Made by a program: the position numbers and the translations under genes. DNA of 64,000 nucleotides from Limosilactobacillus reuteri (GTDB taxonomy: Bacteria > Bacillota > Bacilli > Lactobacillales > Lactobacillaceae). This document shows positions 1-64,000 of this stretch, piece after piece. Position 1 is the stretch's first letter. Every line of letters begins with the position of its first letter. Under the pieces are notes generated by a model. The model worked only from the letters and a program-made list of their open reading frames with translations. It was not told the DNA's origin and did not search any database. The stretch is taken from assembly GCF_034259105.1 (NCBI RefSeq), contig NZ_CP139477.1:35298-99297 (forward strand). The letters are read 5' to 3'.

Positions 1-903
1 GTCGTTTCTTTTCGCCGAGATAAATTTTTCAGTGAAGTATGTAATGCCTGCTTCAACTTGTTACTCTAATTCTATTAATGTCTGTGCTTTAGGTAGGTGA
101 GCTATCCATATCGTCTTAAAATCTGCCCACCAATGTTCTATTACTGCATTATCGGCTGGAGTACCTGGTGCAGAGTAACTATGACATGTGCCATTAATGG
201 TCAAGTATTGATTAAATGCTTTTGATATGTATGCTGAACCACGATCCGTATGGATTAACGGAGCTAATGCTCCTTCACTGACTCTGGCTTGTTCAAATAC
301 CTTGATTGCACCTTCGGCCGTTTCCGTTGGCGTAATTAACCAACTTACTGGATATTACCCATACAGATCTAATACTACGTGTAGCCGAACCTTATTGCGT
401 CGAATCCCATACGTTAACTCAGTTGTATCCGTAACCCAGACTTGGTTTGCTGCGCTTTGATCAAATTGTCGTTTAAGAATGTTTTCAGCTTCATAAGTTT
501 GTTGAACCTGAATACGCTTATGTTTGGGCTGACGATAGTCAGCTTTAATACCATGCTTTCGCATGATACGAATAATCCGTTTCTTGTTCACCTTATAGGG
601 AACTTGCTGACTCAAATTAATTAACCTGGTCATTTTGTCATAACCAACACTTTGTTTGTGTTCATTTTCTAACTGCTTAATTAACTTGAGGAGTTCCAAT
701 TCCTCGATTTCACGTTCATTTGGATCATGTTTAAGCCACTTGTAGTAAGCTTGCCTAGACACTCCAGCAGCTTTGGTTAATTCACGGACTGAATAACCCT
801 CGGCTATCATTTCCTGAATCGCTTGATATCGTCCGGTCGATCCACCTCCCGATTGCGTATTTCGACTAATTTTTTGCAAATGCAATTTGAACCTCCCGTT
901 CAC
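1..903 (-). pseudogene. IS3-family OrfB (DDE integrase-type transposase), two nonsense codons
   Basis: The first 182 codons carry an HTH-like segment and the start of the rve integrase core (QVWVTDTTELTYG, first catalytic Asp). An in-frame TAA at 355-357 follows LDLYG. The same frame then continues with unmistakable IS150-type sequence (IHTDRGSAYIS, then a region with PADNAVIEHWWADF containing the last acidic residue) and meets a second TAA at 61-63. The gene is therefore interrupted twice but still fully recognisable. Family assignment is firm; functional loss is inferred from the stops. Confidence 0.8.
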
Positions 904-915
904 GCTCTCGAGCCT

Positions 916-1521
916 CTAATTCGCGAACTTTTTTCTTAACCGTTCTAATTCATTAGTCGGTTCTTTACCCTTGTTACACCCACGGTTATCCTTCAATGCT
1001 GCCCAATCATTGCTTTCCTGATACTTATGTACCCAAGAATAAACACGTTGATAACTAACGTTATACTTCTCAGCAGCCACCTTATAGTTGTTGTCATGGT
1101 CAATCGTCCATTGAACGATCCTCTTCTTTTCATCAAAGGTTACTTTTCGTCCCGTTCTTCTAGCTCGCTTTCTCGTTGTCTGATTAACGGTAAGGTTGCC
1201 ACTATTGTAACTGATAACCCATTGATGTAGTTGAGAAATATTTCTAATTTGATACTGCTGGAGAATTGCTTGATTAGTATACTTGCCAGAAAGATAAGCT
1301 TTTACAGCAGTTAACTTAGTCTCTAACGAGTACTTCTGATTATGCTTAGGTCTAATTAATCCCGCCAATCCAGCGAGTAGGAATTGTTTAATCCACTCAC
1401 TCATGTTTGCTGGCCGGACACCATGGTAATCGGAGTACACCGTTAAACCATAATCCGATTTCTGATAATCATGAAGTAATTTAAGCTTTTCAATAGTTGA
1501 ATAACTTACAATGCAAAACAC
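916..1521 (-). CDS. IS3-family OrfA (DNA-binding helix-turn-helix protein)
   Basis: A 201-residue protein starting with GTG just inside the element's terminal repeat. It contains two successive helix-turn-helix-like units, roughly residues 10-60 and 110-175 (the second with KYNVSYQRVYSWVHKY), as is usual for long IS150-type OrfA proteins. It ends a few bases before orfB, consistent with production of an OrfAB fusion by ribosomal frameshifting. The frame is intact although orfB is broken. Confidence 0.75.
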   Translation of the reverse strand: MFCIVSYSTIEKLKLLHDYQKSDYGLTVYSDYHGVRPANMSEWIKQFLLAGLAGLIRPKHNQKYSLETKLTAVKAYLSGKYTNQAILQQYQIRNISQLHQWVISYNSGNLTVNQTTRKRARRTGRKVTFDEKKRIVQWTIDHDNNYKVAAEKYNVSYQRVYSWVHKYQESNDWAALKDNRGCNKGKEPTNELERLRKKFAN

Positions 1522-1547
1522 CCCCTAGGATTCACACTTTTATTATT

Positions 1548-3040
1548 GGCTCTACAATTTTAAGTACTGATGAATTTAACATCAGGGCTTTATTTGTTTA
1601 AAATTTAAAATAAAAAAGCGAAAGATGGTTGGACCCCGTCTTCGCTAAGAAAGGACCGTCTTTCATGAACAATTCTATCAAAACTATCTTAGGAATTAAA
1701 GATCCTTACCTCAAACTAGATGAAAAGAATTTTGATAACCCAATTGAAGATCAACCTAATCAAATCATTGTCCATCTTATTCAAACTTACCCCATGCATT
1801 GCCCAAAATGTGGACACTTAATGTGTAAAAATGGCTATAGAACAGTTAATTGCTTGGGACCAGAGCTTCACTTTAAGCCAACAATCTGGTCGATTAAAAA
1901 GCAAAAATATATCTGTAAAGCTTCTTCTTCTTGCCCTGAAGTAGTTACTAAATTAGCAGCCGTTGAAGATATTCATTATCGTAATCATATCTCTTTAGCG
2001 ATAAAACAACGGGCAATGATGCTTCTAACAAAAAACGAATCACAAAGTGATTTAGCCAAAGAATTAAATGTCTCTGACTGGACAATTAGACGAGTCATTA
2101 CAAATCTTGATCAGTTTTTTAAGCCTAACTATCATTGGTTACCTCGCCATATTGCCTTTGATGATTTCAAGTCTGGTCGCTTTGCCCCCAGCGGAATGAG
2201 TATGATTCTAATGAATATTGAAAATAAGCGGACGCTTGATATTATCTTGTCACGTAAAAATAGCTATCTGCGAAAATACTTTCTTCGATATGACCGTTCA
2301 GCACGCTTAGCAGTTCAAACAGTAACGGTTGACTTGTACACTCCTTACCGCCATTTGATTCATGAGCTTTTCCCCCACGCTTTAATTATCGCTGATCATT
2401 TTCATATTGTTGCTCAAGCATATCGTGCATTTAACAAAATTAGGATCCAAGTAATGAATCGTGCCGGTGCTGGCACTCATAAATGGCGTGCACTTAAGCA
2501 CTTTTGGAAATTACTCCTAACGCCTGCTAATGAGCTTAAATATGATAATTATTGGTCAAGGCGTAACTTTAGTTACGCTCAATTAACCGATGTGGAAGTC
2601 ATTCATCGTCTTCTAAGCTTTGATAATGAACTAAAAAGGGCTTATGAATACTATCAAAACTTAATTCTGGTGATTGCTCATCGTAGCAAGAAAGAATTAA
2701 AAAACTTACTCGCGATTAAATGGACGCAGCTTCCCCAAGCACTGCAAAAAGTTCAGCATACTCTTCGCAGCTATAAACAAGAAATTTACAATAGTTTTAA
2801 ATATGATACCTATACAAATGGTCCCGTTGAAGGAACTAACAATAAAATTAAAGTTATTAAACGAACTGCTTATGGCTTTCGTAATTTCTTTAATTTCCGA
2901 ATTAGAATCCTCCTTGCATTACCAAATACCTACATTGCAATAAACTGGAGAAATAAACAAACAGCTCATGCCAAAGTCCAGGCACAAGCTGCTTAGTAAA
3001 ATTATTTTATTTTCTCATCAGTACTTCTTGACGAAGAGCC
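1548..3040 (+). mobile_element. ISL3-family element, copy 1 (1493 bp) with 8-bp target duplication
   Basis: The ends begin GGCTCTACAATTTTAAGTAC at the left and, read inward, GGCTCTTCGTCAAGAAGTAC at the right, sharing the AGTACTGATGA block. It is flanked by TTATTATT at 1540-1547 and 3041-3048, a perfect 8-bp duplication as expected for ISL3 elements. Copy 1 is thus a simple, unrearranged insertion into the short spacer beyond the IS3 terminus. Further copies lie at 26865-28354 and 46720-48212. Confidence 0.92.
1665..2996 (+). CDS. ISL3-family transposase (copy 1)
   Basis: A 443-residue transposase read from the ATG at 1665, which has AAGAAAGGA ten bases upstream; an in-frame TTG at 1629 is a less likely start. 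An N-terminal zinc ribbon (HCPKCGHLMCKNGY plus a second Cys pair) precedes an HTH (SQSDLAKELNVSDWTIRRVI) and the DDE_Tnp_ISL3 core with FDDFKSGRFAP, ADHFHIVAQAYRAF and GPVEGTNNKIKVIKR holding the acidic residues. The frame is complete, so the copy may be active. Confidence 0.93.
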   Translation: MNNSIKTILGIKDPYLKLDEKNFDNPIEDQPNQIIVHLIQTYPMHCPKCGHLMCKNGYRTVNCLGPELHFKPTIWSIKKQKYICKASSSCPEVVTKLAAVEDIHYRNHISLAIKQRAMMLLTKNESQSDLAKELNVSDWTIRRVITNLDQFFKPNYHWLPRHIAFDDFKSGRFAPSGMSMILMNIENKRTLDIILSRKNSYLRKYFLRYDRSARLAVQTVTVDLYTPYRHLIHELFPHALIIADHFHIVAQAYRAFNKIRIQVMNRAGAGTHKWRALKHFWKLLLTPANELKYDNYWSRRNFSYAQLTDVEVIHRLLSFDNELKRAYEYYQNLILVIAHRSKKELKNLLAIKWTQLPQALQKVQHTLRSYKQEIYNSFKYDTYTNGPVEGTNNKIKVIKRTAYGFRNFFNFRIRILLALPNTYIAINWRNKQTAHAKVQAQAA

Positions 3041-3053
3041 TTATTATTTAAAG

Positions 3054-3077
3054 TGTCAACCCTAAGGGGTATTGTAC
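3054..3077 (+). repeat. Solo IS3-like terminal repeat facing the IS3 end at 1536
   Basis: TGTCAACCCTAAGGGG here resembles the inward terminus of the neighbouring IS3 element (TGTGAATCCTAGGGGG, minus strand from 1536). Without the ISL3 insertion and one target repeat, the two ends would lie head-to-head about 16 bp apart. Only about 45 bp separate this repeat from the ade stop codon, so no element body remains. It may be a leftover of a second IS3 copy. Confidence 0.45.
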
Positions 3078-3100
3078 GGAGATGGATCCGTTTATTTATT

Positions 3101-4867
3101 CTAATCCAACACTGGATTGAAGTATTTTAATTGCGTGTAATCCACGTTTCCGCCATCGGTAATGGCTAAATCAGGAATTGCAGTGATTGGGAGGAAGGAA
3201 AGGTAGAAGATAGGGTCTGGCAGTTTAGAACCAATCTCCCGTGCTCCTTCTTGCAAGGCCTTTTCTTGTTGAGCTAATTCTTCAACAGGTAAGTCTGAAC
3301 AAATCCCAGCAATTGGCAAAGGTAGGTTAGCAACCACTTGACCATCAACAACGACAATTTGGCCACCACCTTGTTCGATTAACTTATTCGCAGCTAGTGC
3401 CATGTCGTCATAGTTCACACCAGCGACAACCATGTTATTGTCGTCAGGGGCAGCAGTGGTTGCAATCGCCCCTTTCTTGAAAGACCAACTAGAGATAAAA
3501 CCGTGAGAAATATTACCGTTGATTCCGTACCGCTCAACCACAGAAACTAGGGCCACGTCTTGGTCAACATCAGGCTTAATAATGCCATCTTCAACAGGCA
3601 ATTTGACGTCACGACGTTTCCGAACGAAGGGGCCAATGCTGTTAATCGTTTCCACCAGTGCAGTACCATCAGCGTGATCAGTATGATATTGGAAATCATT
3701 TGCTGATAATGGGTCACGATGTACAGTTGCCGTTAATTCGCTTGAGCGGGCAGGAACCGTAAAAGCAAATTGTTCTTGACCATCGTCAAATACTAACTGG
3801 CCTTGACTAATGACAGTTTCGACATTGAAAGTTCCAGGATGGTCGACCAGTAAAATATCAGCTCGTTTACCAGGAGCAATTGATCCAAGCCGATCATCAA
3901 TATGATACGCTTCAGCAGCATTAATGGTGGCCATTTGAATTGCGGTCATTGGGCTAACGCCAGCCTGAATTGCTAATCGAACCATGTGATCGATGTGACC
4001 AACAGAAAGAATACTGGTAGCATTCACATCGTCGGAGCAGAAACTAGTATGCCGAGCAACCCCAGCAACATTCTCGGTAATTGATTTAATATTTTCATTC
4101 AGAAACTTAGTCACGGCAGATTCACGAATCACCGTGTGGACACCTTTCCGTGCTTTTTCCAAGAATTCTTCATGAGAGTAACTTTCGTGATCGACGGAAA
4201 CACCACTCATTAGATATTGATTGAGTGCTTTTCCACGCGCCATTGGTGAGCAGCCGAAAATGGGTTGATGATTTTGATGAGCTAATTCTAGTACTTTCAT
4301 GGTATCTGGATCCTTAGTTTCCACGGAGTCACGAACCGTTTCCCAAACACCGAAGCAACGAGGATCCGTTTGCACTTGAGCATGATCCTTAGCGGTGACC
4401 TCGTAAGAGATAGTTGATTTTGGAATGGTGTAAGGAGTCTTATAAGGTAGTCCCCAGATGACATTGAATGGTAGTTGAGCGATTTCATTGAAGATTTCTT
4501 TTAAACCATCTAAGCCGATTACGGAGATGTATTCGTCTAAACCGGTGACGATGCTGGTTGTCCCATGAGGTAAGACTGCCTGAGCAAATCGGGTCATACT
4601 TAACTTACTACATTCAACGTGAATGTGACAATCAATTAGCCCAGGGGCAAGATACTTACCGGTAGCATCAACCTTTCTAGTGTTGGGGCCGATATAATCG
4701 GTGATATCTTTTTCAACGGCCACAATTCGTTGGTCATAAATGGCTACATCTGCCTTGTAATATTCACCAGTATTAACATTAATTAATGTCCCGCCAGTAA
4801 TGACCAGGTCAGCAGGTAATTTAGCAGCACCAGCATCAATGTATTCACTTAATTTAGTTTCTGACAT
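3101..4867 (-). CDS. ade: Adenine deaminase
   Basis: Converts adenine to hypoxanthine and ammonia (EC 3.5.4.2), feeding adenine into the hypoxanthine/guanine salvage route in the cytoplasm. The 588-residue length is typical of the bacterial amidohydrolase-type Ade family. The metal motif is HIHVE at residues 81-85, an FCSDD segment carries a later metal-binding Asp, and the C-terminal part has the Ade-specific GGGQIVVVDGQV region. The ATG has GGAGG about ten bases upstream. It lies 18 bases downstream of the purine permease on the same strand, so the two are probably cotranscribed. No frame damage is seen. Confidence 0.93.
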   Translation of the reverse strand: MSETKLSEYIDAGAAKLPADLVITGGTLINVNTGEYYKADVAIYDQRIVAVEKDITDYIGPNTRKVDATGKYLAPGLIDCHIHVECSKLSMTRFAQAVLPHGTTSIVTGLDEYISVIGLDGLKEIFNEIAQLPFNVIWGLPYKTPYTIPKSTISYEVTAKDHAQVQTDPRCFGVWETVRDSVETKDPDTMKVLELAHQNHQPIFGCSPMARGKALNQYLMSGVSVDHESYSHEEFLEKARKGVHTVIRESAVTKFLNENIKSITENVAGVARHTSFCSDDVNATSILSVGHIDHMVRLAIQAGVSPMTAIQMATINAAEAYHIDDRLGSIAPGKRADILLVDHPGTFNVETVISQGQLVFDDGQEQFAFTVPARSSELTATVHRDPLSANDFQYHTDHADGTALVETINSIGPFVRKRRDVKLPVEDGIIKPDVDQDVALVSVVERYGINGNISHGFISSWSFKKGAIATTAAPDDNNMVVAGVNYDDMALAANKLIEQGGGQIVVVDGQVVANLPLPIAGICSDLPVEELAQQEKALQEGAREIGSKLPDPIFYLSFLPITAIPDLAITDGGNVDYTQLKYFNPVLD

Positions 4868-4885
4868 GATTAGTAAGCCTCCACT

Positions 4886-6223
4886 TTATTTAGGCAAGAT
4901 ATTCAAAACATAGAGCAGAACAACAAAGACAACTAACATTGTCCACATAATTCCGTTGACTTCTTTTCGCCGACCAGCAGCAGTCATCAAGATTGGGTAA
5001 GTTAAGAAGCCAAAGGCAATCCCATAAGAAATGTTGTAGGTCAAAGGCATGCCAATGACGACAAGGAAAGAAGGTAAAGCAATTTCAAATTGATCCCAGT
5101 GAATATCACGCAAAGCAGAGACCATCAGTACACCGACAACGATTAAAGCAGCAGCGGTAACTTGGGTCGTCACGACGGTCAGCAGAGGTGAGAAGACCAT
5201 ACTTAAGAGGAAGAAAAAGGCGACTACAACAGCCGTGAAACCAGTTTTACCACCGATTGCAATTCCGGCTGATGATTCGACGTAGGCAGAAGTTGGGGTA
5301 GTCCCCATGAAAGCACCACCAAGCATTGAAAGTGAGTCTGCCATCAAAGCGCGACCAATGTGCGGCATCTTATTGCCCTTCATAATGCCAGCTTGTTGCG
5401 CCAAACCGATCAAGGTACCGGCAGTATCAAAGAAGGCAACAATTAAGAAGATCAGGACAACCGCCCACATTTTAGGATCAGTCATTACGGAAAGGTGTTC
5501 TAGCCCGACACCGAATGTTGGTTTCAGACTTGGGGCCATTGAAATGATGTGGTGTGGAGCCTTAATCAAACCAGTCAAAAGACCCAGAATAGTTGTCGCA
5601 ACTAAACCAATAAAGATCGCACCAGGCACCTTTTTAGCCATCAAGATTGCGATAACAAAAATTCCGAAGATCGTTAACCAAACCGTTGGCACGGTAAAGG
5701 AACCAATGCCAACTAATGAAGACTTATTAGCAATGATTAAGCCCCCACCTTGTAAACCAACAAATGAAATAAAAATCCCAATTCCGGCAGCCATCGCATA
5801 TTTCAAATCCTGTGGAATTGCGTCAATGACAATTTCCCGAACTTTAAGGAATGACAAGATAGTGAAGAGCACAGCGGCTACCAGAACACCGGCCATGGCA
5901 TCCTCCCAAGGAATTCCCATGGCAATGACCACTGAATATGTGAAGAAGGCGTTATCACCTAAACCTGGAGCAATGGCGATCGGGTAGTTAGCAAGAATCC
6001 CCATTAATAATGAACCTAAAATAGCAGATAGGGCAGTGGCAGTAAAGACCGCCCCTTTATCCATTCCTGCATCACCCAAAATAGATGGGTTAACAAAGAG
6101 GATATATGCCATTGAAACGAAGGTTGTTAAACCTGCTAAAGATTCCCGCTTGATTGAGGAACCACTCTCTGTGATGTGGAAGGCACGATCAATCCTCCCA
6201 GATAATGTTCGTGTTTTGTTCAC
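4886..6223 (-). CDS. NCS2/AzgA-type purine permease (adenine/guanine/hypoxanthine family)
   Basis: A 445-residue polytopic membrane protein with about 12-13 hydrophobic segments. The N-terminal LAGLTTFVSMAYILFVNPSI signature and the FFDTAGTLIGLAQQAG and TTPTSAYVESSAGIAIGGKTG motifs are characteristic of the AzgA/PbuG/PbuO branch, which imports purine bases by proton symport. The start is GTG with AAAGGAGTG upstream. It forms an operon with ade, so adenine or a mixture of purine bases is the likely substrate. Substrate specificity within this branch cannot be read from sequence alone. Confidence 0.9.
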   Translation of the reverse strand: MNKTRTLSGRIDRAFHITESGSSIKRESLAGLTTFVSMAYILFVNPSILGDAGMDKGAVFTATALSAILGSLLMGILANYPIAIAPGLGDNAFFTYSVVIAMGIPWEDAMAGVLVAAVLFTILSFLKVREIVIDAIPQDLKYAMAAGIGIFISFVGLQGGGLIIANKSSLVGIGSFTVPTVWLTIFGIFVIAILMAKKVPGAIFIGLVATTILGLLTGLIKAPHHIISMAPSLKPTFGVGLEHLSVMTDPKMWAVVLIFLIVAFFDTAGTLIGLAQQAGIMKGNKMPHIGRALMADSLSMLGGAFMGTTPTSAYVESSAGIAIGGKTGFTAVVVAFFFLLSMVFSPLLTVVTTQVTAAALIVVGVLMVSALRDIHWDQFEIALPSFLVVIGMPLTYNISYGIAFGFLTYPILMTAAGRRKEVNGIMWTMLVVFVVLLYVLNILPK

Positions 6224-6287
6224 GACTTACACTCCTTTGAATCATTATGTGTGGATTATTTCACACAATAAAATGAAAATCAAGAGA

Positions 6288-6333
6288 ATTTGTTCGTAAA
6301 AATGTTTGAAAACGAATTTTTTAATGATACAAT
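6288..6333. promoter_or_regulatory. Divergent purine-gene control region with PurBox-like motifs and a promoter
   Basis: On the plus strand TTGAAA (6306-6311) and TACAAT (6328-6333), 16 bases apart, form a good promoter for the deaminase at 6381. On the minus strand TTGATT and AATAAT, 17 bases apart, could serve the permease operon. Two CGAA-centred AT-flanked motifs (6288-6300 and 6309-6320, opposite orientation) resemble half PurR boxes but differ from the published consensus, so PurR control is only a suggestion. I saw no purine riboswitch fold. Confidence 0.4.
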
Positions 6334-6380
6334 AGCGTCAGCGTCGTAAAAATAAGAACTTTAATTTGGAGGAACAGTTC

Positions 6381-7397
6381 ATGTCTACAGAAATCACGAA
6401 GGAATTTACTCAGGGATTACCTAAAGCTGAACTTCATGTTCATATTGAAGGAACATTGGAACCAGAATTGAAACTCAAATTAGCCAAGCGCAACCATGTT
6501 GATATTGGTCAATCAACAATTGAAGAAGTTCGCCAATCATATCAATATGATGATTTGGCTTCCTTCTTAGCTGTTTACTATCCGGCAATGAATGTTTTAC
6601 AAACTGAACAAGATTTCTACGACTTAGCAATGGACTACCTCCATCGAGCAGCAAAGAATAATGTTCGGCACGTTGAAATCTTCTTTGATCCACAGGCTCA
6701 TACTTCACGAGGAATTGCATTCAAGACGGTCATTGATGGCTTATACAAGGCAACGGTCGATGCACAGGCGCTGAATATTGATGCACGCTTAATTATGTGC
6801 TTCTTACGTGACTTTTCTCGCGACTCCGCACGCGAAACGTTAGAGGAAGCCTTGAAGTATAAGGATAAGATTCTTGGGGTTGGACTAGATTCTGATGAAC
6901 ATAATAATCCACCAATGAAGTTCTTTAACCAATTCACCAAAGCCAGTGCAGAAGGCTTCCACTTAACAGCCCATGCTGATATTGACCAAAAGGACTCGAT
7001 TGAACACATTCGTGAATTACTTGAAGTTATCGGTGTAGAACGGGTTGACCATGGAACTAATGTTGTTGAAGATCCGGACTTGGTTGACTTTGCAGCTAAG
7101 AACAAGATTGGCTTCACCTCGTGTCCACTTTCAAACTCGTTTGTTAGCCCTGAAATGAAGGGGAAGGAAGTTATTGAACTACTGAGTAAGGGTGTGAAAG
7201 TTTCCATTCACTCCGATGACCCAGCATACTTTGGTGGCTACATTGGTGATAACTATTACGCAATCGCTACTAAGTTCAATTTGAGTCGTGACCAAGTAAT
7301 CACGTTAGCGCGAAACTCTTTTGAAACTAGTTGGATTTCGGATGAACAAAAGGCTCTTTACCTCAAAGAACTTGATGACTATGTCGCTAATAATTAA
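6381..7397 (+). CDS. Adenosine/adenine deaminase-like protein with altered catalytic motif
   Basis: A 338-residue member of the adenosine deaminase-like family, read from the ATG at 6381 with TTTGGAGGAA upstream. Overall pattern (LPKAELHVHIEGTLEPEL, VRHVEIFFDPQAHTSRG, GLDSDEHNNPP) resembles the Aah1-type adenine deaminase branch more than classical adenosine deaminase. Metal ligands His19 and His21, the later His198 and the SDDP pair (Asp279, Asp280) are present. The usual HAGE motif, which carries the catalytic glutamate, reads HADI at 198-201, so that glutamate is absent. The protein could act on another purine or use a different acid. It is divergent from the permease-ade operon, which supports a role in purine salvage. 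Confidence 0.8.
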   Translation: MSTEITKEFTQGLPKAELHVHIEGTLEPELKLKLAKRNHVDIGQSTIEEVRQSYQYDDLASFLAVYYPAMNVLQTEQDFYDLAMDYLHRAAKNNVRHVEIFFDPQAHTSRGIAFKTVIDGLYKATVDAQALNIDARLIMCFLRDFSRDSARETLEEALKYKDKILGVGLDSDEHNNPPMKFFNQFTKASAEGFHLTAHADIDQKDSIEHIRELLEVIGVERVDHGTNVVEDPDLVDFAAKNKIGFTSCPLSNSFVSPEMKGKEVIELLSKGVKVSIHSDDPAYFGGYIGDNYYAIATKFNLSRDQVITLARNSFETSWISDEQKALYLKELDDYVANN

Positions 7398-7415
7398 TTG
7401 AGATGATCATCTCAA
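7398..7415 (+). repeat. 18-bp perfect palindrome just after the deaminase stop
   Basis: TTGAGATGA followed by its exact complement TCATCTCAA. It can form a hairpin in the 3' untranslated region but has no T-run, so terminator function is uncertain. Confidence 0.4.
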
Positions 7416-7446
7416 AACAGAAGAAGCTCGATAGTTGGCTAAGTTG

Positions 7447-8657
7447 CTAACGTACAATACCCCTTAGAGGCTGGGAATTAACTATTAAATTCCTTCCTCT
7501 GAATATTAAAATCCGAACCATAATTTTTGATTTTCCAGAAATTATGGTTCGGATTTTTCCTTTTTCAATTAATTTTGTCCCTGCTTGAGCTACTAACTTT
7601 CCCAATTTTGTTAAATTCATAGCCATTAGTGTTAATCCGGTGTCATTTTCCACAACGCGTTGCCCACGTAAATGTGTTCGGCGTACGCCAAAATCCCTCT
7701 TCATGTGACCGAAAACGGGTTCAACGTCGTACTTACGTCGACGATAAATTGCCTTACCTTCGTCACTTGAGAGGGTTGCTTTAACTTTAGCTTTATAGTA
7801 ATTCCAAGTTGGATTAACTTGCATATAGCGTTGACGTCCACTTGGTGTTTTCGCTAATTGATCTAATTGTACTGATAATTGATGTTTATCTGCCCGATAA
7901 AGTTTAAAATCACGTTTAAATCCATATTTATCAATTCTTCGACTGTAACGATAAAAACTAAAACGAACTCCTAGATGGTCAATGTAATAATCATCTTCGG
8001 CATTATATTGCCAGTTTTGTGATTTAGTTGGATCAGTTTTGTATTCTCGTTTCTGTTCCTTTTGGTAAGTCGTATATGGAATAACAGGCTGTTTTTCAAA
8101 CTGATCAATAATTATCGTGTAATTATATTCACTACCATACCCTGCATCAGCCACGATATGATCAAAGAAATCTAAAGAATGAAATTGAGCAAGAAATGGT
8201 ACTAATGTTCTAGTATCTGTCGGATTAGAATATAAGGCATAATCAAGAACAAATTGATTGTGGGTAGCGATTTGTAAGTTGTATCCAGGTTTCAATTCTC
8301 AGTTTTTCATTGGATCTTCTTTCATACACATGAATGTGGCATCATGATCTGTTTTTGAAAAGCTATTGCGGCCCTTAAAAATATCTTCTGCTTCTTCATA
8401 CTTATTAGCACGAGGTATAAAGTCTTCTTTTAATTGTCGACGAATCTTTTTTAAGAAACGGCTTCGTCGTTTCTTAACTGAACCACCCTTGATTACTTTA
8501 GGTTCTTGAGCTATTTCTTCATTCAATTCACTGATTTTATCATCAATATTTTCAGCCATAAGAGCCATTCCATTAGCGGTTTCCACTAGTTCTGGACTCA
8601 TCGCTTTAACTACCCGTTTTTCGACTAAATCTTCGTAAAGTTTGATTGTTTTTTCTT
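7447..8657 (-). pseudogene. IS1182-family transposase, 5'-truncated with internal stop
   Basis: The minus-strand frame runs in from the IS30 boundary at 8657 without a start, through a charged helical region to KEDPMKN, then hits TGA (8296-8298). It resumes at once as ELKPGYNLQIATHNQFVLDY, and then shows the DDE-type core (DAGYGSEYNY) and the IS1182 C-terminal block RRRKYDVEPVFGHMKRDFGVRRTHLRG. The N-terminus was lost at the junction with IS30 copy 1. The end near 7467 (GAGGCTGGGA) resembles the terminal repeat of LAB IS1182 elements. Confidence 0.85.
7509..7556 (-). terminator. Long perfect hairpin at the IS1182 3' end
   Basis: Two perfect 18-bp arms (7509-7526 and 7539-7556, AAATCCGAACCATAATTT and complement) enclose a 12-base loop. 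Runs of A/T flank both sides, so it could end transcription in either direction and shield the element from read-through. The transposase frame reads through it, which suggests its natural stop was lost. Confidence 0.55.
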
Positions 8658-9936
8658 CCTAAATTTCAAGAATAAGTTAGCCACTGGACTCAAATAAATA
8701 ATACTGACCAATTGATTATTGGTTGATGGAGCTGTGATATCTCTTGGTAGAAGGCCTTACGATAGATATCCATTGACGAATGTCCATTAAACATAGCTCG
8801 TGGATAGTGATTCATCCAATCATTAGTCGCTATGATCTGAGCACTACTATAGTTATTTATAGCTTCACCTTTGGTAATCTCCTTGCGGAGAAACCGGTTA
8901 TTGATCTCATTGGATCCACGTTCCCAAGGGGAATACGGATCAGCATAGAAAACATGATCGTGAACTTGTGTTAACTCACTAAATTCTGAACCGTTGTCAG
9001 AGGTTATTGTCTTAAAGATGCGATAGTAAGCATCTGTGCCCATTTTCTGGCGTAAATTTATAAAGAACTGATTTACTGCATGCGCAGTTTTACCAGCAAT
9101 TTTACTCGTGATATTAACTCGTGAAAGGCGATCAGTCATTACTAGTACAACACTGTCATTACCGTTTTTCTGTCCCTGAACTGTATCTAGTTCCCAATGG
9201 CCAATTTCGGACCGTTGGTCCGCAGTTTGAGGTCGTTGAGCAATATTAGGCCCTAAGCACCTTTTAGCTTGCGGATGAGTTCGATGATGCTTACGTTTAG
9301 GTTTTTCAAAGAGGTCTAAATTGGACGTACGAAGCACACCCTCATTAATCCATTGATATAAAGTTACAACCGACTTTGGGATCAGGGTGCCATCATTCAT
9401 TAAATCTCGAGCCTTATAAATAACCGCTTGTGGGGAGTAATGGTGGTCGTCAAACTCACCAAGCATTAGCTGATCAGCTAATCGTAAAAATTGCTTTGAA
9501 GAATAATATAAGCGACGACGACCAGAATGGCGGTGATGTTCAAGATATGTGGCCTGACCAGCTTCATAACTATAGATGTAGTAAGAATATTCGTAAATCT
9601 TACCATTAGATTTTTGACGACGAAGTTGGCGGACCGTACCACGGTTGAGCTCGTTATTAATTGTTTGATGATTAACTCCTAATTGGCGACCAATTGCGCG
9701 ATTGGAAAGTCCTTGCGACTTTAAAGTCGCAATCATCACACGTTCTTCTTTAGTAAGATGAGCATTCTTTTTATGAGTAGTCAATAAACTAGTAGACATG
9801 GTATCATTTAAGTGCGTCATTTGACGGACATCCTTTCATATAGGTTTGGTTCACTTAATATGATACCTGATGTCACGCCGAATGGCGTTTTTTATTTACC
9901 ACCAACTGGGTGGCTAACTTCATTCTATAATCCACC
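8658..9936 (-). mobile_element. IS30-family element, copy 1 (1279 bp), no matching target duplication
   Basis: The same 1279-bp sequence occurs at 41644-42922 and 61681-62959. Inward ends are GGTGGATTATAGAATGAAG (at 9936) and CCTAAATTTCAAGAATAAG (at 8658), sharing GTTAGCCAC. The flanks of this copy do not repeat each other, unlike the other two, so recombination between copies probably joined the IS1182 relic to the partition region here. Confidence 0.88.
8690..9820 (-). CDS. IS30-family transposase (copy 1)
   Basis: A 376-residue protein with an N-terminal HTH (LSNRAIGRQLGVNHQTINNEL) and a DDE core: HWELDTVQGQKNG, TSDNGSEFSE and SPWERGSNEINNRFLR, the last holding the catalytic Glu. The protein is identical to those at 41760-42890 and 61797-62927, which points to very recent copying. 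The ATG follows AAAGGATGTCCGTCAA. Confidence 0.93.
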   Translation of the reverse strand: MTHLNDTMSTSLLTTHKKNAHLTKEERVMIATLKSQGLSNRAIGRQLGVNHQTINNELNRGTVRQLRRQKSNGKIYEYSYYIYSYEAGQATYLEHHRHSGRRRLYYSSKQFLRLADQLMLGEFDDHHYSPQAVIYKARDLMNDGTLIPKSVVTLYQWINEGVLRTSNLDLFEKPKRKHHRTHPQAKRCLGPNIAQRPQTADQRSEIGHWELDTVQGQKNGNDSVVLVMTDRLSRVNITSKIAGKTAHAVNQFFINLRQKMGTDAYYRIFKTITSDNGSEFSELTQVHDHVFYADPYSPWERGSNEINNRFLRKEITKGEAINNYSSAQIIATNDWMNHYPRAMFNGHSSMDIYRKAFYQEISQLHQPIINWSVLFI

Positions 9937-10156
9937 GCCACATAAAACATTGAAAATTTTAAACAAAAAATAACGATAGCAGATAAATGACTCGCTAAAA
10001 ATAATAAACGCCTCGCATTTTCGAATTCTGTATGACTTCGATATGACTTCTTTGAATAGCAACAATCAAAGAAACTTATTTTTGAATCCATTTTGACTTC
10101 TATAAGACTTCTGACTATAAACTAAAAAGGCCTCAAGTTTCCTTGAGACCTTTTAA
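9937..10156. other. Non-coding stretch with TGACTTC repeats 3' of parR
   Basis: No credible gene. TATGACTTC occurs at 10031-10039 and 10042-10050, TTTGACTTC at 10092-10100 and AGACTTC soon after. The same heptamer clusters upstream of the parM-like gene. The stretch near 10126-10155 (AAAGGCCTCAAGTTTCCTTGAGACCTTTT) can form a terminator hairpin for the par operon. Confidence 0.5.
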
Positions 10157-10483
10157 TCACAATGAAGAGAACATGTCTAAATGTACCTTTCCTTCACTAT
10201 TGTTTTTATCATCTGACTTCTTTTTGACTTCTTTTTTTACACTTGAATCAGTTGTTTCCGACTTGTCAGCAGTCACTTTGACGTCACTTTTTGTTTTTTC
10301 TTCGTTTTTATCACTCAACGCGACCTGCTTGGGAGCAATTTTTCGATAATCCTCAAATCCATAATTACCGATGATAGTTCGTATAGCAGCATCTATTGAG
10401 TCACCTTTTTTGCTCTGCTTGGCCATCCATTGGCCGATATCATCTTCTGAATCATACCTAAATGTAAATGTCTTGATACTCAT
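10157..10483 (-). CDS. ParR-like partition adaptor protein
   Basis: A 108-residue protein read from ATG 10483 (GGGTGAG upstream); a GTG start nine bases earlier is possible. Residues about 1-45 (IKTFTFRYDSEDDIGQWMAKQSKKGDSID) look like a small ribbon-helix-helix type domain, followed by a highly charged, low-complexity Lys/Ser/Asp-rich tail. It begins 14 bases after the stop of the actin-like gene, the normal position of ParR in a type II partition operon, where it would link the centromere to the filament. Function is inferred from position and size rather than from clear homology. Confidence 0.6.
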   Translation of the reverse strand: MSIKTFTFRYDSEDDIGQWMAKQSKKGDSIDAAIRTIIGNYGFEDYRKIAPKQVALSDKNEEKTKSDVKVTADKSETTDSSVKKEVKKKSDDKNNSEGKVHLDMFSSL

Positions 10484-10497
10484 ATCACTCACCCATT

Positions 10498-11703
10498 TTA
10501 AGCAGCATTTTTCGCAATGTACCAGAGTCCATCACGGTTTAACGTTTGAGCATAAGGCGCTGGAATCCAAAGTACAGGAACAACTTGTCCCCCATTATAT
10601 GACTTCAGTTTTTCTTCAAGTTTTGTACGCAACTGACTTTGATCTTTCATAGGAATTGACCCACCACCATGTACAGTAGCTACTTCAATTCCGGCACCAG
10701 CTTTACGCAATGCACGACTAACCTCATCAACAATACGATCACAGAAGGGTTCTAGTTGAGCAAATACGATCTTTTCAACTGCATTATAGCGTGCTCGACT
10801 TAATGGGGAAGGCTTGCTTGCCAAGAACTCTTTTAATTCAGCAACGCTTGCGAAGTTGTATCTCTTATCCTCGAGAACCTCTAACGCTTCTTGAAGAGCG
10901 TTGTCATATCCCTCTGATAGAGAGAATGATGCAACTGTTAAAGCCTTACCATTGATAATAACAACAATATCTACTGTACCAGCACCAATATCAATGCTAA
11001 CTACATTCTTAGCATGAATTAAATCCTCGGCGCTAACAAGAGAAGCTAACTCTGGATAATGCTCATCGAAGTCAGCTTTAATTTTTGTAGTAAGATCTTT
11101 GTTTTCTCCAGTAGAGATATAGAATTGTGCAGTTTCTCCTTCAGTAGCAACAAATACCTTATCAAATTCAATATTTACGGTAATTGGGTTATTAAAGTTA
11201 TGAAATGTTACCTGATGTGTACTTCCATTATAACGAGAACGATACATATTCTTGACGTTAATATCACTACCTTCTTTTACTGGAAGAGCCACAGCCATTT
11301 TGCTCTTAACTTTAATCGGCTCAGATAAATCAGAACCTTTGCTGTATGCGTTCTCTACAGCTGCTCCAGCAATCATACTCAATGAAAGAATTAATGAATA
11401 ATCACTTTCAGACTTACCTGCATAATCATTAATATCAAAATGAGTAAGTGGTAAGTTTTTATCCATTGCGTATTGTCCAATTAGAAAACGTCCTGGAGTT
11501 TTTACTGCACTACTAGAAATAGTCACATCCATATGGTTGATGAAATCTTTCATGTAGTCATCTTTTTGACCTTTACTCTCGAACTCAATTGGTGAAGCAA
11601 TATCCTGTTCACGTTCAATAGTGAAAACAGATGGAAACTTGATTTCCTTGTCATCGATAATTGCCTTAACTGCACCATACCCTAAATCATTTGCTACTTT
11701 CAT
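10498..11703 (-). CDS. ParM/Alp-type actin-like plasmid partition ATPase
   Basis: A 401-residue actin-fold protein. The start at 11703 is favoured by GGAGGAACTAACT. Phosphate 1 motif NDLGYGAVKA lies at the N-terminus, phosphate 2 is VVSIDIGAGTVDIVVI, and the adenosine motif is VHGGGSIP near residue 335. These are the hallmarks of the ParM/StbA/Alp family, which segregates plasmids by filament polymerisation. With the downstream small protein and the upstream TGACTTC repeats it forms a type II partition operon. No frame damage is visible. Confidence 0.88.
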   Translation of the reverse strand: MKVANDLGYGAVKAIIDDKEIKFPSVFTIEREQDIASPIEFESKGQKDDYMKDFINHMDVTISSSAVKTPGRFLIGQYAMDKNLPLTHFDINDYAGKSESDYSLILSLSMIAGAAVENAYSKGSDLSEPIKVKSKMAVALPVKEGSDINVKNMYRSRYNGSTHQVTFHNFNNPITVNIEFDKVFVATEGETAQFYISTGENKDLTTKIKADFDEHYPELASLVSAEDLIHAKNVVSIDIGAGTVDIVVIINGKALTVASFSLSEGYDNALQEALEVLEDKRYNFASVAELKEFLASKPSPLSRARYNAVEKIVFAQLEPFCDRIVDEVSRALRKAGAGIEVATVHGGGSIPMKDQSQLRTKLEEKLKSYNGGQVVPVLWIPAPYAQTLNRDGLWYIAKNAA

Positions 11704-11747
11704 AGTTAGTTCCTCCATATTTCATCGTCACATAACATTATACTTCA

Positions 11748-11843
11748 TTTTGACTTCTTTTTGAAGTCTAAATAGTGTCTTTTTTCTTCTATTTTGACTT
11801 CAAAATGAATGATATATGACACGTTTGACTTCTAAGTGAAGTC
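11748..11843. promoter_or_regulatory. Candidate parC centromere: cluster of TGACTTC/GAAGTCA repeats
   Basis: Upstream of parM the heptamer TGACTTC, usually preceded by TT, appears at 11748-11757, 11791-11801 and 11823-11832. Its complement GAAGTC appears at 11758-11768 and 11835-11843. Centromeres of ParM systems normally lie directly upstream of parM and contain short direct repeats bound by ParR. Binding is inferred from this arrangement. Confidence 0.6.
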
Positions 11844-11871
11844 TTACTTACCACAATGTTAATAATACTAT

Positions 11872-11906
11872 ACACTTAACACAATGTAAATAACATTTAA
11901 CACTTT
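11872..11906 (-). repeat. Putative ParB-type operator/centromere repeats, downstream pair
   Basis: Two minus-strand copies of GTGTTAARTGT at 11872-11882 and 11893-11903. The 23-bp block 11884-11906 recurs, inverted and with one mismatch, at 13207-13229 on the other side of the parA operon. Confidence 0.6.
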
Positions 11907-11958
11907 TACAAAGTTTTGTAAAAGCAAAATAAAAAACGCTTTTGTAGCGTTTCATAGT

Positions 11959-12288
11959 TTACTTAAGGCTTTTAGACATGTAGTCCTTTTGTTCCAATAT
12001 GTTATACATTCTATCAAATCGAGTTTTTTCACTTTCATTTAATTCAGCAATTTCACTTTCTATCATATGTTCGACAACTGCCTTTGCATTTTTTGCAACG
12101 CCAAGATTAATTAAGGCAGAAACCTTATTACGAATATGATTGTCAACACGTATATTAACTGGAAAGGACACTTCTTTATTGTCTGTTAAGATATCTTCTT
12201 TTTTTGTTGTCTCCTTGAATGATGGCTTTGCATCTACCTCGCTATTTTTCAAGGAATTCTTTGATTTAGCTGGCTTTGATATTGCCAT
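11959..12288 (-). CDS. DUF5388-type ribbon-helix-helix partition/replication-associated protein
   Basis: A 109-residue protein with a Lys/Ser-rich N-terminal arm and a C-terminal RHH-like domain (PVNIRVDNHIRNKVSALINLGVAKNAKAVVEHMI). Such proteins follow ParA in many lactobacillus plasmids and are thought to replace ParB as the DNA-binding partner. It shares one base with the end of parA, indicating translational coupling. The GTGTTAARTGT repeats on both sides of the operon are its most likely binding sites. Confidence 0.8.
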   Translation of the reverse strand: MAISKPAKSKNSLKNSEVDAKPSFKETTKKEDILTDNKEVSFPVNIRVDNHIRNKVSALINLGVAKNAKAVVEHMIESEIAELNESEKTRFDRMYNILEQKDYMSKSLK

Positions 12289-13100
12289 TATTCATGTGCC
12301 TCCTTAATACGTCCTAAAAGTTCAACTGCAACTTCTTTATAAACATTGAGAGTTTTTTTGTCCCATGCATCTCTATCTTCTGTAATACCTGTGACGTCAT
12401 AATTTTTAGCTCTCTCCATAATCCTAATATGACTGTTAAAAACGTCGGCTCCCCATTCTTCTCTTGCTTTTTCCAAAATCAATTGATCAACTTTAGCATT
12501 GTCTTTAGATAAAACGGGAACAACCGCTAATACTTCTGTGTCAGCAATATACTCATCAATTATGTCGTTTTGAATATATTCAATAAAGTCCTTTGCATCG
12601 TCAAAAGATCTTTGTTGAGTTTGAAGGACAATTACTAATTCATCACAGGCATACAAAGCTGTATCGTTTTGTAAACTCAACGTAGGACTAACATCTATAA
12701 AAATGTAATCATACTTATCTTTTATATCACTTAACTTATTTTTAAAGGATGCAACTCGTTCTTTTTCATTAAGATAAGCATGTTCAAGATATCTAGGATA
12801 TAGATAAAAATCACTAGCAGTTGGTACAAGATAAAGATTATCCATTACCTGAACTGTAACATTATCCAAGCTTTCATTATCTTTAATAGCGCTCATCAGC
12901 GTTTTGTTAAATGATAAAATCTCATCAGACTTTTGACTCTTTGTCTTTACCATCAATGTTGTCAAATCTGCCTGTGGATCAAAATCAATTAATAGTACCT
13001 TATTCCCCATTTTTGCCAAACTATACGCTACCAATGCAGTGGTCGTTGTCTTACCAACACCACCCTTTTGATTACACATTGAAATTACTTTTGCACTCAT
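12288..13100 (-). CDS. parA: ParA-family plasmid partition ATPase
   Basis: A 270-residue Walker-type ATPase. The deviant Walker A motif KGGVGKTTTTALVAYSLA is at residues 12-29, Walker A' is VLLIDFDPQADLT and Walker B is YIFIDVSPTLSLQND. It lacks a long N-terminal HTH, so it is of the short ParA type, with autoregulation probably left to the DUF5388 partner. It would position the plasmid on the nucleoid. It is the second partition system in the window, next to the ParM-like one. Confidence 0.92.
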   Translation of the reverse strand: MSAKVISMCNQKGGVGKTTTTALVAYSLAKMGNKVLLIDFDPQADLTTLMVKTKSQKSDEILSFNKTLMSAIKDNESLDNVTVQVMDNLYLVPTASDFYLYPRYLEHAYLNEKERVASFKNKLSDIKDKYDYIFIDVSPTLSLQNDTALYACDELVIVLQTQQRSFDDAKDFIEYIQNDIIDEYIADTEVLAVVPVLSKDNAKVDQLILEKAREEWGADVFNSHIRIMERAKNYDVTGITEDRDAWDKKTLNVYKEVAVELLGRIKEAHE

Positions 13101-13154
13101 TTCAATTCCACCTCACCTATTTATTAAATACTATAATATCAAACCTTTCGGATT

Positions 13155-13229
13155 GTGTTAAGTGTAATATGTAATGTATATTATATGAATCACCTAAAAC
13201 TACATAAAAGTGTTAAATGTCATTTACAT
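13155..13229 (+). repeat. Putative ParB-type operator/centromere repeats, upstream pair
   Basis: GTGTTAARTGT occurs on the plus strand at 13155-13165 and 13210-13220. The block 13207-13229 is the inverted partner of 11884-11906. The repeats sit directly upstream of parA and could serve as operator and centromere. Confidence 0.6.
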
Positions 13230-13949
13230 AGTATATAATGTAAAATATATTATTAATTATAAATTATGTATAAAACATATCCCATTATATATAATGTTTT
13301 TAATACTATACATAATGGGATATACACGACTTCTTAATATCTATTGACTTTTTAGCTTTTTGATGGGATTATCTACTTGTAACAAACAAAACTATCTAAA
13401 TGTGTTACATATGAAAGTTATTAACTTGCTTAACTCAAACAACTAAAACAAACTTTAAAATGATATTGTCATTGGTTAGTAGATAAATTCTGTGAAAAAA
13501 TTTTTGATTTTTCTATCGCTCAGTGATTTTATATAATCACACACAACAAAATGTTGTGTTAAACGGTGACAAAGCATGTAATTACAACAAAATTACTATT
13601 ATCTATTGATAAACCAGCATTTGATCAATTAAGCTAATTTTAGGATAAATTTGATAAATTTATTTTGACACGTTTGTCTATCTAATTTAGCGATGATAAT
13701 ATTAGAATATCAATTAAATATAAGGCATAAAAAAGAGTTTATCGAAAGTAGGACGTCGATAAACTCTGAATAACAACCACAAGCCTCTTGATTTGATGAG
13801 AAAAACAATGAATAACCAAAAGTCTCAAAAGAGAATGCGGTAACTTAATTTCATATTGTATATATTTATTATATACTTTAATCCTTAAAAATCAAGGGTT
13901 TACGGTTATTAAAGTATGCCTAATTCAAATGAATTAAGGAGAAACTACA
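13230..13949. other. AT-rich leader between parA and repA with a 10-bp hairpin
   Basis: No open frame of substance. Very AT-rich DNA with TATAATG-type repeats (13233-13320) is followed by an inverted repeat, GAGTTTATCG at 13735-13744 and its complement at 13757-13766, about 180 bases before repA. Such a hairpin could belong to an attenuation or antisense control of rep. TTAAGGAG before 13950 is the repA ribosome-binding site. Confidence 0.5.
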
Positions 13950-15035
13950 ATGAATAACCAAAAAGCGTTTTTAGGTATCAACCTAGATTTACTCGAAAAT
14001 CCAAAATATAAAAACTTAGACTCCCGTGCAATGATGTTGTACGCTCTTTACGCTGACCGCTATTCTGCTTCTATGAATAACGCTCGTTTAGGGAACACAG
14101 CATTCGTTGATGACATGGGAGTCTTTATTCGTTTTACTAATGAATTGGCTGCCAAGGTACTTCACACAACAGTCAAAATGATTAGTAAATTTCGTAAGCA
14201 ATTAGAATCGGAGAATTTAATTAAGATTGTTCGTGAAGGACTTAAGGGTTACAAAATCTATGTCTATCCAGTTCAACAAACACCAAGTAATGTTGAGCTT
14301 CTTTTACCATGGAAAAATCATACTATTACTGTTCAAAAGACTATTTCTGACTGGACTACTGCATCCAAGCTTGAATTTAGTAAAACTCTTAAATTATCTT
14401 CTCAAACAATTGATATGAACGTGAAGTCCCAACGGGATTACACGTGTGACCAAAAAGGGAATACTAGTTTATCTCACTCTAGTCTATCTCATGTATTTTT
14501 AAATAATAATGGTTTGGATGATAACGCGCACGCGCGTAAGGAAAATGAAATTCAACCCAATCAATCAAACAAAAATCCATATCACTCTTTACCAGAAAAG
14601 ATAAAGAGTTCATTTGTTGATGTATTTGGATTCATCACTAAGCCTATGGCTATTGAACTACATTCTCTAATCAGTCAATCCAACGAAGATATGGTTAACT
14701 ACATAATCACAAGTAGTAAAGGACATAAGATTACTAATGCTATCGCATATATCAAAGCTGCAATTACCAATGCTCTGAAACGAGGGGATAAGTGCGCCCA
14801 AGACATGATTAACTTCTACAACAATAACGTAAAAAACACGTTTACTGGCCATAAGAAAAAGCCAGCAAAGCGCTTTATGTCTGAAGAAGAAGTAAATGCT
14901 ATGGTTACAAAAGACGAAGAAGAAATGCGTCAAAATGATCCAGAATTTTATGCGCGTATTAACGCAATTAAGCAACGTACACAAGCTAAAAAGTTTAATC
15001 GTCTGATGATCCCAATTTATTCTTTAGGCGAATAA
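13950..15035 (+). CDS. repA: RepA_N-family plasmid replication initiator
   Basis: A 361-residue protein whose first 100 residues match the RepA_N domain (FLGINLDLLENPKYKNLDSR, ALYADRYSAS, FIRFTNELAAKVLHTTVKMISKFRKQLE), a winged-helix initiator of theta-replicating Gram-positive plasmids. The C-terminal part is charged and typical of host-specific RepA_N tails. RepA_N origins lie inside the rep gene, and iteron-like repeats at 14464-14491 fit. It is divergent from parA, as in many lactobacillus megaplasmids. This is the only intact replication gene in the window. Confidence 0.9.
   Translation: MNNQKAFLGINLDLLENPKYKNLDSRAMMLYALYADRYSASMNNARLGNTAFVDDMGVFIRFTNELAAKVLHTTVKMISKFRKQLESENLIKIVREGLKGYKIYVYPVQQTPSNVELLLPWKNHTITVQKTISDWTTASKLEFSKTLKLSSQTIDMNVKSQRDYTCDQKGNTSLSHSSLSHVFLNNNGLDDNAHARKENEIQPNQSNKNPYHSLPEKIKSSFVDVFGFITKPMAIELHSLISQSNEDMVNYIITSSKGHKITNAIAYIKAAITNALKRGDKCAQDMINFYNNNVKNTFTGHKKKPAKRFMSEEEVNAMVTKDEEEMRQNDPEFYARINAIKQRTQAKKFNRLMIPIYSLGE
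14464..14491 (+). repeat. Iteron-like tandem repeat inside repA (candidate origin)
   Basis: CTAGTTTATCTCA and CTAGTCTATCTCA lie 15 bp apart, preceded by a GGGATTACACGTGTGACC segment with a CACGTG palindrome. The position in the middle of repA matches the known location of RepA_N origins. Confidence 0.55.
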
Positions 15036-15160
15036 ACGTCATTTTGGGTAAAGTTTATCCGTCAAAAATAACTAATAAGCGATAAATACCATGAAATATG
15101 TATTTTCTCCAGTGTTGAATCCTAATCTTAGCTTTGATTATTTTCCCATTTCTTCGCCTA

Positions 15161-15215
15161 TACATTTTTATGCAGAATCTTGCGGTACTTTCGCAGAAAT
15201 CTGCATAAAAATGTA
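15161..15215. repeat. 16-bp perfect inverted repeat downstream of repA
   Basis: TACATTTTTATGCAGA at 15161-15176 is exactly complementary to 15200-15215, with a smaller TGCG/CGCA stem in the loop. A further CGCAGAAATCTC follows at about 15226. It may be a transcription terminator or a single-strand initiation or regulatory structure of the replicon. Confidence 0.55.
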
Positions 15216-15400
15216 CATCATCTACCGCAGAAATCTCATCTTTTTTGACAAGAAAGTTAGCGAATATTTAAATATAACAATAATAAATATAACATGAGTA
15301 AAGTATACTTTAACGGTTCCCGGTGTTTTTTGCGCGTTTTTAGGACAAGAAGAAATCATTGTGCTAAGATTACCTCCATCAAATAAAGTGAGGTTTTAAT

Positions 15401-16126
15401 TTGAATAAAACGATTCTAAAAAACAAATACAAGAAATACAAAACGCCTAAGAATATGTTATTTGCTATTATTGATACCACCATCCTATCAAAAGACCTTA
15501 GCAATACTGAATTAGACTTCTATATTCTTTTAAAAGCTAAGGCTGGTCGTAGAGTTATCGATGGGAATCAATTAAGACTTAGTACTACTGTTGGTAAGTT
15601 AACCACACAGATTAATTGGCGACTAGGTACGCAACCAATAACAAAAATGATCAAAAAATTACAACAACTTAAATTGATTGAAATTGAAAGAGTTCACGGG
15701 AAAACGATGGATATTGTATTCTTGGATGATGAACAGTCATTATTAAAAAATGGTTATTTTAAGGTGTATGGTCACTCTATCAAAGCCATTATGGATTCTA
15801 GTAACGGTAAACAAACATTGAACTATCTTGGGTTTTATGCATATTTTCGTAGTACTATTTTCGAACAGACTAAAACATCTAGCGTATATGATAAGCCATT
15901 GGCATATCTTGTTAATGTCTGTAAAACCCCGGAATCCACAGTGCGCCTCTATCTCCAGTGGTTTAGAGAGAATGAAATACTAGCTAATTTCTTCGTAAGG
16001 GTAATGAGAACCGAAACTAATTGGTATAACAAATACATCTATGCGGATATGCATGATTGTCAAAAGCTTGTTAGATACATAGACGATGGACAATACGGAT
16101 CAGTGATTACAGAAGTTTTAGAATAA
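15401..16126 (+). CDS. Hypothetical plasmid protein, winged-helix-like
   Basis: A 241-residue basic protein starting with TTG after GTGAGG. I do not recognise a named family. Residues about 30-105 (LSNTELDFYILLKAKAG, QPITKMIKKLQQLKLIEIERV) have the pattern of a winged-helix DNA-binding domain, and residues 165-200 contain a second HTH-like segment (KTPESTVRLYLQWFRENEIL). The layout of two DNA-binding units next to repA suggests an accessory replication or copy-control role, but that is inference from location only. Confidence 0.55.
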   Translation: MNKTILKNKYKKYKTPKNMLFAIIDTTILSKDLSNTELDFYILLKAKAGRRVIDGNQLRLSTTVGKLTTQINWRLGTQPITKMIKKLQQLKLIEIERVHGKTMDIVFLDDEQSLLKNGYFKVYGHSIKAIMDSSNGKQTLNYLGFYAYFRSTIFEQTKTSSVYDKPLAYLVNVCKTPESTVRLYLQWFRENEILANFFVRVMRTETNWYNKYIYADMHDCQKLVRYIDDGQYGSVITEVLE

Positions 16127-16217
16127 AGTGATGTCTTTTTAGCGAAATCACACATTCTGTTTATGTTCATGGTATACTTACACAGTCAGCTGATATGATA
16201 TAAGAGACAGTGGTCCC

Positions 16218-16264
16218 CTGTCAATAAAATAGACAGTTAAAAGACTATTAGTGTTTATTGACAG
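16218..16264. repeat. 11-bp inverted repeat in intergenic DNA
   Basis: CTGTCAATAAA at 16218-16228 is perfectly complementary to 16254-16264. Its role is unknown; it may be a terminator for the 241-residue gene or a relic of an insertion. Confidence 0.35.
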
Positions 16265-16266
16265 AG

Positions 16267-16461
16267 CTACCCTTCTTTGATGCGTTTATTAATCTTTTTG
16301 ACCTGGTGACGAGATATGGTAATGTTGACAAACCACATAATCGCATGTATTAGGATAAATTTGATTGTAAACGATATTAAATAATACGGATTGATTGGAA
16401 AACACCCCCGCAATAATTGCTAATGGCGTGAATCCAAAATAATAGATAAAAAAGTTAATTA
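16267..16461 (-). pseudogene. Fragment resembling the C-terminus of a DUF3021-type membrane protein
   Basis: Read from the IS30-derivative boundary on the minus strand, one frame gives FGFTPLAIIAGVFSNQSVLF. After a shift, the next frame gives FTIKFILIHAIMWFVNITIS and then RHQVKKINKRIKEG and a stop at 16267. Two membrane segments followed by a VKKINKRIK tail resemble DUF3021 proteins, which often pair with LytTR regulators. The match is from memory and the gene is frameshifted and truncated. Confidence 0.35.
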
Positions 16462-16801
16462 GGTAGATTGTAAAATTAATCCGAACGCTGTTCGGACAAA
16501 AAGACCAGCTTCCTTTAAAATGGTGTTTACCACAAACCCATTTTTAAGAGCTGATCTTTTGTTTAGTATAGCCTATTCAGAACGAATTAAAATTGAAACT
16601 TTTTGTGAGCTAGGTCTGTCCAATATCCAAATGGCTGAGCGGTTAAATCGATCACCAGCTACCATTTTTTATGACTTGTCGCGATGTCAACCTTATCAGG
16701 ATAAATTAACCAAAGGCCGCTGAAAGTACTCAACTGGCAAACATCTTACCAAGTAATGCTGAATAATTTGTCAAAAATTCGGATTAAATTTGCAATCTAC
16801 C
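16462..16801 (+). mobile_element. 340-bp internally deleted IS30 derivative (MITE-like)
   Basis: The left end GGTAGATTGTAAAATTAATC and the inward-read right end GGTAGATTGCAAATTTAATC are both present. The first about 260 bp match the IS30 copy at 38735. The sequence then jumps to the transposase C-terminal region (LKVLNWQTSYQVML in another frame). A 16559-16723 remnant (54 residues, TTG start) keeps only the HTH (LSNIQMAERLNRSPATIFYDLSR). It could be mobilised in trans by an intact relative. Confidence 0.8.
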
Positions 16802-16896
16802 ATATAACCCTAAATCAGAATTACTCGTTATTTAGTGTGATTCTTAAAATTTTTGAAAACAACAAAATTTATTTACTTATTTGCTAAGTAGGACTA

Positions 16897-17657
16897 CAGT
16901 ACTACCGCGTTCGTGCGGTGAATAGGCATGGGCAAAGTAAACCTGAGTACCAGTTCGCTGCTCAATTGCCTGGTAGTTAGCGAACTCTTTACCATGATCT
17001 ACGGTAAGCGTCTTGAGCTTGTCTTGAAGTTGACTAGCTAGTTCAAGTACGGCTTGAGTCATGGACTGACTGTCGCGACCATGGAGCCGTTTAACAATTG
17101 TCAGGCGACTCTTACGCTCCACAAAAGTAGCCACAGCTTTGACCTTTACGTTTGCCAGAAAGTACGGTATCAGCTTCAAAGTGGCCGAATTCCTGGCGAG
17201 TTTCGACTTTATGAGAACGCTCTTCAATGGAGCGGCCGTGACTGAACGTACCACGCTTTTCTTTAGCACGATGACGACGAATTCCATGATCAGGCAAATC
17301 GGGTAACTGTACATCAAGCCATCCTTGATCAATCCAGTTATAGACCGTCTTGTAGGCAATCCCAACTACATGGGCAACTTGTTCAGGGGACCACTTCTGG
17401 ACTTGAATCTTTTCCTCAATCAAGTGCTTAAGGCTTTTAGTGAGTGAAGACTTCCGCCCCCGTTGACTAACCTTGCGTTCAAAGTCAGTTTGCGCTAGTT
17501 CAGCTTGATACCCACTATTTAGCCGGTGAAGTTCGTTAAAGATGGTGGTCTTACTAAAGCCTAAGTAGTTAGCGATGTATCGCAAGGAACGTCCTTCATT
17601 ATGAAGCGTTTCAATGACAACACGGTTCTGGAATGATAAAATAGTGGTGCTCATCAA
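16897..17657 (-). pseudogene. IS30-family transposase type B (copy A), frameshifted and truncated
   Basis: The first 175 codons from ATG 17657 encode the HTH (RSLRYIANYLGFSKTTIFNEL) and the beginning of the DDE domain (FGHFEADTVLSGKRKGQ). An extra A in GGTCAAAGC shifts the frame, which then continues as VATFVERKSRLTIVKRLHGRD and the SPHERGS motif until the truncation point. The same extra A occurs in copy B. Confidence 0.85.
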
Positions 17658-17755
17658 GGTCCTTCTTTCTAATGGAATGTTGTGGTAACACCATTAAAGA
17701 CCTTGATGGGTTTTTCTGTCCACTTAAATGTTCAACTTAAATTTTACAATCTGCC
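16897..17755 (-). mobile_element. IS30-family element type B, copy A, 3'-truncated
   Basis: The left end of the element is at 17755 (GGCAGATTGTAAAATTTAAG on the minus strand). The copy follows the complete relative at 25730-26785 until about 16897, where similarity stops in the DDE region. Other type-B members are at 23680-23890 (fragment) and 31966-33020 (intact). Confidence 0.8.
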
Positions 17756-17761
17756 ACTCAC

Positions 17762-17796
17762 AAAAAAAAACCGTCAATTTACTGACAGCTTTTTTA
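17762..17796 (-). terminator. Terminator of the sugar transporter gene
   Basis: On the minus strand AAAAAAGCTGTCAGTAAATTGACGG is followed by a run of at least eight T, directly after the transporter stop. Confidence 0.65.
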
Positions 17797-18684
17797 TCAT
17801 CCTTTAGATTTTACAATTGCAAGTAAAATTGCACCTGTTACGAACAGAACAATCCCAATTCCAACATAAACCAATTCTTTTTTGGTTTTCTTTTCACCAA
17901 GGAAGAGAATTCCTCCAATAGTTGAAATGATAACACCTAATTGTGAGAATGAAAAGGCAATTGCGTCACCAGCAGCGCTTGCAGCCATAAGCATAAAGAT
18001 ATTACCTACACCAAACATTACTCCATCAATCATATTTTGATAAACATATTTTTCCATTTTAATTTTGAAACGACCCATCACAAGTGCTCCAAAGATCATC
18101 CCAACTGACATTGGCAAGATAATTGTCAGTGTATCAAAATGAACATTGAACCAAAGTACTGCTAAGTTATTAAAAAGAATAACATAGCTAACATATCCCA
18201 AAGTTGAGTAAGTTAAAGCAATCAATCCTTTAGTATAATTACGTCCTTCTTCAACAACTGCATTTTCTGGGTCACGTTTAGCTGAGAAATAGAACCCAAC
18301 TACCAAAACAGCCATTGCAATAAATCCGAGAATAAATTGAATTTGTTTTGTCCATTCGTGGAAAGCAAAAACCCCAAGCAATCCACCAATTACTAATTGA
18401 CTTCCTGATGAAAGTGGACTCGCTACTGAAACACCCATGTATTTCATTGATTTAAACTGACCAAATTGTCCAATTGCCCAAAGCAATCCACCAATAAATC
18501 CAATTAAGAAAATTTGCCATGTCAACGTTGGCATGCGGAATAAGAAAACAATAAGTGCAAAAACAAAAGCGCCCAAAGTCATTCCAAGTGTTTGTTGATT
18601 AGCATCACCACCAAATTTATTAGCTACCAATCCGATAGAACCCCAAGCAAAAATTGGAACAAGCGCGAGAAGAACTCCTTGCAT
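17797..18684 (-). CDS. GRP-family sugar uptake protein (GlcU/RbsU type)
   Basis: A 295-residue, very hydrophobic protein with about ten membrane segments. It belongs to the glucose/ribose porter (GRP) family of the drug/metabolite superfamily: the N-terminal FAWGSIGLVANKFGGDANQQTLGMT, the central SGSQLVIGGLLGVFAFHEW and the C-terminal GDAIAFSFSQLGVIISTIGGIL are typical. Family members take up glucose or ribose with protons. Which sugar is used here cannot be decided. The gene stands alone between IS elements and has its own terminator. Confidence 0.88.
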   Translation of the reverse strand: MQGVLLALVPIFAWGSIGLVANKFGGDANQQTLGMTLGAFVFALIVFLFRMPTLTWQIFLIGFIGGLLWAIGQFGQFKSMKYMGVSVASPLSSGSQLVIGGLLGVFAFHEWTKQIQFILGFIAMAVLVVGFYFSAKRDPENAVVEEGRNYTKGLIALTYSTLGYVSYVILFNNLAVLWFNVHFDTLTIILPMSVGMIFGALVMGRFKIKMEKYVYQNMIDGVMFGVGNIFMLMAASAAGDAIAFSFSQLGVIISTIGGILFLGEKKTKKELVYVGIGIVLFVTGAILLAIVKSKG

Positions 18685-18799
18685 GTTTATATTTACCTCT
18701 TTAAAATAATTTTTTACACAAATAATTAACCATATCTCTATTTTACTATTTTTTCAATAAAAAAAAAGAGATAAAAGAATACACAAGAACCATAACTGT

Positions 18800-20074
18800 G
18801 GCTCTACGTCAACTGGTGTTGAAGAATAAATTTATCATTTGAGGCGGTTCTCCATTTGGGGAGCCGTCTTTGTCATGTTATGCCGTGATTTGGTAGATTC
18901 GTTTGAAGAAGTTCAGCTGATTCTTGAAGCCAAAACAGGATCGTTTGAGTGACTTGATGAGTCGGTTAATCCCTTCGATCGGTCCGTTGGAATAAGGGCT
19001 GGTGACAGCGGCGAGAACAGCGACTTTGTGTCGCTTAAGCGTCGCGATCGTCATGTCCATTGCCGTACCGCTTGGCTTGTAAGTAGCTAACAGGTTTGCC
19101 AGTTCCGCGGGATGTTTCTTCACCATCAAAGCATCATGAAGCGCTAAGTAGGTCTCGTAGGTTTGCTTGAGCTTGGGCTCAGTATCAAGTGCGATATCGA
19201 TGGCCTCGTGTTGCGTGACGTCTTGGGCCTTGGGGGAAACCTCATGAATAATCGTCTGATAAGCTGCGTTCATGTCCATGGTGACCGTCTGGACCCGAGT
19301 GCGTTCAGCGAGTGAATAATGAGCGATGAAGAAGTTTTTAATCGTGCGGTTGAATCGATCACCAAGCAAGGCAATCAGACGATGTGAATCGGCATCAAGA
19401 CAGATAAACGACATCATGCCATGAGTGGAACGGAACTCATCAAAGCAGAGTCGCGTGGGTAGCCGGCGAGCCGGTCGGAGTTTGAGATTTTGGTCAATGA
19501 TCAGTTGAACCGAGGAAGCTGAGATCCCGATAATACGGGCGATGGTTTTGAATGGCAACCGTTCATGCGCTAACTTCATGATTCGCTCTGTCATTTGAGC
19601 GGCGATCGTGTGGTTGGGTTGCACGAGTGGCGTCTTGGCACTGACTGTGTGGTAACAGTTATGACAGCGCCATCGTTGCTTGTGCAAGTCAATGACTGTC
19701 GGTATTTACCCCGTTTAGGACGCGCACGTGGGCCGTGTAAAACCCGTTAGGGTGCAAGGCATCAAAGCCACACAGTGGGCACCGGGTTAACCGGTAAGTC
19801 AGCTCGGCATCAATCACATGATACTGGCGACGACGTACCCAGTTGCCGCAATATTCATGACGAACAAAGGCTACTTTGATATTATGGTCTGGTATTTTAA
19901 GGACGGAAAGTGTAGGATCGTATTGGGACATTTACTCATAACCTCGCTTGCTTTTGGTTTCGACGCTAACAAGCATACATAGCATGGACACTGAGTAGGT
20001 GTCTTTTTGCGTTATCCAAAAAGGGCCTACACGTTCAGTGCTGATTATTTCTCAACACCAGAAAGTGTAGACCC
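18800..20074 (-). mobile_element. ISL3-family element (second type), internally deleted
   Basis: Ends GGCTCTACGTCAACTGGTGT at 18800 and, inward from 20074, GGGTCTACACTTTCTGGTGT share the CTGGTGTTGA core. The element carries a transposase that has lost about 75 residues. A relative with similar ends lies at 55283-56835. Confidence 0.75.
18878..19931 (-). pseudogene. ISL3-family transposase, frameshift plus internal deletion
   Basis: The N-terminal 80 residues (19689-19931) contain the zinc-ribbon LTRCPLCGFDALHPNGFY and end out of frame. The remainder (18878-19687) starts at KQRWRCHNC. After IIHEVSPKA the sequence jumps to DVTQHEAIDIALDTEPKLKQ, so the block carrying the DRFHI catalytic Asp, present in the relative at 55.4-56.7 kb, is missing. 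LCFDEFRSTHG and YSNGPIEGINRLIK remain. It cannot be catalytically active. Confidence 0.85.
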
Positions 20075-20083
20075 TTTTATATT

Positions 20084-20184
20084 ACAATTCCTGCCAAAAG
20101 CAGTTAAATCAACGTCCGCGCAAAGTGTTAAATTATGAAACCCCATATGAAGTATTTTTTGACAAACCGTTGCACTTAGTTTGA
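20084..20184 (+). pseudogene. C-terminal fragment of another IS30-family transposase
   Basis: One frame reads QLNQRPRKVLNYETPYEVFF and ends DKPLHLV-stop at 20184, the classic IS30 C-terminus. The adjacent TTTGACAATTCG is its terminal repeat. The left side is cut at the ISL3-type end. A similar terminal remnant lies at 50370-50390. Confidence 0.7.
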
Positions 20185-20202
20185 CAATTCGCCAGATAAA
20201 TA

Positions 20203-20237
20203 AAAGCAAGCACCTATGTAAAAAAGTGCCTGCTTTG
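20203..20237. terminator. Hairpin AAAGCAAGCAC/GTGCCTGCTTT
   Basis: A near-perfect stem with an AT-rich loop. The left part also occurs at 46694-46719, where an ISL3 element has cut it. Confidence 0.55.
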
Positions 20238-20367
20238 ATTAATTATCAAAAAAATTCCAATCTATATTTATAAAGGGTTATCTCACCAATTTAAATATTG
20301 ATTAACTGATCTTCAATTGCTCAATTATTTACGTTCTAAGAAGCCTAATACAGATAAATTCGGCTAA

Positions 20368-20508
20368 TTATCCATGTAATTTTTGTTGCAATGTATCACC
20401 AATGCCATCTACTTTCTTAGCAGCCAAGACGGTGCCACCGATGAGGACACCACCTACAATGAGCGTAGAAGCGATCATAAACTTAAATACACTTTTTAAG
20501 ACGTCCAT
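20368..20508 (-). CDS. Small membrane protein of the asp23 module (locus 1)
   Basis: A 46-residue ORF, MDVLKSVFKFMIASTLIVGG onward, with one transmembrane helix and a short C-terminal tail ending DTLQQKLHG. It has GGGGGAATTTT upstream and lies 11 bases after glsB. The same protein is encoded at 23537-23677. No known family is recognised; its constant place in the module suggests a membrane partner of the Asp23/GlsB proteins. Confidence 0.7.
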   Translation of the reverse strand: MDVLKSVFKFMIASTLIVGGVLIGGTVLAAKKVDGIGDTLQQKLHG

Positions 20509-20519
20509 AAAATTCCCCC

Positions 20520-20771
20520 TTACTTTTTACTGGTTCGACCAACAACTAATGAAACAATCAGAACTAAAATAATTGCTCCGATGATCGATGGTATCAATGC
20601 CATGCCAGCTAACGAAGGGCCCCAAGTGCCAAGGAGCCCTTGGCCAATCCACGCACCGATTAAACCAGCTACGATGTTTGCAATCCAGCCCATAGCAGCA
20701 CCACGGTTAGTGATTGCGCTAGCAATGGCACCAATGATTGCCCCGACAATTAATGACCATATAAGTCCCAT
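20520..20771 (-). CDS. GlsB/YeaQ/YmgE-family membrane protein (locus 1)
   Basis: An 83-residue protein with three hydrophobic helices and the transglycosylase-associated protein pattern (GLIWSLIVGAIIGAIASAI, GWIANIVAGLIGAWIG, GPSLAGMALIPSIIGAIILVLI). It is the usual companion of Asp23/Gls24 proteins. This copy has an ITNR-containing insertion in the first loop (SAITNRGAAMG) that the two other module copies lack. Confidence 0.88.
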   Translation of the reverse strand: MGLIWSLIVGAIIGAIASAITNRGAAMGWIANIVAGLIGAWIGQGLLGTWGPSLAGMALIPSIIGAIILVLIVSLVVGRTSKK

Positions 20772-20785
20772 ATTTACTCACTCCC

Positions 20786-21328
20786 TTAGTTAACACGACT
20801 AGATTTATTGTCAGACGTTACTTTATCAACGCTGTCACCTAATTTTTCCTTCGATTTCTTTGCGCCCTTACTGACGGCTTCCTTCGTTTTGTCTGTGGCA
20901 TCGCTCACGCGATCTTGCAGAGAAGTCGAATCTTTTTCATATTGCTCCTTTGTCTTGATATCAACAACATTCACATTTACCTCAATTACTTCTAATTCGG
21001 TCATATTCTTTACTTCCCGAACGATAACATTTTTGATCTTGTCATACAGTTTAGAAATATCAATGCCGTATTCAGCAACAATGTCGAGATCCGCTGCAAC
21101 CTGCTTTTTTCCAACCTCTACATCAATTCCTGATGTGACATCTGAAGTATTAACTAGTTTTTCAGCAATATTTGAGAAAAAGCCGCCATCTACGGTTAAT
21201 AAGCCATCTACTTCAGAAAGTGCGATACCAATGATCTTTTGAATAACCTTATCATCAAATGTTAAATTGCCTTTAACACCAGACTTTTCGTTAGTTGTTG
21301 TTTTCTCACTTGGCGTTACATTCTGCAT
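20786..21328 (-). CDS. Asp23/Gls24-family envelope stress protein (locus 1)
   Basis: A 180-residue Asp23 (DUF322) protein. The core from about residue 20 to 130 has GNLTFDDKVIQKIIGIALSE, DGLLTVDGGFFSNIAEKL and VIVREVKNMTELEVIEVNVN. The C-terminal 45 residues are a charged, coiled-coil-like tail (DRVSDATDKTKEAVSKGAKK). In staphylococci Asp23 is tethered to the membrane by AmaP and protects the envelope; the same set of genes is present here. It differs from the locus 2 copy at two residues (A for V in QVAADLD, K for T in KEKLGDS). Confidence 0.92.
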   Translation of the reverse strand: MQNVTPSEKTTTNEKSGVKGNLTFDDKVIQKIIGIALSEVDGLLTVDGGFFSNIAEKLVNTSDVTSGIDVEVGKKQVAADLDIVAEYGIDISKLYDKIKNVIVREVKNMTELEVIEVNVNVVDIKTKEQYEKDSTSLQDRVSDATDKTKEAVSKGAKKSKEKLGDSVDKVTSDNKSSRVN

Positions 21329-21355
21329 AATTTTTCCTCCTTATAATTCAAACAG

Positions 21356-21541
21356 TTATTTAAAAACATTTGTTAAGATACCAGTTTTTTGAATATAATA
21401 ACCCGCGGTAATCCCGATTGCCATAAAAATCAAAACAAAAAGCGTCTTGAAAAATCCAAAAGTGATGATAAGGACCGCTAAGAGCAATCCCATAATTCCA
21501 CCAATTAGTGGCCAAAAATAGGCTTTAATGAGTTCGGTCAC
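21356..21541 (-). CDS. DUF2273-family small membrane protein (locus 1)
   Basis: A 61-residue protein with two transmembrane helices around a short turn (PLIGGIMGLLLAVLIITFGF and LFVLIFMAIGITAGYY). DUF2273 proteins sit between amaP and asp23 in Firmicutes. The identical protein is encoded at 22519-22704 and 34041-34226. Confidence 0.88.
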   Translation of the reverse strand: MTELIKAYFWPLIGGIMGLLLAVLIITFGFFKTLFVLIFMAIGITAGYYIQKTGILTNVFK

Positions 21542-21552
21542 GATATCACCTC

Positions 21553-22113
21553 CTAGACAACTCGAGATTTATGCACATTAGCGTCCGACTCATTAAAATC
21601 AACGAGTCTGATTTTAATTTTTTTCTGTTCAGAAATTCCAAGACAAATACGCAAATCTTTTTTTAATTGATTAAGAAAATTTGCAGTCTGTTTCTTGGCA
21701 TTGACTGAATTTAGTAGATCACCCGATATTTTAAGTGTGATCCCTTTTCGTGATAACTTAGATGATACCTTGGGGTTGCCAATAAAGGGTTCATGTTGAA
21801 GTGCTGAAAGCGCAAAATGTTCAATAGCTTTCTTACTGACGGTCACTTGACCATCAGACTTTTGATGAAGATATAATGATTGTGCCCGTGGCCAAAAAAG
21901 TGTGATAAGCAAAAAAATAATTAACAGTACCGCCAGAATTACTCCACTCCAAAAGAGGTATATCGGTTCGTACTGCTCCAACCAACCAAGCTTTAATGAC
22001 ATGGGTGTACTAGTACCAATGGCCGTTGACCAATTTTTAAAGACAAGAACTATGGATAAAGGAAATGCAAGGATAATAGCAACTACTATTAATGCCTTAA
22101 ATATAAATCTCAT
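21553..22113 (-). CDS. amaP: AmaP-type alkaline shock membrane anchor protein (locus 1)
   Basis: A 186-residue protein read from ATG 22113 with AAGGAGGCGGTGAT upstream. It has two N-terminal membrane helices (about residues 5-25 and 50-75) and a cytoplasmic domain (VSKKAIEHFALSALQHEP, VSSKLSRKGITLKISGDLL, KDLRICLGISEQKKIKIRLV). AmaP anchors Asp23 at the membrane. Only this module still has a complete amaP; the other two keep just the last codons. Confidence 0.88.
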   Translation of the reverse strand: MRFIFKALIVVAIILAFPLSIVLVFKNWSTAIGTSTPMSLKLGWLEQYEPIYLFWSGVILAVLLIIFLLITLFWPRAQSLYLHQKSDGQVTVSKKAIEHFALSALQHEPFIGNPKVSSKLSRKGITLKISGDLLNSVNAKKQTANFLNQLKKDLRICLGISEQKKIKIRLVDFNESDANVHKSRVV

Positions 22114-22218
22114 ATCACCGCCTCCTTTACCATAGTTATAGCACAACAGGTAGTGATGATGAAACTATATGCTCTTATAAGGAACCAATTAAGATTTTTA
22201 TTTGACTAAACCAATCTA

Positions 22219-22242
22219 GCCACTAGGGTATACCCTAGTGGC
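22219..22242. repeat. 24-bp perfect palindrome at the centre of the inverted asp23 duplication
   Basis: GCCACTAGGGTA is followed immediately by its exact complement TACCCTAGTGGC and then CGTTTTT. A degenerate copy (CACTAGGGTATACCCTATTGG) is at 33750-33770 before locus 3. It may be an operator or a terminator-like hairpin. Confidence 0.6.
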
Positions 22243-22277
22243 CGTTTTTGATCCATTATCAATGGCTTTTTAAATTA

Positions 22278-22331
22278 GGGCCTAGTACTTTGGGAATGGA
22301 AATACTTTCCAACACCAAAAATTCTAGACCC
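22278..22331. repeat. 54-bp hairpin element, copy 1
   Basis: GGGCCTAGTACTTTGGGAAT at the left and, read inward from the right, GGGTCTAGAATTTTTGGTGT form an imperfect 54-bp inverted repeat. The same 54 bp occurs at 33800-33853 and, inverted, at 55283-55336, where it begins an ISL3-type element. Copies 1 and 2 are therefore solo IS ends or an independent repeat. Confidence 0.7.
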
Positions 22332-22396
22332 GATTATTTTTGTTAAACGAGATTTCTATATATAATGGAATTATAAATTTACTGTTGGAGGTTTTT

Positions 22397-22507
22397 ATGA
22401 CTGATTTATTTGCAGATGGGACTATCTCTATCCATGGAGCTCAAGAAAATAACTTAGTTGATTTTAATGAGTTGGACGCTAATGTGCATAAATCTCGAGT
22501 TGTCTAG
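22397..22507 (+). CDS. Chimeric mini-gene: UvrA-like N-terminus fused to AmaP C-terminus (locus 2)
   Basis: A 36-residue ORF with GGAGG eight bases before ATG. Residues 1-20 (ending ISIHGAQENNL) match the start of UvrA-type ATPases, where IHGAxxNNL precedes the first Walker region. Residues 20-36 (VDFNELDANVHKSRVV) match the AmaP end VDFNESDANVHKSRVV. The junction is in frame. An illegitimate recombination at similar NLVDFNE/RLVDFNE codons probably placed the asp23 module under a uvrA-like promoter. The peptide itself may have no function. Confidence 0.65.
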   Translation: MTDLFADGTISIHGAQENNLVDFNELDANVHKSRVV

Positions 22508-22518
22508 GAGGTGATATC

Positions 22519-22704
22519 GTGACCGAACTCATTAAAGCCTATTTTTGGCCACTAATTGGTGGAATTATGGGATTGCTCTTAGCGGTCCTTATCATCACTT
22601 TTGGATTTTTCAAGACGCTTTTTGTTTTGATTTTTATGGCAATCGGGATTACCGCGGGTTATTATATTCAAAAAACTGGTATCTTAACAAATGTTTTTAA
22701 ATAA
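22519..22704 (+). CDS. DUF2273-family small membrane protein (locus 2)
   Basis: Identical in sequence (61 residues) to the protein at 21356-21541, on the opposite arm of the inverted duplication. GTG/ATG context: the start follows AGGAGGTGATATC and overlaps closely with the end of the chimeric mini-gene, so the two are translationally linked. Confidence 0.88.
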   Translation: MTELIKAYFWPLIGGIMGLLLAVLIITFGFFKTLFVLIFMAIGITAGYYIQKTGILTNVFK

Positions 22705-22731
22705 CTGTTTGAATTATAAGGAGGAAAAATT

Positions 22732-23274
22732 ATGCAGAATGTAACGCCAAGTGAGAAAACAACAACTAACGAAAAGTCTGGTGTTAAAGGCAATTTAACA
22801 TTTGATGATAAGGTTATTCAAAAGATCATTGGTATCGCACTTTCTGAAGTAGATGGCTTATTAACCGTAGATGGCGGCTTTTTCTCAAATATTGCTGAAA
22901 AACTAGTTAATACTTCAGATGTCACATCAGGAATTGATGTAGAGGTTGGAAAAAAGCAGGTTGCAGTGGATCTCGACATTGTTGCTGAATACGGCATTGA
23001 TATTTCTAAACTGTATGACAAGATCAAAAATGTTATCGTTCGGGAAGTAAAGAATATGACCGAATTAGAAGTAATTGAGGTAAATGTGAATGTTGTTGAT
23101 ATCAAGACAAAGGAGCAATATGAAAAAGATTCGACTTCTCTGCAAGATCGCGTGAGCGATGCCACAGACAAAACGAAGGAAGCCGTCAGTAAGGGCGCAA
23201 AGAAATCGAAGGAAACATTAGGTGACAGCGTTGATAAAGTAACGTCTGACAATAAATCTAGTCGTGTTAACTAA
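22732..23274 (+). CDS. Asp23/Gls24-family envelope stress protein (locus 2)
   Basis: A 180-residue protein nearly identical to the locus 1 copy; it has QVAVDLD and KETLGDS where locus 1 has QVAADLD and KEKLGDS. AAGGAGGAAAAATT precedes the ATG. Same Asp23 core and coiled-coil-like tail. Confidence 0.92.
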   Translation: MQNVTPSEKTTTNEKSGVKGNLTFDDKVIQKIIGIALSEVDGLLTVDGGFFSNIAEKLVNTSDVTSGIDVEVGKKQVAVDLDIVAEYGIDISKLYDKIKNVIVREVKNMTELEVIEVNVNVVDIKTKEQYEKDSTSLQDRVSDATDKTKEAVSKGAKKSKETLGDSVDKVTSDNKSSRVN

Positions 23275-23288
23275 GGGAGTGAGTAAAT

Positions 23289-23525
23289 ATGGGACTTATT
23301 TGGTCATTAATCGTCGGGGCAATCATTGGGGCCATTGCTGGCGCAGCTGCTATGGGCTGGATTGCAAACATCGTAGCTGGTTTAATCGGTGCGTGGATTG
23401 GTCAAGGGCTCCTTGGCACTTGGGGCCCTTCGTTAGCTGGCATGGCATTGATACCATCGATCATCGGAGCAATTATTTTAGTTCTGATTGTTTCATTAGT
23501 TGTTGGTCGAACCAGTAAAAAGTAA
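23289..23525 (+). CDS. GlsB/YeaQ/YmgE-family membrane protein (locus 2)
   Basis: A 78-residue three-helix membrane protein, with the first loop AIAGAAAMG lacking the five-residue insertion of locus 1. The C-terminal helix ILVLIVSLVVGRTSKK is the same as in locus 1. Confidence 0.88.
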   Translation: MGLIWSLIVGAIIGAIAGAAAMGWIANIVAGLIGAWIGQGLLGTWGPSLAGMALIPSIIGAIILVLIVSLVVGRTSKK

Positions 23526-23536
23526 GGGAGAATTTT

Positions 23537-23677
23537 ATGGACGTTTTGAAAAGTGTATTTAAGTTTATGATCGCTTCTACGCTCATTGTAGGTGGTGTTC
23601 TCATCGGCGGCACCGTCTTGGCTGCTAAGAAGGTAGATGGCATTGGTGATACGTTACAACAAAAATTACATGGATAA
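23537..23677 (+). CDS. Small membrane protein of the asp23 module (locus 2)
   Basis: The 46-residue single-helix protein is the same as the one at 20368-20508 and again directly follows glsB. This third module member is absent from locus 3, where glsB has a different 3' half. Confidence 0.7.
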   Translation: MDVLKSVFKFMIASTLIVGGVLIGGTVLAAKKVDGIGDTLQQKLHG

Positions 23678-23679
23678 TT

Positions 23680-23890
23680 GGTAGATTGTAAAATTTAAGT
23701 TGAACATTTAAGTGGACAGAAAAACCCATCAAGGTCTTTAATGGTGTTGCTAAACTAAATCCATTGAAAGAAGGACCTTTATGGGCACCACTATCTTATC
23801 ATTTTCAGACCGCGTTGTCATTGAAACACTTCATAACGAGAAACGTTCCTTACAGTATATCGCTAATTACTTAGGCTTTAGTAAAACCAC
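23680..23890 (+). mobile_element. 5' fragment of IS30-family element type B
   Basis: Starts with the terminal repeat GGTAGATTGTAAAATTTAAG and encodes the first about 36 residues of the transposase (TTILSFSDRVVIETLHNEKR, LGFSKTT). It stops being similar after GTAAAACCAC at about 23890. It closes the asp23 locus 2 and precedes the multicopper oxidase. Confidence 0.8.
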
Positions 23891-23939
23891 ACACCGGTAG
23901 TTGACCTGACGCTTGTGATTCATTACAATAAACGTGACG

Positions 23940-23972
23940 AAGGCGGTACAGGGGACCTCTCCGGTACCGTCT
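23940..23972 (+). terminator. Hairpin in the multicopper oxidase leader
   Basis: AGGCGGTACAGGGGA pairs imperfectly with TCTCCGGTACCGTCT, followed by TTTATT. It may terminate upstream transcription or act as a leader element. A T-box was considered but no full motif was found. Confidence 0.45.
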
Positions 23973-23997
23973 TTATTCATTTGAAGGAGGAATCGTA

Positions 23998-25536
23998 ATG
24001 GCAGAAGAAAAAGTTATCAATAACTACTTCTATGATGAAGCGGCTTACGATTATCACGACGCAGGGTACGTTCCGCTGAAAGAACCGCAGACGCCCCAGC
24101 AGCCCTTAAATATTCCTGGACTCTTGAAACCGGATAAGGAAACGGCCACGGATATGTATTACACCATCGTGGCCCAGACAGGTGAGGTACAGCTCCTTCC
24201 CGGGAAGAAGACGCAGACCTGGGGCTACAATGGTCCCCTGTTAGGCAAGACGGTGGTCTTTAAACGGGGCAAGACGATTCACGTCCACCTGGTCAACCAC
24301 CTACCCGAGGTCACAACTTTCCACTGGCACGGCCTTGCTATTCCAGGGCCCATCGAGGATGGTGGCTGCCATGCCCCAGTCTATCCTGGCAAGAGCCGGG
24401 ACGTCACCTTCAAAATTAACCAGCCAGCTGCCTTTGTTTGGCTCCACGCCCACCCGTGTCCGTCAACGGCAGAGCAGGTTTGGCATGGTCTGGCTGGCGG
24501 TGCTATCGTCCAGGACGACCATGAGGCTAGTCTGCCACTACCACGGAACTACGGGGTTGACGATATCCCAATCATCCTGCAAGACCGTCGTTTCCACAAG
24601 GACAACCAGTGGGATTACCAGGCCGACTACGATCCAGATGGCGTCGCGGGCCCAACGCCAATGATTAACGGGACAATTAATCCGTACTTTGACGTCACTA
24701 CCCAAAAGGTCCGGCTTCGTTTCCTCGATGGGGCCAACCGGCGAGAATTTCGGTTGCACTTCAGTGATGATTTAGAATTCACCCAGATTGCCGGTGACCT
24801 AAGTCTTCTGCCACACCCGGTCAAAATGGCCAAGCTGCTGATCACCTGTGCTGAACGACAGGAAATCATCGTTGACTTTGGTAAGTATAAGCCGGGCGAT
24901 GTGGTCACCCTGTACTCCGACGATGTCCCGCTGGTCCACTTCCGGATTCATGAATTTAAGCCGGACCACACCACGCTTCCGCAACAGCTCTTTGAAACGC
25001 CAGACCCAGCAGTTGATCCCGACCTGCCTGTTCACCACGTTACCCTTGATGGGATGGACGAATCCGTAGCGATGAACGGTAAGAAGTTCAAGATGGACCG
25101 GATCGACTACAAGATGCCACTGCATAAGGCCCAGATTTGGGACATTGAGAACACCAATCCAGCTCCTGGCATGATTCACCCCTACCACATGCACGGGACG
25201 GCCTTTGAAGTGATTTCTCGTGATAGACACGCTCCTTACCCGAATGAGCGCGGGCTGAAGGATACCGTTGCAGTCAACCCGGGTGAGCATGTTCGAATCA
25301 AAGTCTGGTTCAACGTGGCTGGAGTCTTTATGTACCATTGCCATATCATCGAACACGAAGATGGTGGGATGATGGCCCAATTGCAAGTTGTTGACCCAGC
25401 CGACCCGGACAAGAAGTATCATTTGATGAACCACATGACGCTGATGAAGGCCTTTGCCGAGGAGCGGCACGTACCGATGGACCAGCTTTGGCTCGGTGGG
25501 ATGGATTCCTATAAGAAGATGGGAATGGAGATGTAG
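23998..25536 (+). CDS. Multicopper oxidase (laccase/CotA-like, three-domain)
   Basis: A 512-residue cupredoxin-fold oxidase that couples one-electron oxidation of four substrate equivalents to reduction of O2 to water. All four copper motifs are present: HWHG at 109-112, HAH at 150-152, HPYHMHG at 394-400 and HCHIIEHEDGGM at 447-458 with Met as the probable type 1 axial ligand. There is no signal peptide, so it is likely cytoplasmic. LAB enzymes of this type have been linked to biogenic amine breakdown and to phenolic or metal oxidation; the substrate here is unknown. GC content is clearly higher than the neighbours', a sign of transfer. GAAGGAGGAATCGTA precedes the ATG. Confidence 0.93.
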   Translation: MAEEKVINNYFYDEAAYDYHDAGYVPLKEPQTPQQPLNIPGLLKPDKETATDMYYTIVAQTGEVQLLPGKKTQTWGYNGPLLGKTVVFKRGKTIHVHLVNHLPEVTTFHWHGLAIPGPIEDGGCHAPVYPGKSRDVTFKINQPAAFVWLHAHPCPSTAEQVWHGLAGGAIVQDDHEASLPLPRNYGVDDIPIILQDRRFHKDNQWDYQADYDPDGVAGPTPMINGTINPYFDVTTQKVRLRFLDGANRREFRLHFSDDLEFTQIAGDLSLLPHPVKMAKLLITCAERQEIIVDFGKYKPGDVVTLYSDDVPLVHFRIHEFKPDHTTLPQQLFETPDPAVDPDLPVHHVTLDGMDESVAMNGKKFKMDRIDYKMPLHKAQIWDIENTNPAPGMIHPYHMHGTAFEVISRDRHAPYPNERGLKDTVAVNPGEHVRIKVWFNVAGVFMYHCHIIEHEDGGMMAQLQVVDPADPDKKYHLMNHMTLMKAFAEERHVPMDQLWLGGMDSYKKMGMEM

Positions 25537-25729
25537 CTCGCTGTGGCCCAAAAAATAAGAGTTAAAAATATTTGAATTGAAGCTGGCTAGTAGAAAAATA
25601 ATCTTCATAATTTGCCAAAGCAGATCCGCTTAGTCAGTAAATCCTAGATGAAAAAGCAATTCTTTATAGGAAGCAGGATTTTCTTCAAGGTGAGCTCGGT
25701 GGCCGGCGATTTGCCATTCAGAATATAAA

Positions 25730-26785
25730 GGCAGATTGCAAGAAATAACTTGAACGAATTTAGTGACGTAAATTAAGCAGGAAGATCTCGATTGGTGTAT
25801 GCCAATTAAGACATTTAAGTGGCCGGGAATTCAAATACCAATTAATTTGAATCAGTTGGTGATCGCTTAGTTCTTCAATGGCTTGGCCTTTGGGAATAAA
25901 CCGTCGTAAAACTCGGTTACGGTTCTCATTACTGCCGCGTTCATGTGGTGAATAAGCATGGGCAAAATAAACCGGAGTACCAGTTCGCTGCTCAATTGCC
26001 TGGTAGTTAGCGAACTCTTTACCATGATCTACGGTAAGCGTCTTGAGCTTGTCTTGAAGTTGACTAGCTAGTTCAAGTACGGCTTGAGTCATGGACTGAC
26101 TGTCGCGACCATGGAGCCGTTTAACAATTGTCAGGCGACTCTTACGCTCCACAAAAGTAGCCACAGCTTTGACCTTTACGTTTGCCAGAAAGTACGGTAT
26201 CAGCTTCAAAGTGGCCGAATTCCTGGCGAGTTTCGACTTTATGAGAACGCTCCTCAATGGAGCGGCCGTGACTGAACGTACCACGCTTTTCTTTAGCGCG
26301 ATGACGACGAATTCCATGATCAGGCAAATCGGGCAACTGTACATCAAGCCATCCTTGATCAATCCAGTTATAGACCGTCTTGTAGGCAATTCCAACTACA
26401 TGGGCAACTTGTTCAGGGGACCACTTCTGGACTTGAATCTTTTCCTCGATCAAGTGTTTAAGGTTTTTAGTGAGCGAAGACTTCCGCCCCCGTTGACTAA
26501 CCTTGCGTTCAAAGTCAATTTGCGCTAGCTCAGCCCGGTACTCACTATTTAGCCGGTGAAGTTCGTTAAAGATGGTGGTCTTACTAAAGCCTAAGTAGTT
26601 AGCGATGTATCGCAAGGAACGTCCTTCATTATGAAGCGTTTCAATGACAACACGGTTCTGGAATGATAAAATAGTGGTGCTCATCAAGGTCCTTCTTTCT
26701 AATGGAATGTTGTGGTAACACCATTAAAGACCTTGATGGGTTTTTCTGTCCACTTAAATGTTCAACTTAAATTTTACAATCTGCC
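25730..26785 (-). mobile_element. IS30-family element type B, copy B (1056 bp)
   Basis: Both ends are present, GGCAGATTGCAAGAAATAAC at 25730 and, inward from 26785, GGCAGATTGTAAAATTTAAG. It is one base longer than the intact copy at 31966-33020, which corresponds to the extra A in the transposase gene. Confidence 0.88.
25760..26687 (-). pseudogene. IS30-family transposase type B (copy B), +1 base frameshift
   Basis: ATG 26687 opens a frame with HTH and FGHFEADTVLSGKRKGQ, which ends early as SCGYFCGA. The next frame continues without loss through VATFVERKSRLTIVKRLHGRD, DHGKEFANY, SPHERGSNENRNRVLRRFIP to the normal end near 25760. Compared with the intact copy at 32067 there is one extra A in GGTCAAAGC. 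Programmed frameshifting is conceivable but a disabling mutation is simpler. Confidence 0.85.
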
Positions 26786-26817
26786 TTTCTTAAAAGATTC
26801 AAAAAGATCACCTCATT

Positions 26818-26864
26818 TAAAGTGCAACACAAAAGTTAGACAAAATTGAATATTTTTAAACTGC
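26818..26864 (-). mobile_element. Detached 47-bp right end of an IS3-family element
   Basis: TAAAGTGCAACACAAAAGTT is the IS3 terminal repeat, closely matching the end at 59283 (TGAAGTGCAAGACAAAAGTT). The piece ends with TAAACTGC at the ISL3 boundary. The rest of the same IS3 lies at 48213-49692 and begins with the same TAAACTGC. Together, counting the octamer once, they make 1519 bp. Confidence 0.85.
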
Positions 26865-28354
26865 GGCTCTTCGTCAAGAAGTACTGATGAGAAAATAAAA
26901 TAATTTTACTAAGCAGCTTGTGCCTGGACTTTGGCATGAGCTGTTTGTTTATTTCTCCAGTTTATTGCAATGTAGGTATTTGGTAATGCAAGGAGGATTC
27001 TAATTCGGAAATTAAAGAAATTACGAAAGCCATAAGCAGTTCGTTTAATAACTTTAATTTTATTGTTAGTTCCTTCAACGGGACCATTTGTATAGGTATC
27101 ATATTTAAAACTATTGTAAATTTCTTGTTTATGGCTGCGAAGAGTATGCTGAACTTTTTGCAGTGCTTGGGGAAGCTGCGTCCATTTAATCGCGAGTAAG
27201 TTTTTTAATTCTTTCTTGCTACGATGAGCAATCACCAGAATTAAGTTTTGATAGTATTCATAAGCTCTTTTTAGTTCATTATCAAAGCTTAGAAGACGAT
27301 GAATGACTTCAACATCGGTTAATTGAGCGTAACTAAAGTTACGCCTTGACCAATAATTATCATATTTAAGCTCATTAGCAGGCGTTAGGAGTAATTTCCA
27401 AAAGTGCTTAAGTGCACGCCATTTATGAGTGCCAGCACCGGCACGATTCATTACTTGGATCCTAATTTTGTTAAATGCACGATATGCTTGAGCAACAATA
27501 TGAAAATGATCAGCGATAATTAAAGCGTGGGGGAAAAGCTCATGAATCAAATGGCGGTAAGGAGTGTACAAGTCAACCGTTACTGTTTGAACTGCTAAGC
27601 GTGCTGAACGGTCATATCGAAGAAAGTATTTTCGCAGATAGCTATTTTTACGTGACAAGATAATATCAAGCGTCCGCTTATTTTCAATATTCATTAGAAT
27701 CATACTCATTCCGCTGGGGGCAAAGCGACCAGACTTGAAATCATCAAAGGCAATATGGCGAGGTAACCAATGATAGTTAGGCTTAAAAAACTGATCAAGA
27801 TTTGTAATGACTCGTCTAATTGTCCAGTCAGAGACATTTAATTCTTTGGCTAAATCACTTTGTGATTCGTTTTTTGTTAGAAGCATCATTGCCCGTTGTT
27901 TTATCGCTAAAGAGATATGATTACGATAATGAATATCTTCAACGGCTGCTAATTTAGTAACTACTTCAGGACAAGAAGAAGCTTTACAGATATATTTTTG
28001 CTTTTTAATCGACCAGATTGTTGGCTTAAAGTGAAGCTCTGATCCCAAACAATTAACTGTTTTATAGCCATTTTTACACATTAAGTGTCCACATTTTGGG
28101 CAATGCATGGGGTAAGTTTGAATAAGATGGACAATGATTTGATTAGGTTGATCTTCAATTGGGTTATCAAAATTCTTTTCATCTAGTTTGAGGTAAGGAT
28201 CTTTAATTCCTAAGATAGTTTTGATAGAATTGTTCATGAAAGATGGTCCTTTCTTAGCGAAGACGGGGTCCAACCATCTTTCGCTTTTTTATTTTAAATT
28301 TTAAACAAATAAAGCCCTGATGTTAAATCCATCAGTACTTAAAATTGTAAAGCC
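26865..28354 (-). mobile_element. ISL3-family element, copy 2 (1490 bp)
   Basis: Same element as at 1548-3040, inverted relative to it and three bases shorter (one Ser codon fewer). The left flank TAAACTGC is not repeated on its right side but is found right of copy 3. The right terminus is slightly altered (GGCTTTACAATT). Confidence 0.9.
26909..28237 (-). CDS. ISL3-family transposase (copy 2)
   Basis: A 442-residue protein, intact, with the zinc ribbon, HTH and DDE motifs described for copy 1. It has one Ser fewer in the KASSCPEV segment and a few substitutions (GYKTVNCLGSEL, LRSHKQE). Start chosen at the ATG preceded by AAGAAAGGA. Confidence 0.92.
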   Translation of the reverse strand: MNNSIKTILGIKDPYLKLDEKNFDNPIEDQPNQIIVHLIQTYPMHCPKCGHLMCKNGYKTVNCLGSELHFKPTIWSIKKQKYICKASSCPEVVTKLAAVEDIHYRNHISLAIKQRAMMLLTKNESQSDLAKELNVSDWTIRRVITNLDQFFKPNYHWLPRHIAFDDFKSGRFAPSGMSMILMNIENKRTLDIILSRKNSYLRKYFLRYDRSARLAVQTVTVDLYTPYRHLIHELFPHALIIADHFHIVAQAYRAFNKIRIQVMNRAGAGTHKWRALKHFWKLLLTPANELKYDNYWSRRNFSYAQLTDVEVIHRLLSFDNELKRAYEYYQNLILVIAHRSKKELKNLLAIKWTQLPQALQKVQHTLRSHKQEIYNSFKYDTYTNGPVEGTNNKIKVIKRTAYGFRNFFNFRIRILLALPNTYIAINWRNKQTAHAKVQAQAA

Positions 28355-28415
28355 TTTTAATGAAGTGCCCTAAAATTGTTAGACATAACCTAACAACTTT
28401 AGGAGCACTTTTTTT

Positions 28416-28775
28416 ATGACCAAATACTCTTCAGAATTCAAAGTTAAATTAGTAAATGAATATTTTGATAGACAAATTTCTATACTTGGATTATCGAAAA
28501 AATATGGAATGCCTAGTAAATCACCGATTTATCGCTGGGTCCATGAAGCGGAAGCAAATGGACTTAATTATTTGATAACCAAAAAATCCCATAAAGAATA
28601 TTCTCAAGATTTCAAATTATCCGTGATAGAATATCATAAACTACATGAGATCAGTCGCCTTGATACTGCAATTTATTTCAAAATATCACCTAGCCAGGTT
28701 AATTCATGGATATATAGATACAATCACTACGGTGTTATTGGATTAAGGCGTCGTCCAGAGGGAGACGACCGTTAA
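28416..28775 (+). CDS. IS3-family OrfA, first part
   Basis: A 119-residue HTH protein (SILGLSKKYGMPSKSPIYRWVHEA and DTAIYFKISPSQVNSWIYRY). Its TAA overlaps the ATG of the next frame as TAATG, suggesting coupled or frameshifted translation. Confidence 0.8.
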   Translation: MTKYSSEFKVKLVNEYFDRQISILGLSKKYGMPSKSPIYRWVHEAEANGLNYLITKKSHKEYSQDFKLSVIEYHKLHEISRLDTAIYFKISPSQVNSWIYRYNHYGVIGLRRRPEGDDR

Positions 28776-28948
28776 TGGCCAAGAAAAAGAAGAAGCAAAC
28801 ACGTTTAAATCCCACAAAAGGAGAGAAATATAAACAAGAAATTCTTGATCTAAAAGCTAAACTACATGATGCCGAAATGGACCGTGATATTTTAAAAGCA
28901 CTAAAGACCTTGCGAGAAAACGATCCCAACTCGAAAAAGCAAAATTAG
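28775..28948 (+). CDS. IS3-family OrfA, coiled-coil part
   Basis: A 57-residue frame with a Lys-rich start and a heptad-like helix (ILDLKAKLHDAEMDRDILKA), equal to the leucine-zipper end of OrfA in IS150-type elements. In related copies this is part of one OrfA protein, so a frameshift may separate the two here. Confidence 0.65.
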   Translation: MAKKKKKQTRLNPTKGEKYKQEILDLKAKLHDAEMDRDILKALKTLRENDPNSKKQN

Positions 28949-28974
28949 TCAAATCATTACTTAAAAAATACAAG

Positions 28975-29791
28975 TTGAACGAGTTATTAATTAAGGTCAA
29001 TCTGCCAAGATCAACTTATTATGAACGCCTTAGTAAAACTGATAAAACAGATAAATACGCTCAATTAAACGAGTTCATTGTTAAAACATATCACGATTCA
29101 AACTCAACCTACGGTTATCGTCGAATCTGGAAAGAATCCCTCAAGGTCGGATTCAAGAATTCTCCAGAAACAATTCGGCATTTAATGACCAAACTTAAAC
29201 TAAAAGTAGTTATTTTTTCAAAACATACATCTGGTTACTGTTCCTATAAAGGTAACCTTGGGAAAATAGCTCCTAATACACTCAAACAGAAATTCACTGA
29301 GACAGAACCATTAAAAGTACTACATACGGATGTAACTCAAATACGTTTGCGTAAAGACAAATGGGGTTATATATCCGCCGTGCTGGACCAGGCCAGCGGC
29401 GAAATATTATCTTATTCAATAAGTTTGAGCCCTAATAAATTACTAATATTAGATACTCTAGAAAAATTGAAGCAAAATATAGTTCCCTCTTTAAAGCCAA
29501 TCCTTCACTCTGATCAAGGATGGCATTATCAACTTAAATATTATCGAGATACCCTAAAAACAATGGGTATTGAACAAAGTATGTCTCGAAAAGGCAATTG
29601 TCACGACAATGCCCCAATTGAGAGCTTCTTTAATCTGCTAAAAAGAGAATGTCTTTATAGGTATAATATCGATGACCTAACCGAATTAAAGAACTTAGTC
29701 GCTAAATATATCAATTGGTACAACAATAAACGTATTTCTTTAAAGAAAAATGGATTGTCCCCTGTAGAATACAGGGAACAATCCATGATTT
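28975..29791 (+). CDS. IS3-family OrfB transposase, interrupted near its 3' end by the intron
   Basis: The frame (TTG start, likely expressed by frameshifting from OrfA) contains the integrase core: VLHTDVTQIRL, ILHSDQGWHYQ and the MSRKGNCHDNAPIESFFNLL block with catalytic Glu. It reads to SPVEYREQSMI at 29791, where the intron starts. After exact removal of the intron the frame continues FKTYKNV-stop, so splicing would restore a normal C-terminus. Confidence 0.85.
29752..29784 (+). repeat. 15-bp hairpin directly upstream of the intron insertion site
   Basis: GGATTGTCCCCTGTA (29752-29766) pairs with TACAGGGAACAATCC (29770-29784) with one mismatch and a GAA loop. The intron begins seven bases further on. 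Confidence 0.75.
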
Positions 29792-31701
29792 GTGCGCCCA
29801 GCATGGGTATTAGCTAGGCGGTGAAAGTCCGCTATGGGCCGTAGTAGTCGGAACCATGAGCTGAGGACAAGGGTGTCCGTTGTGAGACGGAATCTGAAGG
29901 AAGTCTAAGGCAAAATACTGCACCGATGAACAAGAAGTAGCTATAAGGCTGAGGGTAACTGGATAAGGTTGCAAATCAAACTGAAGTCCAATACTACTCG
30001 AAGTTACTCTTAGTAAAGCTAACGGTGACATGGTATGAAAGTTAATATCCTTACCCGGGGAGATCTGGCCTACACGTTTCCGACAAGAGGAATAAGTTTA
30101 ATTTCCACAGAAACAAGCGGTGCAGTGATGCAGTGTTGAGTAAGCCAGAAGTCAGCCGAGGTCATAGTAGTTTGAATAATCAGATGAAGGACTGAACGAC
30201 AATAACTTGTAACTTATATCGGAGGTGTAATCAGGTGCGACAATCGCAGAAAACAGAACAACAAGCTGACCGCTTGTCGAGGATAGGTTTGGAAAACCGA
30301 AAGTACACAAGGGCGCGTAGTACCGGTTATGGTGAAGGTAAAGGTATGAGTGTCACTATCCAAGACTTAGTCTTGGATCGCAATAACCTTAATCAGGCTT
30401 ATTTGCGAGTTAAGAGAAATAAAGGAGCAGCAGGCGTTGACGATATGATAGTTAATGACCTTCTGCCATATCTTAGAGAAAATAAGACGGAACTGATCGC
30501 TAGTTTGCGCGAGGGCAAGTATAAACCAGCCCCAGTCAAACGGGTAGAAATTTCGAAGCCTAATGGTGGAGTAAGAAGACTTGGAATACCAACGGTGGTG
30601 GACCGAATGGTTCAACAAGCTGTAGCCCAAATTCTTACGCCTATCTTTGAGCGTATTTTCTCTGATAATAGCTTTGGCTTCCGTCCCCACCGTGGGGCCC
30701 ATGACGCTATTTCAAAAGTAGTAGATCTTTATAATCAAGGTTATCGAAGAGTTGTCGACTTAGACCTAAAAGCCTATTTTGATAACGTTAATCATGACTT
30801 GATGATTAAGTATCTCCAACAATATATTGATGACCCATGGACACTAAGACTCATTCGTAAGTTTCTAACTAGCGGAGTCTTAGACCATGGGCTTTTCGCT
30901 AAGAGTGAAAAAGGAACCCCACAAGGAGGGCCATTGTCACCACTACTGGCGAACATCTATCTAAATGAGTTGGACGAAGAGTTGACTAGACGTGGTCACC
31001 ACTTTGTGCGCTATGCGGATGATTGTAACATCTATGTTAAAAGTCAACGAGCCGGAGAACGAGTAATGCGAAGCATTACCCAGTTTCTAGAAAAGCGCTT
31101 GAAAGTTAAAGTGAACCCAGATAAAACCAAAGTCGGTAGCCCGCTACGGTTGAAGTTTCTTGGCTTTTCGTTGGGTGTAGACCACAATGGGGCCTACGCC
31201 CGTCCAGCTAAACAATCGCAACAACGAGTAAAGAAAGCACTGAAGTTATTAACTAAACGTAATCGTGGAATATCTCTGACAAGAATGTTTGAAGAAATTC
31301 ATCGAAAAATGCGTGGGTGGCTTCAGTACTACTCAATTGGTAAACTAACTAACTTTATTCAACGCCTTGACAAGTGGTTGAGGGTCCGAATAAGGCAGTA
31401 TATTTGGAAGCAATGGAAAAATTTTAAAACTAAGGTAACTAACTTACATAAGTTGGGGCTGTCCCAGCGTGATGCACATGTCTTCGCTAGTACCCGAAAG
31501 GGCTACTGGCGAACTGCACATAGTAAGACCTTGAGCTATTCTCTAACTAATAGAAAACTGGAACAACTTGGACTTATGAATATGTCCAAGACGCTCCAGT
31601 CAATTCAATGTGATTAAGTTGTCGAACCGCCGTATACGGAACCGTACGTACGGTGGTGTGAGAGGTCGATAATTGAACTAATTAATTATCTCCTACTCGA
31701 T
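29792..31701 (+). mobile_element. Group II intron (about 1.9 kb)
   Basis: The 5' end GTGCGCCCAGCATGGGTATT follows the GUGYG consensus. The 3' part holds a domain V hairpin (AACCGCCGTATACGG, then CCGTACGTACGGTGGT, about 31623-31660) and a domain VI ending CTACTCGAT at 31701. The maturase ORF lies in domain IV. Exons join in frame within orfB. The 3' boundary is set by the AY rule and exon frame and could be off by a base. Confidence 0.85.
30235..31617 (+). CDS. ltrA: Group II intron reverse transcriptase/maturase
   Basis: A 460-residue protein starting with GTG after TCGGAGGTGTAATCAG. Reverse transcriptase blocks include KGAAGVDD, VDLDLKAYFDNVNHDLM, KGTPQGGPLSPLLANIYLNEL and the catalytic FVRYADDCNIYV. 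The C-terminal maturase (X/GIIM) domain follows (WLQYYSIGKLTNFIQRLD, RKGYWRTAHS). No C-terminal H-N-H endonuclease domain is present. It would bind its own intron RNA for splicing and retrohoming. The frame is intact. Confidence 0.94.
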   Translation: MRQSQKTEQQADRLSRIGLENRKYTRARSTGYGEGKGMSVTIQDLVLDRNNLNQAYLRVKRNKGAAGVDDMIVNDLLPYLRENKTELIASLREGKYKPAPVKRVEISKPNGGVRRLGIPTVVDRMVQQAVAQILTPIFERIFSDNSFGFRPHRGAHDAISKVVDLYNQGYRRVVDLDLKAYFDNVNHDLMIKYLQQYIDDPWTLRLIRKFLTSGVLDHGLFAKSEKGTPQGGPLSPLLANIYLNELDEELTRRGHHFVRYADDCNIYVKSQRAGERVMRSITQFLEKRLKVKVNPDKTKVGSPLRLKFLGFSLGVDHNGAYARPAKQSQQRVKKALKLLTKRNRGISLTRMFEEIHRKMRGWLQYYSIGKLTNFIQRLDKWLRVRIRQYIWKQWKNFKTKVTNLHKLGLSQRDAHVFASTRKGYWRTAHSKTLSYSLTNRKLEQLGLMNMSKTLQSIQCD

Positions 31702-31791
31702 TTTAAAACTTATAAAAATGTCTAACTTTTTTATTGCACTTCATCAGGGACCTTCGGTTTAGCAAGTAGCTATCAGCCAGCTACTTAAATT

Positions 31792-31825
31792 CAGTCGATT
31801 TTCACCGGCAAGTTAAAATCGACTG
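31792..31825. repeat. 11-bp perfect hairpin CAGTCGATTTT/AAAATCGACTG
   Basis: Arms 31792-31802 and 31815-31825. A smaller hairpin AAGTAGCT/AGCTACTT lies just upstream (31764-31786). Together with the terminator at 31912 this 220-bp gap between two IS elements holds three stem-loops but no gene. Confidence 0.5.
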
Positions 31826-31911
31826 AACATTGCTCTTAATTTGTAGGTTAATTATACCGCAAACCAGTCCCCAAGGACAAGTTAAGGATAGTTAAAAACA
31901 AATTGAAGTCA

Positions 31912-31953
31912 ATGGACTAAGTAGCTAACTGGAGCTATTTAGTCCATTTTTTG
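31912..31953 (+). terminator. Rho-independent terminator
   Basis: ATGGACTAAGTAGCT pairs with AGCTATTTAGTCCAT with one mismatch, followed by TTTTTT. Confidence 0.75.
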
Positions 31954-31965
31954 TTGTTAGAAATT

Positions 31966-33020
31966 GGTAGATTGTAAAATTTAAGTTGAACATATTAGTG
32001 GACAGAAAAAACCATAAAGGTCTTTAATGGTGTCACCACAACATTCCACTAGAAAGAAGGACCTTTATGGGCACCACTATTTTATCATTTGAAGACCGCG
32101 TTGTCATCGAAACACTTCATCATGAAAAGCACTCACTTCAATATATTGCCGATTATTTAGGCTTTAGTAAAACCACTATCTTTAAGGAGGTTCATCGCTT
32201 AGCTGGTGAGTATCACGCAGTTAAGGCTCAAACTGATCATGAAGTTAAACTTAGTCATCGTGGTCGTAAAACCATCTTAACGACTAACCTAAAGCGATTG
32301 ATTGAAGAAAAAATCAAGATCCAAAAATGGTCAATTGAACAAGTGGCTCATGTAGTTAGAATTGCCTACAAAACCATCTATAACTGGATTGATCAGGGAC
32401 TACTGGATATTAATGTGACTGATTTACCTGACCATGGTATTCGTCGCAAACGAGCTAAAGAAACCCGTGGTACTTTTAGTCATGGACGTTCCATCGAAGA
32501 CCGTCCAGCTGAAATTTCTGATCGTAATACTTCAGGTCACTTCGAAGCTGATACAGTTTTATCTGGAAAACGTAAAGGTCAAGCAGTAGCTACGTTTGTC
32601 GAGCGTAAGAGTCGTCTTACCATCGTTAAACGGCTTAATGGACGAGATAGTACTTCAATGACCAAGGCTATTTTAAAATTGGCTAACCAGTTAGGAGATA
32701 ATCTCAAGACCCTTACTGTTGACCATGGGAAAGAATTCGCCAACTACAATTTGATTGAAGAACAGACCGGTGTTCCGCTGTACTTTGCGCACGCTTATTC
32801 GCCACATGAACGAGGCAGTAATGAAAATCGCAACCGAGTACTACGCCGCTTCATTCCCAAAGGTCAACCGATTGATGAGATTACCGATGATGAATTGATT
32901 CAAATTAACTGGTATTTGAATTCCCGACCACTCAAATGTTTAAATTGGCGAACACCGATTGAGATCTTTTTGCGTAATCTGCGTTACTAAATTTGTTCAA
33001 GTTATTTCTTGCAATCTGCC
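31966..33020 (+). mobile_element. IS30-family element type B, copy C, intact (1055 bp)
   Basis: Complete ends (GGTAGATTGTAAAATTTAAG at 31966; inward from 33020 GGCAGATTGCAAGAAATAAC). It could supply transposase for the defective copies A and B and the fragment at 23680. Confidence 0.88.
32067..32990 (+). CDS. IS30-family transposase type B, intact
   Basis: A 307-residue protein with HTH (SLQYIADYLGFSKTTIFKEV), then GHFEADTVLSGKRKGQAVAT, VDHGKEFANYN and SPHERGSNENRNRVLRRFIP, giving a complete DDE set. AGAAAGAAGGACCTTT precedes the ATG. Nucleotide divergence from copies A and B is considerable, so it is a sister element rather than their direct source. Confidence 0.93.
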   Translation: MGTTILSFEDRVVIETLHHEKHSLQYIADYLGFSKTTIFKEVHRLAGEYHAVKAQTDHEVKLSHRGRKTILTTNLKRLIEEKIKIQKWSIEQVAHVVRIAYKTIYNWIDQGLLDINVTDLPDHGIRRKRAKETRGTFSHGRSIEDRPAEISDRNTSGHFEADTVLSGKRKGQAVATFVERKSRLTIVKRLNGRDSTSMTKAILKLANQLGDNLKTLTVDHGKEFANYNLIEEQTGVPLYFAHAYSPHERGSNENRNRVLRRFIPKGQPIDEITDDELIQINWYLNSRPLKCLNWRTPIEIFLRNLRY

Positions 33021-33073
33021 AAATACATAAAAGATTAACTCTTCTCACGTGGCTAGTGAGAGGAGTTTTTAAT

Positions 33074-33280
33074 TTGGCTGGTAAGAAAGTATTGCAAGAT
33101 AAGGATAATTACGGGAACCAGCGACCTTGGCGGCAGAAAAAATGAGAGAGCTATAAAATGCACGTTTTATAAAGTATTTACAATCTTCGGAACGCCCTAA
33201 AAGAGGGAAACGAGAGCAACGGCCATTACATAAAAGATTGTGAAAATGCAATTGGACACCCCACACGAACGCCTATATAT
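33074..33280 (+). pseudogene. Relic of a rolling-circle plasmid Rep N-terminus
   Basis: After AGAGGAGTTTTTAAT a TTG start opens LAGKKVLQDKDNYGNQRPWR followed by QKK and a stop. KVLQDKxxYGxxRPWRxxK is the characteristic beginning of pC194/pUB110-type (Rep_1) proteins. Shifted frames beyond keep faint similarity (FIKYLQSSER, then a Lys-Arg Cys pattern). The gene is otherwise gone. Confidence 0.5.
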
Positions 33281-33291
33281 AGGTAATACAT

Positions 33292-33430
33292 GAGGGGGGT
33301 GAACTTTTTCACAAAGTCGATATTTTGGCAGCGAGATATATAGGGGGTATCGAATGCTTTACAAATATTGTTGGTTATCTAAGGGGGGGGGGTAGTTGCC
33401 ACGAAGAGAAGAAAGATCTAAGGGGGGGTG
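33292..33430 (+). repeat. Cluster of G-runs, possibly a rolling-circle origin relic
   Basis: GAGGGGGGTG at about 33292, TAGGGGGTAT at 33341, ATCTAAGGGGGG at about 33377 and ATCTAAGGGGGGGT at about 33416. On the complement the third reads AACTACCCCCCCC, which recalls nick regions of pMV158/pE194-type origins (TACTACGACCCCCC). The link to replication is inference. Confidence 0.35.
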
Positions 33431-33799
33431 GTAATCAGTAGGTCAATTCACACACCGCGGAATTTTTTAAGTAGGGTATAGCCCTATATGGCCGTGAGAG
33501 ACGTCCTGAGACGTTTTAATAAATTCAACACAAATTATATGCATTTTATATCAAAACGCACTGAATGAGCTGTGAGAGCGATTAGAGTAGTAGCTAGATA
33601 ATCTGAGCATAATTATGGTTGGATTACTCTTATAAGATTTCTTAAGGGTCTCTGCTTACTAGTTGATTGATAATTATCATATAATTTGGACAATGCTATT
33701 GAACTTTTGTAGGCATCATCAGTTCATGAAGATAAGTCAAGTCACTAGGGTATACCCTATTGGTCTTTTTTGATCCATTATCAATGGCTTTTTAAATTA

Positions 33800-33853
33800 G
33801 GGCCTAGTACTTTGGGAATGGAAATACTTTCCAACACCAAAAATTCTAGACCC
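33800..33853. repeat. 54-bp hairpin element, copy 2
   Basis: The same sequence as 22278-22331, in the same orientation. Confidence 0.7.
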
Positions 33854-33918
33854 GATTATTTTTGTTAAACGAGATTTCTATATATAATGGAATTATAAAT
33901 TTACTGTTGGAGGTTTTT

Positions 33919-34029
33919 ATGACTGATTTATTTGCAGATGGGACTATCTCTATCCATGGAGCTCAAGAAAATAACTTAGTTGATTTTAATGAGTTGGACG
34001 CTAATGTGCATAAATCTCGAGTTGTCTAG
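33919..34029 (+). CDS. Chimeric UvrA-like/AmaP mini-gene (locus 3)
   Basis: A 36-residue ORF identical to 22397-22507, with the same GGAGG. Its presence in both loci shows that the fusion arose before this module was duplicated. Confidence 0.65.
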   Translation: MTDLFADGTISIHGAQENNLVDFNELDANVHKSRVV

Positions 34030-34040
34030 GAGGTGATATC

Positions 34041-34226
34041 GTGACCGAACTCATTAAAGCCTATTTTTGGCCACTAATTGGTGGAATTATGGGATTGCTC
34101 TTAGCGGTCCTTATCATCACTTTTGGATTTTTCAAGACGCTTTTTGTTTTGATTTTTATGGCAATCGGGATTACCGCGGGTTATTATATTCAAAAAACTG
34201 GTATCTTAACAAATGTTTTTAAATAA
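34041..34226 (+). CDS. DUF2273-family small membrane protein (locus 3)
   Basis: 61 residues, identical to the proteins at 21356-21541 and 22519-22704; two transmembrane helices. Confidence 0.88.
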   Translation: MTELIKAYFWPLIGGIMGLLLAVLIITFGFFKTLFVLIFMAIGITAGYYIQKTGILTNVFK

Positions 34227-34253
34227 CTGTTTGAATTATAAGGAGGAAAAATT

Positions 34254-34796
34254 ATGCAGAATGTAACGCCAAGTGAGAAAACAACAACTAACGAAAAGTC
34301 TGGTGTTAAAGGCAATTTAACATTTGATGATAAGGTTATTCAAAAGATCATTGGTATCGCACTTTCTGAAGTAGATGGCTTATTAACCGTAGATGGCGGC
34401 TTTTTCTCAAATATTGCTGAAAAACTAGTTAATACTTCAGATGTCACATCAGGAATTGATGTAGAGGTTGGAAAAAAGCAGGTTGCAGTGGATCTCGACA
34501 TTGTTGCTGAATACGGCATTGATATTTCTAAACTGTATGACAAGATCAAAAATGTTATCGTTCGGGAAGTAAAGAATATGACCGAATTAGAAGTAATTGA
34601 GGTAAATGTGAATGTTGTTGATATCAAGACAAAGGAGCAATATGAAAAAGATTCGACTTCTCTGCAAGATCGCGTGAGCGATGCCACAGACAAAACGAAG
34701 GAAGCCGTCAGTAAGGGCGCAAAGAAATCGAAGGAAAAATTAGGTGACAGCGTTGATAAAGTAACGTCTGACAATAAATCTAGTCGTGTTAACTAA
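34254..34796 (+). CDS. Asp23/Gls24-family envelope stress protein (locus 3)
   Basis: A 180-residue Asp23 protein combining the QVAVDLD variant of locus 2 with the KEKLGDS variant of locus 1. It is therefore a third, slightly different allele. AAGGAGGAAAAATT precedes the ATG. Confidence 0.92.
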   Translation: MQNVTPSEKTTTNEKSGVKGNLTFDDKVIQKIIGIALSEVDGLLTVDGGFFSNIAEKLVNTSDVTSGIDVEVGKKQVAVDLDIVAEYGIDISKLYDKIKNVIVREVKNMTELEVIEVNVNVVDIKTKEQYEKDSTSLQDRVSDATDKTKEAVSKGAKKSKEKLGDSVDKVTSDNKSSRVN

Positions 34797-34810
34797 GGGA
34801 GTGAGTAAAT

Positions 34811-35044
34811 ATGGGACTTATTTGGTCATTAATCGTTGGGGCAATCATTGGGGCCATTGCTGGCGCAGCTGCTATGGGCTGGATTGCAAACATCGTAGCT
34901 GGTTTAATCGGTGCGTGGATTGGTCAAGGGCTTCTTGGCACTTGGGGCCCTTCGTTAGCTGGCATGGCCATTATTCCGTCAATTATAGGCGCAATAGTTG
35001 TTGTAGCAGTAGTTTCTTTCTTTTTAAGTCGTAGCACAAGATAA
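34811..35044 (+). CDS. GlsB/YeaQ-family membrane protein, chimeric (locus 3)
   Basis: A 77-residue protein. Residues 1-55 equal locus 2. From AIIPSIIGAIVVVAVVSFFL onward it differs and instead resembles the lone GlsB at 43220-43468 (AIIPSIIGAVIVVALVSFFV). A crossover in the conserved IPSIIGA codons is the simplest explanation. Confidence 0.85.
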   Translation: MGLIWSLIVGAIIGAIAGAAAMGWIANIVAGLIGAWIGQGLLGTWGPSLAGMAIIPSIIGAIVVVAVVSFFLSRSTR

Positions 35045-35185
35045 ATTTTTTACCTATATGTTAAACTTTTTAACAATCTTTTAAATGAATCCATGGTTGT
35101 TATTGGCTGGTCAGTTACTGTAGTAATTGGCTTTTTTATAAATGTTCTAATTTAATTTCATGTAAAGCCACTTTAATTATCGTCG

Positions 35186-36253
35186 TTTGTAAAATTAAGT
35201 TAGAAAAAGTAAAAAGCCATTTGTGATAGACTTTTGAATATCCCTAATCCAAAGAAAGGCAATCACAAATGACCTATAAACATCTTACCACACGTGAATT
35301 AACTCTCATAGCTGATTTTTGGTATCAAGGTACTAAAGCTTATCGGGCTGCTAAATTACTTCAGCGTAGTCAAGAAACCATCTATCGTGTTTATCGTTTC
35401 CTCAACGACGGTAAAACCATCGACCAATATCTTCAGACTTATCAGCGTCATAAGCGTCGTTGTGGTCGGAAGCAGACCCAACTGCCAACTATCGAAGTTA
35501 ACTATATCCATGCGCAAATCAAGGCAGGTTGGACTCCTGATACTATTATTGGTCGTCATGAACACCCAATTAGCTGCAGTATGCGCACCCTTTATCGCAT
35601 GTTTGCCCGCAATCAGTATGGCTTTTCCGTTAAACAGCTACCGATGAAAGGAAAACGCCATCCCAATGGCTATGTGGAACATCGTGGTAAAGCTGGCCAA
35701 TTAGGACGCAGTATCTATCAACGATATCGTGATTTTCCGCATTACCAACATGAATTTGGGCACTTTGAAGCTGATACAGTTCAAGGTAAAGCTCACCGCG
35801 GAGCGGTAATGACGCTAGTAGAGCGACAATCCAAAGTAATGATTGTCCTTAATATTCATCATAAAACAGACGAAGCAGTGAATTGCCAGCTTGATCAATG
35901 GCTCGCTAAACTGCCACGTCACTTTGTTAAATCAATTACTTTTGATAACGGGAAAGAATTTGCTGGATGGCGAGAAATAGCCAATAAGTATGATCTTCAC
36001 ACCTATTTTGCGGAAGTCGGTGCTCCCAATCAACGAGGGCTAAACGAAAATAATAACGGCCTCTTGCGTCGTGATGGTCTTAGTAAAAAGCTAGATTTTC
36101 GCGATTTGCCAGACGAACTAGTCACTCAGCTAATGCATCATCGCAACAATATCCCACGAAAATCTCTTAATTATCGTACACCATTAGAAGTATTCTTGAG
36201 TCATGTCACAGAAGAACAACTTTCACCTTTTTTCTAATTTAAATTGACATTTC
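35186..36253 (+). mobile_element. IS30-family element type C (approximate ends)
   Basis: Imperfect ends, TGTAAAATTAAGTTAGAAAAAG near 35190 and, inward from about 36250, TGTCAATTTAAATTAGAAAA, enclose one intact transposase gene. Single copy in the window. Confidence 0.7.
35269..36237 (+). CDS. IS30-family transposase type C
   Basis: A 322-residue protein distinct from the other IS30 groups: HTH (LTTRELTLIADFWYQGTKAY), HEFGHFEADTVQGKAHRG, FDNGKEFAGWREIA, and GAPNQRGLNENNNGLLRRDG with the catalytic Glu. GAAAGGCAATCACAA precedes the ATG. Confidence 0.92.
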   Translation: MTYKHLTTRELTLIADFWYQGTKAYRAAKLLQRSQETIYRVYRFLNDGKTIDQYLQTYQRHKRRCGRKQTQLPTIEVNYIHAQIKAGWTPDTIIGRHEHPISCSMRTLYRMFARNQYGFSVKQLPMKGKRHPNGYVEHRGKAGQLGRSIYQRYRDFPHYQHEFGHFEADTVQGKAHRGAVMTLVERQSKVMIVLNIHHKTDEAVNCQLDQWLAKLPRHFVKSITFDNGKEFAGWREIANKYDLHTYFAEVGAPNQRGLNENNNGLLRRDGLSKKLDFRDLPDELVTQLMHHRNNIPRKSLNYRTPLEVFLSHVTEEQLSPFF

Positions 36254-36275
36254 AGGTATTAACAAGCTGAAAGAA

Positions 36276-37662
36276 GTGGACGAATTGGCTATACAAAATA
36301 GAAGTAGCAGGAAATATGGATTATTAAATTACAGTGTTTACGTCATATCTTTGGGAGGATTCCTATTTGGGTATGATACTGGTGTTATCAATGGATCTTT
36401 GGCTTTTATGAGCAAGACTAGCCAATTAAATCTAACTCTTTCCCGTCAGGGAATCGTGTCAAGCTCTTTAGTCTTAGGGGCTTGCCTTGGTGCATTCCTA
36501 TGTGGAAAATATGCTGATAAATATGGCAGAAAGGTTACACTTCGTTGGGTTGCAGTTATCTTTACACTGGCAAATGTATGTTGCGCATTATCACTCAATT
36601 ATATCTTTATGACCACATTTAGATTTATCCTGGGACTAGCTGTTGGTGCTGCCTCAAGTCTTTCTCCAATGTATCTTGCAGAAATATCCCCAAAAGAAGT
36701 TCGTGCTAGCAAAGTCAATAAGAATGCAATTTTTATCGTTTTAGGACAACTAGTAGCGTTTATTATGAATGCCCTTTTTAGGCAGTCTATGGGGTTGCTG
36801 GGATCAAATTTGGCGTGTTATGATTTTAATGGCATGTGTCCCCTCTATTATCTTATGGATTAATTCATTCAATATTGCTGGGAGTCCTAACTGGTTAGTA
36901 CAAAGAGGGCATTTAAAAAGAGCACGTAATTTAGCTAATCGACTAGGATTCAAAAAACAAACTGCTAACAGGATCATTGATGGGCGTAAAAAGAATATCA
37001 AAACAGAGACAAAGCTCACTTGGAACCAAATCTTTTCGAATAAACGATTAGTCTACTTACTCTTGATTGGAATCGTTATTGCCTTGATTCAACAAGTATC
37101 GGGTATTAATACAGTTATGTATTATGGCTCTATCTTGTTAGAAAAGGTTGGTATGGGAGAACGGGGTTCTTTGTATGCGAATATACTAATCGGCTTAACA
37201 TCTGTCATCGCTAGTATCTTTGGAACCAGAATGATTGCCAATCACAACCATCTGAAAATGTTAAAAATTGGGTTAATGGGTAATATTATCTTTTTAGCAT
37301 TGTTAGGGGTTATCATGCACGCAAACATGCTGCCACAGGTAGTTACAAATACTTTGGTTCTAGCAATGCTTGTCCTGTTTATAGCGAACCATCAAGGTAT
37401 TGTTAGCCCTGTTACTTGGTTGATTATGGCAGAAATGTTCCCTAATAGTGTCAAAGCAAAATTTATGTCAATTGCTACAGCAACCACATGGATCACTAAT
37501 TTTTCAATTAGCTTAGTTTACCCATTGCTAATTAATGCTTTAGGAACAGCCACTGTCTTTTTTGTATTTGCCATAACAAATGGGTGCAGTTTATTTCTTT
37601 CCTTGACTGTTATTAATCAAGAGAAAATGGAAAAATCCTATCAGGAAAGTTCCAGCAAATAA
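36276..37662 (+). pseudogene. MFS sugar porter (SP family), frameshifted
   Basis: The first frame (GTG 36276) has the sugar porter signature GGFLFGYDTGVINGSLAFM and GKYADKYGRK and is lost around 36790. The second frame resumes with IWRVMILMACVPSIILWINS and shows the second half (QQVSGINTVMYYGSILLEKVG, SPVTWLIMAEMFPNSVKAKF) to the stop at 37662. One inserted base explains the split. The normal product would have 12 membrane helices and about 460 residues. It resembles the intact transporter at 44940-46361. Confidence 0.85.
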
Positions 37663-37683
37663 AATTAAATGGAGGAAAATAAT

Positions 37684-38700
37684 ATGGCCAACTTTTATAT
37701 CAATCCTAATAACGTTGTACACGAATTGCCTAAAAACAATCAGCCCAAATTTTTTATGTTTGGTGTTCCTAGCTACACCAATCTTGGTGACCAGGCAATA
37801 TCATTAGCCGAACGAAAATATGTCGAAGCTGAGTTTCCAGAATACCAATATATTGAAATAGTGGAGGAAGATGATGATGAGGCTATTCCTGTTGTAAAGA
37901 AAAATCTAAGTAGTGCAGATATTATTGCCTTTACGGGTGGTGGCAATATGGGAAATCTCTATTTAGACCATGAAAAAGCACGTAGAAAAGTATTTTCAAC
38001 TTTTACTGATAACCTAACTATCTCATTCCCACAGTCTATTCATTTTGAGGACAATGAAGCTGGTCTTTATGAACGAAAGTTAAGTCAAGAGGCTTACCAA
38101 AAAAACCCCAATTTAGTTTTAGTAGCCCGAGATGCACAGAGCTACCATAGAATGCAGACTATTTTCAACAATAAAGTCATTTTTACACCTGATATGGTTT
38201 TATATATGCAATCTAAGAAATTCCCAAAATTGAAGCGTCAAGGGTCATTATTTGTTCTCAGACGGGACGCTGAAAAAGTCGTTAAAGATAAGGTTATCCA
38301 AAACATGAAGGCTTTGCTGAGAGCCTACCAACCTATTAAATTTACGGATACTGTTTTAGATACGGTTAAAACTATTACACCTGATACCCGTGAAAAATTA
38401 TTCAGAAAAGAATTAAGCCTATTTTCAGGTCAAAAGTTAATTATTACTGATCGATGGCACGCAATGGTATTCTCAGTTTTAACTGGAACACCTTGTTTAC
38501 TAATGGGAAACAGTTATGGGAAAGGTAAGCACGCTTACTATGATTGGCTAGAGTATATCAACTGGGTTAGTTATACCGATGAGGAAGATACCGAAAGGAT
38601 TAAACAACAAATAAACGCGGTCATGGAAGCCAAAACTCACGCTTATGATCTTATCCCTGATTTTAAACAGTTACATGATTTAATTGCACATAATCGGTAG
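37684..38700 (+). CDS. Polysaccharide pyruvyl transferase family protein
   Basis: A 338-residue protein with AATGGAGGAAAATAAT before ATG 37684. Family features are the N-terminal SYTNLGDQAISLAERK, the FTGGGNMGNLYLDHEKARRK segment and the C-terminal ITDRWHAMVFSVLTGTPCLLMGNSYGK. Such enzymes add ketal-pyruvate from phosphoenolpyruvate to a glycan, or are glycosyltransferase-like relatives. It follows a broken sugar porter by 21 bases. No polysaccharide cluster is nearby, so its acceptor is unknown; it may be a stranded piece of an exopolysaccharide locus. Confidence 0.85.
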   Translation: MANFYINPNNVVHELPKNNQPKFFMFGVPSYTNLGDQAISLAERKYVEAEFPEYQYIEIVEEDDDEAIPVVKKNLSSADIIAFTGGGNMGNLYLDHEKARRKVFSTFTDNLTISFPQSIHFEDNEAGLYERKLSQEAYQKNPNLVLVARDAQSYHRMQTIFNNKVIFTPDMVLYMQSKKFPKLKRQGSLFVLRRDAEKVVKDKVIQNMKALLRAYQPIKFTDTVLDTVKTITPDTREKLFRKELSLFSGQKLIITDRWHAMVFSVLTGTPCLLMGNSYGKGKHAYYDWLEYINWVSYTDEEDTERIKQQINAVMEAKTHAYDLIPDFKQLHDLIAHNR

Positions 38701-38734
38701 GAAAAAGTCAACTTTTTGATAACATTTGTCATTT

Positions 38735-39733
38735 GGTAGATTGTAAAATTAATCCGAACGCTGTTCGGACAAAAAAGATCAGCTTCCTTTAAAATGGTGT
38801 TTACCACAAACCCATCTTTTAGGAGCTGATCTTTTGTCTAGTATAACCTATTCCGAACGAATTAAAATCGAAACCTTTTGTGAACTAGGGCTGTCCAATA
38901 TCCAAATGGGCGTTCGGCTGAACCGATCACCGTCAACAATTTCTTATGAATTATCTCGATGTCAACCTTATTAGGCTGAATTAGCACAAACAGATGCCGA
39001 ATACAAGCGATCACGATGTGGTCGGAAAACTAAGCTGAGCGATGAGTTAAAGCAAAAAATTATCAACCATTTACGTCTAAGCTGGTCACCAGGAATGATT
39101 GCTCACGAATTTAAACTAGCTACTAAATCTATTTATAATTGGCTAAATCAGGGGAGAATTGGTTTCTCCTTGAATGATCTACCTGAACATAGCGTACGCC
39201 AACGGCGTAACGTTGACCAACGATCCAAATATAATCAATCTTTGGGGCGATCAATTGAACAGCGTCCCATGATGATTAATCAACGTAATCGCATCGGCGA
39301 TTTTGAACTAGATACAGTCGTTGGTCCTCGTGGGCATAGTAAGGCAGTTTTATTAACTTTAATCGATCGCAAATCACGGTTCCTTTGGGCATACCGGTTA
39401 AAAGATCGGACGACAGCGACTGTTAATGAAGCACTAACTAAGTTCCTAACCACTTTTAATGGTCAGGTGCACAGCTTTACTGTGGACCGTGGCACTGGGT
39501 TTAGTGGGCTAGTATCACTTGAATCACAATATGGTATTAAGACCTATTACTGCCATGCTTATACTCCAGCTGAACGTGGTAGTAATGAACGCTTTAATCG
39601 GAATTTACGTTATTTTTATCCTAAAGGGACTCGTTTTGAGCACATTAGTGCTCAAGATTTAACGACGACGTTACTCCAAATTAACCAGCGACCGCTTAAA
39701 ATACTCGACTGGCAAACACCGTATCAGGTTATG
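38735..39733 (+). mobile_element. IS30-family element type D, 3'-truncated
   Basis: Left end GGTAGATTGTAAAATTAATC at 38735; the right end is lost at a junction with phage DNA at about 39733. It is the long relative of the 340-bp derivative at 16462-16801. Confidence 0.85.
38834..39733 (+). pseudogene. IS30-family transposase type D, nonsense and truncation
   Basis: From TTG 38834 (AGGAG upstream) the HTH region reads LSNIQMGVRLNRSPSTISYE, then hits an in-frame TAG after RCQPY. The frame goes on with AELAQTDAEYKRSRCGRKTK, FELDTVVGPRGHSK, TVDRGTGFSG and TPAERGSNERFNRNLRYFYP and breaks off after DWQTPYQVML. Confidence 0.85.
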
Positions 39734-39736
39734 CTG

Positions 39737-39844
39737 AGCTTTTGCGATTGCATCATTAATTCTTTCAGTAATATAGTCATCACTGAAGCTTTGAAAAATT
39801 TTATAATCGCTTTTCACATCAGCAATTGTAGGTGTTTCCGCCAT
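39737..39844 (-). pseudogene. Truncated phage head gene (head-tail connector position)
   Basis: ATG 39844 with AGGAGGTAATTAGCA upstream opens ETPTIADVKSDYKIFQSFSD and continues about 35 codons to the IS30 junction. It follows the capsid gene, where connector/completion proteins are found. Function is inferred from gene order only. Confidence 0.55.
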
Positions 39845-39857
39845 TGCTAATTACCTC

Positions 39858-40922
39858 CTATTTACCAGGTCCGCTGGTTGATGAGCTACCTGATACGCCT
39901 GAAGCTTTAGCTTTAGGTGAATTGATAGTTGGGACAACATAATCAGTTCCTACTTTAAAACCATATTTAACTAATTGAATGTTACGTGGGTCATAGGATA
40001 CTTGGAATAACGGCTTAGTTCCCGCTGCCAGTCAGCTAAATAAGCTGTCGGGCTTAGTTTGAGTCAAGTCAACATCTGTTCCGGCAACGTGGCAAGTAAC
40101 TACTCGTTTCTGAATAATGGCTACCATGCCGCCCTTTTGAAATTCGTCACGTTGAACAACTAGGCCATTAGTCGGAGTAGCAGTTGCATAATCAATGGCT
40201 CCAGGGCCGAAGATGAGTGCATAAGTAGTTCCATCAGAAGCAACCGGAATGCTATCATCTTGAATGATGCTCATACCTTGATAAGTGGCAATTGGAGTAG
40301 CTGCGCCAGCAGGTTGCAGGTATTCAATCAATTGTTGTTCACGCATTTCTGAATAAGCTGCTGAGTTAACAACTAATGTCGATAAGGTGTTATCCATTAC
40401 ATCACCCATGCCGGCAAGTGCTTTAACAAAGTCTGAGGCGGATAATTCTTTTTCAGAACCCATACCATAAGTCTTGGCAGTCGCGATATCAGTATTGTTA
40501 AAAGTGGCTTTAACAGTATCTAAAAGAATCTTTGTATCTTGGTGAGTCCACCAGTTGCCAAAGCGATTAGCAATCTGCTGTTGGGTACTTGCACCAGAAA
40601 TTAAATCTCCCCAGTCAGTATTACCGAATGACTTGCTTTGATACATCTTAATGCCGTATTCCATAGCAGAATCAACACCATTAGTTTGAATATCGTTAGT
40701 ATCATTCCATTCATCTGCATCACCGCTTAAATCATTCATTGCAGGGATCTCAACTGATCGTCCTGGTTGAAGCAATCGGCCACCTAATACTGGATCGTTT
40801 TTTAGCACACCAGATTGAACAAATCGATTAGTTTGAATATTTTGACGATAGATCCAGTCTAGAAAGACTGTTGGTTCAATTAAATTACTAAAATTCGTAG
40901 GGTTTCCGTTAATTACGGTCAT
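39858..40922 (-). pseudogene. Phage major capsid protein, nonsense codon near C-terminus
   Basis: A 296-residue open frame (TVINGNPTNFSNLIEPTVFL, LLQPGRSVEIPAMNDLSGDA, LSTLVVNSAAYSEMREQQLI) with features of siphophage major capsid proteins of the N4-gp56/HK97-like type in LAB. TGA at 40032-40034 ends it at DSLFS, but the frame continues LAAGTKPLFQVSYDPRNIQL for 57 more codons to TAG at 39858, directly before the next ribosome-binding site. A Trp codon changed to TGA is likely. The gene is stranded outside any prophage. Confidence 0.75.
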
Positions 40923-40934
40923 TACCTACACCTC

Positions 40935-41585
40935 CTATTTAAGTTTGTTGTACAAATCTGGGTTTTGACGATAAAGGTTAGTCTGCTCTTCAAGGCTCAT
41001 CTGCGCAAAATCTTCGCGTGTCATAGAAGCGTTAAATTGTTGACCGCCATTCTGTGGTGATTGATTACCCGTAACTTTCTTTTCAACAGCTTCCTGAACA
41101 GCTTTGATAAATAAGTTTGTAAACTTATCTAAGTTATTGTTACGAACATTTTCTTTAACATCACTAATAAACTCCGCAAATTCAGCTGGAATGTACTTGT
41201 CAGTTAGAACAGTTTTAGTTGCAGCTAAAGCATCCTTACGATCAGCTTCATCTAATTTTTCTTGAAGACGGTCTTGCTGTTCTTTTAAGGCTTGTCGTTG
41301 CTCTTCTAAATCGGCTTGGGCTTTCTCACTAGCATTCATGCTGGCTCGTTTTTCACCCTTTTCAAGCCATTCTTGTTCCTTTTGCTTAAGCTCCTTTTCA
41401 AAATCATCCCGCAGATTGCTTTCTACTTCTTTAGCCTTAGAGGCCATCATCTTTCCAATATCATCCTGTGTGTAGGTCATGCCAGCTGGCTTTGGATTTT
41501 TACCATCAGGATTTGGGTTGGAATCGTTTGGCTTAGGTTCTGGGTTAGGATCAGCAAAAAATTGCAAATTTGTTTTCATCATCAA
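40935..41585 (-). CDS. Phage scaffolding protein (DUF4355-like)
   Basis: A 216-residue protein with a Pro/Asn-rich start (NPEPKPNDSNPNPDG), a long charged coiled coil (about residues 50-125) and a C-terminal region (YIPAEFAEFISDVKENVRNN). This is the usual layout of the DUF4355 scaffold that precedes the capsid gene in LAB phages. It ends 12 bases before the capsid start. Upstream genes are cut off by IS30 copy 2. Confidence 0.82.
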   Translation of the reverse strand: MMMKTNLQFFADPNPEPKPNDSNPNPDGKNPKPAGMTYTQDDIGKMMASKAKEVESNLRDDFEKELKQKEQEWLEKGEKRASMNASEKAQADLEEQRQALKEQQDRLQEKLDEADRKDALAATKTVLTDKYIPAEFAEFISDVKENVRNNNLDKFTNLFIKAVQEAVEKKVTGNQSPQNGGQQFNASMTREDFAQMSLEEQTNLYRQNPDLYNKLK

Positions 41586-41643
41586 AACTTCTTTTTAAGT
41601 CCGTAGACTAAATTGTTTGTAAGTGCAATAACTAAATCAATTA

Positions 41644-42922
41644 GGTGGATTATAGAATGAAGTTAGCCACCCAGTTGGTGGTAAATAAAAAACGCCATTC
41701 GGCGTGACATCAGGTATCATATTAAGTGAACCAAACCTATATGAAAGGATGTCCGTCAAATGACGCACTTAAATGATACCATGTCTACTAGTTTATTGAC
41801 TACTCATAAAAAGAATGCTCATCTTACTAAAGAAGAACGTGTGATGATTGCGACTTTAAAGTCGCAAGGACTTTCCAATCGCGCAATTGGTCGCCAATTA
41901 GGAGTTAATCATCAAACAATTAATAACGAGCTCAACCGTGGTACGGTCCGCCAACTTCGTCGTCAAAAATCTAATGGTAAGATTTACGAATATTCTTACT
42001 ACATCTATAGTTATGAAGCTGGTCAGGCCACATATCTTGAACATCACCGCCATTCTGGTCGTCGTCGCTTATATTATTCTTCAAAGCAATTTTTACGATT
42101 AGCTGATCAGCTAATGCTTGGTGAGTTTGACGACCACCATTACTCCCCACAAGCGGTTATTTATAAGGCTCGAGATTTAATGAATGATGGCACCCTGATC
42201 CCAAAGTCGGTTGTAACTTTATATCAATGGATTAATGAGGGTGTGCTTCGTACGTCCAATTTAGACCTCTTTGAAAAACCTAAACGTAAGCATCATCGAA
42301 CTCATCCGCAAGCTAAAAGGTGCTTAGGGCCTAATATTGCTCAACGACCTCAAACTGCGGACCAACGGTCCGAAATTGGCCATTGGGAACTAGATACAGT
42401 TCAGGGACAGAAAAACGGTAATGACAGTGTTGTACTAGTAATGACTGATCGCCTTTCACGAGTTAATATCACGAGTAAAATTGCTGGTAAAACTGCGCAT
42501 GCAGTAAATCAGTTCTTTATAAATTTACGCCAGAAAATGGGCACAGATGCTTACTATCGCATCTTTAAGACAATAACCTCTGACAACGGTTCAGAATTTA
42601 GTGAGTTAACACAAGTTCACGATCATGTTTTCTATGCTGATCCGTATTCCCCTTGGGAACGTGGATCCAATGAGATCAATAACCGGTTTCTCCGCAAGGA
42701 GATTACCAAAGGTGAAGCTATAAATAACTATAGTAGTGCTCAGATCATAGCGACTAATGATTGGATGAATCACTATCCACGAGCTATGTTTAATGGACAT
42801 TCGTCAATGGATATCTATCGTAAGGCCTTCTACCAAGAGATATCACAGCTCCATCAACCAATAATCAATTGGTCAGTATTATTTATTTGAGTCCAGTGGC
42901 TAACTTATTCTTGAAATTTAGG
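41644..42922 (+). mobile_element. IS30-family element, copy 2 (1279 bp) with 14-bp target duplication
   Basis: Same 1279-bp element as at 8658-9936 and 61681-62959. It is flanked by AACTAAATCAATTA at 41630-41643 and 42923-42936, a perfect 14-bp direct repeat. Confidence 0.93.
41760..42890 (+). CDS. IS30-family transposase (copy 2)
   Basis: 376 residues, protein identical to copies 1 and 3 (HTH, then HWELDTVQGQ, TSDNGSEFSE, SPWERGSNEINNRFL). Intact and probably functional. Confidence 0.93.
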   Translation: MTHLNDTMSTSLLTTHKKNAHLTKEERVMIATLKSQGLSNRAIGRQLGVNHQTINNELNRGTVRQLRRQKSNGKIYEYSYYIYSYEAGQATYLEHHRHSGRRRLYYSSKQFLRLADQLMLGEFDDHHYSPQAVIYKARDLMNDGTLIPKSVVTLYQWINEGVLRTSNLDLFEKPKRKHHRTHPQAKRCLGPNIAQRPQTADQRSEIGHWELDTVQGQKNGNDSVVLVMTDRLSRVNITSKIAGKTAHAVNQFFINLRQKMGTDAYYRIFKTITSDNGSEFSELTQVHDHVFYADPYSPWERGSNEINNRFLRKEITKGEAINNYSSAQIIATNDWMNHYPRAMFNGHSSMDIYRKAFYQEISQLHQPIINWSVLFI

Positions 42923-43081
42923 AACTAAATCAATTATTCTTTAACGCCTGTAATTGAGAAAAAGGCAAATCAAAAATTTCTATTTTAAAAAGAATGGCAC
43001 AATCGAATAATTTGTATGCAAATATTCAATGGCCTATAATTAGATTTAGAAGGATGCAATTTAGATAATGGAGGATTTGAT

Positions 43082-43213
43082 ATGAAAAGATTTGGACTTT
43101 GGTCAAAAATATCAATTATCATTTCTATATCTCAACTTTTATTAGCCATTTTTAAAGAAATTCAAAACTATAACAAATCTAAAAAACATCCTTCGAAAAA
43201 TAAGAGAGGATGA
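43082..43213 (+). CDS. Small membrane protein preceding a lone GlsB
   Basis: A 43-residue ORF (KRFGLWSKISIIISISQLLL, then a Lys-rich tail) with GGAGGATTTGAT before the ATG. One transmembrane helix. It ends six bases before glsB, whose ribosome-binding site lies in its last codons, so they are coupled. Family not recognised. Confidence 0.6.
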   Translation: MKRFGLWSKISIIISISQLLLAIFKEIQNYNKSKKHPSKNKRG

Positions 43214-43219
43214 TGTTTT

Positions 43220-43468
43220 ATGCATTGGTTATGGGTTTTAATTATTGGTGCCATCATTGGTGCTATTGCTGGAGCAATTACTAGCAAAGGAAAATCAATG
43301 GGGTGGATTGCTAATATTGTTGCCGGATTAGTTGGTTCCTCTATTGGAGAAGCTATACTCGGATCTTGGGGCCCTCAATTAGCCGGAATGGCAATTATTC
43401 CTTCAATTATTGGAGCAGTAATTGTTGTTGCTTTAGTTTCTTTCTTTGTCGGTAAATTAAAGAATTAG
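43220..43468 (+). CDS. GlsB/YeaQ/YmgE-family membrane protein (fourth copy)
   Basis: An 82-residue three-helix protein (WVLIIGAIIGAIAGAITSKG, GWIANIVAGLVGSSIG, IIPSIIGAVIVVALVSFFV). It is more diverged from the module copies, without Asp23 or DUF2273 neighbours, and appears to be an independent locus. Its C-terminal half is the type found in the chimeric locus 3 GlsB. Confidence 0.85.
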   Translation: MHWLWVLIIGAIIGAIAGAITSKGKSMGWIANIVAGLVGSSIGEAILGSWGPQLAGMAIIPSIIGAVIVVALVSFFVGKLKN

Positions 43469-43569
43469 TTTTTAAGCTTCATTTAAGATTCTTATACTAA
43501 ATTATAGATGCTAACTTAGTTAGCACCCCTCGACTTTGTTGTGAGCGAAGCCGATTAATAATATTCCTG

Positions 43570-43989
43570 ACCCACTTAGTTTTAATGGACTCCGCTATTT
43601 ACGCGACTGACTTTGTTATCATCGTCCTCCAGACGCAGCAACGGTCACTGGATGGTGTCGAGACTTTCTTTGAGTACCTCCAGCAGATGTACAACGACTA
43701 CGCAAACGTCGACTTTGATATCCTTGGTGTCCTAGCCGTTCTGCTGAAGAACAACGCAGGCCTCGATAGTCAAATCTTAAAAGACGCGGAAACAGACTTC
43801 GGTAAGGATATGCTCTTTGACCAGATCATTCGACACATGGAGCGACTCAAGCGTTATGACCGGACTGGGATCGCCGAGAAGAGCTTGACCAAGTACGACA
43901 TGCACGATACTCGGCTGCATTATATTTACAACACGCTGACGAAGGAAATCGTCTCACGCTTAAAGGACAAAGGGGTTGAATTGAAATAA
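43570..43989 (+). pseudogene. C-terminal half of a ParA-family ATPase
   Basis: Begins abruptly at about 43570 with LMDSAIYATDFVIIVLQTQQ, which aligns with the middle of the intact ParA at 12288-13100 (ALYACDELVIVLQTQQRSFD). It runs to a normal ParA end. The Walker A and B regions are missing, so it has no ATPase function. GC is higher than in its surroundings, pointing to a different plasmid source. Confidence 0.8.
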
Positions 43990-44363
43990 TGGCCAAGCTT
44001 GAGTTTAACAAGAGCGCTAAGAAAAAATCGCCAAGACCGATTACAGAAACGAAGATCTCCAAGCCCAAAGAGACCTACAACCCCGCGAAGATGACGAAAC
44101 AAGTCGAAGCTGAATTTCAAAAGCAGCCAAAGAAAAAACGCCCAGTCGGACGGCCCAAGAGTGGGCGAAAATCCTACCAGACGGTACGATTGCAGAAGAA
44201 AACGGTATTGAAGATCAATGCCCTGGAGAATGCTCTTGGGGTGCCAACCCAAGACGCCACGGTTGACCAGGCTATTGAACGGGTGCTCAACTCATTGAAC
44301 GCTGATGAGAAGCGATCATATGAGTTGTGGCTCGAAATGTTTGAGAAAAAAGAAGGAAAATAA
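43989..44363 (+). CDS. DUF5388-like partner of the truncated ParA
   Basis: A 124-residue basic protein that overlaps the stop of the ParA fragment by one base. It has a Lys-rich N-terminal arm with PVGRPKSGRKSYQTVRLQKK and a RHH-like C-terminal domain (LKINALENALGVPTQDATVDQAIERVL). It matches the organisation of the intact parA-DUF5388 pair and is probably its counterpart from another replicon, now without a functional ATPase. Confidence 0.7.
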   Translation: MAKLEFNKSAKKKSPRPITETKISKPKETYNPAKMTKQVEAEFQKQPKKKRPVGRPKSGRKSYQTVRLQKKTVLKINALENALGVPTQDATVDQAIERVLNSLNADEKRSYELWLEMFEKKEGK

Positions 44364-44435
44364 CCACTATTACCCCAACCATAGAAATATCTAAAAGATA
44401 ATAAAATAATTACCAAAAAAACGATTGATATAATC

Positions 44436-44726
44436 TTGGATTATTATATTAGTGACCTTTATCGAAACGTATATTATAAGGTCTATCATGAAATGACGGA
44501 AAAGGAACGTCAGTTTGCGCAAGCAATGGTAAAGGTGGGGCATCCCAAGGCGAAAGCACAGGAGATCGGTCATCAAATGGGTCAGAAGCCGGGTTATATT
44601 TCTGTTTATCAGCGCAAGTTAATTGATGATCAGATTATTATGCCGGCTAGTTATGGCTATGTGCAATTTATGTTGCCATTTTTTGACCGGTTTGTTGAGA
44701 AACAAATCATGTTTGATGAATTTTAA
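44436..44726 (+). pseudogene. C-terminal fragment of an AAA-type ATPase
   Basis: A 96-residue frame (EMTEKERQFAQAMVKVGHPK, KPGYISVYQRKLIDDQIIMP, GYVQFMLPFFDRFV) that matches the winged-helix C-terminus of AAA family ATPases common on LAB mobile elements. No nucleotide-binding part is present upstream, so this is a remnant. Confidence 0.65.
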
Positions 44727-44825
44727 GATTCTCGGTATCTTACTGCTAAATCGACTTACTAAAAGCAATCGTGTTAAGTCAACTACTCGTTTTGTTAGCC
44801 AGTGAGCATTCGTAATGGTTGTTTG

Positions 44826-44918
44826 TGTTATACTAAAATTGTTAATTAGGAGAGTGCAAGCAATTCCCTCAACAACAAAGCCCCTCAATTTGCTTTGTTG
44901 CAGATGGGTGCTTTGTTG
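44826..44918 (+). promoter_or_regulatory. Promoter and switch-like hairpins before the sugar transporter
   Basis: TGTTATACT (44826-44834) is an extended -10 element. Downstream CAACAAAGC (44873-44881) can pair either with GCTTTGTTG at 44892-44900 or with an identical GCTTTGTTG at 44910-44918. Two mutually exclusive stems suggest an attenuator or a start-codon-masking structure. A short GTG-initiated reading frame with TTAGGAGA upstream (44855-44929, 24 codons) spans the stems. Confidence 0.45.
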
Positions 44919-44939
44919 TCTTCCCTAAATTTAAAGAGG

Positions 44940-46361
44940 ATGATCCTTATTAGGAGCCATATAATAAGACGATTAAGGAAAATTGCGTTAATTGTGACAT
45001 TAGGTGGATTACTTTTCGGTGTTGATACTGGGGTGATCAATGGGGCGATCCCATATATGGCCTCACCGCAACAACTTGATCTAACCCCTACGGAAGAGGG
45101 ATTAGTTACTTCAGGGATTACGTTAGGTGCAGCGCTCGGCTCCCTAGCTGCCGGTAAATTAGCAGATCGGTATGGGCGTAAACACCTTTTGATTGGACTA
45201 GCAGTACTATTCTTCGCTGGAACTCTTTGTTGCTCAATGGCACCCAATGCAATTTTAATGATCATTTTTCGCATTTTACTTGGCTTAGCGGTTGGCGGTG
45301 CATCGGTAATTGTGCCTGCCTACTTAGCTGAAATTGCGACGGCTTCAACACGTGGTCGATTAGTTACTCAAAATGAACTAATGATTACTGGTGGTCAGCT
45401 ACTCGCCTTTACCGTCAATGCCTTATTAGACTCATGCTTTCCGCAGGTCGGCAATATTTGGCGGTATATGATTGCATTTGGGATGATTCCGTCAATTATG
45501 CTCTTTATTGGTATGTGGCGGGTACCGGAATCGCCCCGCTGGCTGGTCATGAAGGGCAAACAAAAGTCGGCATTAGAAGTATTGCAACGGATTCGGTCCA
45601 GCCATCAACAAAGCTTGCAGGAAATTCAAAGTGTTGATAGCGTCATGAAACGGGATAAAGATATTAAACGCGCCCATTTTCGTGACTTATCCCTTCCCTG
45701 GATGCGCAACTTAGTACTGATTGGGATCGGACTAGGAATTGTGCAACAGTTTGTTGGAATTAACATCATGATGTATTATGGTACCAGCATTTTAATGAAG
45801 GTTGGTTTTGGCCATCGAGCAGCCTTGATTGCTAATATTGGTAATGGATTAACCTCGTTTATTGCTACGGCGGTCGGAATGAAGTTGATGGATACCGTTA
45901 ACCGGCGGCGGATGTTACTAATCGGAATTATCGGAACTAGTAGTTCAATGGCGATGTTGACGTTGGCACTTATTTGGTTAAAGGGAACCATCGTCTTACC
46001 ATACGTAGTTATTTCGATGACGATGTGTTTTCTTGCCTTCTTCCAGTCTTGTGTCTCACCGACTACCTGGGTGTTACTCTCAGAAATCTTCCCGCAAAGC
46101 TTACGGAGCCTTGGCATGGGGATTTCGACGTTTTGTCTCTGGCTTGCTAATTTTATGGTTGGGTTCACCTTCCCAATTATGATGGCTCACTGGGGTGGTG
46201 TTGGAACGTTTGTCTTCTTTATTACCTGCAACATTCTCTCATTGTTCTTTGCTTATAGCTTCGTTCCAGAAACTCAGGGAAAGACCCTCGAGCAAATTCA
46301 AATTGAACTACGGCAACGGACAACGATTAAGCGGCATCATCACCACCACCCCGATGAATAG
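44940..46361 (+). CDS. MFS sugar porter (SP family), intact
   Basis: About 473 residues if read from ATG 44940; the frame opens earlier at TTG 44895 and the true start is uncertain because AAAGAGG is very close to the ATG. It has 12 membrane helices and the sugar porter motifs GGLLFGVDTGVINGAIPYM, GKLADRYGRK, RVPESPRWLVMKGK, QQFVGINIMMYYGTSILMKV and VPETQGKTLEQI. The C-terminus is a His-rich tail (HHHHHP) that might bind metal. It is likely a proton symporter for a sugar or polyol. A bidirectional terminator follows. Confidence 0.9.
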   Translation: MILIRSHIIRRLRKIALIVTLGGLLFGVDTGVINGAIPYMASPQQLDLTPTEEGLVTSGITLGAALGSLAAGKLADRYGRKHLLIGLAVLFFAGTLCCSMAPNAILMIIFRILLGLAVGGASVIVPAYLAEIATASTRGRLVTQNELMITGGQLLAFTVNALLDSCFPQVGNIWRYMIAFGMIPSIMLFIGMWRVPESPRWLVMKGKQKSALEVLQRIRSSHQQSLQEIQSVDSVMKRDKDIKRAHFRDLSLPWMRNLVLIGIGLGIVQQFVGINIMMYYGTSILMKVGFGHRAALIANIGNGLTSFIATAVGMKLMDTVNRRRMLLIGIIGTSSSMAMLTLALIWLKGTIVLPYVVISMTMCFLAFFQSCVSPTTWVLLSEIFPQSLRSLGMGISTFCLWLANFMVGFTFPIMMAHWGGVGTFVFFITCNILSLFFAYSFVPETQGKTLEQIQIELRQRTTIKRHHHHHPDE

Positions 46362-46719
46362 CTATGGTACTAATTGGCATAATAACAAAAATTAGAAAAG
46401 TACGAAAATTTTCTGGAACCTGTAATATTTAGTATCCAATAAGCTTTCTTAAATTAAATATTATGATCTCTTTAAAAATAAGAAGAACACTTTGAATAAT
46501 TGAAAATACCACCCGACAAATATCTGTATTTGGCAGGTGGTACTTTTTAAATATTAAATTGATCATTCGTCCATATAATTATGCAAGATGTCATCTGAGG
46601 CTGATTTAAGGGTTAGGTAATTAATATTATTTGAAAACAGCATGATCATTCGCTTTGTTTTGTAATTGGTAGATTGTAAATTCGTCAGATAAATAAAAGC
46701 AAGCACCTATGTAAAAAAG
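46362..46719. other. Intergenic region between the sugar porter and ISL3 copy 3
   Basis: Contains the terminator at 46507-46542, then a stray IS30 terminus (GGTAGATTGTAAA at 46666-46678) fused to a TCAGATAAATAAAAGCAAGC segment that also occurs at 20193-20212. ISL3 copy 3 cuts that second hairpin. No gene. Confidence 0.6.
46507..46542. terminator. Bidirectional terminator
   Basis: TACCACCCGACAAATA pairs with TATTTGGCAGGTGGTA, with A-rich DNA before and TTTTT after. Confidence 0.75.
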
Positions 46720-48212
46720 GGCTCTTCGTCAAGAAGTACTGATGAGAAAATAAAATAATTTTACTAAGCAGCTTGTGCCTGGACTTTGGCATGAGCTGTT
46801 TGTTTATTTCTCCAGTTTATTGCAATGTAGGTATTTGGTAATGCAAGGAGGATTCTAATTCGGAAATTAAAGAAATTACGAAAGCCATAAGCAGTTCGTT
46901 TAATAACTTTAATTTTATTGTTAGTTCCTTCAACGGGACCATTTGTATAGGTATCATATTTAAAACTATTGTAAATTTCTTGTTTATGTCTGCGAAGAGT
47001 ACGCTGAACTTTTTGCAGTGCTTGGGGAAGCTGCGTCCATTTAATCGCGAGTAAGTTTTTTAATTCTTTCTTACTACGATGAGCAATCACCAGAATTAAG
47101 TTTTGATAGTATTCATAAGCCCTTTTTAGTTCATTATCAAAGCTTAGAAGACGATGAATGACTTCCACATCGGTTAATTGAGCGTAACTAAAGTTACGCC
47201 TTGACCAATAATTATCATATTTAAGCTCATTAGCAGGCGTTAGGAGTAATTTCCAAAAGTGCTTAAGTGCACGCCATTTATGAGTGCCAGCACCGGCACG
47301 ATTCATTACTTGGATCCTAATTTTGTTAAATGCACGATATGCTTGAGCAACAATATGAAAATGATCAGCGATAATTAAAGCGTGGGGGAAAAGCTCATGA
47401 ATCAAATGGCGGTAAGGAGTGTACAAGTCAACCGTTACTGTTTGAACTGCTAAGCGTGCTGAACGGTCATATCGAAGAAAGTATTTTCGCAGATAGCTAT
47501 TTTTACGTGACAAGATAATATCAAGCGTCCGCTTATTTTCAATATTCATTAGAATCATACTCATTCCGCTGGGGGCAAAGCGACCAGACTTGAAATCATC
47601 AAAGGCAATATGGCGAGGTAACCAATGATAGTTAGGCTTAAAAAACTGATCAAGATTTGTAATGACTCGTCTAATTGTCCAGTCAGAGACATTTAATTCT
47701 TTGGCTAAATCACTTTGTGATTCGTTTTTTGTTAGAAGCATCATTGCCCGTTGTTTTATCGCTAAAGAGATATGATTACGATAATGAATATCTTCAACGG
47801 CTGCTAATTTAGTAACTACTTCAGGGCAAGAAGAAGAAGCTTTACAGATATATTTTTGCTTTTTAATCGACCAGATTGTTGGCTTAAAGTGAAGCTCTGG
47901 TCCCAAGCAATTAACTGTTCTATAGCCATTTTTACACATTAAGTGTCCACATTTTGGGCAATGCATGGGGTAAGTTTGAATAAGATGGACAATGATTTGA
48001 TTAGGTTGATCTTCAATTGGGTTATCAAAATTCTTTTCATCTAGTTTGAGGTAAGGATCTTTAATTCCTAAGATAGTTTTGATAGAATTGTTCATGAAAG
48101 ATGGTCCTTTCTTAGCGAAGACGGGGTCCAACCATCTTTCGCTTTTTTATTTTAAATTTTAAACAAATAAAGCACTGATGTTAAATTCATCAGTACTTAA
48201 AATTGTAGAGCC
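46720..48212 (-). mobile_element. ISL3-family element, copy 3 (1493 bp)
   Basis: Full length and in the same orientation as copy 2. Its right flank TAAACTGC (48213-48220) matches the left flank of copy 2 (26857-26864), whereas its left flank TAAAAAAG does not match anything on its right side. Confidence 0.92.
46764..48095 (-). CDS. ISL3-family transposase (copy 3)
   Basis: 443 residues, almost identical to copy 1 (one visible difference is VQRTLRRHKQE for VQHTLRSYKQE). Intact. Start at the ATG following AAGAAAGGA. Confidence 0.92.
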   Translation of the reverse strand: MNNSIKTILGIKDPYLKLDEKNFDNPIEDQPNQIIVHLIQTYPMHCPKCGHLMCKNGYRTVNCLGPELHFKPTIWSIKKQKYICKASSSCPEVVTKLAAVEDIHYRNHISLAIKQRAMMLLTKNESQSDLAKELNVSDWTIRRVITNLDQFFKPNYHWLPRHIAFDDFKSGRFAPSGMSMILMNIENKRTLDIILSRKNSYLRKYFLRYDRSARLAVQTVTVDLYTPYRHLIHELFPHALIIADHFHIVAQAYRAFNKIRIQVMNRAGAGTHKWRALKHFWKLLLTPANELKYDNYWSRRNFSYAQLTDVEVIHRLLSFDNELKRAYEYYQNLILVIAHRSKKELKNLLAIKWTQLPQALQKVQRTLRRHKQEIYNSFKYDTYTNGPVEGTNNKIKVIKRTAYGFRNFFNFRIRILLALPNTYIAINWRNKQTAHAKVQAQAA

Positions 48213-49085
48213 TAAACTGCTAAGGCATGTTCCCTGTATTCGCAGGGAGTCATGCCTTTTGTTTTCTGTGATATTCGTCGATTGTTAAACCAATCGACGT
48301 AATTCTTTGTGATTTCCTTGAATTCTCCAATATCTTTACACTGTGGAAATCCATTAAGACATTCTGTTTTAAGAAGATGAAAGAAGCTTTCAATTGGCGC
48401 ATTACCAAGACAGTTTCCCTTACGAGACATGCTTTGTATAAATTTTTTTCAGAGAGTTTATCGGTATAGTAATTCAATTGATAATGCCAACCTTGATCTG
48501 AATGAATTATTGGTTTTATTCCTTCCGGAATATTTTCTGTGAGTTCATCGAGTGTATCCATAATTAGTTTACTGTTAGGACTATTACTTACTTGAAATGC
48601 TAAAACTTCCTTGCTTCGTCAGTAATAGCTGAAACGTAAGCCCACTTAGTATCGGCCAAGCGTACTTGTGTAACATCGGTATGTAATACTTTGAAAGGTA
48701 CGGTTTCATTAAAATGCTGATGTAGAACGTTACGGGCCACTTTTCCAACTGTACCTTTATAAGATGAATATCTACCATTTCTGTGGCGGTTATAAAGGCT
48801 TACTTGAACATTTAATTCATCCATCAAACGACGCACTACGGCGTCTGATAGATGGATATCTAATTTAATGAGCTCTTCTTGAACGCGACGATAACCGTAG
48901 GTTAGACGTCCGCGATATCTTCCGCTTTCGGCAATTTTTAGTATCTCTACTTTTACATCTTCATACTTATCTACATAATTTTTGATACGTTTACGTTCAT
49001 CATGATAAGTCGCTTTCTTAAGTCCAATGGTCTTAAGAATATCGCCGACTTTATACCGGTTAGATTTCGGAAGAGACTCTTGTTC
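48213..49085 (-). pseudogene. IS3-family OrfB, several frameshifts
   Basis: Pieces in three frames spell the integrase core in order: MRRLMDELNVQVSLYNRHRN, VLHTDVTQVRLADTKWAYVS, IIHSDQGWHYQLNYYT, then KGNCLGNAPIESFFHLLKTE and TPCEYREHALAV. The full gene at 59319-60215 shows what it looked like. At least two single-base indels are needed, so it is dead. Confidence 0.85.
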
Positions 49086-49102
49086 GACCCTGATCTGATC
49101 AA

Positions 49103-49636
49103 CTATTTGTGTTTTCTTTCGTCCTTTGAGGTTCCGAACAGGGTCATTGATTTTTTTAAGATTTCGTTTTCCAATTTTGCATCATATAATTCTTGATTCT
49201 TTTTCGTCAATTCTTCACGAAGTTGATCGATTTCGTTCTTGTTTACTAACTTACGTAATTTCTTCTTATTATGTTTCACTTTGGTTTTTCTGCCTTTCGG
49301 ATGAGGCTTCAAGGCTTCTATACCATACTGATTGAAGGCTGTCCTCCAAAGACTGATTTGACAAGAATTAACATCAAATTTTGCGGATACTTCGGCTAAA
49401 GTTTCATCATGAGTTTGATAGTAGTTTATCACATCAACTTTAAACTCAACTGAGAAACTTCGTTTAACTCTTCTTCGTTTAAGAGCGTCTGCGCCGCTCA
49501 AACGAAAGTTTTGTATCCATCTACCTACTTGTATTCGAGGCAAGTTACGTTTCTTTGAAAGAAGACTGATACTAATGTCACCTTGAAGATATTCACTAAC
49601 GACTTCTGCTTTTAATTCTGAACTATATTTGACCAT
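49103..49636 (-). CDS. IS3-family OrfA
   Basis: A 177-residue protein with two HTH units (ISISLLSKKRNLPRIQVGRW and ETLAEVSAKFDVNSCQISLW) and a C-terminal coiled coil (EIDQLREELTKKNQELYDAK). Intact, unlike its orfB. Confidence 0.8.
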   Translation of the reverse strand: MVKYSSELKAEVVSEYLQGDISISLLSKKRNLPRIQVGRWIQNFRLSGADALKRRRVKRSFSVEFKVDVINYYQTHDETLAEVSAKFDVNSCQISLWRTAFNQYGIEALKPHPKGRKTKVKHNKKKLRKLVNKNEIDQLREELTKKNQELYDAKLENEILKKSMTLFGTSKDERKHK

Positions 49637-49737
49637 AGAAAAAGTGCTCCATAACTGTTAGATTTCTTGTCTAACAATTATGGAGCACTTTAGCAATAAT
49701 CCCGGTCTTTTTGTTTACTTAATTTTCGAAGATCACC

Positions 49738-50370
49738 TTATTTTTCTACAAACAAACTTCTGAAAAATTCTCCCTGTTGCTGATTAGCTTTAGCTGCCAC
49801 GGCATCACGCTGATTCAATTGAAAAACGTGTTCGCGCGGATCACTTTCCGTACCGAAACTGGCAAATCGATGTGCCAGGTGATGGTCCAATAGAAAGTGA
49901 TCAAAGCGCACGCCCTGATCATATTTCTGCATCATTTCTGGTGTAAAATAAGCGCTCATCAAACTGTCCGGTGTTATGGCACCAGGACGTTTTACAAAAT
50001 AACAGCCACTATTCAGTGCTCCACCTCGGACAACAAGTTGCCCACTAGAGACTAATCCCAGCGCCTTACGATATTTAGGATTCGCATATGCTGTCAAATA
50101 CTGATAGGCGAGCGTGCCACCCGCACTATCGCCAATGATGAAAACATTATTTGTATCTAAATGATAGTCTTGCCCGTGATCAGCAACCCATTTTGCGACG
50201 AGTGCCGTATCTTTCAGTGCGCCAGGAAAAATGGTTTGAGGTGCCAGCCGATAATTGAAATTAACAACGCCAAATCCATGTCTCGCCCAACCAAGGCAGT
50301 AATGCTGATAAAGCTCCTTGGACCCGTATACGTTCCCCCCACCATGAATATCGATAATGTAGTGTTGCAC
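49738..50370 (-). pseudogene. Alpha/beta hydrolase (HSL-type esterase), 5'-truncated
   Basis: 210 residues begin directly at the oxyanion-hole strand IIDIHGGGNVYGS and contain the nucleophile elbow GDSAGG and a late FDHFLLDHHLAHRF. In full-length family members 60-100 residues precede HGGG. The apparent GTG start lies in an IS30-like terminus (TGTCAAATTAAGTGCAAC, about 50370-50390), which shows where the gene was cut. Whether a short protein is made is doubtful. Confidence 0.75.
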
Positions 50371-50453
50371 TTAATTTGACAATCCAAGAGCGAATCGGTA
50401 ACTTAAAATATGTATGTGGGAAATCATAGTGCAAGTTATAAAAAGATTAGCAA

Positions 50454-50503
50454 AAGGGCCTTCAAAGAAAATGGTTATACCTCATTTTCTTTGAAGGTCC
50501 CTT
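50454..50503 (-). terminator. Terminator of the HesB-like gene
   Basis: A long stem, GGGCCTTCAAAGAAAATG with CATTTTCTTTGAAGGTCC, and a T-run (CCCTTTTGC) on the minus strand. Confidence 0.8.
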
Positions 50504-50587
50504 ATAGAATATTATTCTGATATTTTAACAAATATGTTGGCTAAGTGCTTTACGTTCAGCCATCTTTTCCTCATCAGTTTGATTAGC

Positions 50588-50932
50588 TTACTTATCTGCA
50601 TCTTGAAAGGTTATATTACTGTCAAGAATGCCACTATCATCTTTAAGCACTAAATTATTGTGCAGCAAGTCAAGTGTCAAACCAGTCCCTAAAAAGGTTT
50701 GCTCACTGTTGGAAGTATATAATTTCCAATTTTGCGCATTATTGATAGGGATTTTATAATTATTATTTTTATGAGTAGTAGCAACAATTTGAAACTTATC
50801 GCCAATAGAACAGCTACCACCAATTTTGGAATATTCATTAGAGCCATCGTCAGCGGCTAAAAGTAGGTCTTTTTCAACATCAAGATGATTTTCCAAATAT
50901 TCTTTAGCAGCTTCCTTAATTATGATTTCCAT
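50588..50932 (-). CDS. HesB/IscA-like iron-sulfur biosynthesis family protein
   Basis: A 114-residue protein (IIIKEAAKEYLENHLDVEKD, LLLAADDGSNEYSKIGGSCS) of the Fe-S biosynthesis-like group common in lactobacilli. The cysteines of classical IscA are mostly absent, so it may not carry a cluster. After the TAA the frame stays open for 23 codons (ANQTDEEKMAERKALSQHIC), so the original protein may have been longer. It has its own terminator downstream. Confidence 0.75.
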   Translation of the reverse strand: MEIIIKEAAKEYLENHLDVEKDLLLAADDGSNEYSKIGGSCSIGDKFQIVATTHKNNNYKIPINNAQNWKLYTSNSEQTFLGTGLTLDLLHNNLVLKDDSGILDSNITFQDADK

Positions 50933-51125
50933 TAAAATGCCTCCTCATTACGTGAATGTGTTACTTTATTACTAATGATGGGCTAAGTTACCATAAAATT
51001 CGACCACTTTAATAATAGTGTGACGATTAATTGTGTACAACTTGGCTTCATTTTCACTATATCACAGTTATTTTGTAAGCGCAATTTATAAGCTGCTCCT
51101 ATGTCAATAAATGGCACATCTTTTT

Positions 51126-51893
51126 CTAAACACTCGTTCTAATTCTGTCGGAATTAAACCAACTGATGTAATTTGAGGTTCGGATTACCAAGTCCTCAAA
51201 ATTGGAAAAAGTTGTTTGAAAGGCAAACTCTCTCTTCAACAATGAGTGAAAAGCTTCAATTGGCCCATTATCATAAGGATAACCTTGTTTTGAGTATGAG
51301 TGGCTAATCTTATGCCGTTCAAGTAAAGTTTCAACTTCGTTGCTGGTGTACTGTGAACCCATGTCAGAGTGAAAATATTGTGGCTTTTGATGACATTCAA
51401 GCGCCTGATTAATCGTTTCTACAACTAACGTCGCCTCCATCTGACGACCAATCTTGAAAGCAAGAACTTGATGAACCTTTGGTTCGTAAATAGAACTGAG
51501 ATAAACCCAGGTTCCTGGACGTAATTCCAAATAAGTAATGTCAGCACGCCATATCCTTGCATTGGGCTGGTGCTTGATTAAATTGGGGCGTTGTGAATGA
51601 TCCACATGAGTGCCAGGTTTTTTAAATCGCCGATTCATTAAAGAGTGAATCTCCATTTCCCTCATTAATCGTAAAATTCGTTTTGACCCAACACAGATGC
51701 CTGACTTGCGAAGCACCATCGTTATTCGTGGATAACCATAGGCGCGATAATTATTTTCCCAAATCAATTTAATTTTTTCTTTGAGCTGATTATCAACACG
51801 TTCGTGTTGACTAGGTTGATATCTTTTCCAATGGTAATAGGTGCTGCGCGGTAATTTCAGTGCCGAAAGAATAATTGATAAGCGGTGTCGCAA
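51126..51893 (-). CDS. IS3-family OrfB transposase
   Basis: A 255-residue protein with HTH_21-like start (RAYGYPRITMVLRKSGICVG) and rve core (ARIWRADITYLELRPGTWVY, YFHSDMGSQYTSNEVETLLE, SYSKQGYPYDNGPIEAFHSL). It ends early at DRIRTSV, about 20 residues before the usual C-terminus, but all catalytic residues are present. Confidence 0.88.
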   Translation of the reverse strand: MRHRLSIILSALKLPRSTYYHWKRYQPSQHERVDNQLKEKIKLIWENNYRAYGYPRITMVLRKSGICVGSKRILRLMREMEIHSLMNRRFKKPGTHVDHSQRPNLIKHQPNARIWRADITYLELRPGTWVYLSSIYEPKVHQVLAFKIGRQMEATLVVETINQALECHQKPQYFHSDMGSQYTSNEVETLLERHKISHSYSKQGYPYDNGPIEAFHSLLKREFAFQTTFSNFEDLVIRTSNYISWFNSDRIRTSV

Positions 51894-51931
51894 TAACTGA
51901 TCTTCTATGAAGACAAGGCAATTAATTCGTC

Positions 51932-52195
51932 CTAATGCTTTCCCAGTAACACCGCCGCAGCTTTTAAAATTTCAAGTTCCTCCTTTAATCGCTGATTTTC
52001 CTTTTGAAGTTGTTTGAATTCTTTGGACGTTACTTCAGTACCGTCTTCTAGCTCAACTGATTTAGCGCCTTTAACCCAGTTATGAATTGCGGCTGGAGAA
52101 ACACCGTATTCCTCGGAAAGCGAGCGAATAGATCTTTTCTCTTCACGATGCATCTTCACAATGCTGGCTTTAAAATCATCTTGATATCGTTTCAT
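51932..52195 (-). CDS. IS3-family OrfA
   Basis: An 87-residue HTH protein (RSIRSLSEEYGVSPAAIHNW) with a C-terminal leucine zipper (FKQLQKENQRLKEELEILKA). It precedes orfB by 38 bases in a different frame, as expected for frameshift control. Confidence 0.88.
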   Translation of the reverse strand: MKRYQDDFKASIVKMHREEKRSIRSLSEEYGVSPAAIHNWVKGAKSVELEDGTEVTSKEFKQLQKENQRLKEELEILKAAAVLLGKH

Positions 52196-52273
52196 TGGAA
52201 TGCTCCTATCTTGTTTTATTAATTATGGCACAACTGTTCAGAAATTTATGTACCAAATACTAGGATAGGAGCA

Positions 52274-52361
52274 TGGCGATTGTTTGGTTGATCGCAGTGG
52301 TGATGGTGGGGACAGCAAAAGGTGGTTGTGCTGTGCCATCAAGTACAATCGTAACTTTCAC
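52274..52361 (-). pseudogene. 5' fragment of an unidentified gene, cut by IS3
   Basis: GTG 52361 with ACAGGAGGTCTCAAAC upstream opens VKVTIVLDGTAQPPFAVPTI and runs into the IS boundary after 29 codons. The strong ribosome-binding site argues for a real gene start. The family is not recognised. Confidence 0.5.
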
Positions 52362-52744
52362 GTTTGAGACCTCCTGTGAGACGCTTTTCTATATGCTAAT
52401 ATACATAAGTGTAAATAGATTAAAGCGCTTTTAACTAGGTGGTTGTTTATTGCGGATAAATGGTAAAATCAACGGCTTAAACGATAGGTATATTACTTTA
52501 GTTAAGTACGCAGCTTTGCTATACTATAAGAATAAGACATATTTTCAAGTAATATGATGGCTACTGTCACTTGTTTTTAACAACGCTATTAGCAAGTATC
52601 GGATGTTAGTTAAGCAGAACTTATTTCCCGATGTCGATTGGAACTAATATCGAAGTTAAGCAAGTCCAAGTCGTATCGTTCGGAACAGCGGAAACTTTCG
52701 GTACCAAAATTATTCACTGCTGTAGAGTAGAGGAGGAATGCAAT
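52362..52744. other. Leader region of the cinA-pox genes
   Basis: No gene. A cre-like palindrome lies at 52420-52433 and a GCTATACTATAAG segment near 52513-52526 may be a -10 region. GAGGAGGAATGCAAT before 52745 is the ribosome-binding site of the cinA remnant. An open frame upstream of that start is probably not translated. Confidence 0.5.
52420..52433 (+). promoter_or_regulatory. cre-like site upstream of cinA-pox
   Basis: TTAAAGCGCTTTTA matches 12 of 14 positions of the CcpA operator consensus TGWAANCGNTNWCA. Carbon catabolite control of pyruvate oxidase is known in lactobacilli; its use here is inferred. Confidence 0.45.
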
Positions 52745-53212
52745 ATGGATATACCGACACTAGCAAAATATTTAGCTAAACGCAAACTGACATTGACCAG
52801 CGCCGAGAGCTTAACTAGCGGGACCTTTCAAAGCCAATTAGCCGCCACACCACAGGCTAGTCAAATTTATCCAGGCGGTTTCATCACCTACGCCACCACG
52901 GCTAAAACCAAGCTACTAGGCGTGCCGGCCGCTTTGATCGCAAAATATGGCGTCGTCAGTCCTGAAGTTGCTAAAAGCATGGCCCAATAAGCGCGCAAAA
53001 TTGCCGGTACTGATTTTGCGTTAGCATTTACCGGCGTGGCTGGTCCTGATAAATTGGAGGGCGTAATGGTGGGGACTGTTTGTATCGGCTTAGCTAATCC
53101 GGAAACGACGTTAGCCAAAACGTATTATTTTCCTGGTGAACCTGAGTCAGTAATGACGCAGAGCTGCCAAGCAGAGATTGATTTATTGGTCCAGACAATC
53201 CAGGCAAGTTAG
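52745..53212 (+). pseudogene. CinA C-terminal type amidase (PncC family), nonsense mutation
   Basis: Frame from ATG 52745 (GAGGAGGAATGCAAT upstream) has the PncC motifs LTSAESLTSGTFQSQLAATP, GGFITYATTAKTKLLGV and YGVVSPEVAKSMA, then an in-frame TAA at 52988-52990. It continues without a shift as ARKIAGTDFALAFTGVAGPD to TAG 53212. The family deamidates nicotinamide mononucleotide. One point mutation separates it from an intact 155-residue gene. It lies 39 bases before pox. Confidence 0.85.
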
Positions 53213-53251
53213 CCGGTTGCCGATCAAAAAATGAAACGGAGGATTTTGATT

Positions 53252-55006
53252 ATGGCAAATACAATTAACTCAGGTATTGCAGCATTACGGACCCTTGAAA
53301 GCTGGCATGTCGATCATATTTATGGCATCCCAGGTGGAACGGTCAACAACCTGATGTACGCTTTGGACGCTGAAAAAGACCGCATCAAATATATTCATGT
53401 TCGTCACGAAGAAGTCGGTGCCTTGGCGGCTGTTGCGGATACCAAGCTAACCGGTCACATCGGTGTTGCTTTCGGTTCAGCCGGTCCCGGTGCTACTCAT
53501 CTGTACCAAGGCGCTTACGATGCAATGGCGGATAAAGTCCCAGCCTTATTCATCGTTGGCCAAACCCCACAAGCACTCATGAACCAAGATTTCTTCCAAG
53601 AATTTGATGAAAACCCATGGTTCAAAGATGCTGGCGTTTACGCTCGAACTGTTATGACCGCTGAAAGTTTACCGCATATCCTTGATGAAGCTATTCGCCG
53701 TGCGTTTGCGCAACACGGGCCAGCTTTCGTTACCATTCCAAATGATCTGGCAGACAAAGAGATCCCGGCTGACGGCTACTATAGCTCAGCTAAGAACTTT
53801 GCTAGACCAGAATTAGGTGCCGGTTCCGACGAGCAAATCAACCAAGCTTTGGATTTGATTAAACAAGCTAAGAAGCCAATCCTTTACGTGGGCCAAGGAA
53901 CCTATGGCGCTGCTGATGAAGTCATGCAATTCGCTAAGAAATTCCAAATTCCAGTCATTACGACCGCTTTAGGCAAGGAAATTATTCCTTATGATTTCGA
54001 AGCTTTGCTGGGATCGGCTTTTCGAGTTGCTTCCAAGCCAGCTAACGAAGCGCTTCAAGAGACTGACCTTATGTTGTTTGTTGGTTCCAATTATCCGTTT
54101 GCCGAAGTCATGTTTAAACCTAATGTTAAATTCATCCAAATTGACAACAATCCACAAGTACTTGGTAAACGTCACAAGACCGATGTTGCCATTTTAGCCG
54201 ACGCCAAGAAATCGTTGCAACGGTTCATTGAGTTAGGGGAAGACAGCCAACCATCTGCCTGGTATGCAGCCAATGTTGATAATGTTGCCAACTGGCATCA
54301 ATACAATGATGACATGATGAATCGAACGGATGGTGATTTGCGGTTTGAGCCTGCGTTTAAAGAAATTAATCGAATTTCTGAAGATGATGCCATTTACTCA
54401 ATTGATGTTGGCGATGTCACCCAAAACGCGGTTCGGTTGCTCAAAGTGAATGGCAAACAACCTTGGATCACCTCAGGACTATTTGCCACAATGGGTGTCG
54501 GCCTACCCGGATCAATTGCCGCAAAGCTGAGCTATCCAAATCGTCAAGTCTTTAATTTAACTGGTGACGGTGCAGCTGCCATGGTCATGCAGGATCTCAG
54601 CACCCAAGTTGCCTACCACTTACCAGTCATCAACGTTGTCTTCTCTAATGACGCCCTTGGCTTTATTGAAGATGAGCAAGAGGATGACAACCACGAGTGG
54701 TTCGGTATTAGCCTGCCACAGACTGATTTTGCTAAAGTAGCTGAAGGTCAGGGCATGACTGGCATCACCGTTGACAAAGTTGATCAAATGAAACCTGCTT
54801 TTGATAAGGCCATTGAACTAACTAAAGCTGGCAAGCCAGTCTTAATTGATATCAAGATTACCAATGAGCGACCAATTCCAGTTGAAAAATTGACATTAGA
54901 CGCTGATAAATATGATCAAAAGACAATTGATGATTTCAAGAAACGTTATTATGCTGAAAAATTAGTCCCATTAAGTGACTACTTGAAGAAGCACAACGTT
55001 CAGTAA
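53252..55006 (+). CDS. pox: Pyruvate oxidase
   Basis: A 584-residue ThDP- and FAD-dependent enzyme that turns pyruvate, phosphate and O2 into acetyl phosphate, CO2 and H2O2 (EC 1.2.3.3). The ATG at 53252 has ACGGAGGATTTTGATT upstream; earlier in-frame starts lack this. Domains in order are the ThDP pyrimidine-binding domain with catalytic Glu in RHEEVGALAAVAD, the central FAD-binding domain (KKPILYVGQGTYGAADE), and the ThDP-pyrophosphate domain with NLTGDGAAAMVMQDLSTQ. The upstream cre-like site suggests repression by glucose. H2O2 production fits the nearby Dps gene. Confidence 0.95.
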   Translation: MANTINSGIAALRTLESWHVDHIYGIPGGTVNNLMYALDAEKDRIKYIHVRHEEVGALAAVADTKLTGHIGVAFGSAGPGATHLYQGAYDAMADKVPALFIVGQTPQALMNQDFFQEFDENPWFKDAGVYARTVMTAESLPHILDEAIRRAFAQHGPAFVTIPNDLADKEIPADGYYSSAKNFARPELGAGSDEQINQALDLIKQAKKPILYVGQGTYGAADEVMQFAKKFQIPVITTALGKEIIPYDFEALLGSAFRVASKPANEALQETDLMLFVGSNYPFAEVMFKPNVKFIQIDNNPQVLGKRHKTDVAILADAKKSLQRFIELGEDSQPSAWYAANVDNVANWHQYNDDMMNRTDGDLRFEPAFKEINRISEDDAIYSIDVGDVTQNAVRLLKVNGKQPWITSGLFATMGVGLPGSIAAKLSYPNRQVFNLTGDGAAAMVMQDLSTQVAYHLPVINVVFSNDALGFIEDEQEDDNHEWFGISLPQTDFAKVAEGQGMTGITVDKVDQMKPAFDKAIELTKAGKPVLIDIKITNERPIPVEKLTLDADKYDQKTIDDFKKRYYAEKLVPLSDYLKKHNVQ

Positions 55007-55067
55007 CTCAATAAGTGAATAATCCTTTAATATTCTTCACTCAAAATGATATTGACTGTCAAACGTA

Positions 55068-55190
55068 TGTTATAATGATTAGTGTATTCGCTAGGTAAGC
55101 CGAACCGCTTAAAACGCGGCGGCACAGATCAGAATTATCTAAAAGAAAGTCCCCGCTACCACGCCATCTGACGCCAACCGGGACTTTTTT
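55068..55190 (+). ncRNA. Candidate small RNA downstream of pox
   Basis: TGTTATAAT (55068-55076) is a perfect extended -10 element with TTGACT 13 bases before it. The following region has no ORF. It can form a strong hairpin GCCGAACCGC/GCGGCGGC (about 55099-55123), a small AGAT/ATCT stem and a terminator AGTCCC...GGGACTTTTTT (55148-55190). A transcript of roughly 105 bases is predicted. I could not match it to a known RNA family; it might be the leader of a lost gene. Confidence 0.5.
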
Positions 55191-55236
55191 GTGGGCTAAA
55201 TAATCCTTTAATCACAAATAAAAAACAGTTATTATT

Positions 55237-55282
55237 CTAAAAAAGAAGGTCGTAACACATATCTGTTAGACCTTCTTTTTTT
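55237..55282. terminator. Bidirectional terminator
   Basis: AAAAGAAGGTCGTAACA pairs with TGTTAGACCTTCTTTT, flanked by A- and T-runs. Confidence 0.75.
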
Positions 55283-56835
55283 GGGTCTAGAATTTTTGGT
55301 GTTGGAAAGTATTTCCATTCCAAAAGTACTAGGCCCTTTTTGATAACAAAAAAAGGCATCTAAGCCTCCCTAGTGCTATGCTTTAAGCGACGAAACTCAA
55401 GATAAGCGGGGTAGGAATAGATGTCTCAACTAGATAATACACTTAAATTACTGGGAATTACAGACACAAACATTCAGGTGTTCGGCACTCGTGATGAATT
55501 TCATGGTCGGGGCTCGGGTCGCAAAAAGTATTTGGTCATCTAGGCAGAGCTTACCTACACACTCAGGCGCTGTCTCAGCTGTGGATACAATACGTTGCAC
55601 CCTAACGGACACAAGCTCACTCATGTCCACATTGCAGGACCCATGGACCGGCCCGTAATTCTAGAGCTAAACAAGCAACGCTGGCGTTGTAGTAACTGCC
55701 ATAGCACTTGTACGGCCACCACTCCAGTGGTATCAACCAACCACGCCATCGGTCACGGACTAGCGACTCATGTGCTGAAGCTAGCCTGTAAATCACTCCC
55801 GGCTAAGACTATCGCCAGTCTCACCGGTATTTCGACAAACTCAGTTCAGCGTATTTTGACGGCTAATATTCATCCACACGCGAGCCGCCGGTTACCGATT
55901 AATCTATGCTTTGATGAATTCCGTTCCACGCACGGCTCCATGTCGTTTATTTGCATTGACGCCGACACTCACAAATCAGTTAAAGTACTTAGCGACCGCC
56001 TTAATAGAACCATCAAACAGTTCTTTCTTAGTCAGTACAGCACCGCAGAACGGGCCGCGGTTCAACGCGTCATCATGAACATGAACGCCTCCTATCAGGC
56101 ATTCGTGCACGAACTATTCCCTAACGCCGAACTCATTATTGATCGGTTCCACATTATTCAATTAATGGGCCGGACGATGGATACCATTCGCACTCAATGT
56201 TTAAAGCAAATCGACAAGCATTCGCGGGAATATAAAGTACTGAAATCACTATGGCGCCTATTCCACAAGGCCAACCCTGACGCACAAAAGAGCCGCTACC
56301 TCTTCGGCCTGAATGAGTACTCGACCGAACAGAACGCTATTGATATTGGAACCGATACGTTTCCAGCCTTCAAAACAGCTTATGAAACCTACATCGATCT
56401 CCACGATGCTTTGATGGGGCGTCACGCTGATGAACTCAAGAATATCATCACTAACTATCAGCCTAACGGCACGCCCCTAGATACAGCCATGCATACCCTA
56501 CGAAAGAATCTTAATGGAGTAATTAACGCCGCCAAATCGTCCTACTCTAACGGACCGATAGAGGGCATCAACCGTAAGATCAAGGAACTCAAACGTGCTT
56601 GTTATGGCTTCTCCAATCAGGCCAATATGTTCCACGCGTCTACCAGCTGATTGCCTAGATTATCTACCACAATAACGTCACGATGGTAGGCTTATTTGTT
56701 ATGCCTTCAAGTACGATATTCAGACAACACACCAGATTAAACGCCGCAACTAATAAAACAACAAAAAAGATCTCCCACACGAGGAGATCTCCAAAGGATA
56801 GAAACTATCCTTCAACACCATTTGACAAACTTCCT
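55283..56835 (+). mobile_element. ISL3-family element (second type), decayed
   Basis: The left end is the 54-bp hairpin sequence 55283-55336 starting GGGTCTAGAATTTTTGGTGT. The right end near 56810-56835 (inward GTCAAATGGTGTTGAAGGAT) is damaged. It is related to the element at 18800-20074. Confidence 0.65.
55421..56661 (+). pseudogene. ISL3-family transposase, nonsense codon and 3' frameshift
   Basis: From ATG 55421 the frame reads [20 protein letters not shown] and stops at TAG (55541-55543) after YLVI. It resumes with the zinc ribbon RCLSCGYNTLHPNGHK and the entire DDE region: LCFDEFRSTHG, IIDRFHIIQLMGRTMDTI, YSNGPIEGINRKIKELKR. Near the end it shifts; the correct tail RVYQLIA is found in the neighbouring frame. 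The catalytic residues remain, but no full protein can be made. Confidence 0.85.
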
Positions 56836-56842
56836 ATATTTC

Positions 56843-56990
56843 TTATATATATAAGATCAAATCGTCATGACGTTGCTTATAGTCCATGTTAGTAAACCAA
56901 CGCACGCCCTTAACTCTAATATATCGATGCCCTTGCTCATCAATTCGTATTCCCGAAGCCTTTAACAGGTCACTCAAAATAGCGAATTTG
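56843..56990 (-). pseudogene. Possible C-terminal fragment of an EcoRI-type adenine DNA methyltransferase
   Basis: The minus-strand frame ends DEQGHRYIRVKGVRWFTNMD and then YKQRHDDLILYI. A GVRWFTNLDxxxRHExLxLY segment is, as I recall, characteristic of the EcoRI-type methylase family. Upstream coding sequence is lost. The assignment rests on this one motif. Confidence 0.35.
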
Positions 56991-57122
56991 TTTTTGAGAT
57001 TCAGCACTTTAATCAATTCTGGTCCCAACATCAACTGACTAGCCCAGTTATGACGCCGACACTCACCTACCACACCGTAGCAATTATCGAAGATTTATAC
57101 CGCCAATGGACCACAAGGTTAG

Positions 57123-58682
57123 TGTAAGATTTTCATAGGTTGGATGAATAATTCATCTGGTCGTGGAAATCTTTTTTGTAGACCAATTTACTTATTTACA
57201 AAAAAAGAAAAGACCAGTAGCCTTTAGTGTGTCGAATACTAAGCAAAGGCAGGTCTTTCCTCATGGATATTTTAACAGAAATCGAGCAGAATTTGGTGAA
57301 ATCAGGCAGTTTATTTGAAGCTGAACAGATTATTTTAAAAGGGGTATTGGAGTTAGGACAAGTAATCATGCAAAACTTTTTGGAAAGCTTAGATCGAAGC
57401 TTAAAGTCCCAAGCTCCAGCGAACTATCAAGTAATCAATAAACAGCCACGGACGCTTAACTTTATCTTTGGCCCGGTGACTTTTCAACGACGGTATTATC
57501 AGGCTGGGACAAAGAAACGTGAATTTTACTTAGACCAACAATTAAAAATTAAACCACGTCGTCGTTTATCGCCGCACTACTTAATGATGATGGCTAAGAT
57601 TGCCCAAACAACTACAATGCGTAATACTGCCGACATTTTGAACCTTGTATTTGACAGCGGAATTACTGCCGATTCGGTAATGCACGCCGTGCATGAGTTA
57701 GGAAATCAGGTAGCTAAACAAACTCAAGCAAAAGAACACCAAACTACTCCTCGCCATATGCCTAAAAATTTAACTATTGAGGGTGATGCCTTTATGATTA
57801 AAGGCAAAAAAGAAGCAGGTCAGCTGACTCTTGTGCACCATTATCGGGTTTATGAGCGAGTAGCTAATCAAATCATTAATCGGCATGACTTTCTCAGTGT
57901 TGGGCACCAAGGACGGCTTGAAGCACGACTAAGTGATTATTTAGACCGCCATTATAAGCTTGCCGGTCAAACGATCTTTTTGGCCAGTGACGCTGGCCCA
58001 GGTTACGAACCAGCTAAGCTATTAAGTCTAGTTCCTCAAGGTGCACATGGTGAATACTTTCTCGACCGCTATCATTGCTTACAGAAAATTGAACATACTT
58101 TAGGTCATCACAACGAATTAGCTATGCGAGCAATTAAAGCGGTTCGCCATCATGATCAAGCAGAGCTAACGATAATTTTAGATACTTATGAATCACAAAA
58201 CTTAACAGAAAAACAAGCAGACGACCTAATGCGTTTAAGAAAATATCTACAGCGAAATTGGCGGTACATCCTCTCGCCACAAATGCGTGGATTTAAGGAT
58301 ATTCATTTAATCGGTTCAGTCGAAAGTTCTCACCGGGCTTTTACTTACCGGATGAAGAAACAGGGCAAGTCGTGGACTGAGCAGGGGGCTAAGGCCATGA
58401 TTGGTTTAATTGAAGCCCGAATGAATGGTGAACTGCAAGCTAGTTTAAATACGATCCTAGAACAATTAACAGTTCTTCCTCGAGTGGCTCAAACCAGCCT
58501 ATTACAGGAAATACATATTCGAACTGGAGAGTTTCTAAGAAAAGCACCGACAAAGCCGTCAATTGGAGCAGTACAAGGAATAATTCCGATTAACACGGCC
58601 ACAAGTAGACCAATGGGACAACTTTTTAAGGCACTAACCCACTAAAACTGTATATTTAAAGGCTACCTATGAAAACTTGACA
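57123..58682 (+). mobile_element. ISLre2-family element (about 1.56 kb)
   Basis: Imperfect ends TGTAAGATTTTCATAGGT at 57123 and, inward from 58682, TGTCAAGTTTTCATAGGT enclose one intact transposase gene. Single copy in the window. Confidence 0.8.
57263..58645 (+). CDS. ISLre2-family transposase (UPF0236)
   Basis: A 460-residue protein from ATG 57263; an upstream in-frame start at 57227 has no better ribosome-binding site. It shows the UPF0236 pattern: PRTLNFIFGPVTFQRRYYQA, LTIEGDAFMIKGKKEAGQLT with the first acidic residue, FLASDAGPGYEPAKLLSLVP and IHLIGSVESSHRAFTYRMKK. Intact. Confidence 0.9.
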   Translation: MDILTEIEQNLVKSGSLFEAEQIILKGVLELGQVIMQNFLESLDRSLKSQAPANYQVINKQPRTLNFIFGPVTFQRRYYQAGTKKREFYLDQQLKIKPRRRLSPHYLMMMAKIAQTTTMRNTADILNLVFDSGITADSVMHAVHELGNQVAKQTQAKEHQTTPRHMPKNLTIEGDAFMIKGKKEAGQLTLVHHYRVYERVANQIINRHDFLSVGHQGRLEARLSDYLDRHYKLAGQTIFLASDAGPGYEPAKLLSLVPQGAHGEYFLDRYHCLQKIEHTLGHHNELAMRAIKAVRHHDQAELTIILDTYESQNLTEKQADDLMRLRKYLQRNWRYILSPQMRGFKDIHLIGSVESSHRAFTYRMKKQGKSWTEQGAKAMIGLIEARMNGELQASLNTILEQLTVLPRVAQTSLLQEIHIRTGEFLRKAPTKPSIGAVQGIIPINTATSRPMGQLFKALTH

Positions 58683-58704
58683 GATACGACCACAAGTATT
58701 TGAC

Positions 58705-58733
58705 TTGAAAAACGCTTTCACAACTGTTATAGT
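58705..58733 (+). promoter_or_regulatory. dps promoter with overlapping cre-like site
   Basis: TTGAAA (58705-58710) and TATAGT (58728-58733) are 17 bases apart. GAAAAACGCTTTCA (58707-58720) matches 12 of 14 positions of the cre consensus and covers the -35 and spacer, a repressing position. Confidence 0.6.
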
Positions 58734-58769
58734 ATTAGTGTAACCAATAGTTATGAAGAGGGGTTCATT

Positions 58770-59252
58770 ATGACAACTTACAATTATGACTTTCCAAAAT
58801 CAAAAGCACAACTCAATCAACTGATTGCCGATATCAGCCAATTAAAGGTCAACGTTCAACAAACACACTGGTATATGCGCGGTGAAAACTTCTTCCGTCT
58901 CCATCCGCTGATGGACGAATATGGCGATCAACTAAGCGAACAGCTCGATCAAATTGCAGAACGCTTGATTGCTTTAAACGGCAGCCCACTGGCAACAACT
59001 CACGAATTCATTGAAAATACTGGCCTACCAGATGACAAAGTCGCTTTTGATCAATTAACGATGACTGAATTCATGCAACGGCTAGTTGATCAATTCAAGT
59101 ACCTACGTGACCAATACCAAAAAGGAATCGAAGTTACTGACGAAGAAAAAGACTTCCCAACTCAAGATATGCTTAATGGCTTCAAGGATGAAACCGATAA
59201 AAATATTTGGATGATCAGTGCTTATCTAGACAAAGCACCATTCGCTGACTAA
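58770..59252 (+). CDS. dps: Dps-family ferritin-like DNA protection protein
   Basis: A 160-residue four-helix protein that stores iron as a dodecamer by oxidising Fe(II) with H2O2 and so protects DNA. The inter-subunit ferroxidase ligands are visible: His33 in QTHWYMRG, His45 in RLHPLMDEY, Asp60 and Glu64 in QLDQIAERL. GAAGAGGGGTTCATT precedes the ATG. It has its own promoter and is flanked by IS elements on both sides. With pyruvate oxidase 4 kb upstream it suggests a small H2O2 production and defence set. Confidence 0.93.
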   Translation: MTTYNYDFPKSKAQLNQLIADISQLKVNVQQTHWYMRGENFFRLHPLMDEYGDQLSEQLDQIAERLIALNGSPLATTHEFIENTGLPDDKVAFDQLTMTEFMQRLVDQFKYLRDQYQKGIEVTDEEKDFPTQDMLNGFKDETDKNIWMISAYLDKAPFAD

Positions 59253-59318
59253 TATAAAAGACCATATGGCTATAAACGAGTATGAAGTGCAAGACAAAAG
59301 TTAGACAAAATTAAATTA

Positions 59319-60215
59319 TTAAGCTGCTAAGGCATGATTTCGGTATTCAATCGGGGTCATGCCTTTCGTTTTTAAGGTTGTCCTAACATGATTAAAGTAT
59401 TGAACATAATCGTATGAAAGTTTAGTTAACTCAATAATGTCCTTGCATGGTGGAAAGCCAGCTAGTAATTCAGTCTTAAATAAGTGAAAGAAACTTTCTA
59501 CGGGAGCGTTATCTAAGCAATTCCCTTTGCGGGACATGCTTTGAATAAACTGAAGATCCGCTAGTTTTTGGGTATAGTAAGCTAACTGGTAATGCCAACC
59601 TTGATCTGAATGGATAATTGGTTGCGCATCATCAGGTAAATTGTTAACTAATTCTTTTATAGTTCGCATAATTAAGTCTTTATTGGGACTAGTACTAATC
59701 TGGAAAGCCAGGATCTCTTGACTCGCTTCGTCAATCATCACTGAGATGTAAGCCCATTGATGGTTAGCTAAGCGAACCTGCGTTACGTCAGTATGAATAA
59801 CCCGATAAGGTTGTTTTTCATTGAATTCTTGCTTTAATTTATTATCTGAAACCTTACCAACGGTGCCATGATAAGATGAATATTTACCATTCCGATGGCA
59901 GTTATATAGGCCTACCTGGACGTCCAATTCACGCATTAACTTCCGAATCGTGTCACCCGACAAGTGTAAGTTAAGTTTATCTAAAGCGGCTTGAATGCGG
60001 CGATAGCCTGCAGTCCAACGCCCACGAATCTGAAACTGTTGAGCAATTTGAAGAATCACTTGCTTAACTTCAGTATATTTATCATGGTGGTTAGCTATTC
60101 GTTTCCGCTCATCGTGATAAGTAGCCTTAGGAAGTTCAATGGCTTTAAGAAGGTCACCAATCTTATAACGCTGCTTCTTGGGTAGTGATGCTTGATCGTC
60201 CCTGATCTGATCCAC
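59319..60215 (-). CDS. IS3-family OrfB transposase
   Basis: A 298-residue protein with N-terminal HTH_21 region (TAGYRRIQAALDKLNLHLSG) and integrase core (VIHTDVTQVRLANHQWAYIS, PIIHSDQGWHYQLAYYT, SMSRKGNCLDNAPVESFFHL). Ends TPIEYRNHALAA. Shares its first bases with the end of orfA, as in frameshift-controlled pairs. Confidence 0.92.
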   Translation of the reverse strand: MDQIRDDQASLPKKQRYKIGDLLKAIELPKATYHDERKRIANHHDKYTEVKQVILQIAQQFQIRGRWTAGYRRIQAALDKLNLHLSGDTIRKLMRELDVQVGLYNCHRNGKYSSYHGTVGKVSDNKLKQEFNEKQPYRVIHTDVTQVRLANHQWAYISVMIDEASQEILAFQISTSPNKDLIMRTIKELVNNLPDDAQPIIHSDQGWHYQLAYYTQKLADLQFIQSMSRKGNCLDNAPVESFFHLFKTELLAGFPPCKDIIELTKLSYDYVQYFNHVRTTLKTKGMTPIEYRNHALAA

Positions 60216-60745
60216 TATTTGGGTTTTCTTCCGGGCTTTGAGGGTCCAAACAGGGACAACGATTTTTTTAAGAGATCACGCTCCAACTTGGTGTCATAGA
60301 GTTCTTGGTTCTTCTTCGCTAATTCTTCCTTTAATTGTTCCACTTCACTCTTATTGGCGAGCTGGCGGATTTGTTTTTTAGTACGTTTCACTTTTGACGG
60401 CCTACCTTTCGGGTGAGGCTTCAAAGCTGTAATCCCGTCTCGTTTAAATTGTGTGCGCCAAGCAGAGACCTGTGCCGCTAAGATATCAAAACGAGCCGCT
60501 ACTTCGGCCATTGAATCCTCATGAGTTTGATAGTAGTCTATCACATTTAACTTGAAGTCGGTGGTAAAGGTTCGCTTCTGACGACGTTTAAGGCCATTAA
60601 TCCCATTCAAACGGTATCGCTGAACCCACTTAGCTATTTCTTGTCTATTAATCTGATACTTTTTGCTTAAATCATAAGCACTTTGTGAAGTTGACAGGTA
60701 TTCATGGACAATCTGTGCCTTCAATTCTGATTTATATTTGACCAT
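60215..60745 (-). CDS. IS3-family OrfA
   Basis: A 176-residue protein read from ATG 60745 (VKYKSELKAQIVHEYL). It carries two HTH domains (SAYDLSKKYQINRQEIAKWV, DSMAEVAARFDILAAQVSAW) and a coiled coil (SEVEQLKEELAKKNQELYDT). Confidence 0.88.
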   Translation of the reverse strand: MVKYKSELKAQIVHEYLSTSQSAYDLSKKYQINRQEIAKWVQRYRLNGINGLKRRQKRTFTTDFKLNVIDYYQTHEDSMAEVAARFDILAAQVSAWRTQFKRDGITALKPHPKGRPSKVKRTKKQIRQLANKSEVEQLKEELAKKNQELYDTKLERDLLKKSLSLFGPSKPGRKPK

Positions 60746-60803
60746 ATGAAAAGTGCCCCACAATCATTAGATTTCTTGTCTAACAATTGTAGGGCACTTC
60801 ACA

Positions 60804-61493
60804 GTACCTGAAAATAATAAAGTGTTTTTTATATTTACCAATTTAGAACTAAAAGAATTACTTAATTGTTCAGAACACAAAGTAATTTCTATTAAAAAGC
60901 AATTAGAAGAATTTGGATTGTTACGACAAGAAAGTGTGGGGTTTGATCCAAAGCAAAAAAAGAATTTGCCTAATCGGCTTTATTTAGGACAACTCCATCT
61001 TACAGCAACCGATGTTTATAAAATGCCTGATTTTTCTAATAAAACGGCTGAAACCCTTGGTACAAGCGGAACTGCAAATTCTGCAGTTAATCAAGAAGAA
61101 TATAATAACTTAGATACTAATAGATACTATAAAGAGACTGCACAGCTAGATTTTTCCACTGCTAATTTTTCAAATGCTCAAATTGAAAAACAAAATCAAG
61201 ACCTAGTACAACATGCAAAAGAATTTTTGACAGAAGAAGATAATAACCCTATTCCATTTGAACCAGAAACAATACGACTAATTAGTCTATGGGCAAATAA
61301 TAATCCTAAAATCATTAAAAAAACTATTGGGATTATTCTAAATGCTAGACGAGATGTCCAAGAGTTACACAAAGATCATCATCTATTTTTTATCTTAGAT
61401 CATGAACCAGAATTACAAACCAAGATCACACAAACCTTGCGTCGGTATTTTAATGCTTTGCGAAGCGACGATAAACAGATTAAAAATTACTAG
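60804..61493 (+). pseudogene. Second RepA_N-family initiator, 5'-truncated by IS3
   Basis: From the IS3 boundary the open frame reads VPENNKVFFIFTNLELKELL, then NCSEHKVISIKKQLEEFGLL and LPNRLYLGQLHLTATDVYKM, the second half of a RepA_N domain. A C-terminal domain follows (IRLISLWANNNPKIIKKTIG). The first about 60 residues, containing the beginning of the winged helix, are missing. It is only distantly related to the intact RepA at 13950 and indicates a second, disabled replicon. Confidence 0.85.
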
Positions 61494-61680
61494 AACTATT
61501 TATATATCACTATGAAAAATATGTTTGAAAATTACGGTAGTTCTAAACTACAACGTGAATACAAGCTTGAACACTCAACAAACCAGATAGCGAAGAATAA
61601 TTTATCAATGGACTTAGGGACGGAGTATCTGAATTAATTAGAAATGCAAAAAATGTAAATAGTCGTTAAAAGCTATAAAA

Positions 61681-62959
61681 GGTGGATTATAGAATGAAGT
61701 TAGCCACCCAGTTGGTGGTAAATAAAAAACGCCATTCGGCGTGACATCAGGTATCATATTAAGTGAACCAAACCTATATGAAAGGATGTCCGTCAAATGA
61801 CGCACTTAAATGATACCATGTCTACTAGTTTATTGACTACTCATAAAAAGAATGCTCATCTTACTAAAGAAGAACGTGTGATGATTGCGACTTTAAAGTC
61901 GCAAGGACTTTCCAATCGCGCAATTGGTCGCCAATTAGGAGTTAATCATCAAACAATTAATAACGAGCTCAACCGTGGTACGGTCCGCCAACTTCGTCGT
62001 CAAAAATCTAATGGTAAGATTTACGAATATTCTTACTACATCTATAGTTATGAAGCTGGTCAGGCCACATATCTTGAACATCACCGCCATTCTGGTCGTC
62101 GTCGCTTATATTATTCTTCAAAGCAATTTTTACGATTAGCTGATCAGCTAATGCTTGGTGAGTTTGACGACCACCATTACTCCCCACAAGCGGTTATTTA
62201 TAAGGCTCGAGATTTAATGAATGATGGCACCCTGATCCCAAAGTCGGTTGTAACTTTATATCAATGGATTAATGAGGGTGTGCTTCGTACGTCCAATTTA
62301 GACCTCTTTGAAAAACCTAAACGTAAGCATCATCGAACTCATCCGCAAGCTAAAAGGTGCTTAGGGCCTAATATTGCTCAACGACCTCAAACTGCGGACC
62401 AACGGTCCGAAATTGGCCATTGGGAACTAGATACAGTTCAGGGACAGAAAAACGGTAATGACAGTGTTGTACTAGTAATGACTGATCGCCTTTCACGAGT
62501 TAATATCACGAGTAAAATTGCTGGTAAAACTGCGCATGCAGTAAATCAGTTCTTTATAAATTTACGCCAGAAAATGGGCACAGATGCTTACTATCGCATC
62601 TTTAAGACAATAACCTCTGACAACGGTTCAGAATTTAGTGAGTTAACACAAGTTCACGATCATGTTTTCTATGCTGATCCGTATTCCCCTTGGGAACGTG
62701 GATCCAATGAGATCAATAACCGGTTTCTCCGCAAGGAGATTACCAAAGGTGAAGCTATAAATAACTATAGTAGTGCTCAGATCATAGCGACTAATGATTG
62801 GATGAATCACTATCCACGAGCTATGTTTAATGGACATTCGTCAATGGATATCTATCGTAAGGCCTTCTACCAAGAGATATCACAGCTCCATCAACCAATA
62901 ATCAATTGGTCAGTATTATTTATTTGAGTCCAGTGGCTAACTTATTCTTGAAATTTAGG
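61681..62959 (+). mobile_element. IS30-family element, copy 3 (1279 bp) with 14-bp target duplication
   Basis: Flanked by TAAAAGCTATAAAA at 61667-61680 and 62960-62973, again exactly 14 bp. Same sequence as copies 1 and 2. Confidence 0.93.
61797..62927 (+). CDS. IS30-family transposase (copy 3)
   Basis: 376 residues, identical to the proteins of copies 1 and 2; HTH plus DDE motifs complete. Probably functional. Confidence 0.93.
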   Translation: MTHLNDTMSTSLLTTHKKNAHLTKEERVMIATLKSQGLSNRAIGRQLGVNHQTINNELNRGTVRQLRRQKSNGKIYEYSYYIYSYEAGQATYLEHHRHSGRRRLYYSSKQFLRLADQLMLGEFDDHHYSPQAVIYKARDLMNDGTLIPKSVVTLYQWINEGVLRTSNLDLFEKPKRKHHRTHPQAKRCLGPNIAQRPQTADQRSEIGHWELDTVQGQKNGNDSVVLVMTDRLSRVNITSKIAGKTAHAVNQFFINLRQKMGTDAYYRIFKTITSDNGSEFSELTQVHDHVFYADPYSPWERGSNEINNRFLRKEITKGEAINNYSSAQIIATNDWMNHYPRAMFNGHSSMDIYRKAFYQEISQLHQPIINWSVLFI

Positions 62960-63120
62960 TAAAAGCTATAAAATGCCATATAAGCAATTTTATAGTTAAA
63001 ACGACTAATTATCCGTTTAATCTATAAAAATGGCTGAAACACAAAAATAAACGCCTTAATTGGCTTTTTAATAGCACCAATATAAAATATAGAAAGGGAT
63101 AAGAACGTAAAACATGAAAT

Positions 63121-63774
63121 GAGATTCAAAGCGAGTTAGCAAAGCATGCTGAAAGTATTGGAGTGGATGCCCTTGCTGCAATCCCACCAATTTACTTTGG
63201 ATTACCTGAACACGCAATTGAAGCATATTGGACAAGCATGATGGAAGTAACTAATTTAGATTTCATTATATATAATATTCCGCAAACAACCGGTTATGCA
63301 CTATCAGAAAACTTATTTAAACGTATGATGGCAAAAGAACAAGTTATTGGGGTTAAGAATTCATCCATGCCAGTAATGGATATCAATATGTGGAAATTAC
63401 GTGCTGGTAAAGATAATATTGTTTTCAATAGGCCAGATGAACAATTTGTAGGTGGACGCGTAATGGGGGCCGATGCAGGTATAGGTGGAACTTATGGTGT
63501 TTATCCAGAATTGTTAATGGAAGCGGATCGGTGCGTTCGTGAGGATGACCTTGAAAAAGCTCTTCAAATTCAACTTAAAATTAATGATTTAATTTCAGAA
63601 TTGACATCATTTAAAGGTAATTTATATGATGTGATGAAGTTAATCTTAGCTAAAAGTGGGGTAAGTGTAGGACAAGCACGTAATCCTTTACCACATGTAG
63701 AAGATGATGAAATGGATCATGTTGAGGTAGTACGGCAACATATTGATGATGCAATTGCTGAATTTACTAAATAA
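63121..63774 (+). pseudogene. nanA: N-acetylneuraminate lyase, 5'-truncated
   Basis: The frame EIQSELAKHAESIGVDALAA continues through PPIYFGLPEHAIEAYW, FIIYNIPQTTGYAL and VIGVKNSSMPVMDI, where the Lys is the Schiff-base residue, to a normal C-terminus. NanA splits sialic acid into N-acetylmannosamine and pyruvate. About the first 85-90 residues, including the substrate carboxylate-binding GSTGE region, are missing. A leftover start (AGAAAGGGATAAGAACGTAAAAC then ATGAAATGA) directly upstream suggests an internal deletion rather than an IS cut. Confidence 0.85.
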
Positions 63775-63776
63775 TA

Positions 63777-63818
63777 AAAAAACGCCGAGTCTCCTTAAAA
63801 GAGGCTCAGCGTTTTTTT
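63777..63818. terminator. Bidirectional terminator between nanA remnant and oxidoreductase
   Basis: AAAAAACGCCGAGTCTC pairs with GAGGCTCAGCGTTTTTT. Serves the two converging genes. Confidence 0.85.
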
Positions 63819-64000
63819 AAATCTGTGACCAGACGTCCGCTCCCAAAGTAGGGAAGAGAGGTACGATGCGGCCTAGTTGTTCAGCTGTATATTGAAACTC
63901 AATTGCTGGTAATAAAACGTTAATTGCATCGGCAGCATGTTCACTAACTTCAGCTGCTCCTACAAGATGATGGTCTTGATCGTAAATCAAGGTGTTATCA
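63817..64000 (-). CDS. Pyridine nucleotide-disulfide oxidoreductase, C-terminal part (cut by window edge)
   Basis: The last 60 residues read NTLIYDQDHHLVGAAEVSEH, AADAINVLLPAIEFQYTAEQ, LGRIVPLFPTLGADVWSQI-stop. This is the dimerisation domain of glutathione reductase-like flavoproteins, which supplies part of the active site of the partner subunit. The His-Pro pair of true glutathione reductases is replaced by LFPT, so the substrate is uncertain. The N-terminal part lies beyond the window. Confidence 0.75.
   Translation of the reverse strand, partial: DNTLIYDQDHHLVGAAEVSEHAADAINVLLPAIEFQYTAEQLGRIVPLFPTLGADVWSQI

Follow-up and report, generated by a model that had tools for sequence, protein, structure and literature searches.

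Reciprocally mosaic ISL3 copies around an 18-kb plasmid segment of Limosilactobacillus reuteri and its probable entry as a circle

A liaSR block in Enterococcus faecium is bounded by ISL3-family elements; in the part of PMC9484755 drawn on here, its authors consider homologous recombination maybe more plausible than transposition and call for the study of target duplications. For IS26, the parts of PMC7885326 and PMC6952201 used here indicate that homologous recombination gives the same product as the joining of a translocatable unit. For Burkholderia thailandensis, recombination between two IS copies around a block is termed RecA-dependent in a later paper and transposase-dependent in an earlier one, according to the sections cited (PMC12124856, PMC6350997). 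The locus analysed here is like the liaSR structure, as described in PMC9484755, in having two direct-repeat ISL3-family elements around a gene block. In the window (the whole stretch of DNA analysed, 64,000 nucleotides), an 18-kb block on a plasmid is flanked by ISL3-family copies, and an IS3, called IS3 'a', is split in the order end, ISL3, 18.4 kb, ISL3, body.

26786..26817 (+), left flank of the split IS3 'a': the end of uvrA (first 8 bp) and DNA found just past uvrA in relatives
26818..26864 (-), 47-bp end of IS3 'a', whose last 8 bp (26857-26864) are the target copy TAAACTGC (site A, left)
26865..28354 (-), ISL3 copy 2, 1490 bp, with a transposase frame of 454 aa; type I in its left part and type II in its right
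46720..48212 (-), ISL3 copy 3, 1493 bp, with a transposase frame of 455 aa; type II in its left part and type I in its right
48213..49692 (-), 1480-bp body of IS3 'a', starting with the target copy TAAACTGC at 48213-48220 (site A, right)
1548..3040 (+), ISL3 copy 1, of type I and in inverted orientation, flanked by a perfect pair of its own, TTATTATT; serves as control insertion

The earlier note had placed TAAACTGC to the left of copy 2 and to the right of copy 3 in the same orientation, and this was confirmed at the two positions listed. It had also taken the 47-bp end and the 1480-bp body for one IS3, into which, when intact, an ISL3 inserted with an 8-bp duplication; both claims were borne out by other plasmids. 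Seven relatives of IS3 'a' were fetched from 33 plasmid records whose match spans 80% or more of the body, and in all seven the same end lies directly before the body (...TTTT-TAAACTGC-TAAGGCATG). The 79 bp of 26786-26864 match L125, L126, and L127, adjoining an annotated uvrA. Three plasmids were fetched from the 47 records covering at least 80% of 26780-26864, and in all three the sequence continues without ISL3 from the left flank through the IS3 end and through the body's first 100 bp past TAAACTGC (0, 1, and 0 mismatches in 179 bp). Among these three, the far end of the IS3 was located in L125 only, where the right flank of the IS3 differs. A further argument of the note was one of length. 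The arithmetic (47 + 1480 - 8 = 1519) is right, but the match with the intact IS3 at 59283-60801 is due to chance: that element is 66% identical to IS3 'a', its two corresponding parts are 45 and 1482 bp, and the seven close relatives are 1523–1527 bp long. The equality was dropped as evidence.

The target duplication of the ISL3 family is 8 bp long. The transposase of copy 3 matches PF01610 (DDE_Tnp_ISL3, E 7e-52), as well as PF14690 and PF13542. The genome has 13 ISL3 insertions, eight with their own perfect 8-bp pair, two with a pair agreeing at 6/8 positions, and one with none. The remaining two, copies 2 and 3, have no pairs of their own and share a single one, located on the outer side of each. 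The insertion lacking a pair (L003) was considered as a donor scar and rejected because its flanks, CATTGTCT and TACAAAAA, fit none of the three insertion sites.

It was found that copies 2 and 3, which are 99% alike, are reciprocal mosaics of two ISL3 types. Their outer parts have type I alleles and their inner parts type II alleles; the diagnostic columns are 271 and 284 on the left and 1108, 1202, 1469, and 1490 on the right. Each copy also has private differences (a 3-bp deletion and columns 1182 and 1189 in copy 2; column 1456 in copy 3). The two types were defined on 12 copies of one genome; the haplotype table was made without the fragmentary insertion (L013/L014/L016), one of the 13, and copies L009-L011, which are split, entered it minus the short remnants on their right, so that columns 1469 and 1490 are absent for them. 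Copy 1 was aligned as 1549-3041 in place of 1548-3040, which shifts column numbers by one and leaves the diagnostic sites unaffected. In the 10 other copies (4 of type I, 6 of type II), the alleles at columns 271 and 1108 always go together, and none of these copies joins a left type I to a right type II allele, or the reverse, at these columns. When halves were exchanged in a swap test, copies 2 and 3 ranked first of 66 pairs, their differences falling from 15 to 9, while the next best gain was 2. The best exchange position lies at about columns 355–402 from the left end. It is not sharp, as any break point between 450 and 1100 also reduces the differences by 4. The alleles 355A and 403T occur together in L002, L009, and four outside loci; here, they are divided between copy 3 (355A) and copy 2 (403T). 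Column 874 is discordant, with G in copy 2 versus A in all six type II copies. Thus, a single clean crossover cannot account for every site; this column calls for a short conversion tract or for a variant outside the sample. The inner reconstruction differs from the nearest copy at 7 columns.

Among 301 genomes, a near full-length ISL3 copy of at least 90% identity was found only in G045 (92%) besides G000. Further matches came from nine plasmid records and from 23 loci on genome contigs (best 97% in amino acids), and four of the 23 loci (L045, L046, L074, and L079, with L046 covering the left part only) were used for the outside allele comparison. These copies are not type II throughout; column 271 is A or C in three of the four, and column 1490 is G in both copies covering it.

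Is the 18.4-kb segment a single captured unit, as the earlier note had it? The following features argue instead for a prior history of ISL3 events that included a deletion.

28355..28362 (+), TTTTAATG, right-hand target copy from ISL3 insertion B, whose empty site reads TTTTAATG-AAGTGCCC (C2:6605-6598)
43580..43587 (+), TTTTAATG, left-hand target copy from insertion B, here lacking an ISL3; site compared with native plasmids
28355..43587 (+), putative circle B, a 15,233-bp piece with TTTTAATG at both ends, which would once have met at one ISL3
43587..43588 (no strand), scar where target copy B is joined to the inside of parA; the parA relatives L134 and L135 read TTTACT-GACTCC
46712..46719 (+), TAAAAAAG, left-hand target copy from insertion C, the right half of which is absent; continuation TGCCTGC in L128, L129, and window 20219-20233

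The unlike inner flanks of copies 2 and 3 were considered as evidence against a simple circle, which was abandoned when searches of the own genome found the partner of TTTTAATG at 43580-43587. The empty site of insertion B persists elsewhere on the plasmid, where 43587 is joined to 28363 without this ISL3 (C2:7198-4906). Since TTTTAATG is paired and its empty site survives, it is indicated that 28355-43587 was once closed on an ISL3 at TTTTAATG. At the 43580-43587 site, all three native plasmids fetched (L131-L133) read TTTTAA-ACTAAGTGGG, and the TG fits the end of IS3 'b'. The scar at 43587/43588 suggests that a third ISL3 was lost along with part of parA. None of 236 plasmid records has a place covering 80% of 43300-44450. 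Among the 40 matches listed, 22 match the parA side and 18 the GlsB side only. Four of the 22 (H172 and H176-H178) start at the 8-mer itself (query 281, 67-92% identity); this overlap was taken as alignment drift because L137, the one fetched of the four, reads TTTTTACAGATTC at that position. Insertion C is known from one side only. Native contexts were recovered for 43585, 43588, and 46719. In the own genome, 28355-31760 and 43000-46719 match in full only at the window, and the stretch between them was compared with C2 only. The capture had been called recent, while nothing dates it.

The cargo of 28355-43587 includes IS elements, the stress genes for Asp23 and GlsB, sugar transporter pieces, a pyruvyl transferase gene, and a capsid scaffold-like gene. 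The genes discussed here are as follows.

28361..31743 (+), IS3 'b', into which a group II intron with a reverse transcriptase frame (intron about 29789-31702, frame 30235-31617) is inserted
43585..43989 (+), parA without its 5′ part; full-length relative in L134
43989..44363 (+), DUF5388 gene, which in related plasmids is the partner of parA
44895..46361 (+), transporter of the sugar porter family

The parA remnant covers positions 140-262 of the 297 in the NF041283 (PrgP) profile with 73.5 bits, less than the 400 of the curated cut-off. In one relative (H166), the DUF5388 gene bears the name replication-associated protein RepC. No replication initiator was recognised in the 18 frames scanned among the segment's 28 frames of at least 80 aa; thus, the segment probably depends on its host molecule. 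Outside the segment, RepA-like frames are present at 60822-61493 and, with a score below cut-off, at 13950-15035.

Circle capture and composite transposition of ISL3, an alternative that the earlier note did not weigh, are indistinguishable by the outer 8-bp pair on its own. In the latter case, two whole ISL3 copies and the 18.4 kb would have jumped together into the intact IS3, making the 8-bp duplication. The same outer TAAACTGC pair and the uninterrupted site would result, both copies have full-length transposase frames, and the difference between the inner flanks, TTTTAATG and TAAAAAAG, would fit two separate insertions. However, a composite transposon does not predict complementary mosaics in exactly copies 2 and 3 when the 10 other copies are unmixed at columns 271 and 1108, and none of the 1427 matching plasmid records has a place covering 80% of the whole segment. 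I consider this origin unlikely. An assembly artefact is more doubtful still. The 18.4 kb, from a separate circle or another location, might have been misjoined via the ISL3 repeat, with the mosaics as consensus errors; misjoins typically occur at repeats such as these two (1.5 kb, 99% alike), and they produce mosaics too. Against this, the genome consists of three contigs with 100% estimated completeness, copies 2 and 3 carry their private differences, and the scanned frames offer no recognised initiator to maintain the segment as a separate molecule.

Very improbable is an IS26-like route, in which the transposase would initiate the targeted union of an ISL3 circle with the ISL3 already in place, and branch migration would move the exchange inward. 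A single strand transfer followed by Holliday junction migration has been proposed for IS26 in the part of PMC7885326 cited here, and I suppose that such a route could also leave mosaic copies. Yet no such ISL3 reaction was found in the literature covered by a non-exhaustive search, and the best exchange point is at least 355 bp from the left end. The mosaic of the ISL3 copies, as read from their variants, favours recombination over transposition. It is therefore probable that the segment entered as a circle by homologous recombination between ISL3 copies, with the circle having its own ISL3 history; the earlier note's claim of entry through such recombination is most likely right in view of the reciprocal mosaic.

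The events may have been as follows. A type I ISL3 inserted into the IS3 beside the plasmid uvrA, duplicating TAAACTGC, as the uninterrupted site attests. A separate type II ISL3 may have sat on a circular DNA. RecA-type homologous crossing-over within both ISL3s, for which the best position is about 355-402 bp in from the left, would have joined the circle to the plasmid. The product would be two reciprocally mosaic, direct-repeat ISL3 copies with the old TAAACTGC duplication on their outer sides, as the sequence indicates. Earlier, the part 28355-43587 would have been closed on an ISL3 at TTTTAATG, as indicated by the target pair and the empty site; the second part, 43588-46719, may derive from the site TAAAAAAG, and a third ISL3 between the two parts may have been lost together with the 5′ part of parA. 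Recombination between copies 2 and 3 could later release the segment, as the earlier note reasonably predicted. Neither a genome carrying one lone ISL3 in the IS3 nor a free circle was found, with a single strain representing the species. More tentatively, with the balance slightly against it, ISL3 may have been a portable homology for the stepwise growth of the plasmid: at least two circles, each closed on an ISL3 with its own duplication, would have fused by way of ISL3 and entered a third ISL3, so that the sites TAAACTGC, TTTTAATG, and TAAAAAAG became cyclically permuted, with the third copy lost by excision and flanking deletion.

Direct-repeat IS-bounded blocks tend to be called composite transposons from the outer duplication alone. 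Here, variants inside the IS copies argue for recombination, and an earlier circle can be reconstructed from the target copies paired at the inner edges. Such a test may be applied to other IS-bounded blocks, such as the ISL3-bounded block of E. faecium, whose mechanism is left open in the part of PMC9484755 considered.

The capture route is already known in kind, and its steps are recorded unusually clearly in this sequence. As far as the cited parts of these papers go, the locus is like the fosB3-bearing circular DNA of E. faecium (PMC3812183) in that a cargo circle is linked to an ISL3-family element; that circle was detected experimentally, whereas the present one is deduced from sequence, and the cargo here consists of metabolic, stress, and IS genes instead of fosB3. 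As with IS26 translocatable units and cointegrates, a one-IS molecule and a resident IS would here give direct repeats with no new duplication; IS26 (IS6/IS26 family) joins by a transposase-catalysed route (PMC7885326, PMC6952201), whereas such a route would be hypothetical for the present ISL3. In the 208.6-kb region of B. thailandensis, recombination between two near-identical IS likewise moves or duplicates the enclosed block, although the element is IS2-like and the region is far larger and chromosomal (PMC12124856, PMC6350997). Unlike the present locus, the E. faecium liaSR neighbourhood was the same in all genomes queried in PMC9484755. Compared with that structure, the duplication, the uninterrupted site, and the mosaic copies are here all documented.

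The 8-mer TAAACTGC lies to the left of ISL3 copy 2 (26865-28354) and to the right of ISL3 copy 3 (46720-48212), at the two parts of the split IS3 'a', a 47-bp end (26818-26864) and a 1480-bp body (48213-49692). At least 80% of the body is covered in 33 plasmid records, and in all seven relatives fetched the same end as 26818-26864 directly precedes the IS3 body, unbroken through TAAACTGC. The left IS3 'a' end with its flank is covered to at least 80% in 47 records, three of which were fetched: plasmids of Enterococcus durans, Latilactobacillus sakei, and Pediococcus pentosaceus. All three have uvrA, the same left flank, and an IS3 continuing without ISL3, with 0, 1, and 0 mismatches across the 179 joined bases of the uninterrupted site, while the far IS3 'a' end was found in only one of them (L125, E. 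durans) and not in L126 or L127. Thus, the first half of the case in the earlier note, an ISL3 insertion into an intact IS3, is shown by the uninterrupted site and the joined relatives. Its argument from length, that the parts sum to the 1519 bp of the element at 59283-60801, failed, since the seven relatives are 1523-1527 bp long and that element is a 66% cousin.

On its right side (49692-49693), the split IS3 has a flank unlike that of L125, which has the same left flank, and those of all seven other relatives; this IS3 probably took part in other rearrangements too. A second IS3 'a' end fragment of about 62 bp (C2:4845-4906, on the same contig), in which AAACTGC is uninterrupted and preceded by one T fewer, abuts an IS3 'b' piece beside the empty site of insertion B described below.

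Either of two routes would be expected to leave the outer duplication: recombination of the 18.4-kb segment (28355-46719) into a resident ISL3, as the earlier note proposed, or transposition of ISL3-segment-ISL3. An alignment was made of 12 of the 13 ISL3 insertions, a small set that comes from a single genome. The ten copies besides copies 2 and 3 are of two types with columns 271 and 1108 fully associated, G/G in four (type I) and T/A in six (type II; one of these, L011, deviates at column 284). Copy 2 has type I alleles in its left part (271G, 284T), its right part is type II (1108A, 1202T, 1469C, 1490A), and copy 3 is the reverse mosaic, type II then type I; therefore, the outer parts are of one type and the inner parts of the other. 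In a swap test across all 66 ISL3 pairs, copies 2 and 3 lost six differences and the next pair two. The best swap point was at about columns 355-402, and with break points between 450 and 1100 the gain was still four. After the swap, the outer ISL3 has two differences from chromosomal L010 and the inner ISL3 seven from L002. It was also found that 355A and 403T, which occur together in L002, L009, and four outside loci compared, are split here between copy 3 (355A) and copy 2 (403T). Two points count against a perfectly clean exchange: column 874 is G in copy 2 versus A in the six type II copies, and the outside ISL3 copies depart from type II at some sites. Elsewhere, the chromosomal ISL3 L003 (C3:1153650-1155143) has no target duplication (flanks CATTGTCT and TACAAAAA); therefore, another recombination or deletion probably passed through it.

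The inner flanks are unlike, TTTTAATG at copy 2 versus TAAAAAAG at copy 3. A search of the own genome revealed that 42987-43587 and the start of the intron-bearing IS3 'b' (28361-31743) adjoin elsewhere on C2 (7198-4906, reverse strand). The junction there reads GlsB-CCCACTTAG-TTTTAATG-AAGTGCCC without a copy of this ISL3 between, and a different ISL3-family element sits further inside that IS3 'b'. Insertion B has its empty site at this junction, and its two copies are:

28355-28362, right copy
43580-43587, left copy

At the left copy, all three native plasmids fetched read TTTTAA-ACTAAGTGGG, the TG being supplied by the IS3 'b' end. The paired copies and the empty site indicate that both ends of 28355-43587 once met at an ISL3. 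Beyond 46719, the sequence elsewhere continues TGCCTGC, as it does at window 20219-20233; therefore, copy 3 stands at a third insertion site (C, 46712-46719), which has lost its right side.

Directly after 43587 comes the inside of parA (TTTACT-GACTCC in the relatives L134 and L135). A query across 43587|43588 gave no place covering 80% in 236 records; among the 40 matches listed, 22 are on the parA side (four beginning at the 8-mer) and 18 on the GlsB side. The site in IS3 'a' and sites B and C would form one cycle given a third ISL3 at 43587|43588, which may have disappeared along with the 5′ part of parA, at best guess by excision and one-sided resection.

The segment carries Asp23 and GlsB stress genes, sugar transporters, a pyruvyl transferase, a capsid scaffold-like gene, IS elements, and a group II intron inside IS3 'b'. 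Its partition locus is partial, and its DUF5388 gene is named replication-associated in one relative. Of the 28 frames in the segment that reach 80 amino acids, 18 were scanned, and no replication initiator was recognized among them; thus, the segment should persist mainly while integrated. Three Asp23-type stretches (20572-21603, 22215-23473, and 33737-34995) are 97-99% identical, one being inverted and one lying within the segment. The group II intron, which has a reverse transcriptase, has at least 27 near-full-length copies in the genome (40 of 55 candidates scored):

29789-31702, in the window
26 more places of nearly full length, in C1 and C3

Two group II introns lie inside ISL3 copies at the identical position, 87/88 of ISL3 (L012/L015 and L013/L016).

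The window is bases 35298-99297 of C2 (99,297 bp) in a genome of three contigs (2.27 Mb), and most of the relatives found are lactic acid bacteria. Going by its genes, C2 has the marks of a plasmid:

12288-13100, ParA-type ATPase
13950-15035, weak RepA_N match (26 bits against a cut-off of 30), in a separate frame
60822-61493, frame with a RepA C-terminal domain

The two separate RepA frames suggest that the plasmid arose by fusion of two or more replicons.

Circles of the ISL3 family with cargo are already described (PMC3812183), as are an ISL3-bounded block, its mechanism left open (PMC9484755), IS26 units (PMC7885326 and PMC6952201), and RecA-dependent recombination between IS copies (PMC12124856). 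The present case is a further instance of this known kind, in which the evidence for the route exceeds what the outer duplication alone would give.
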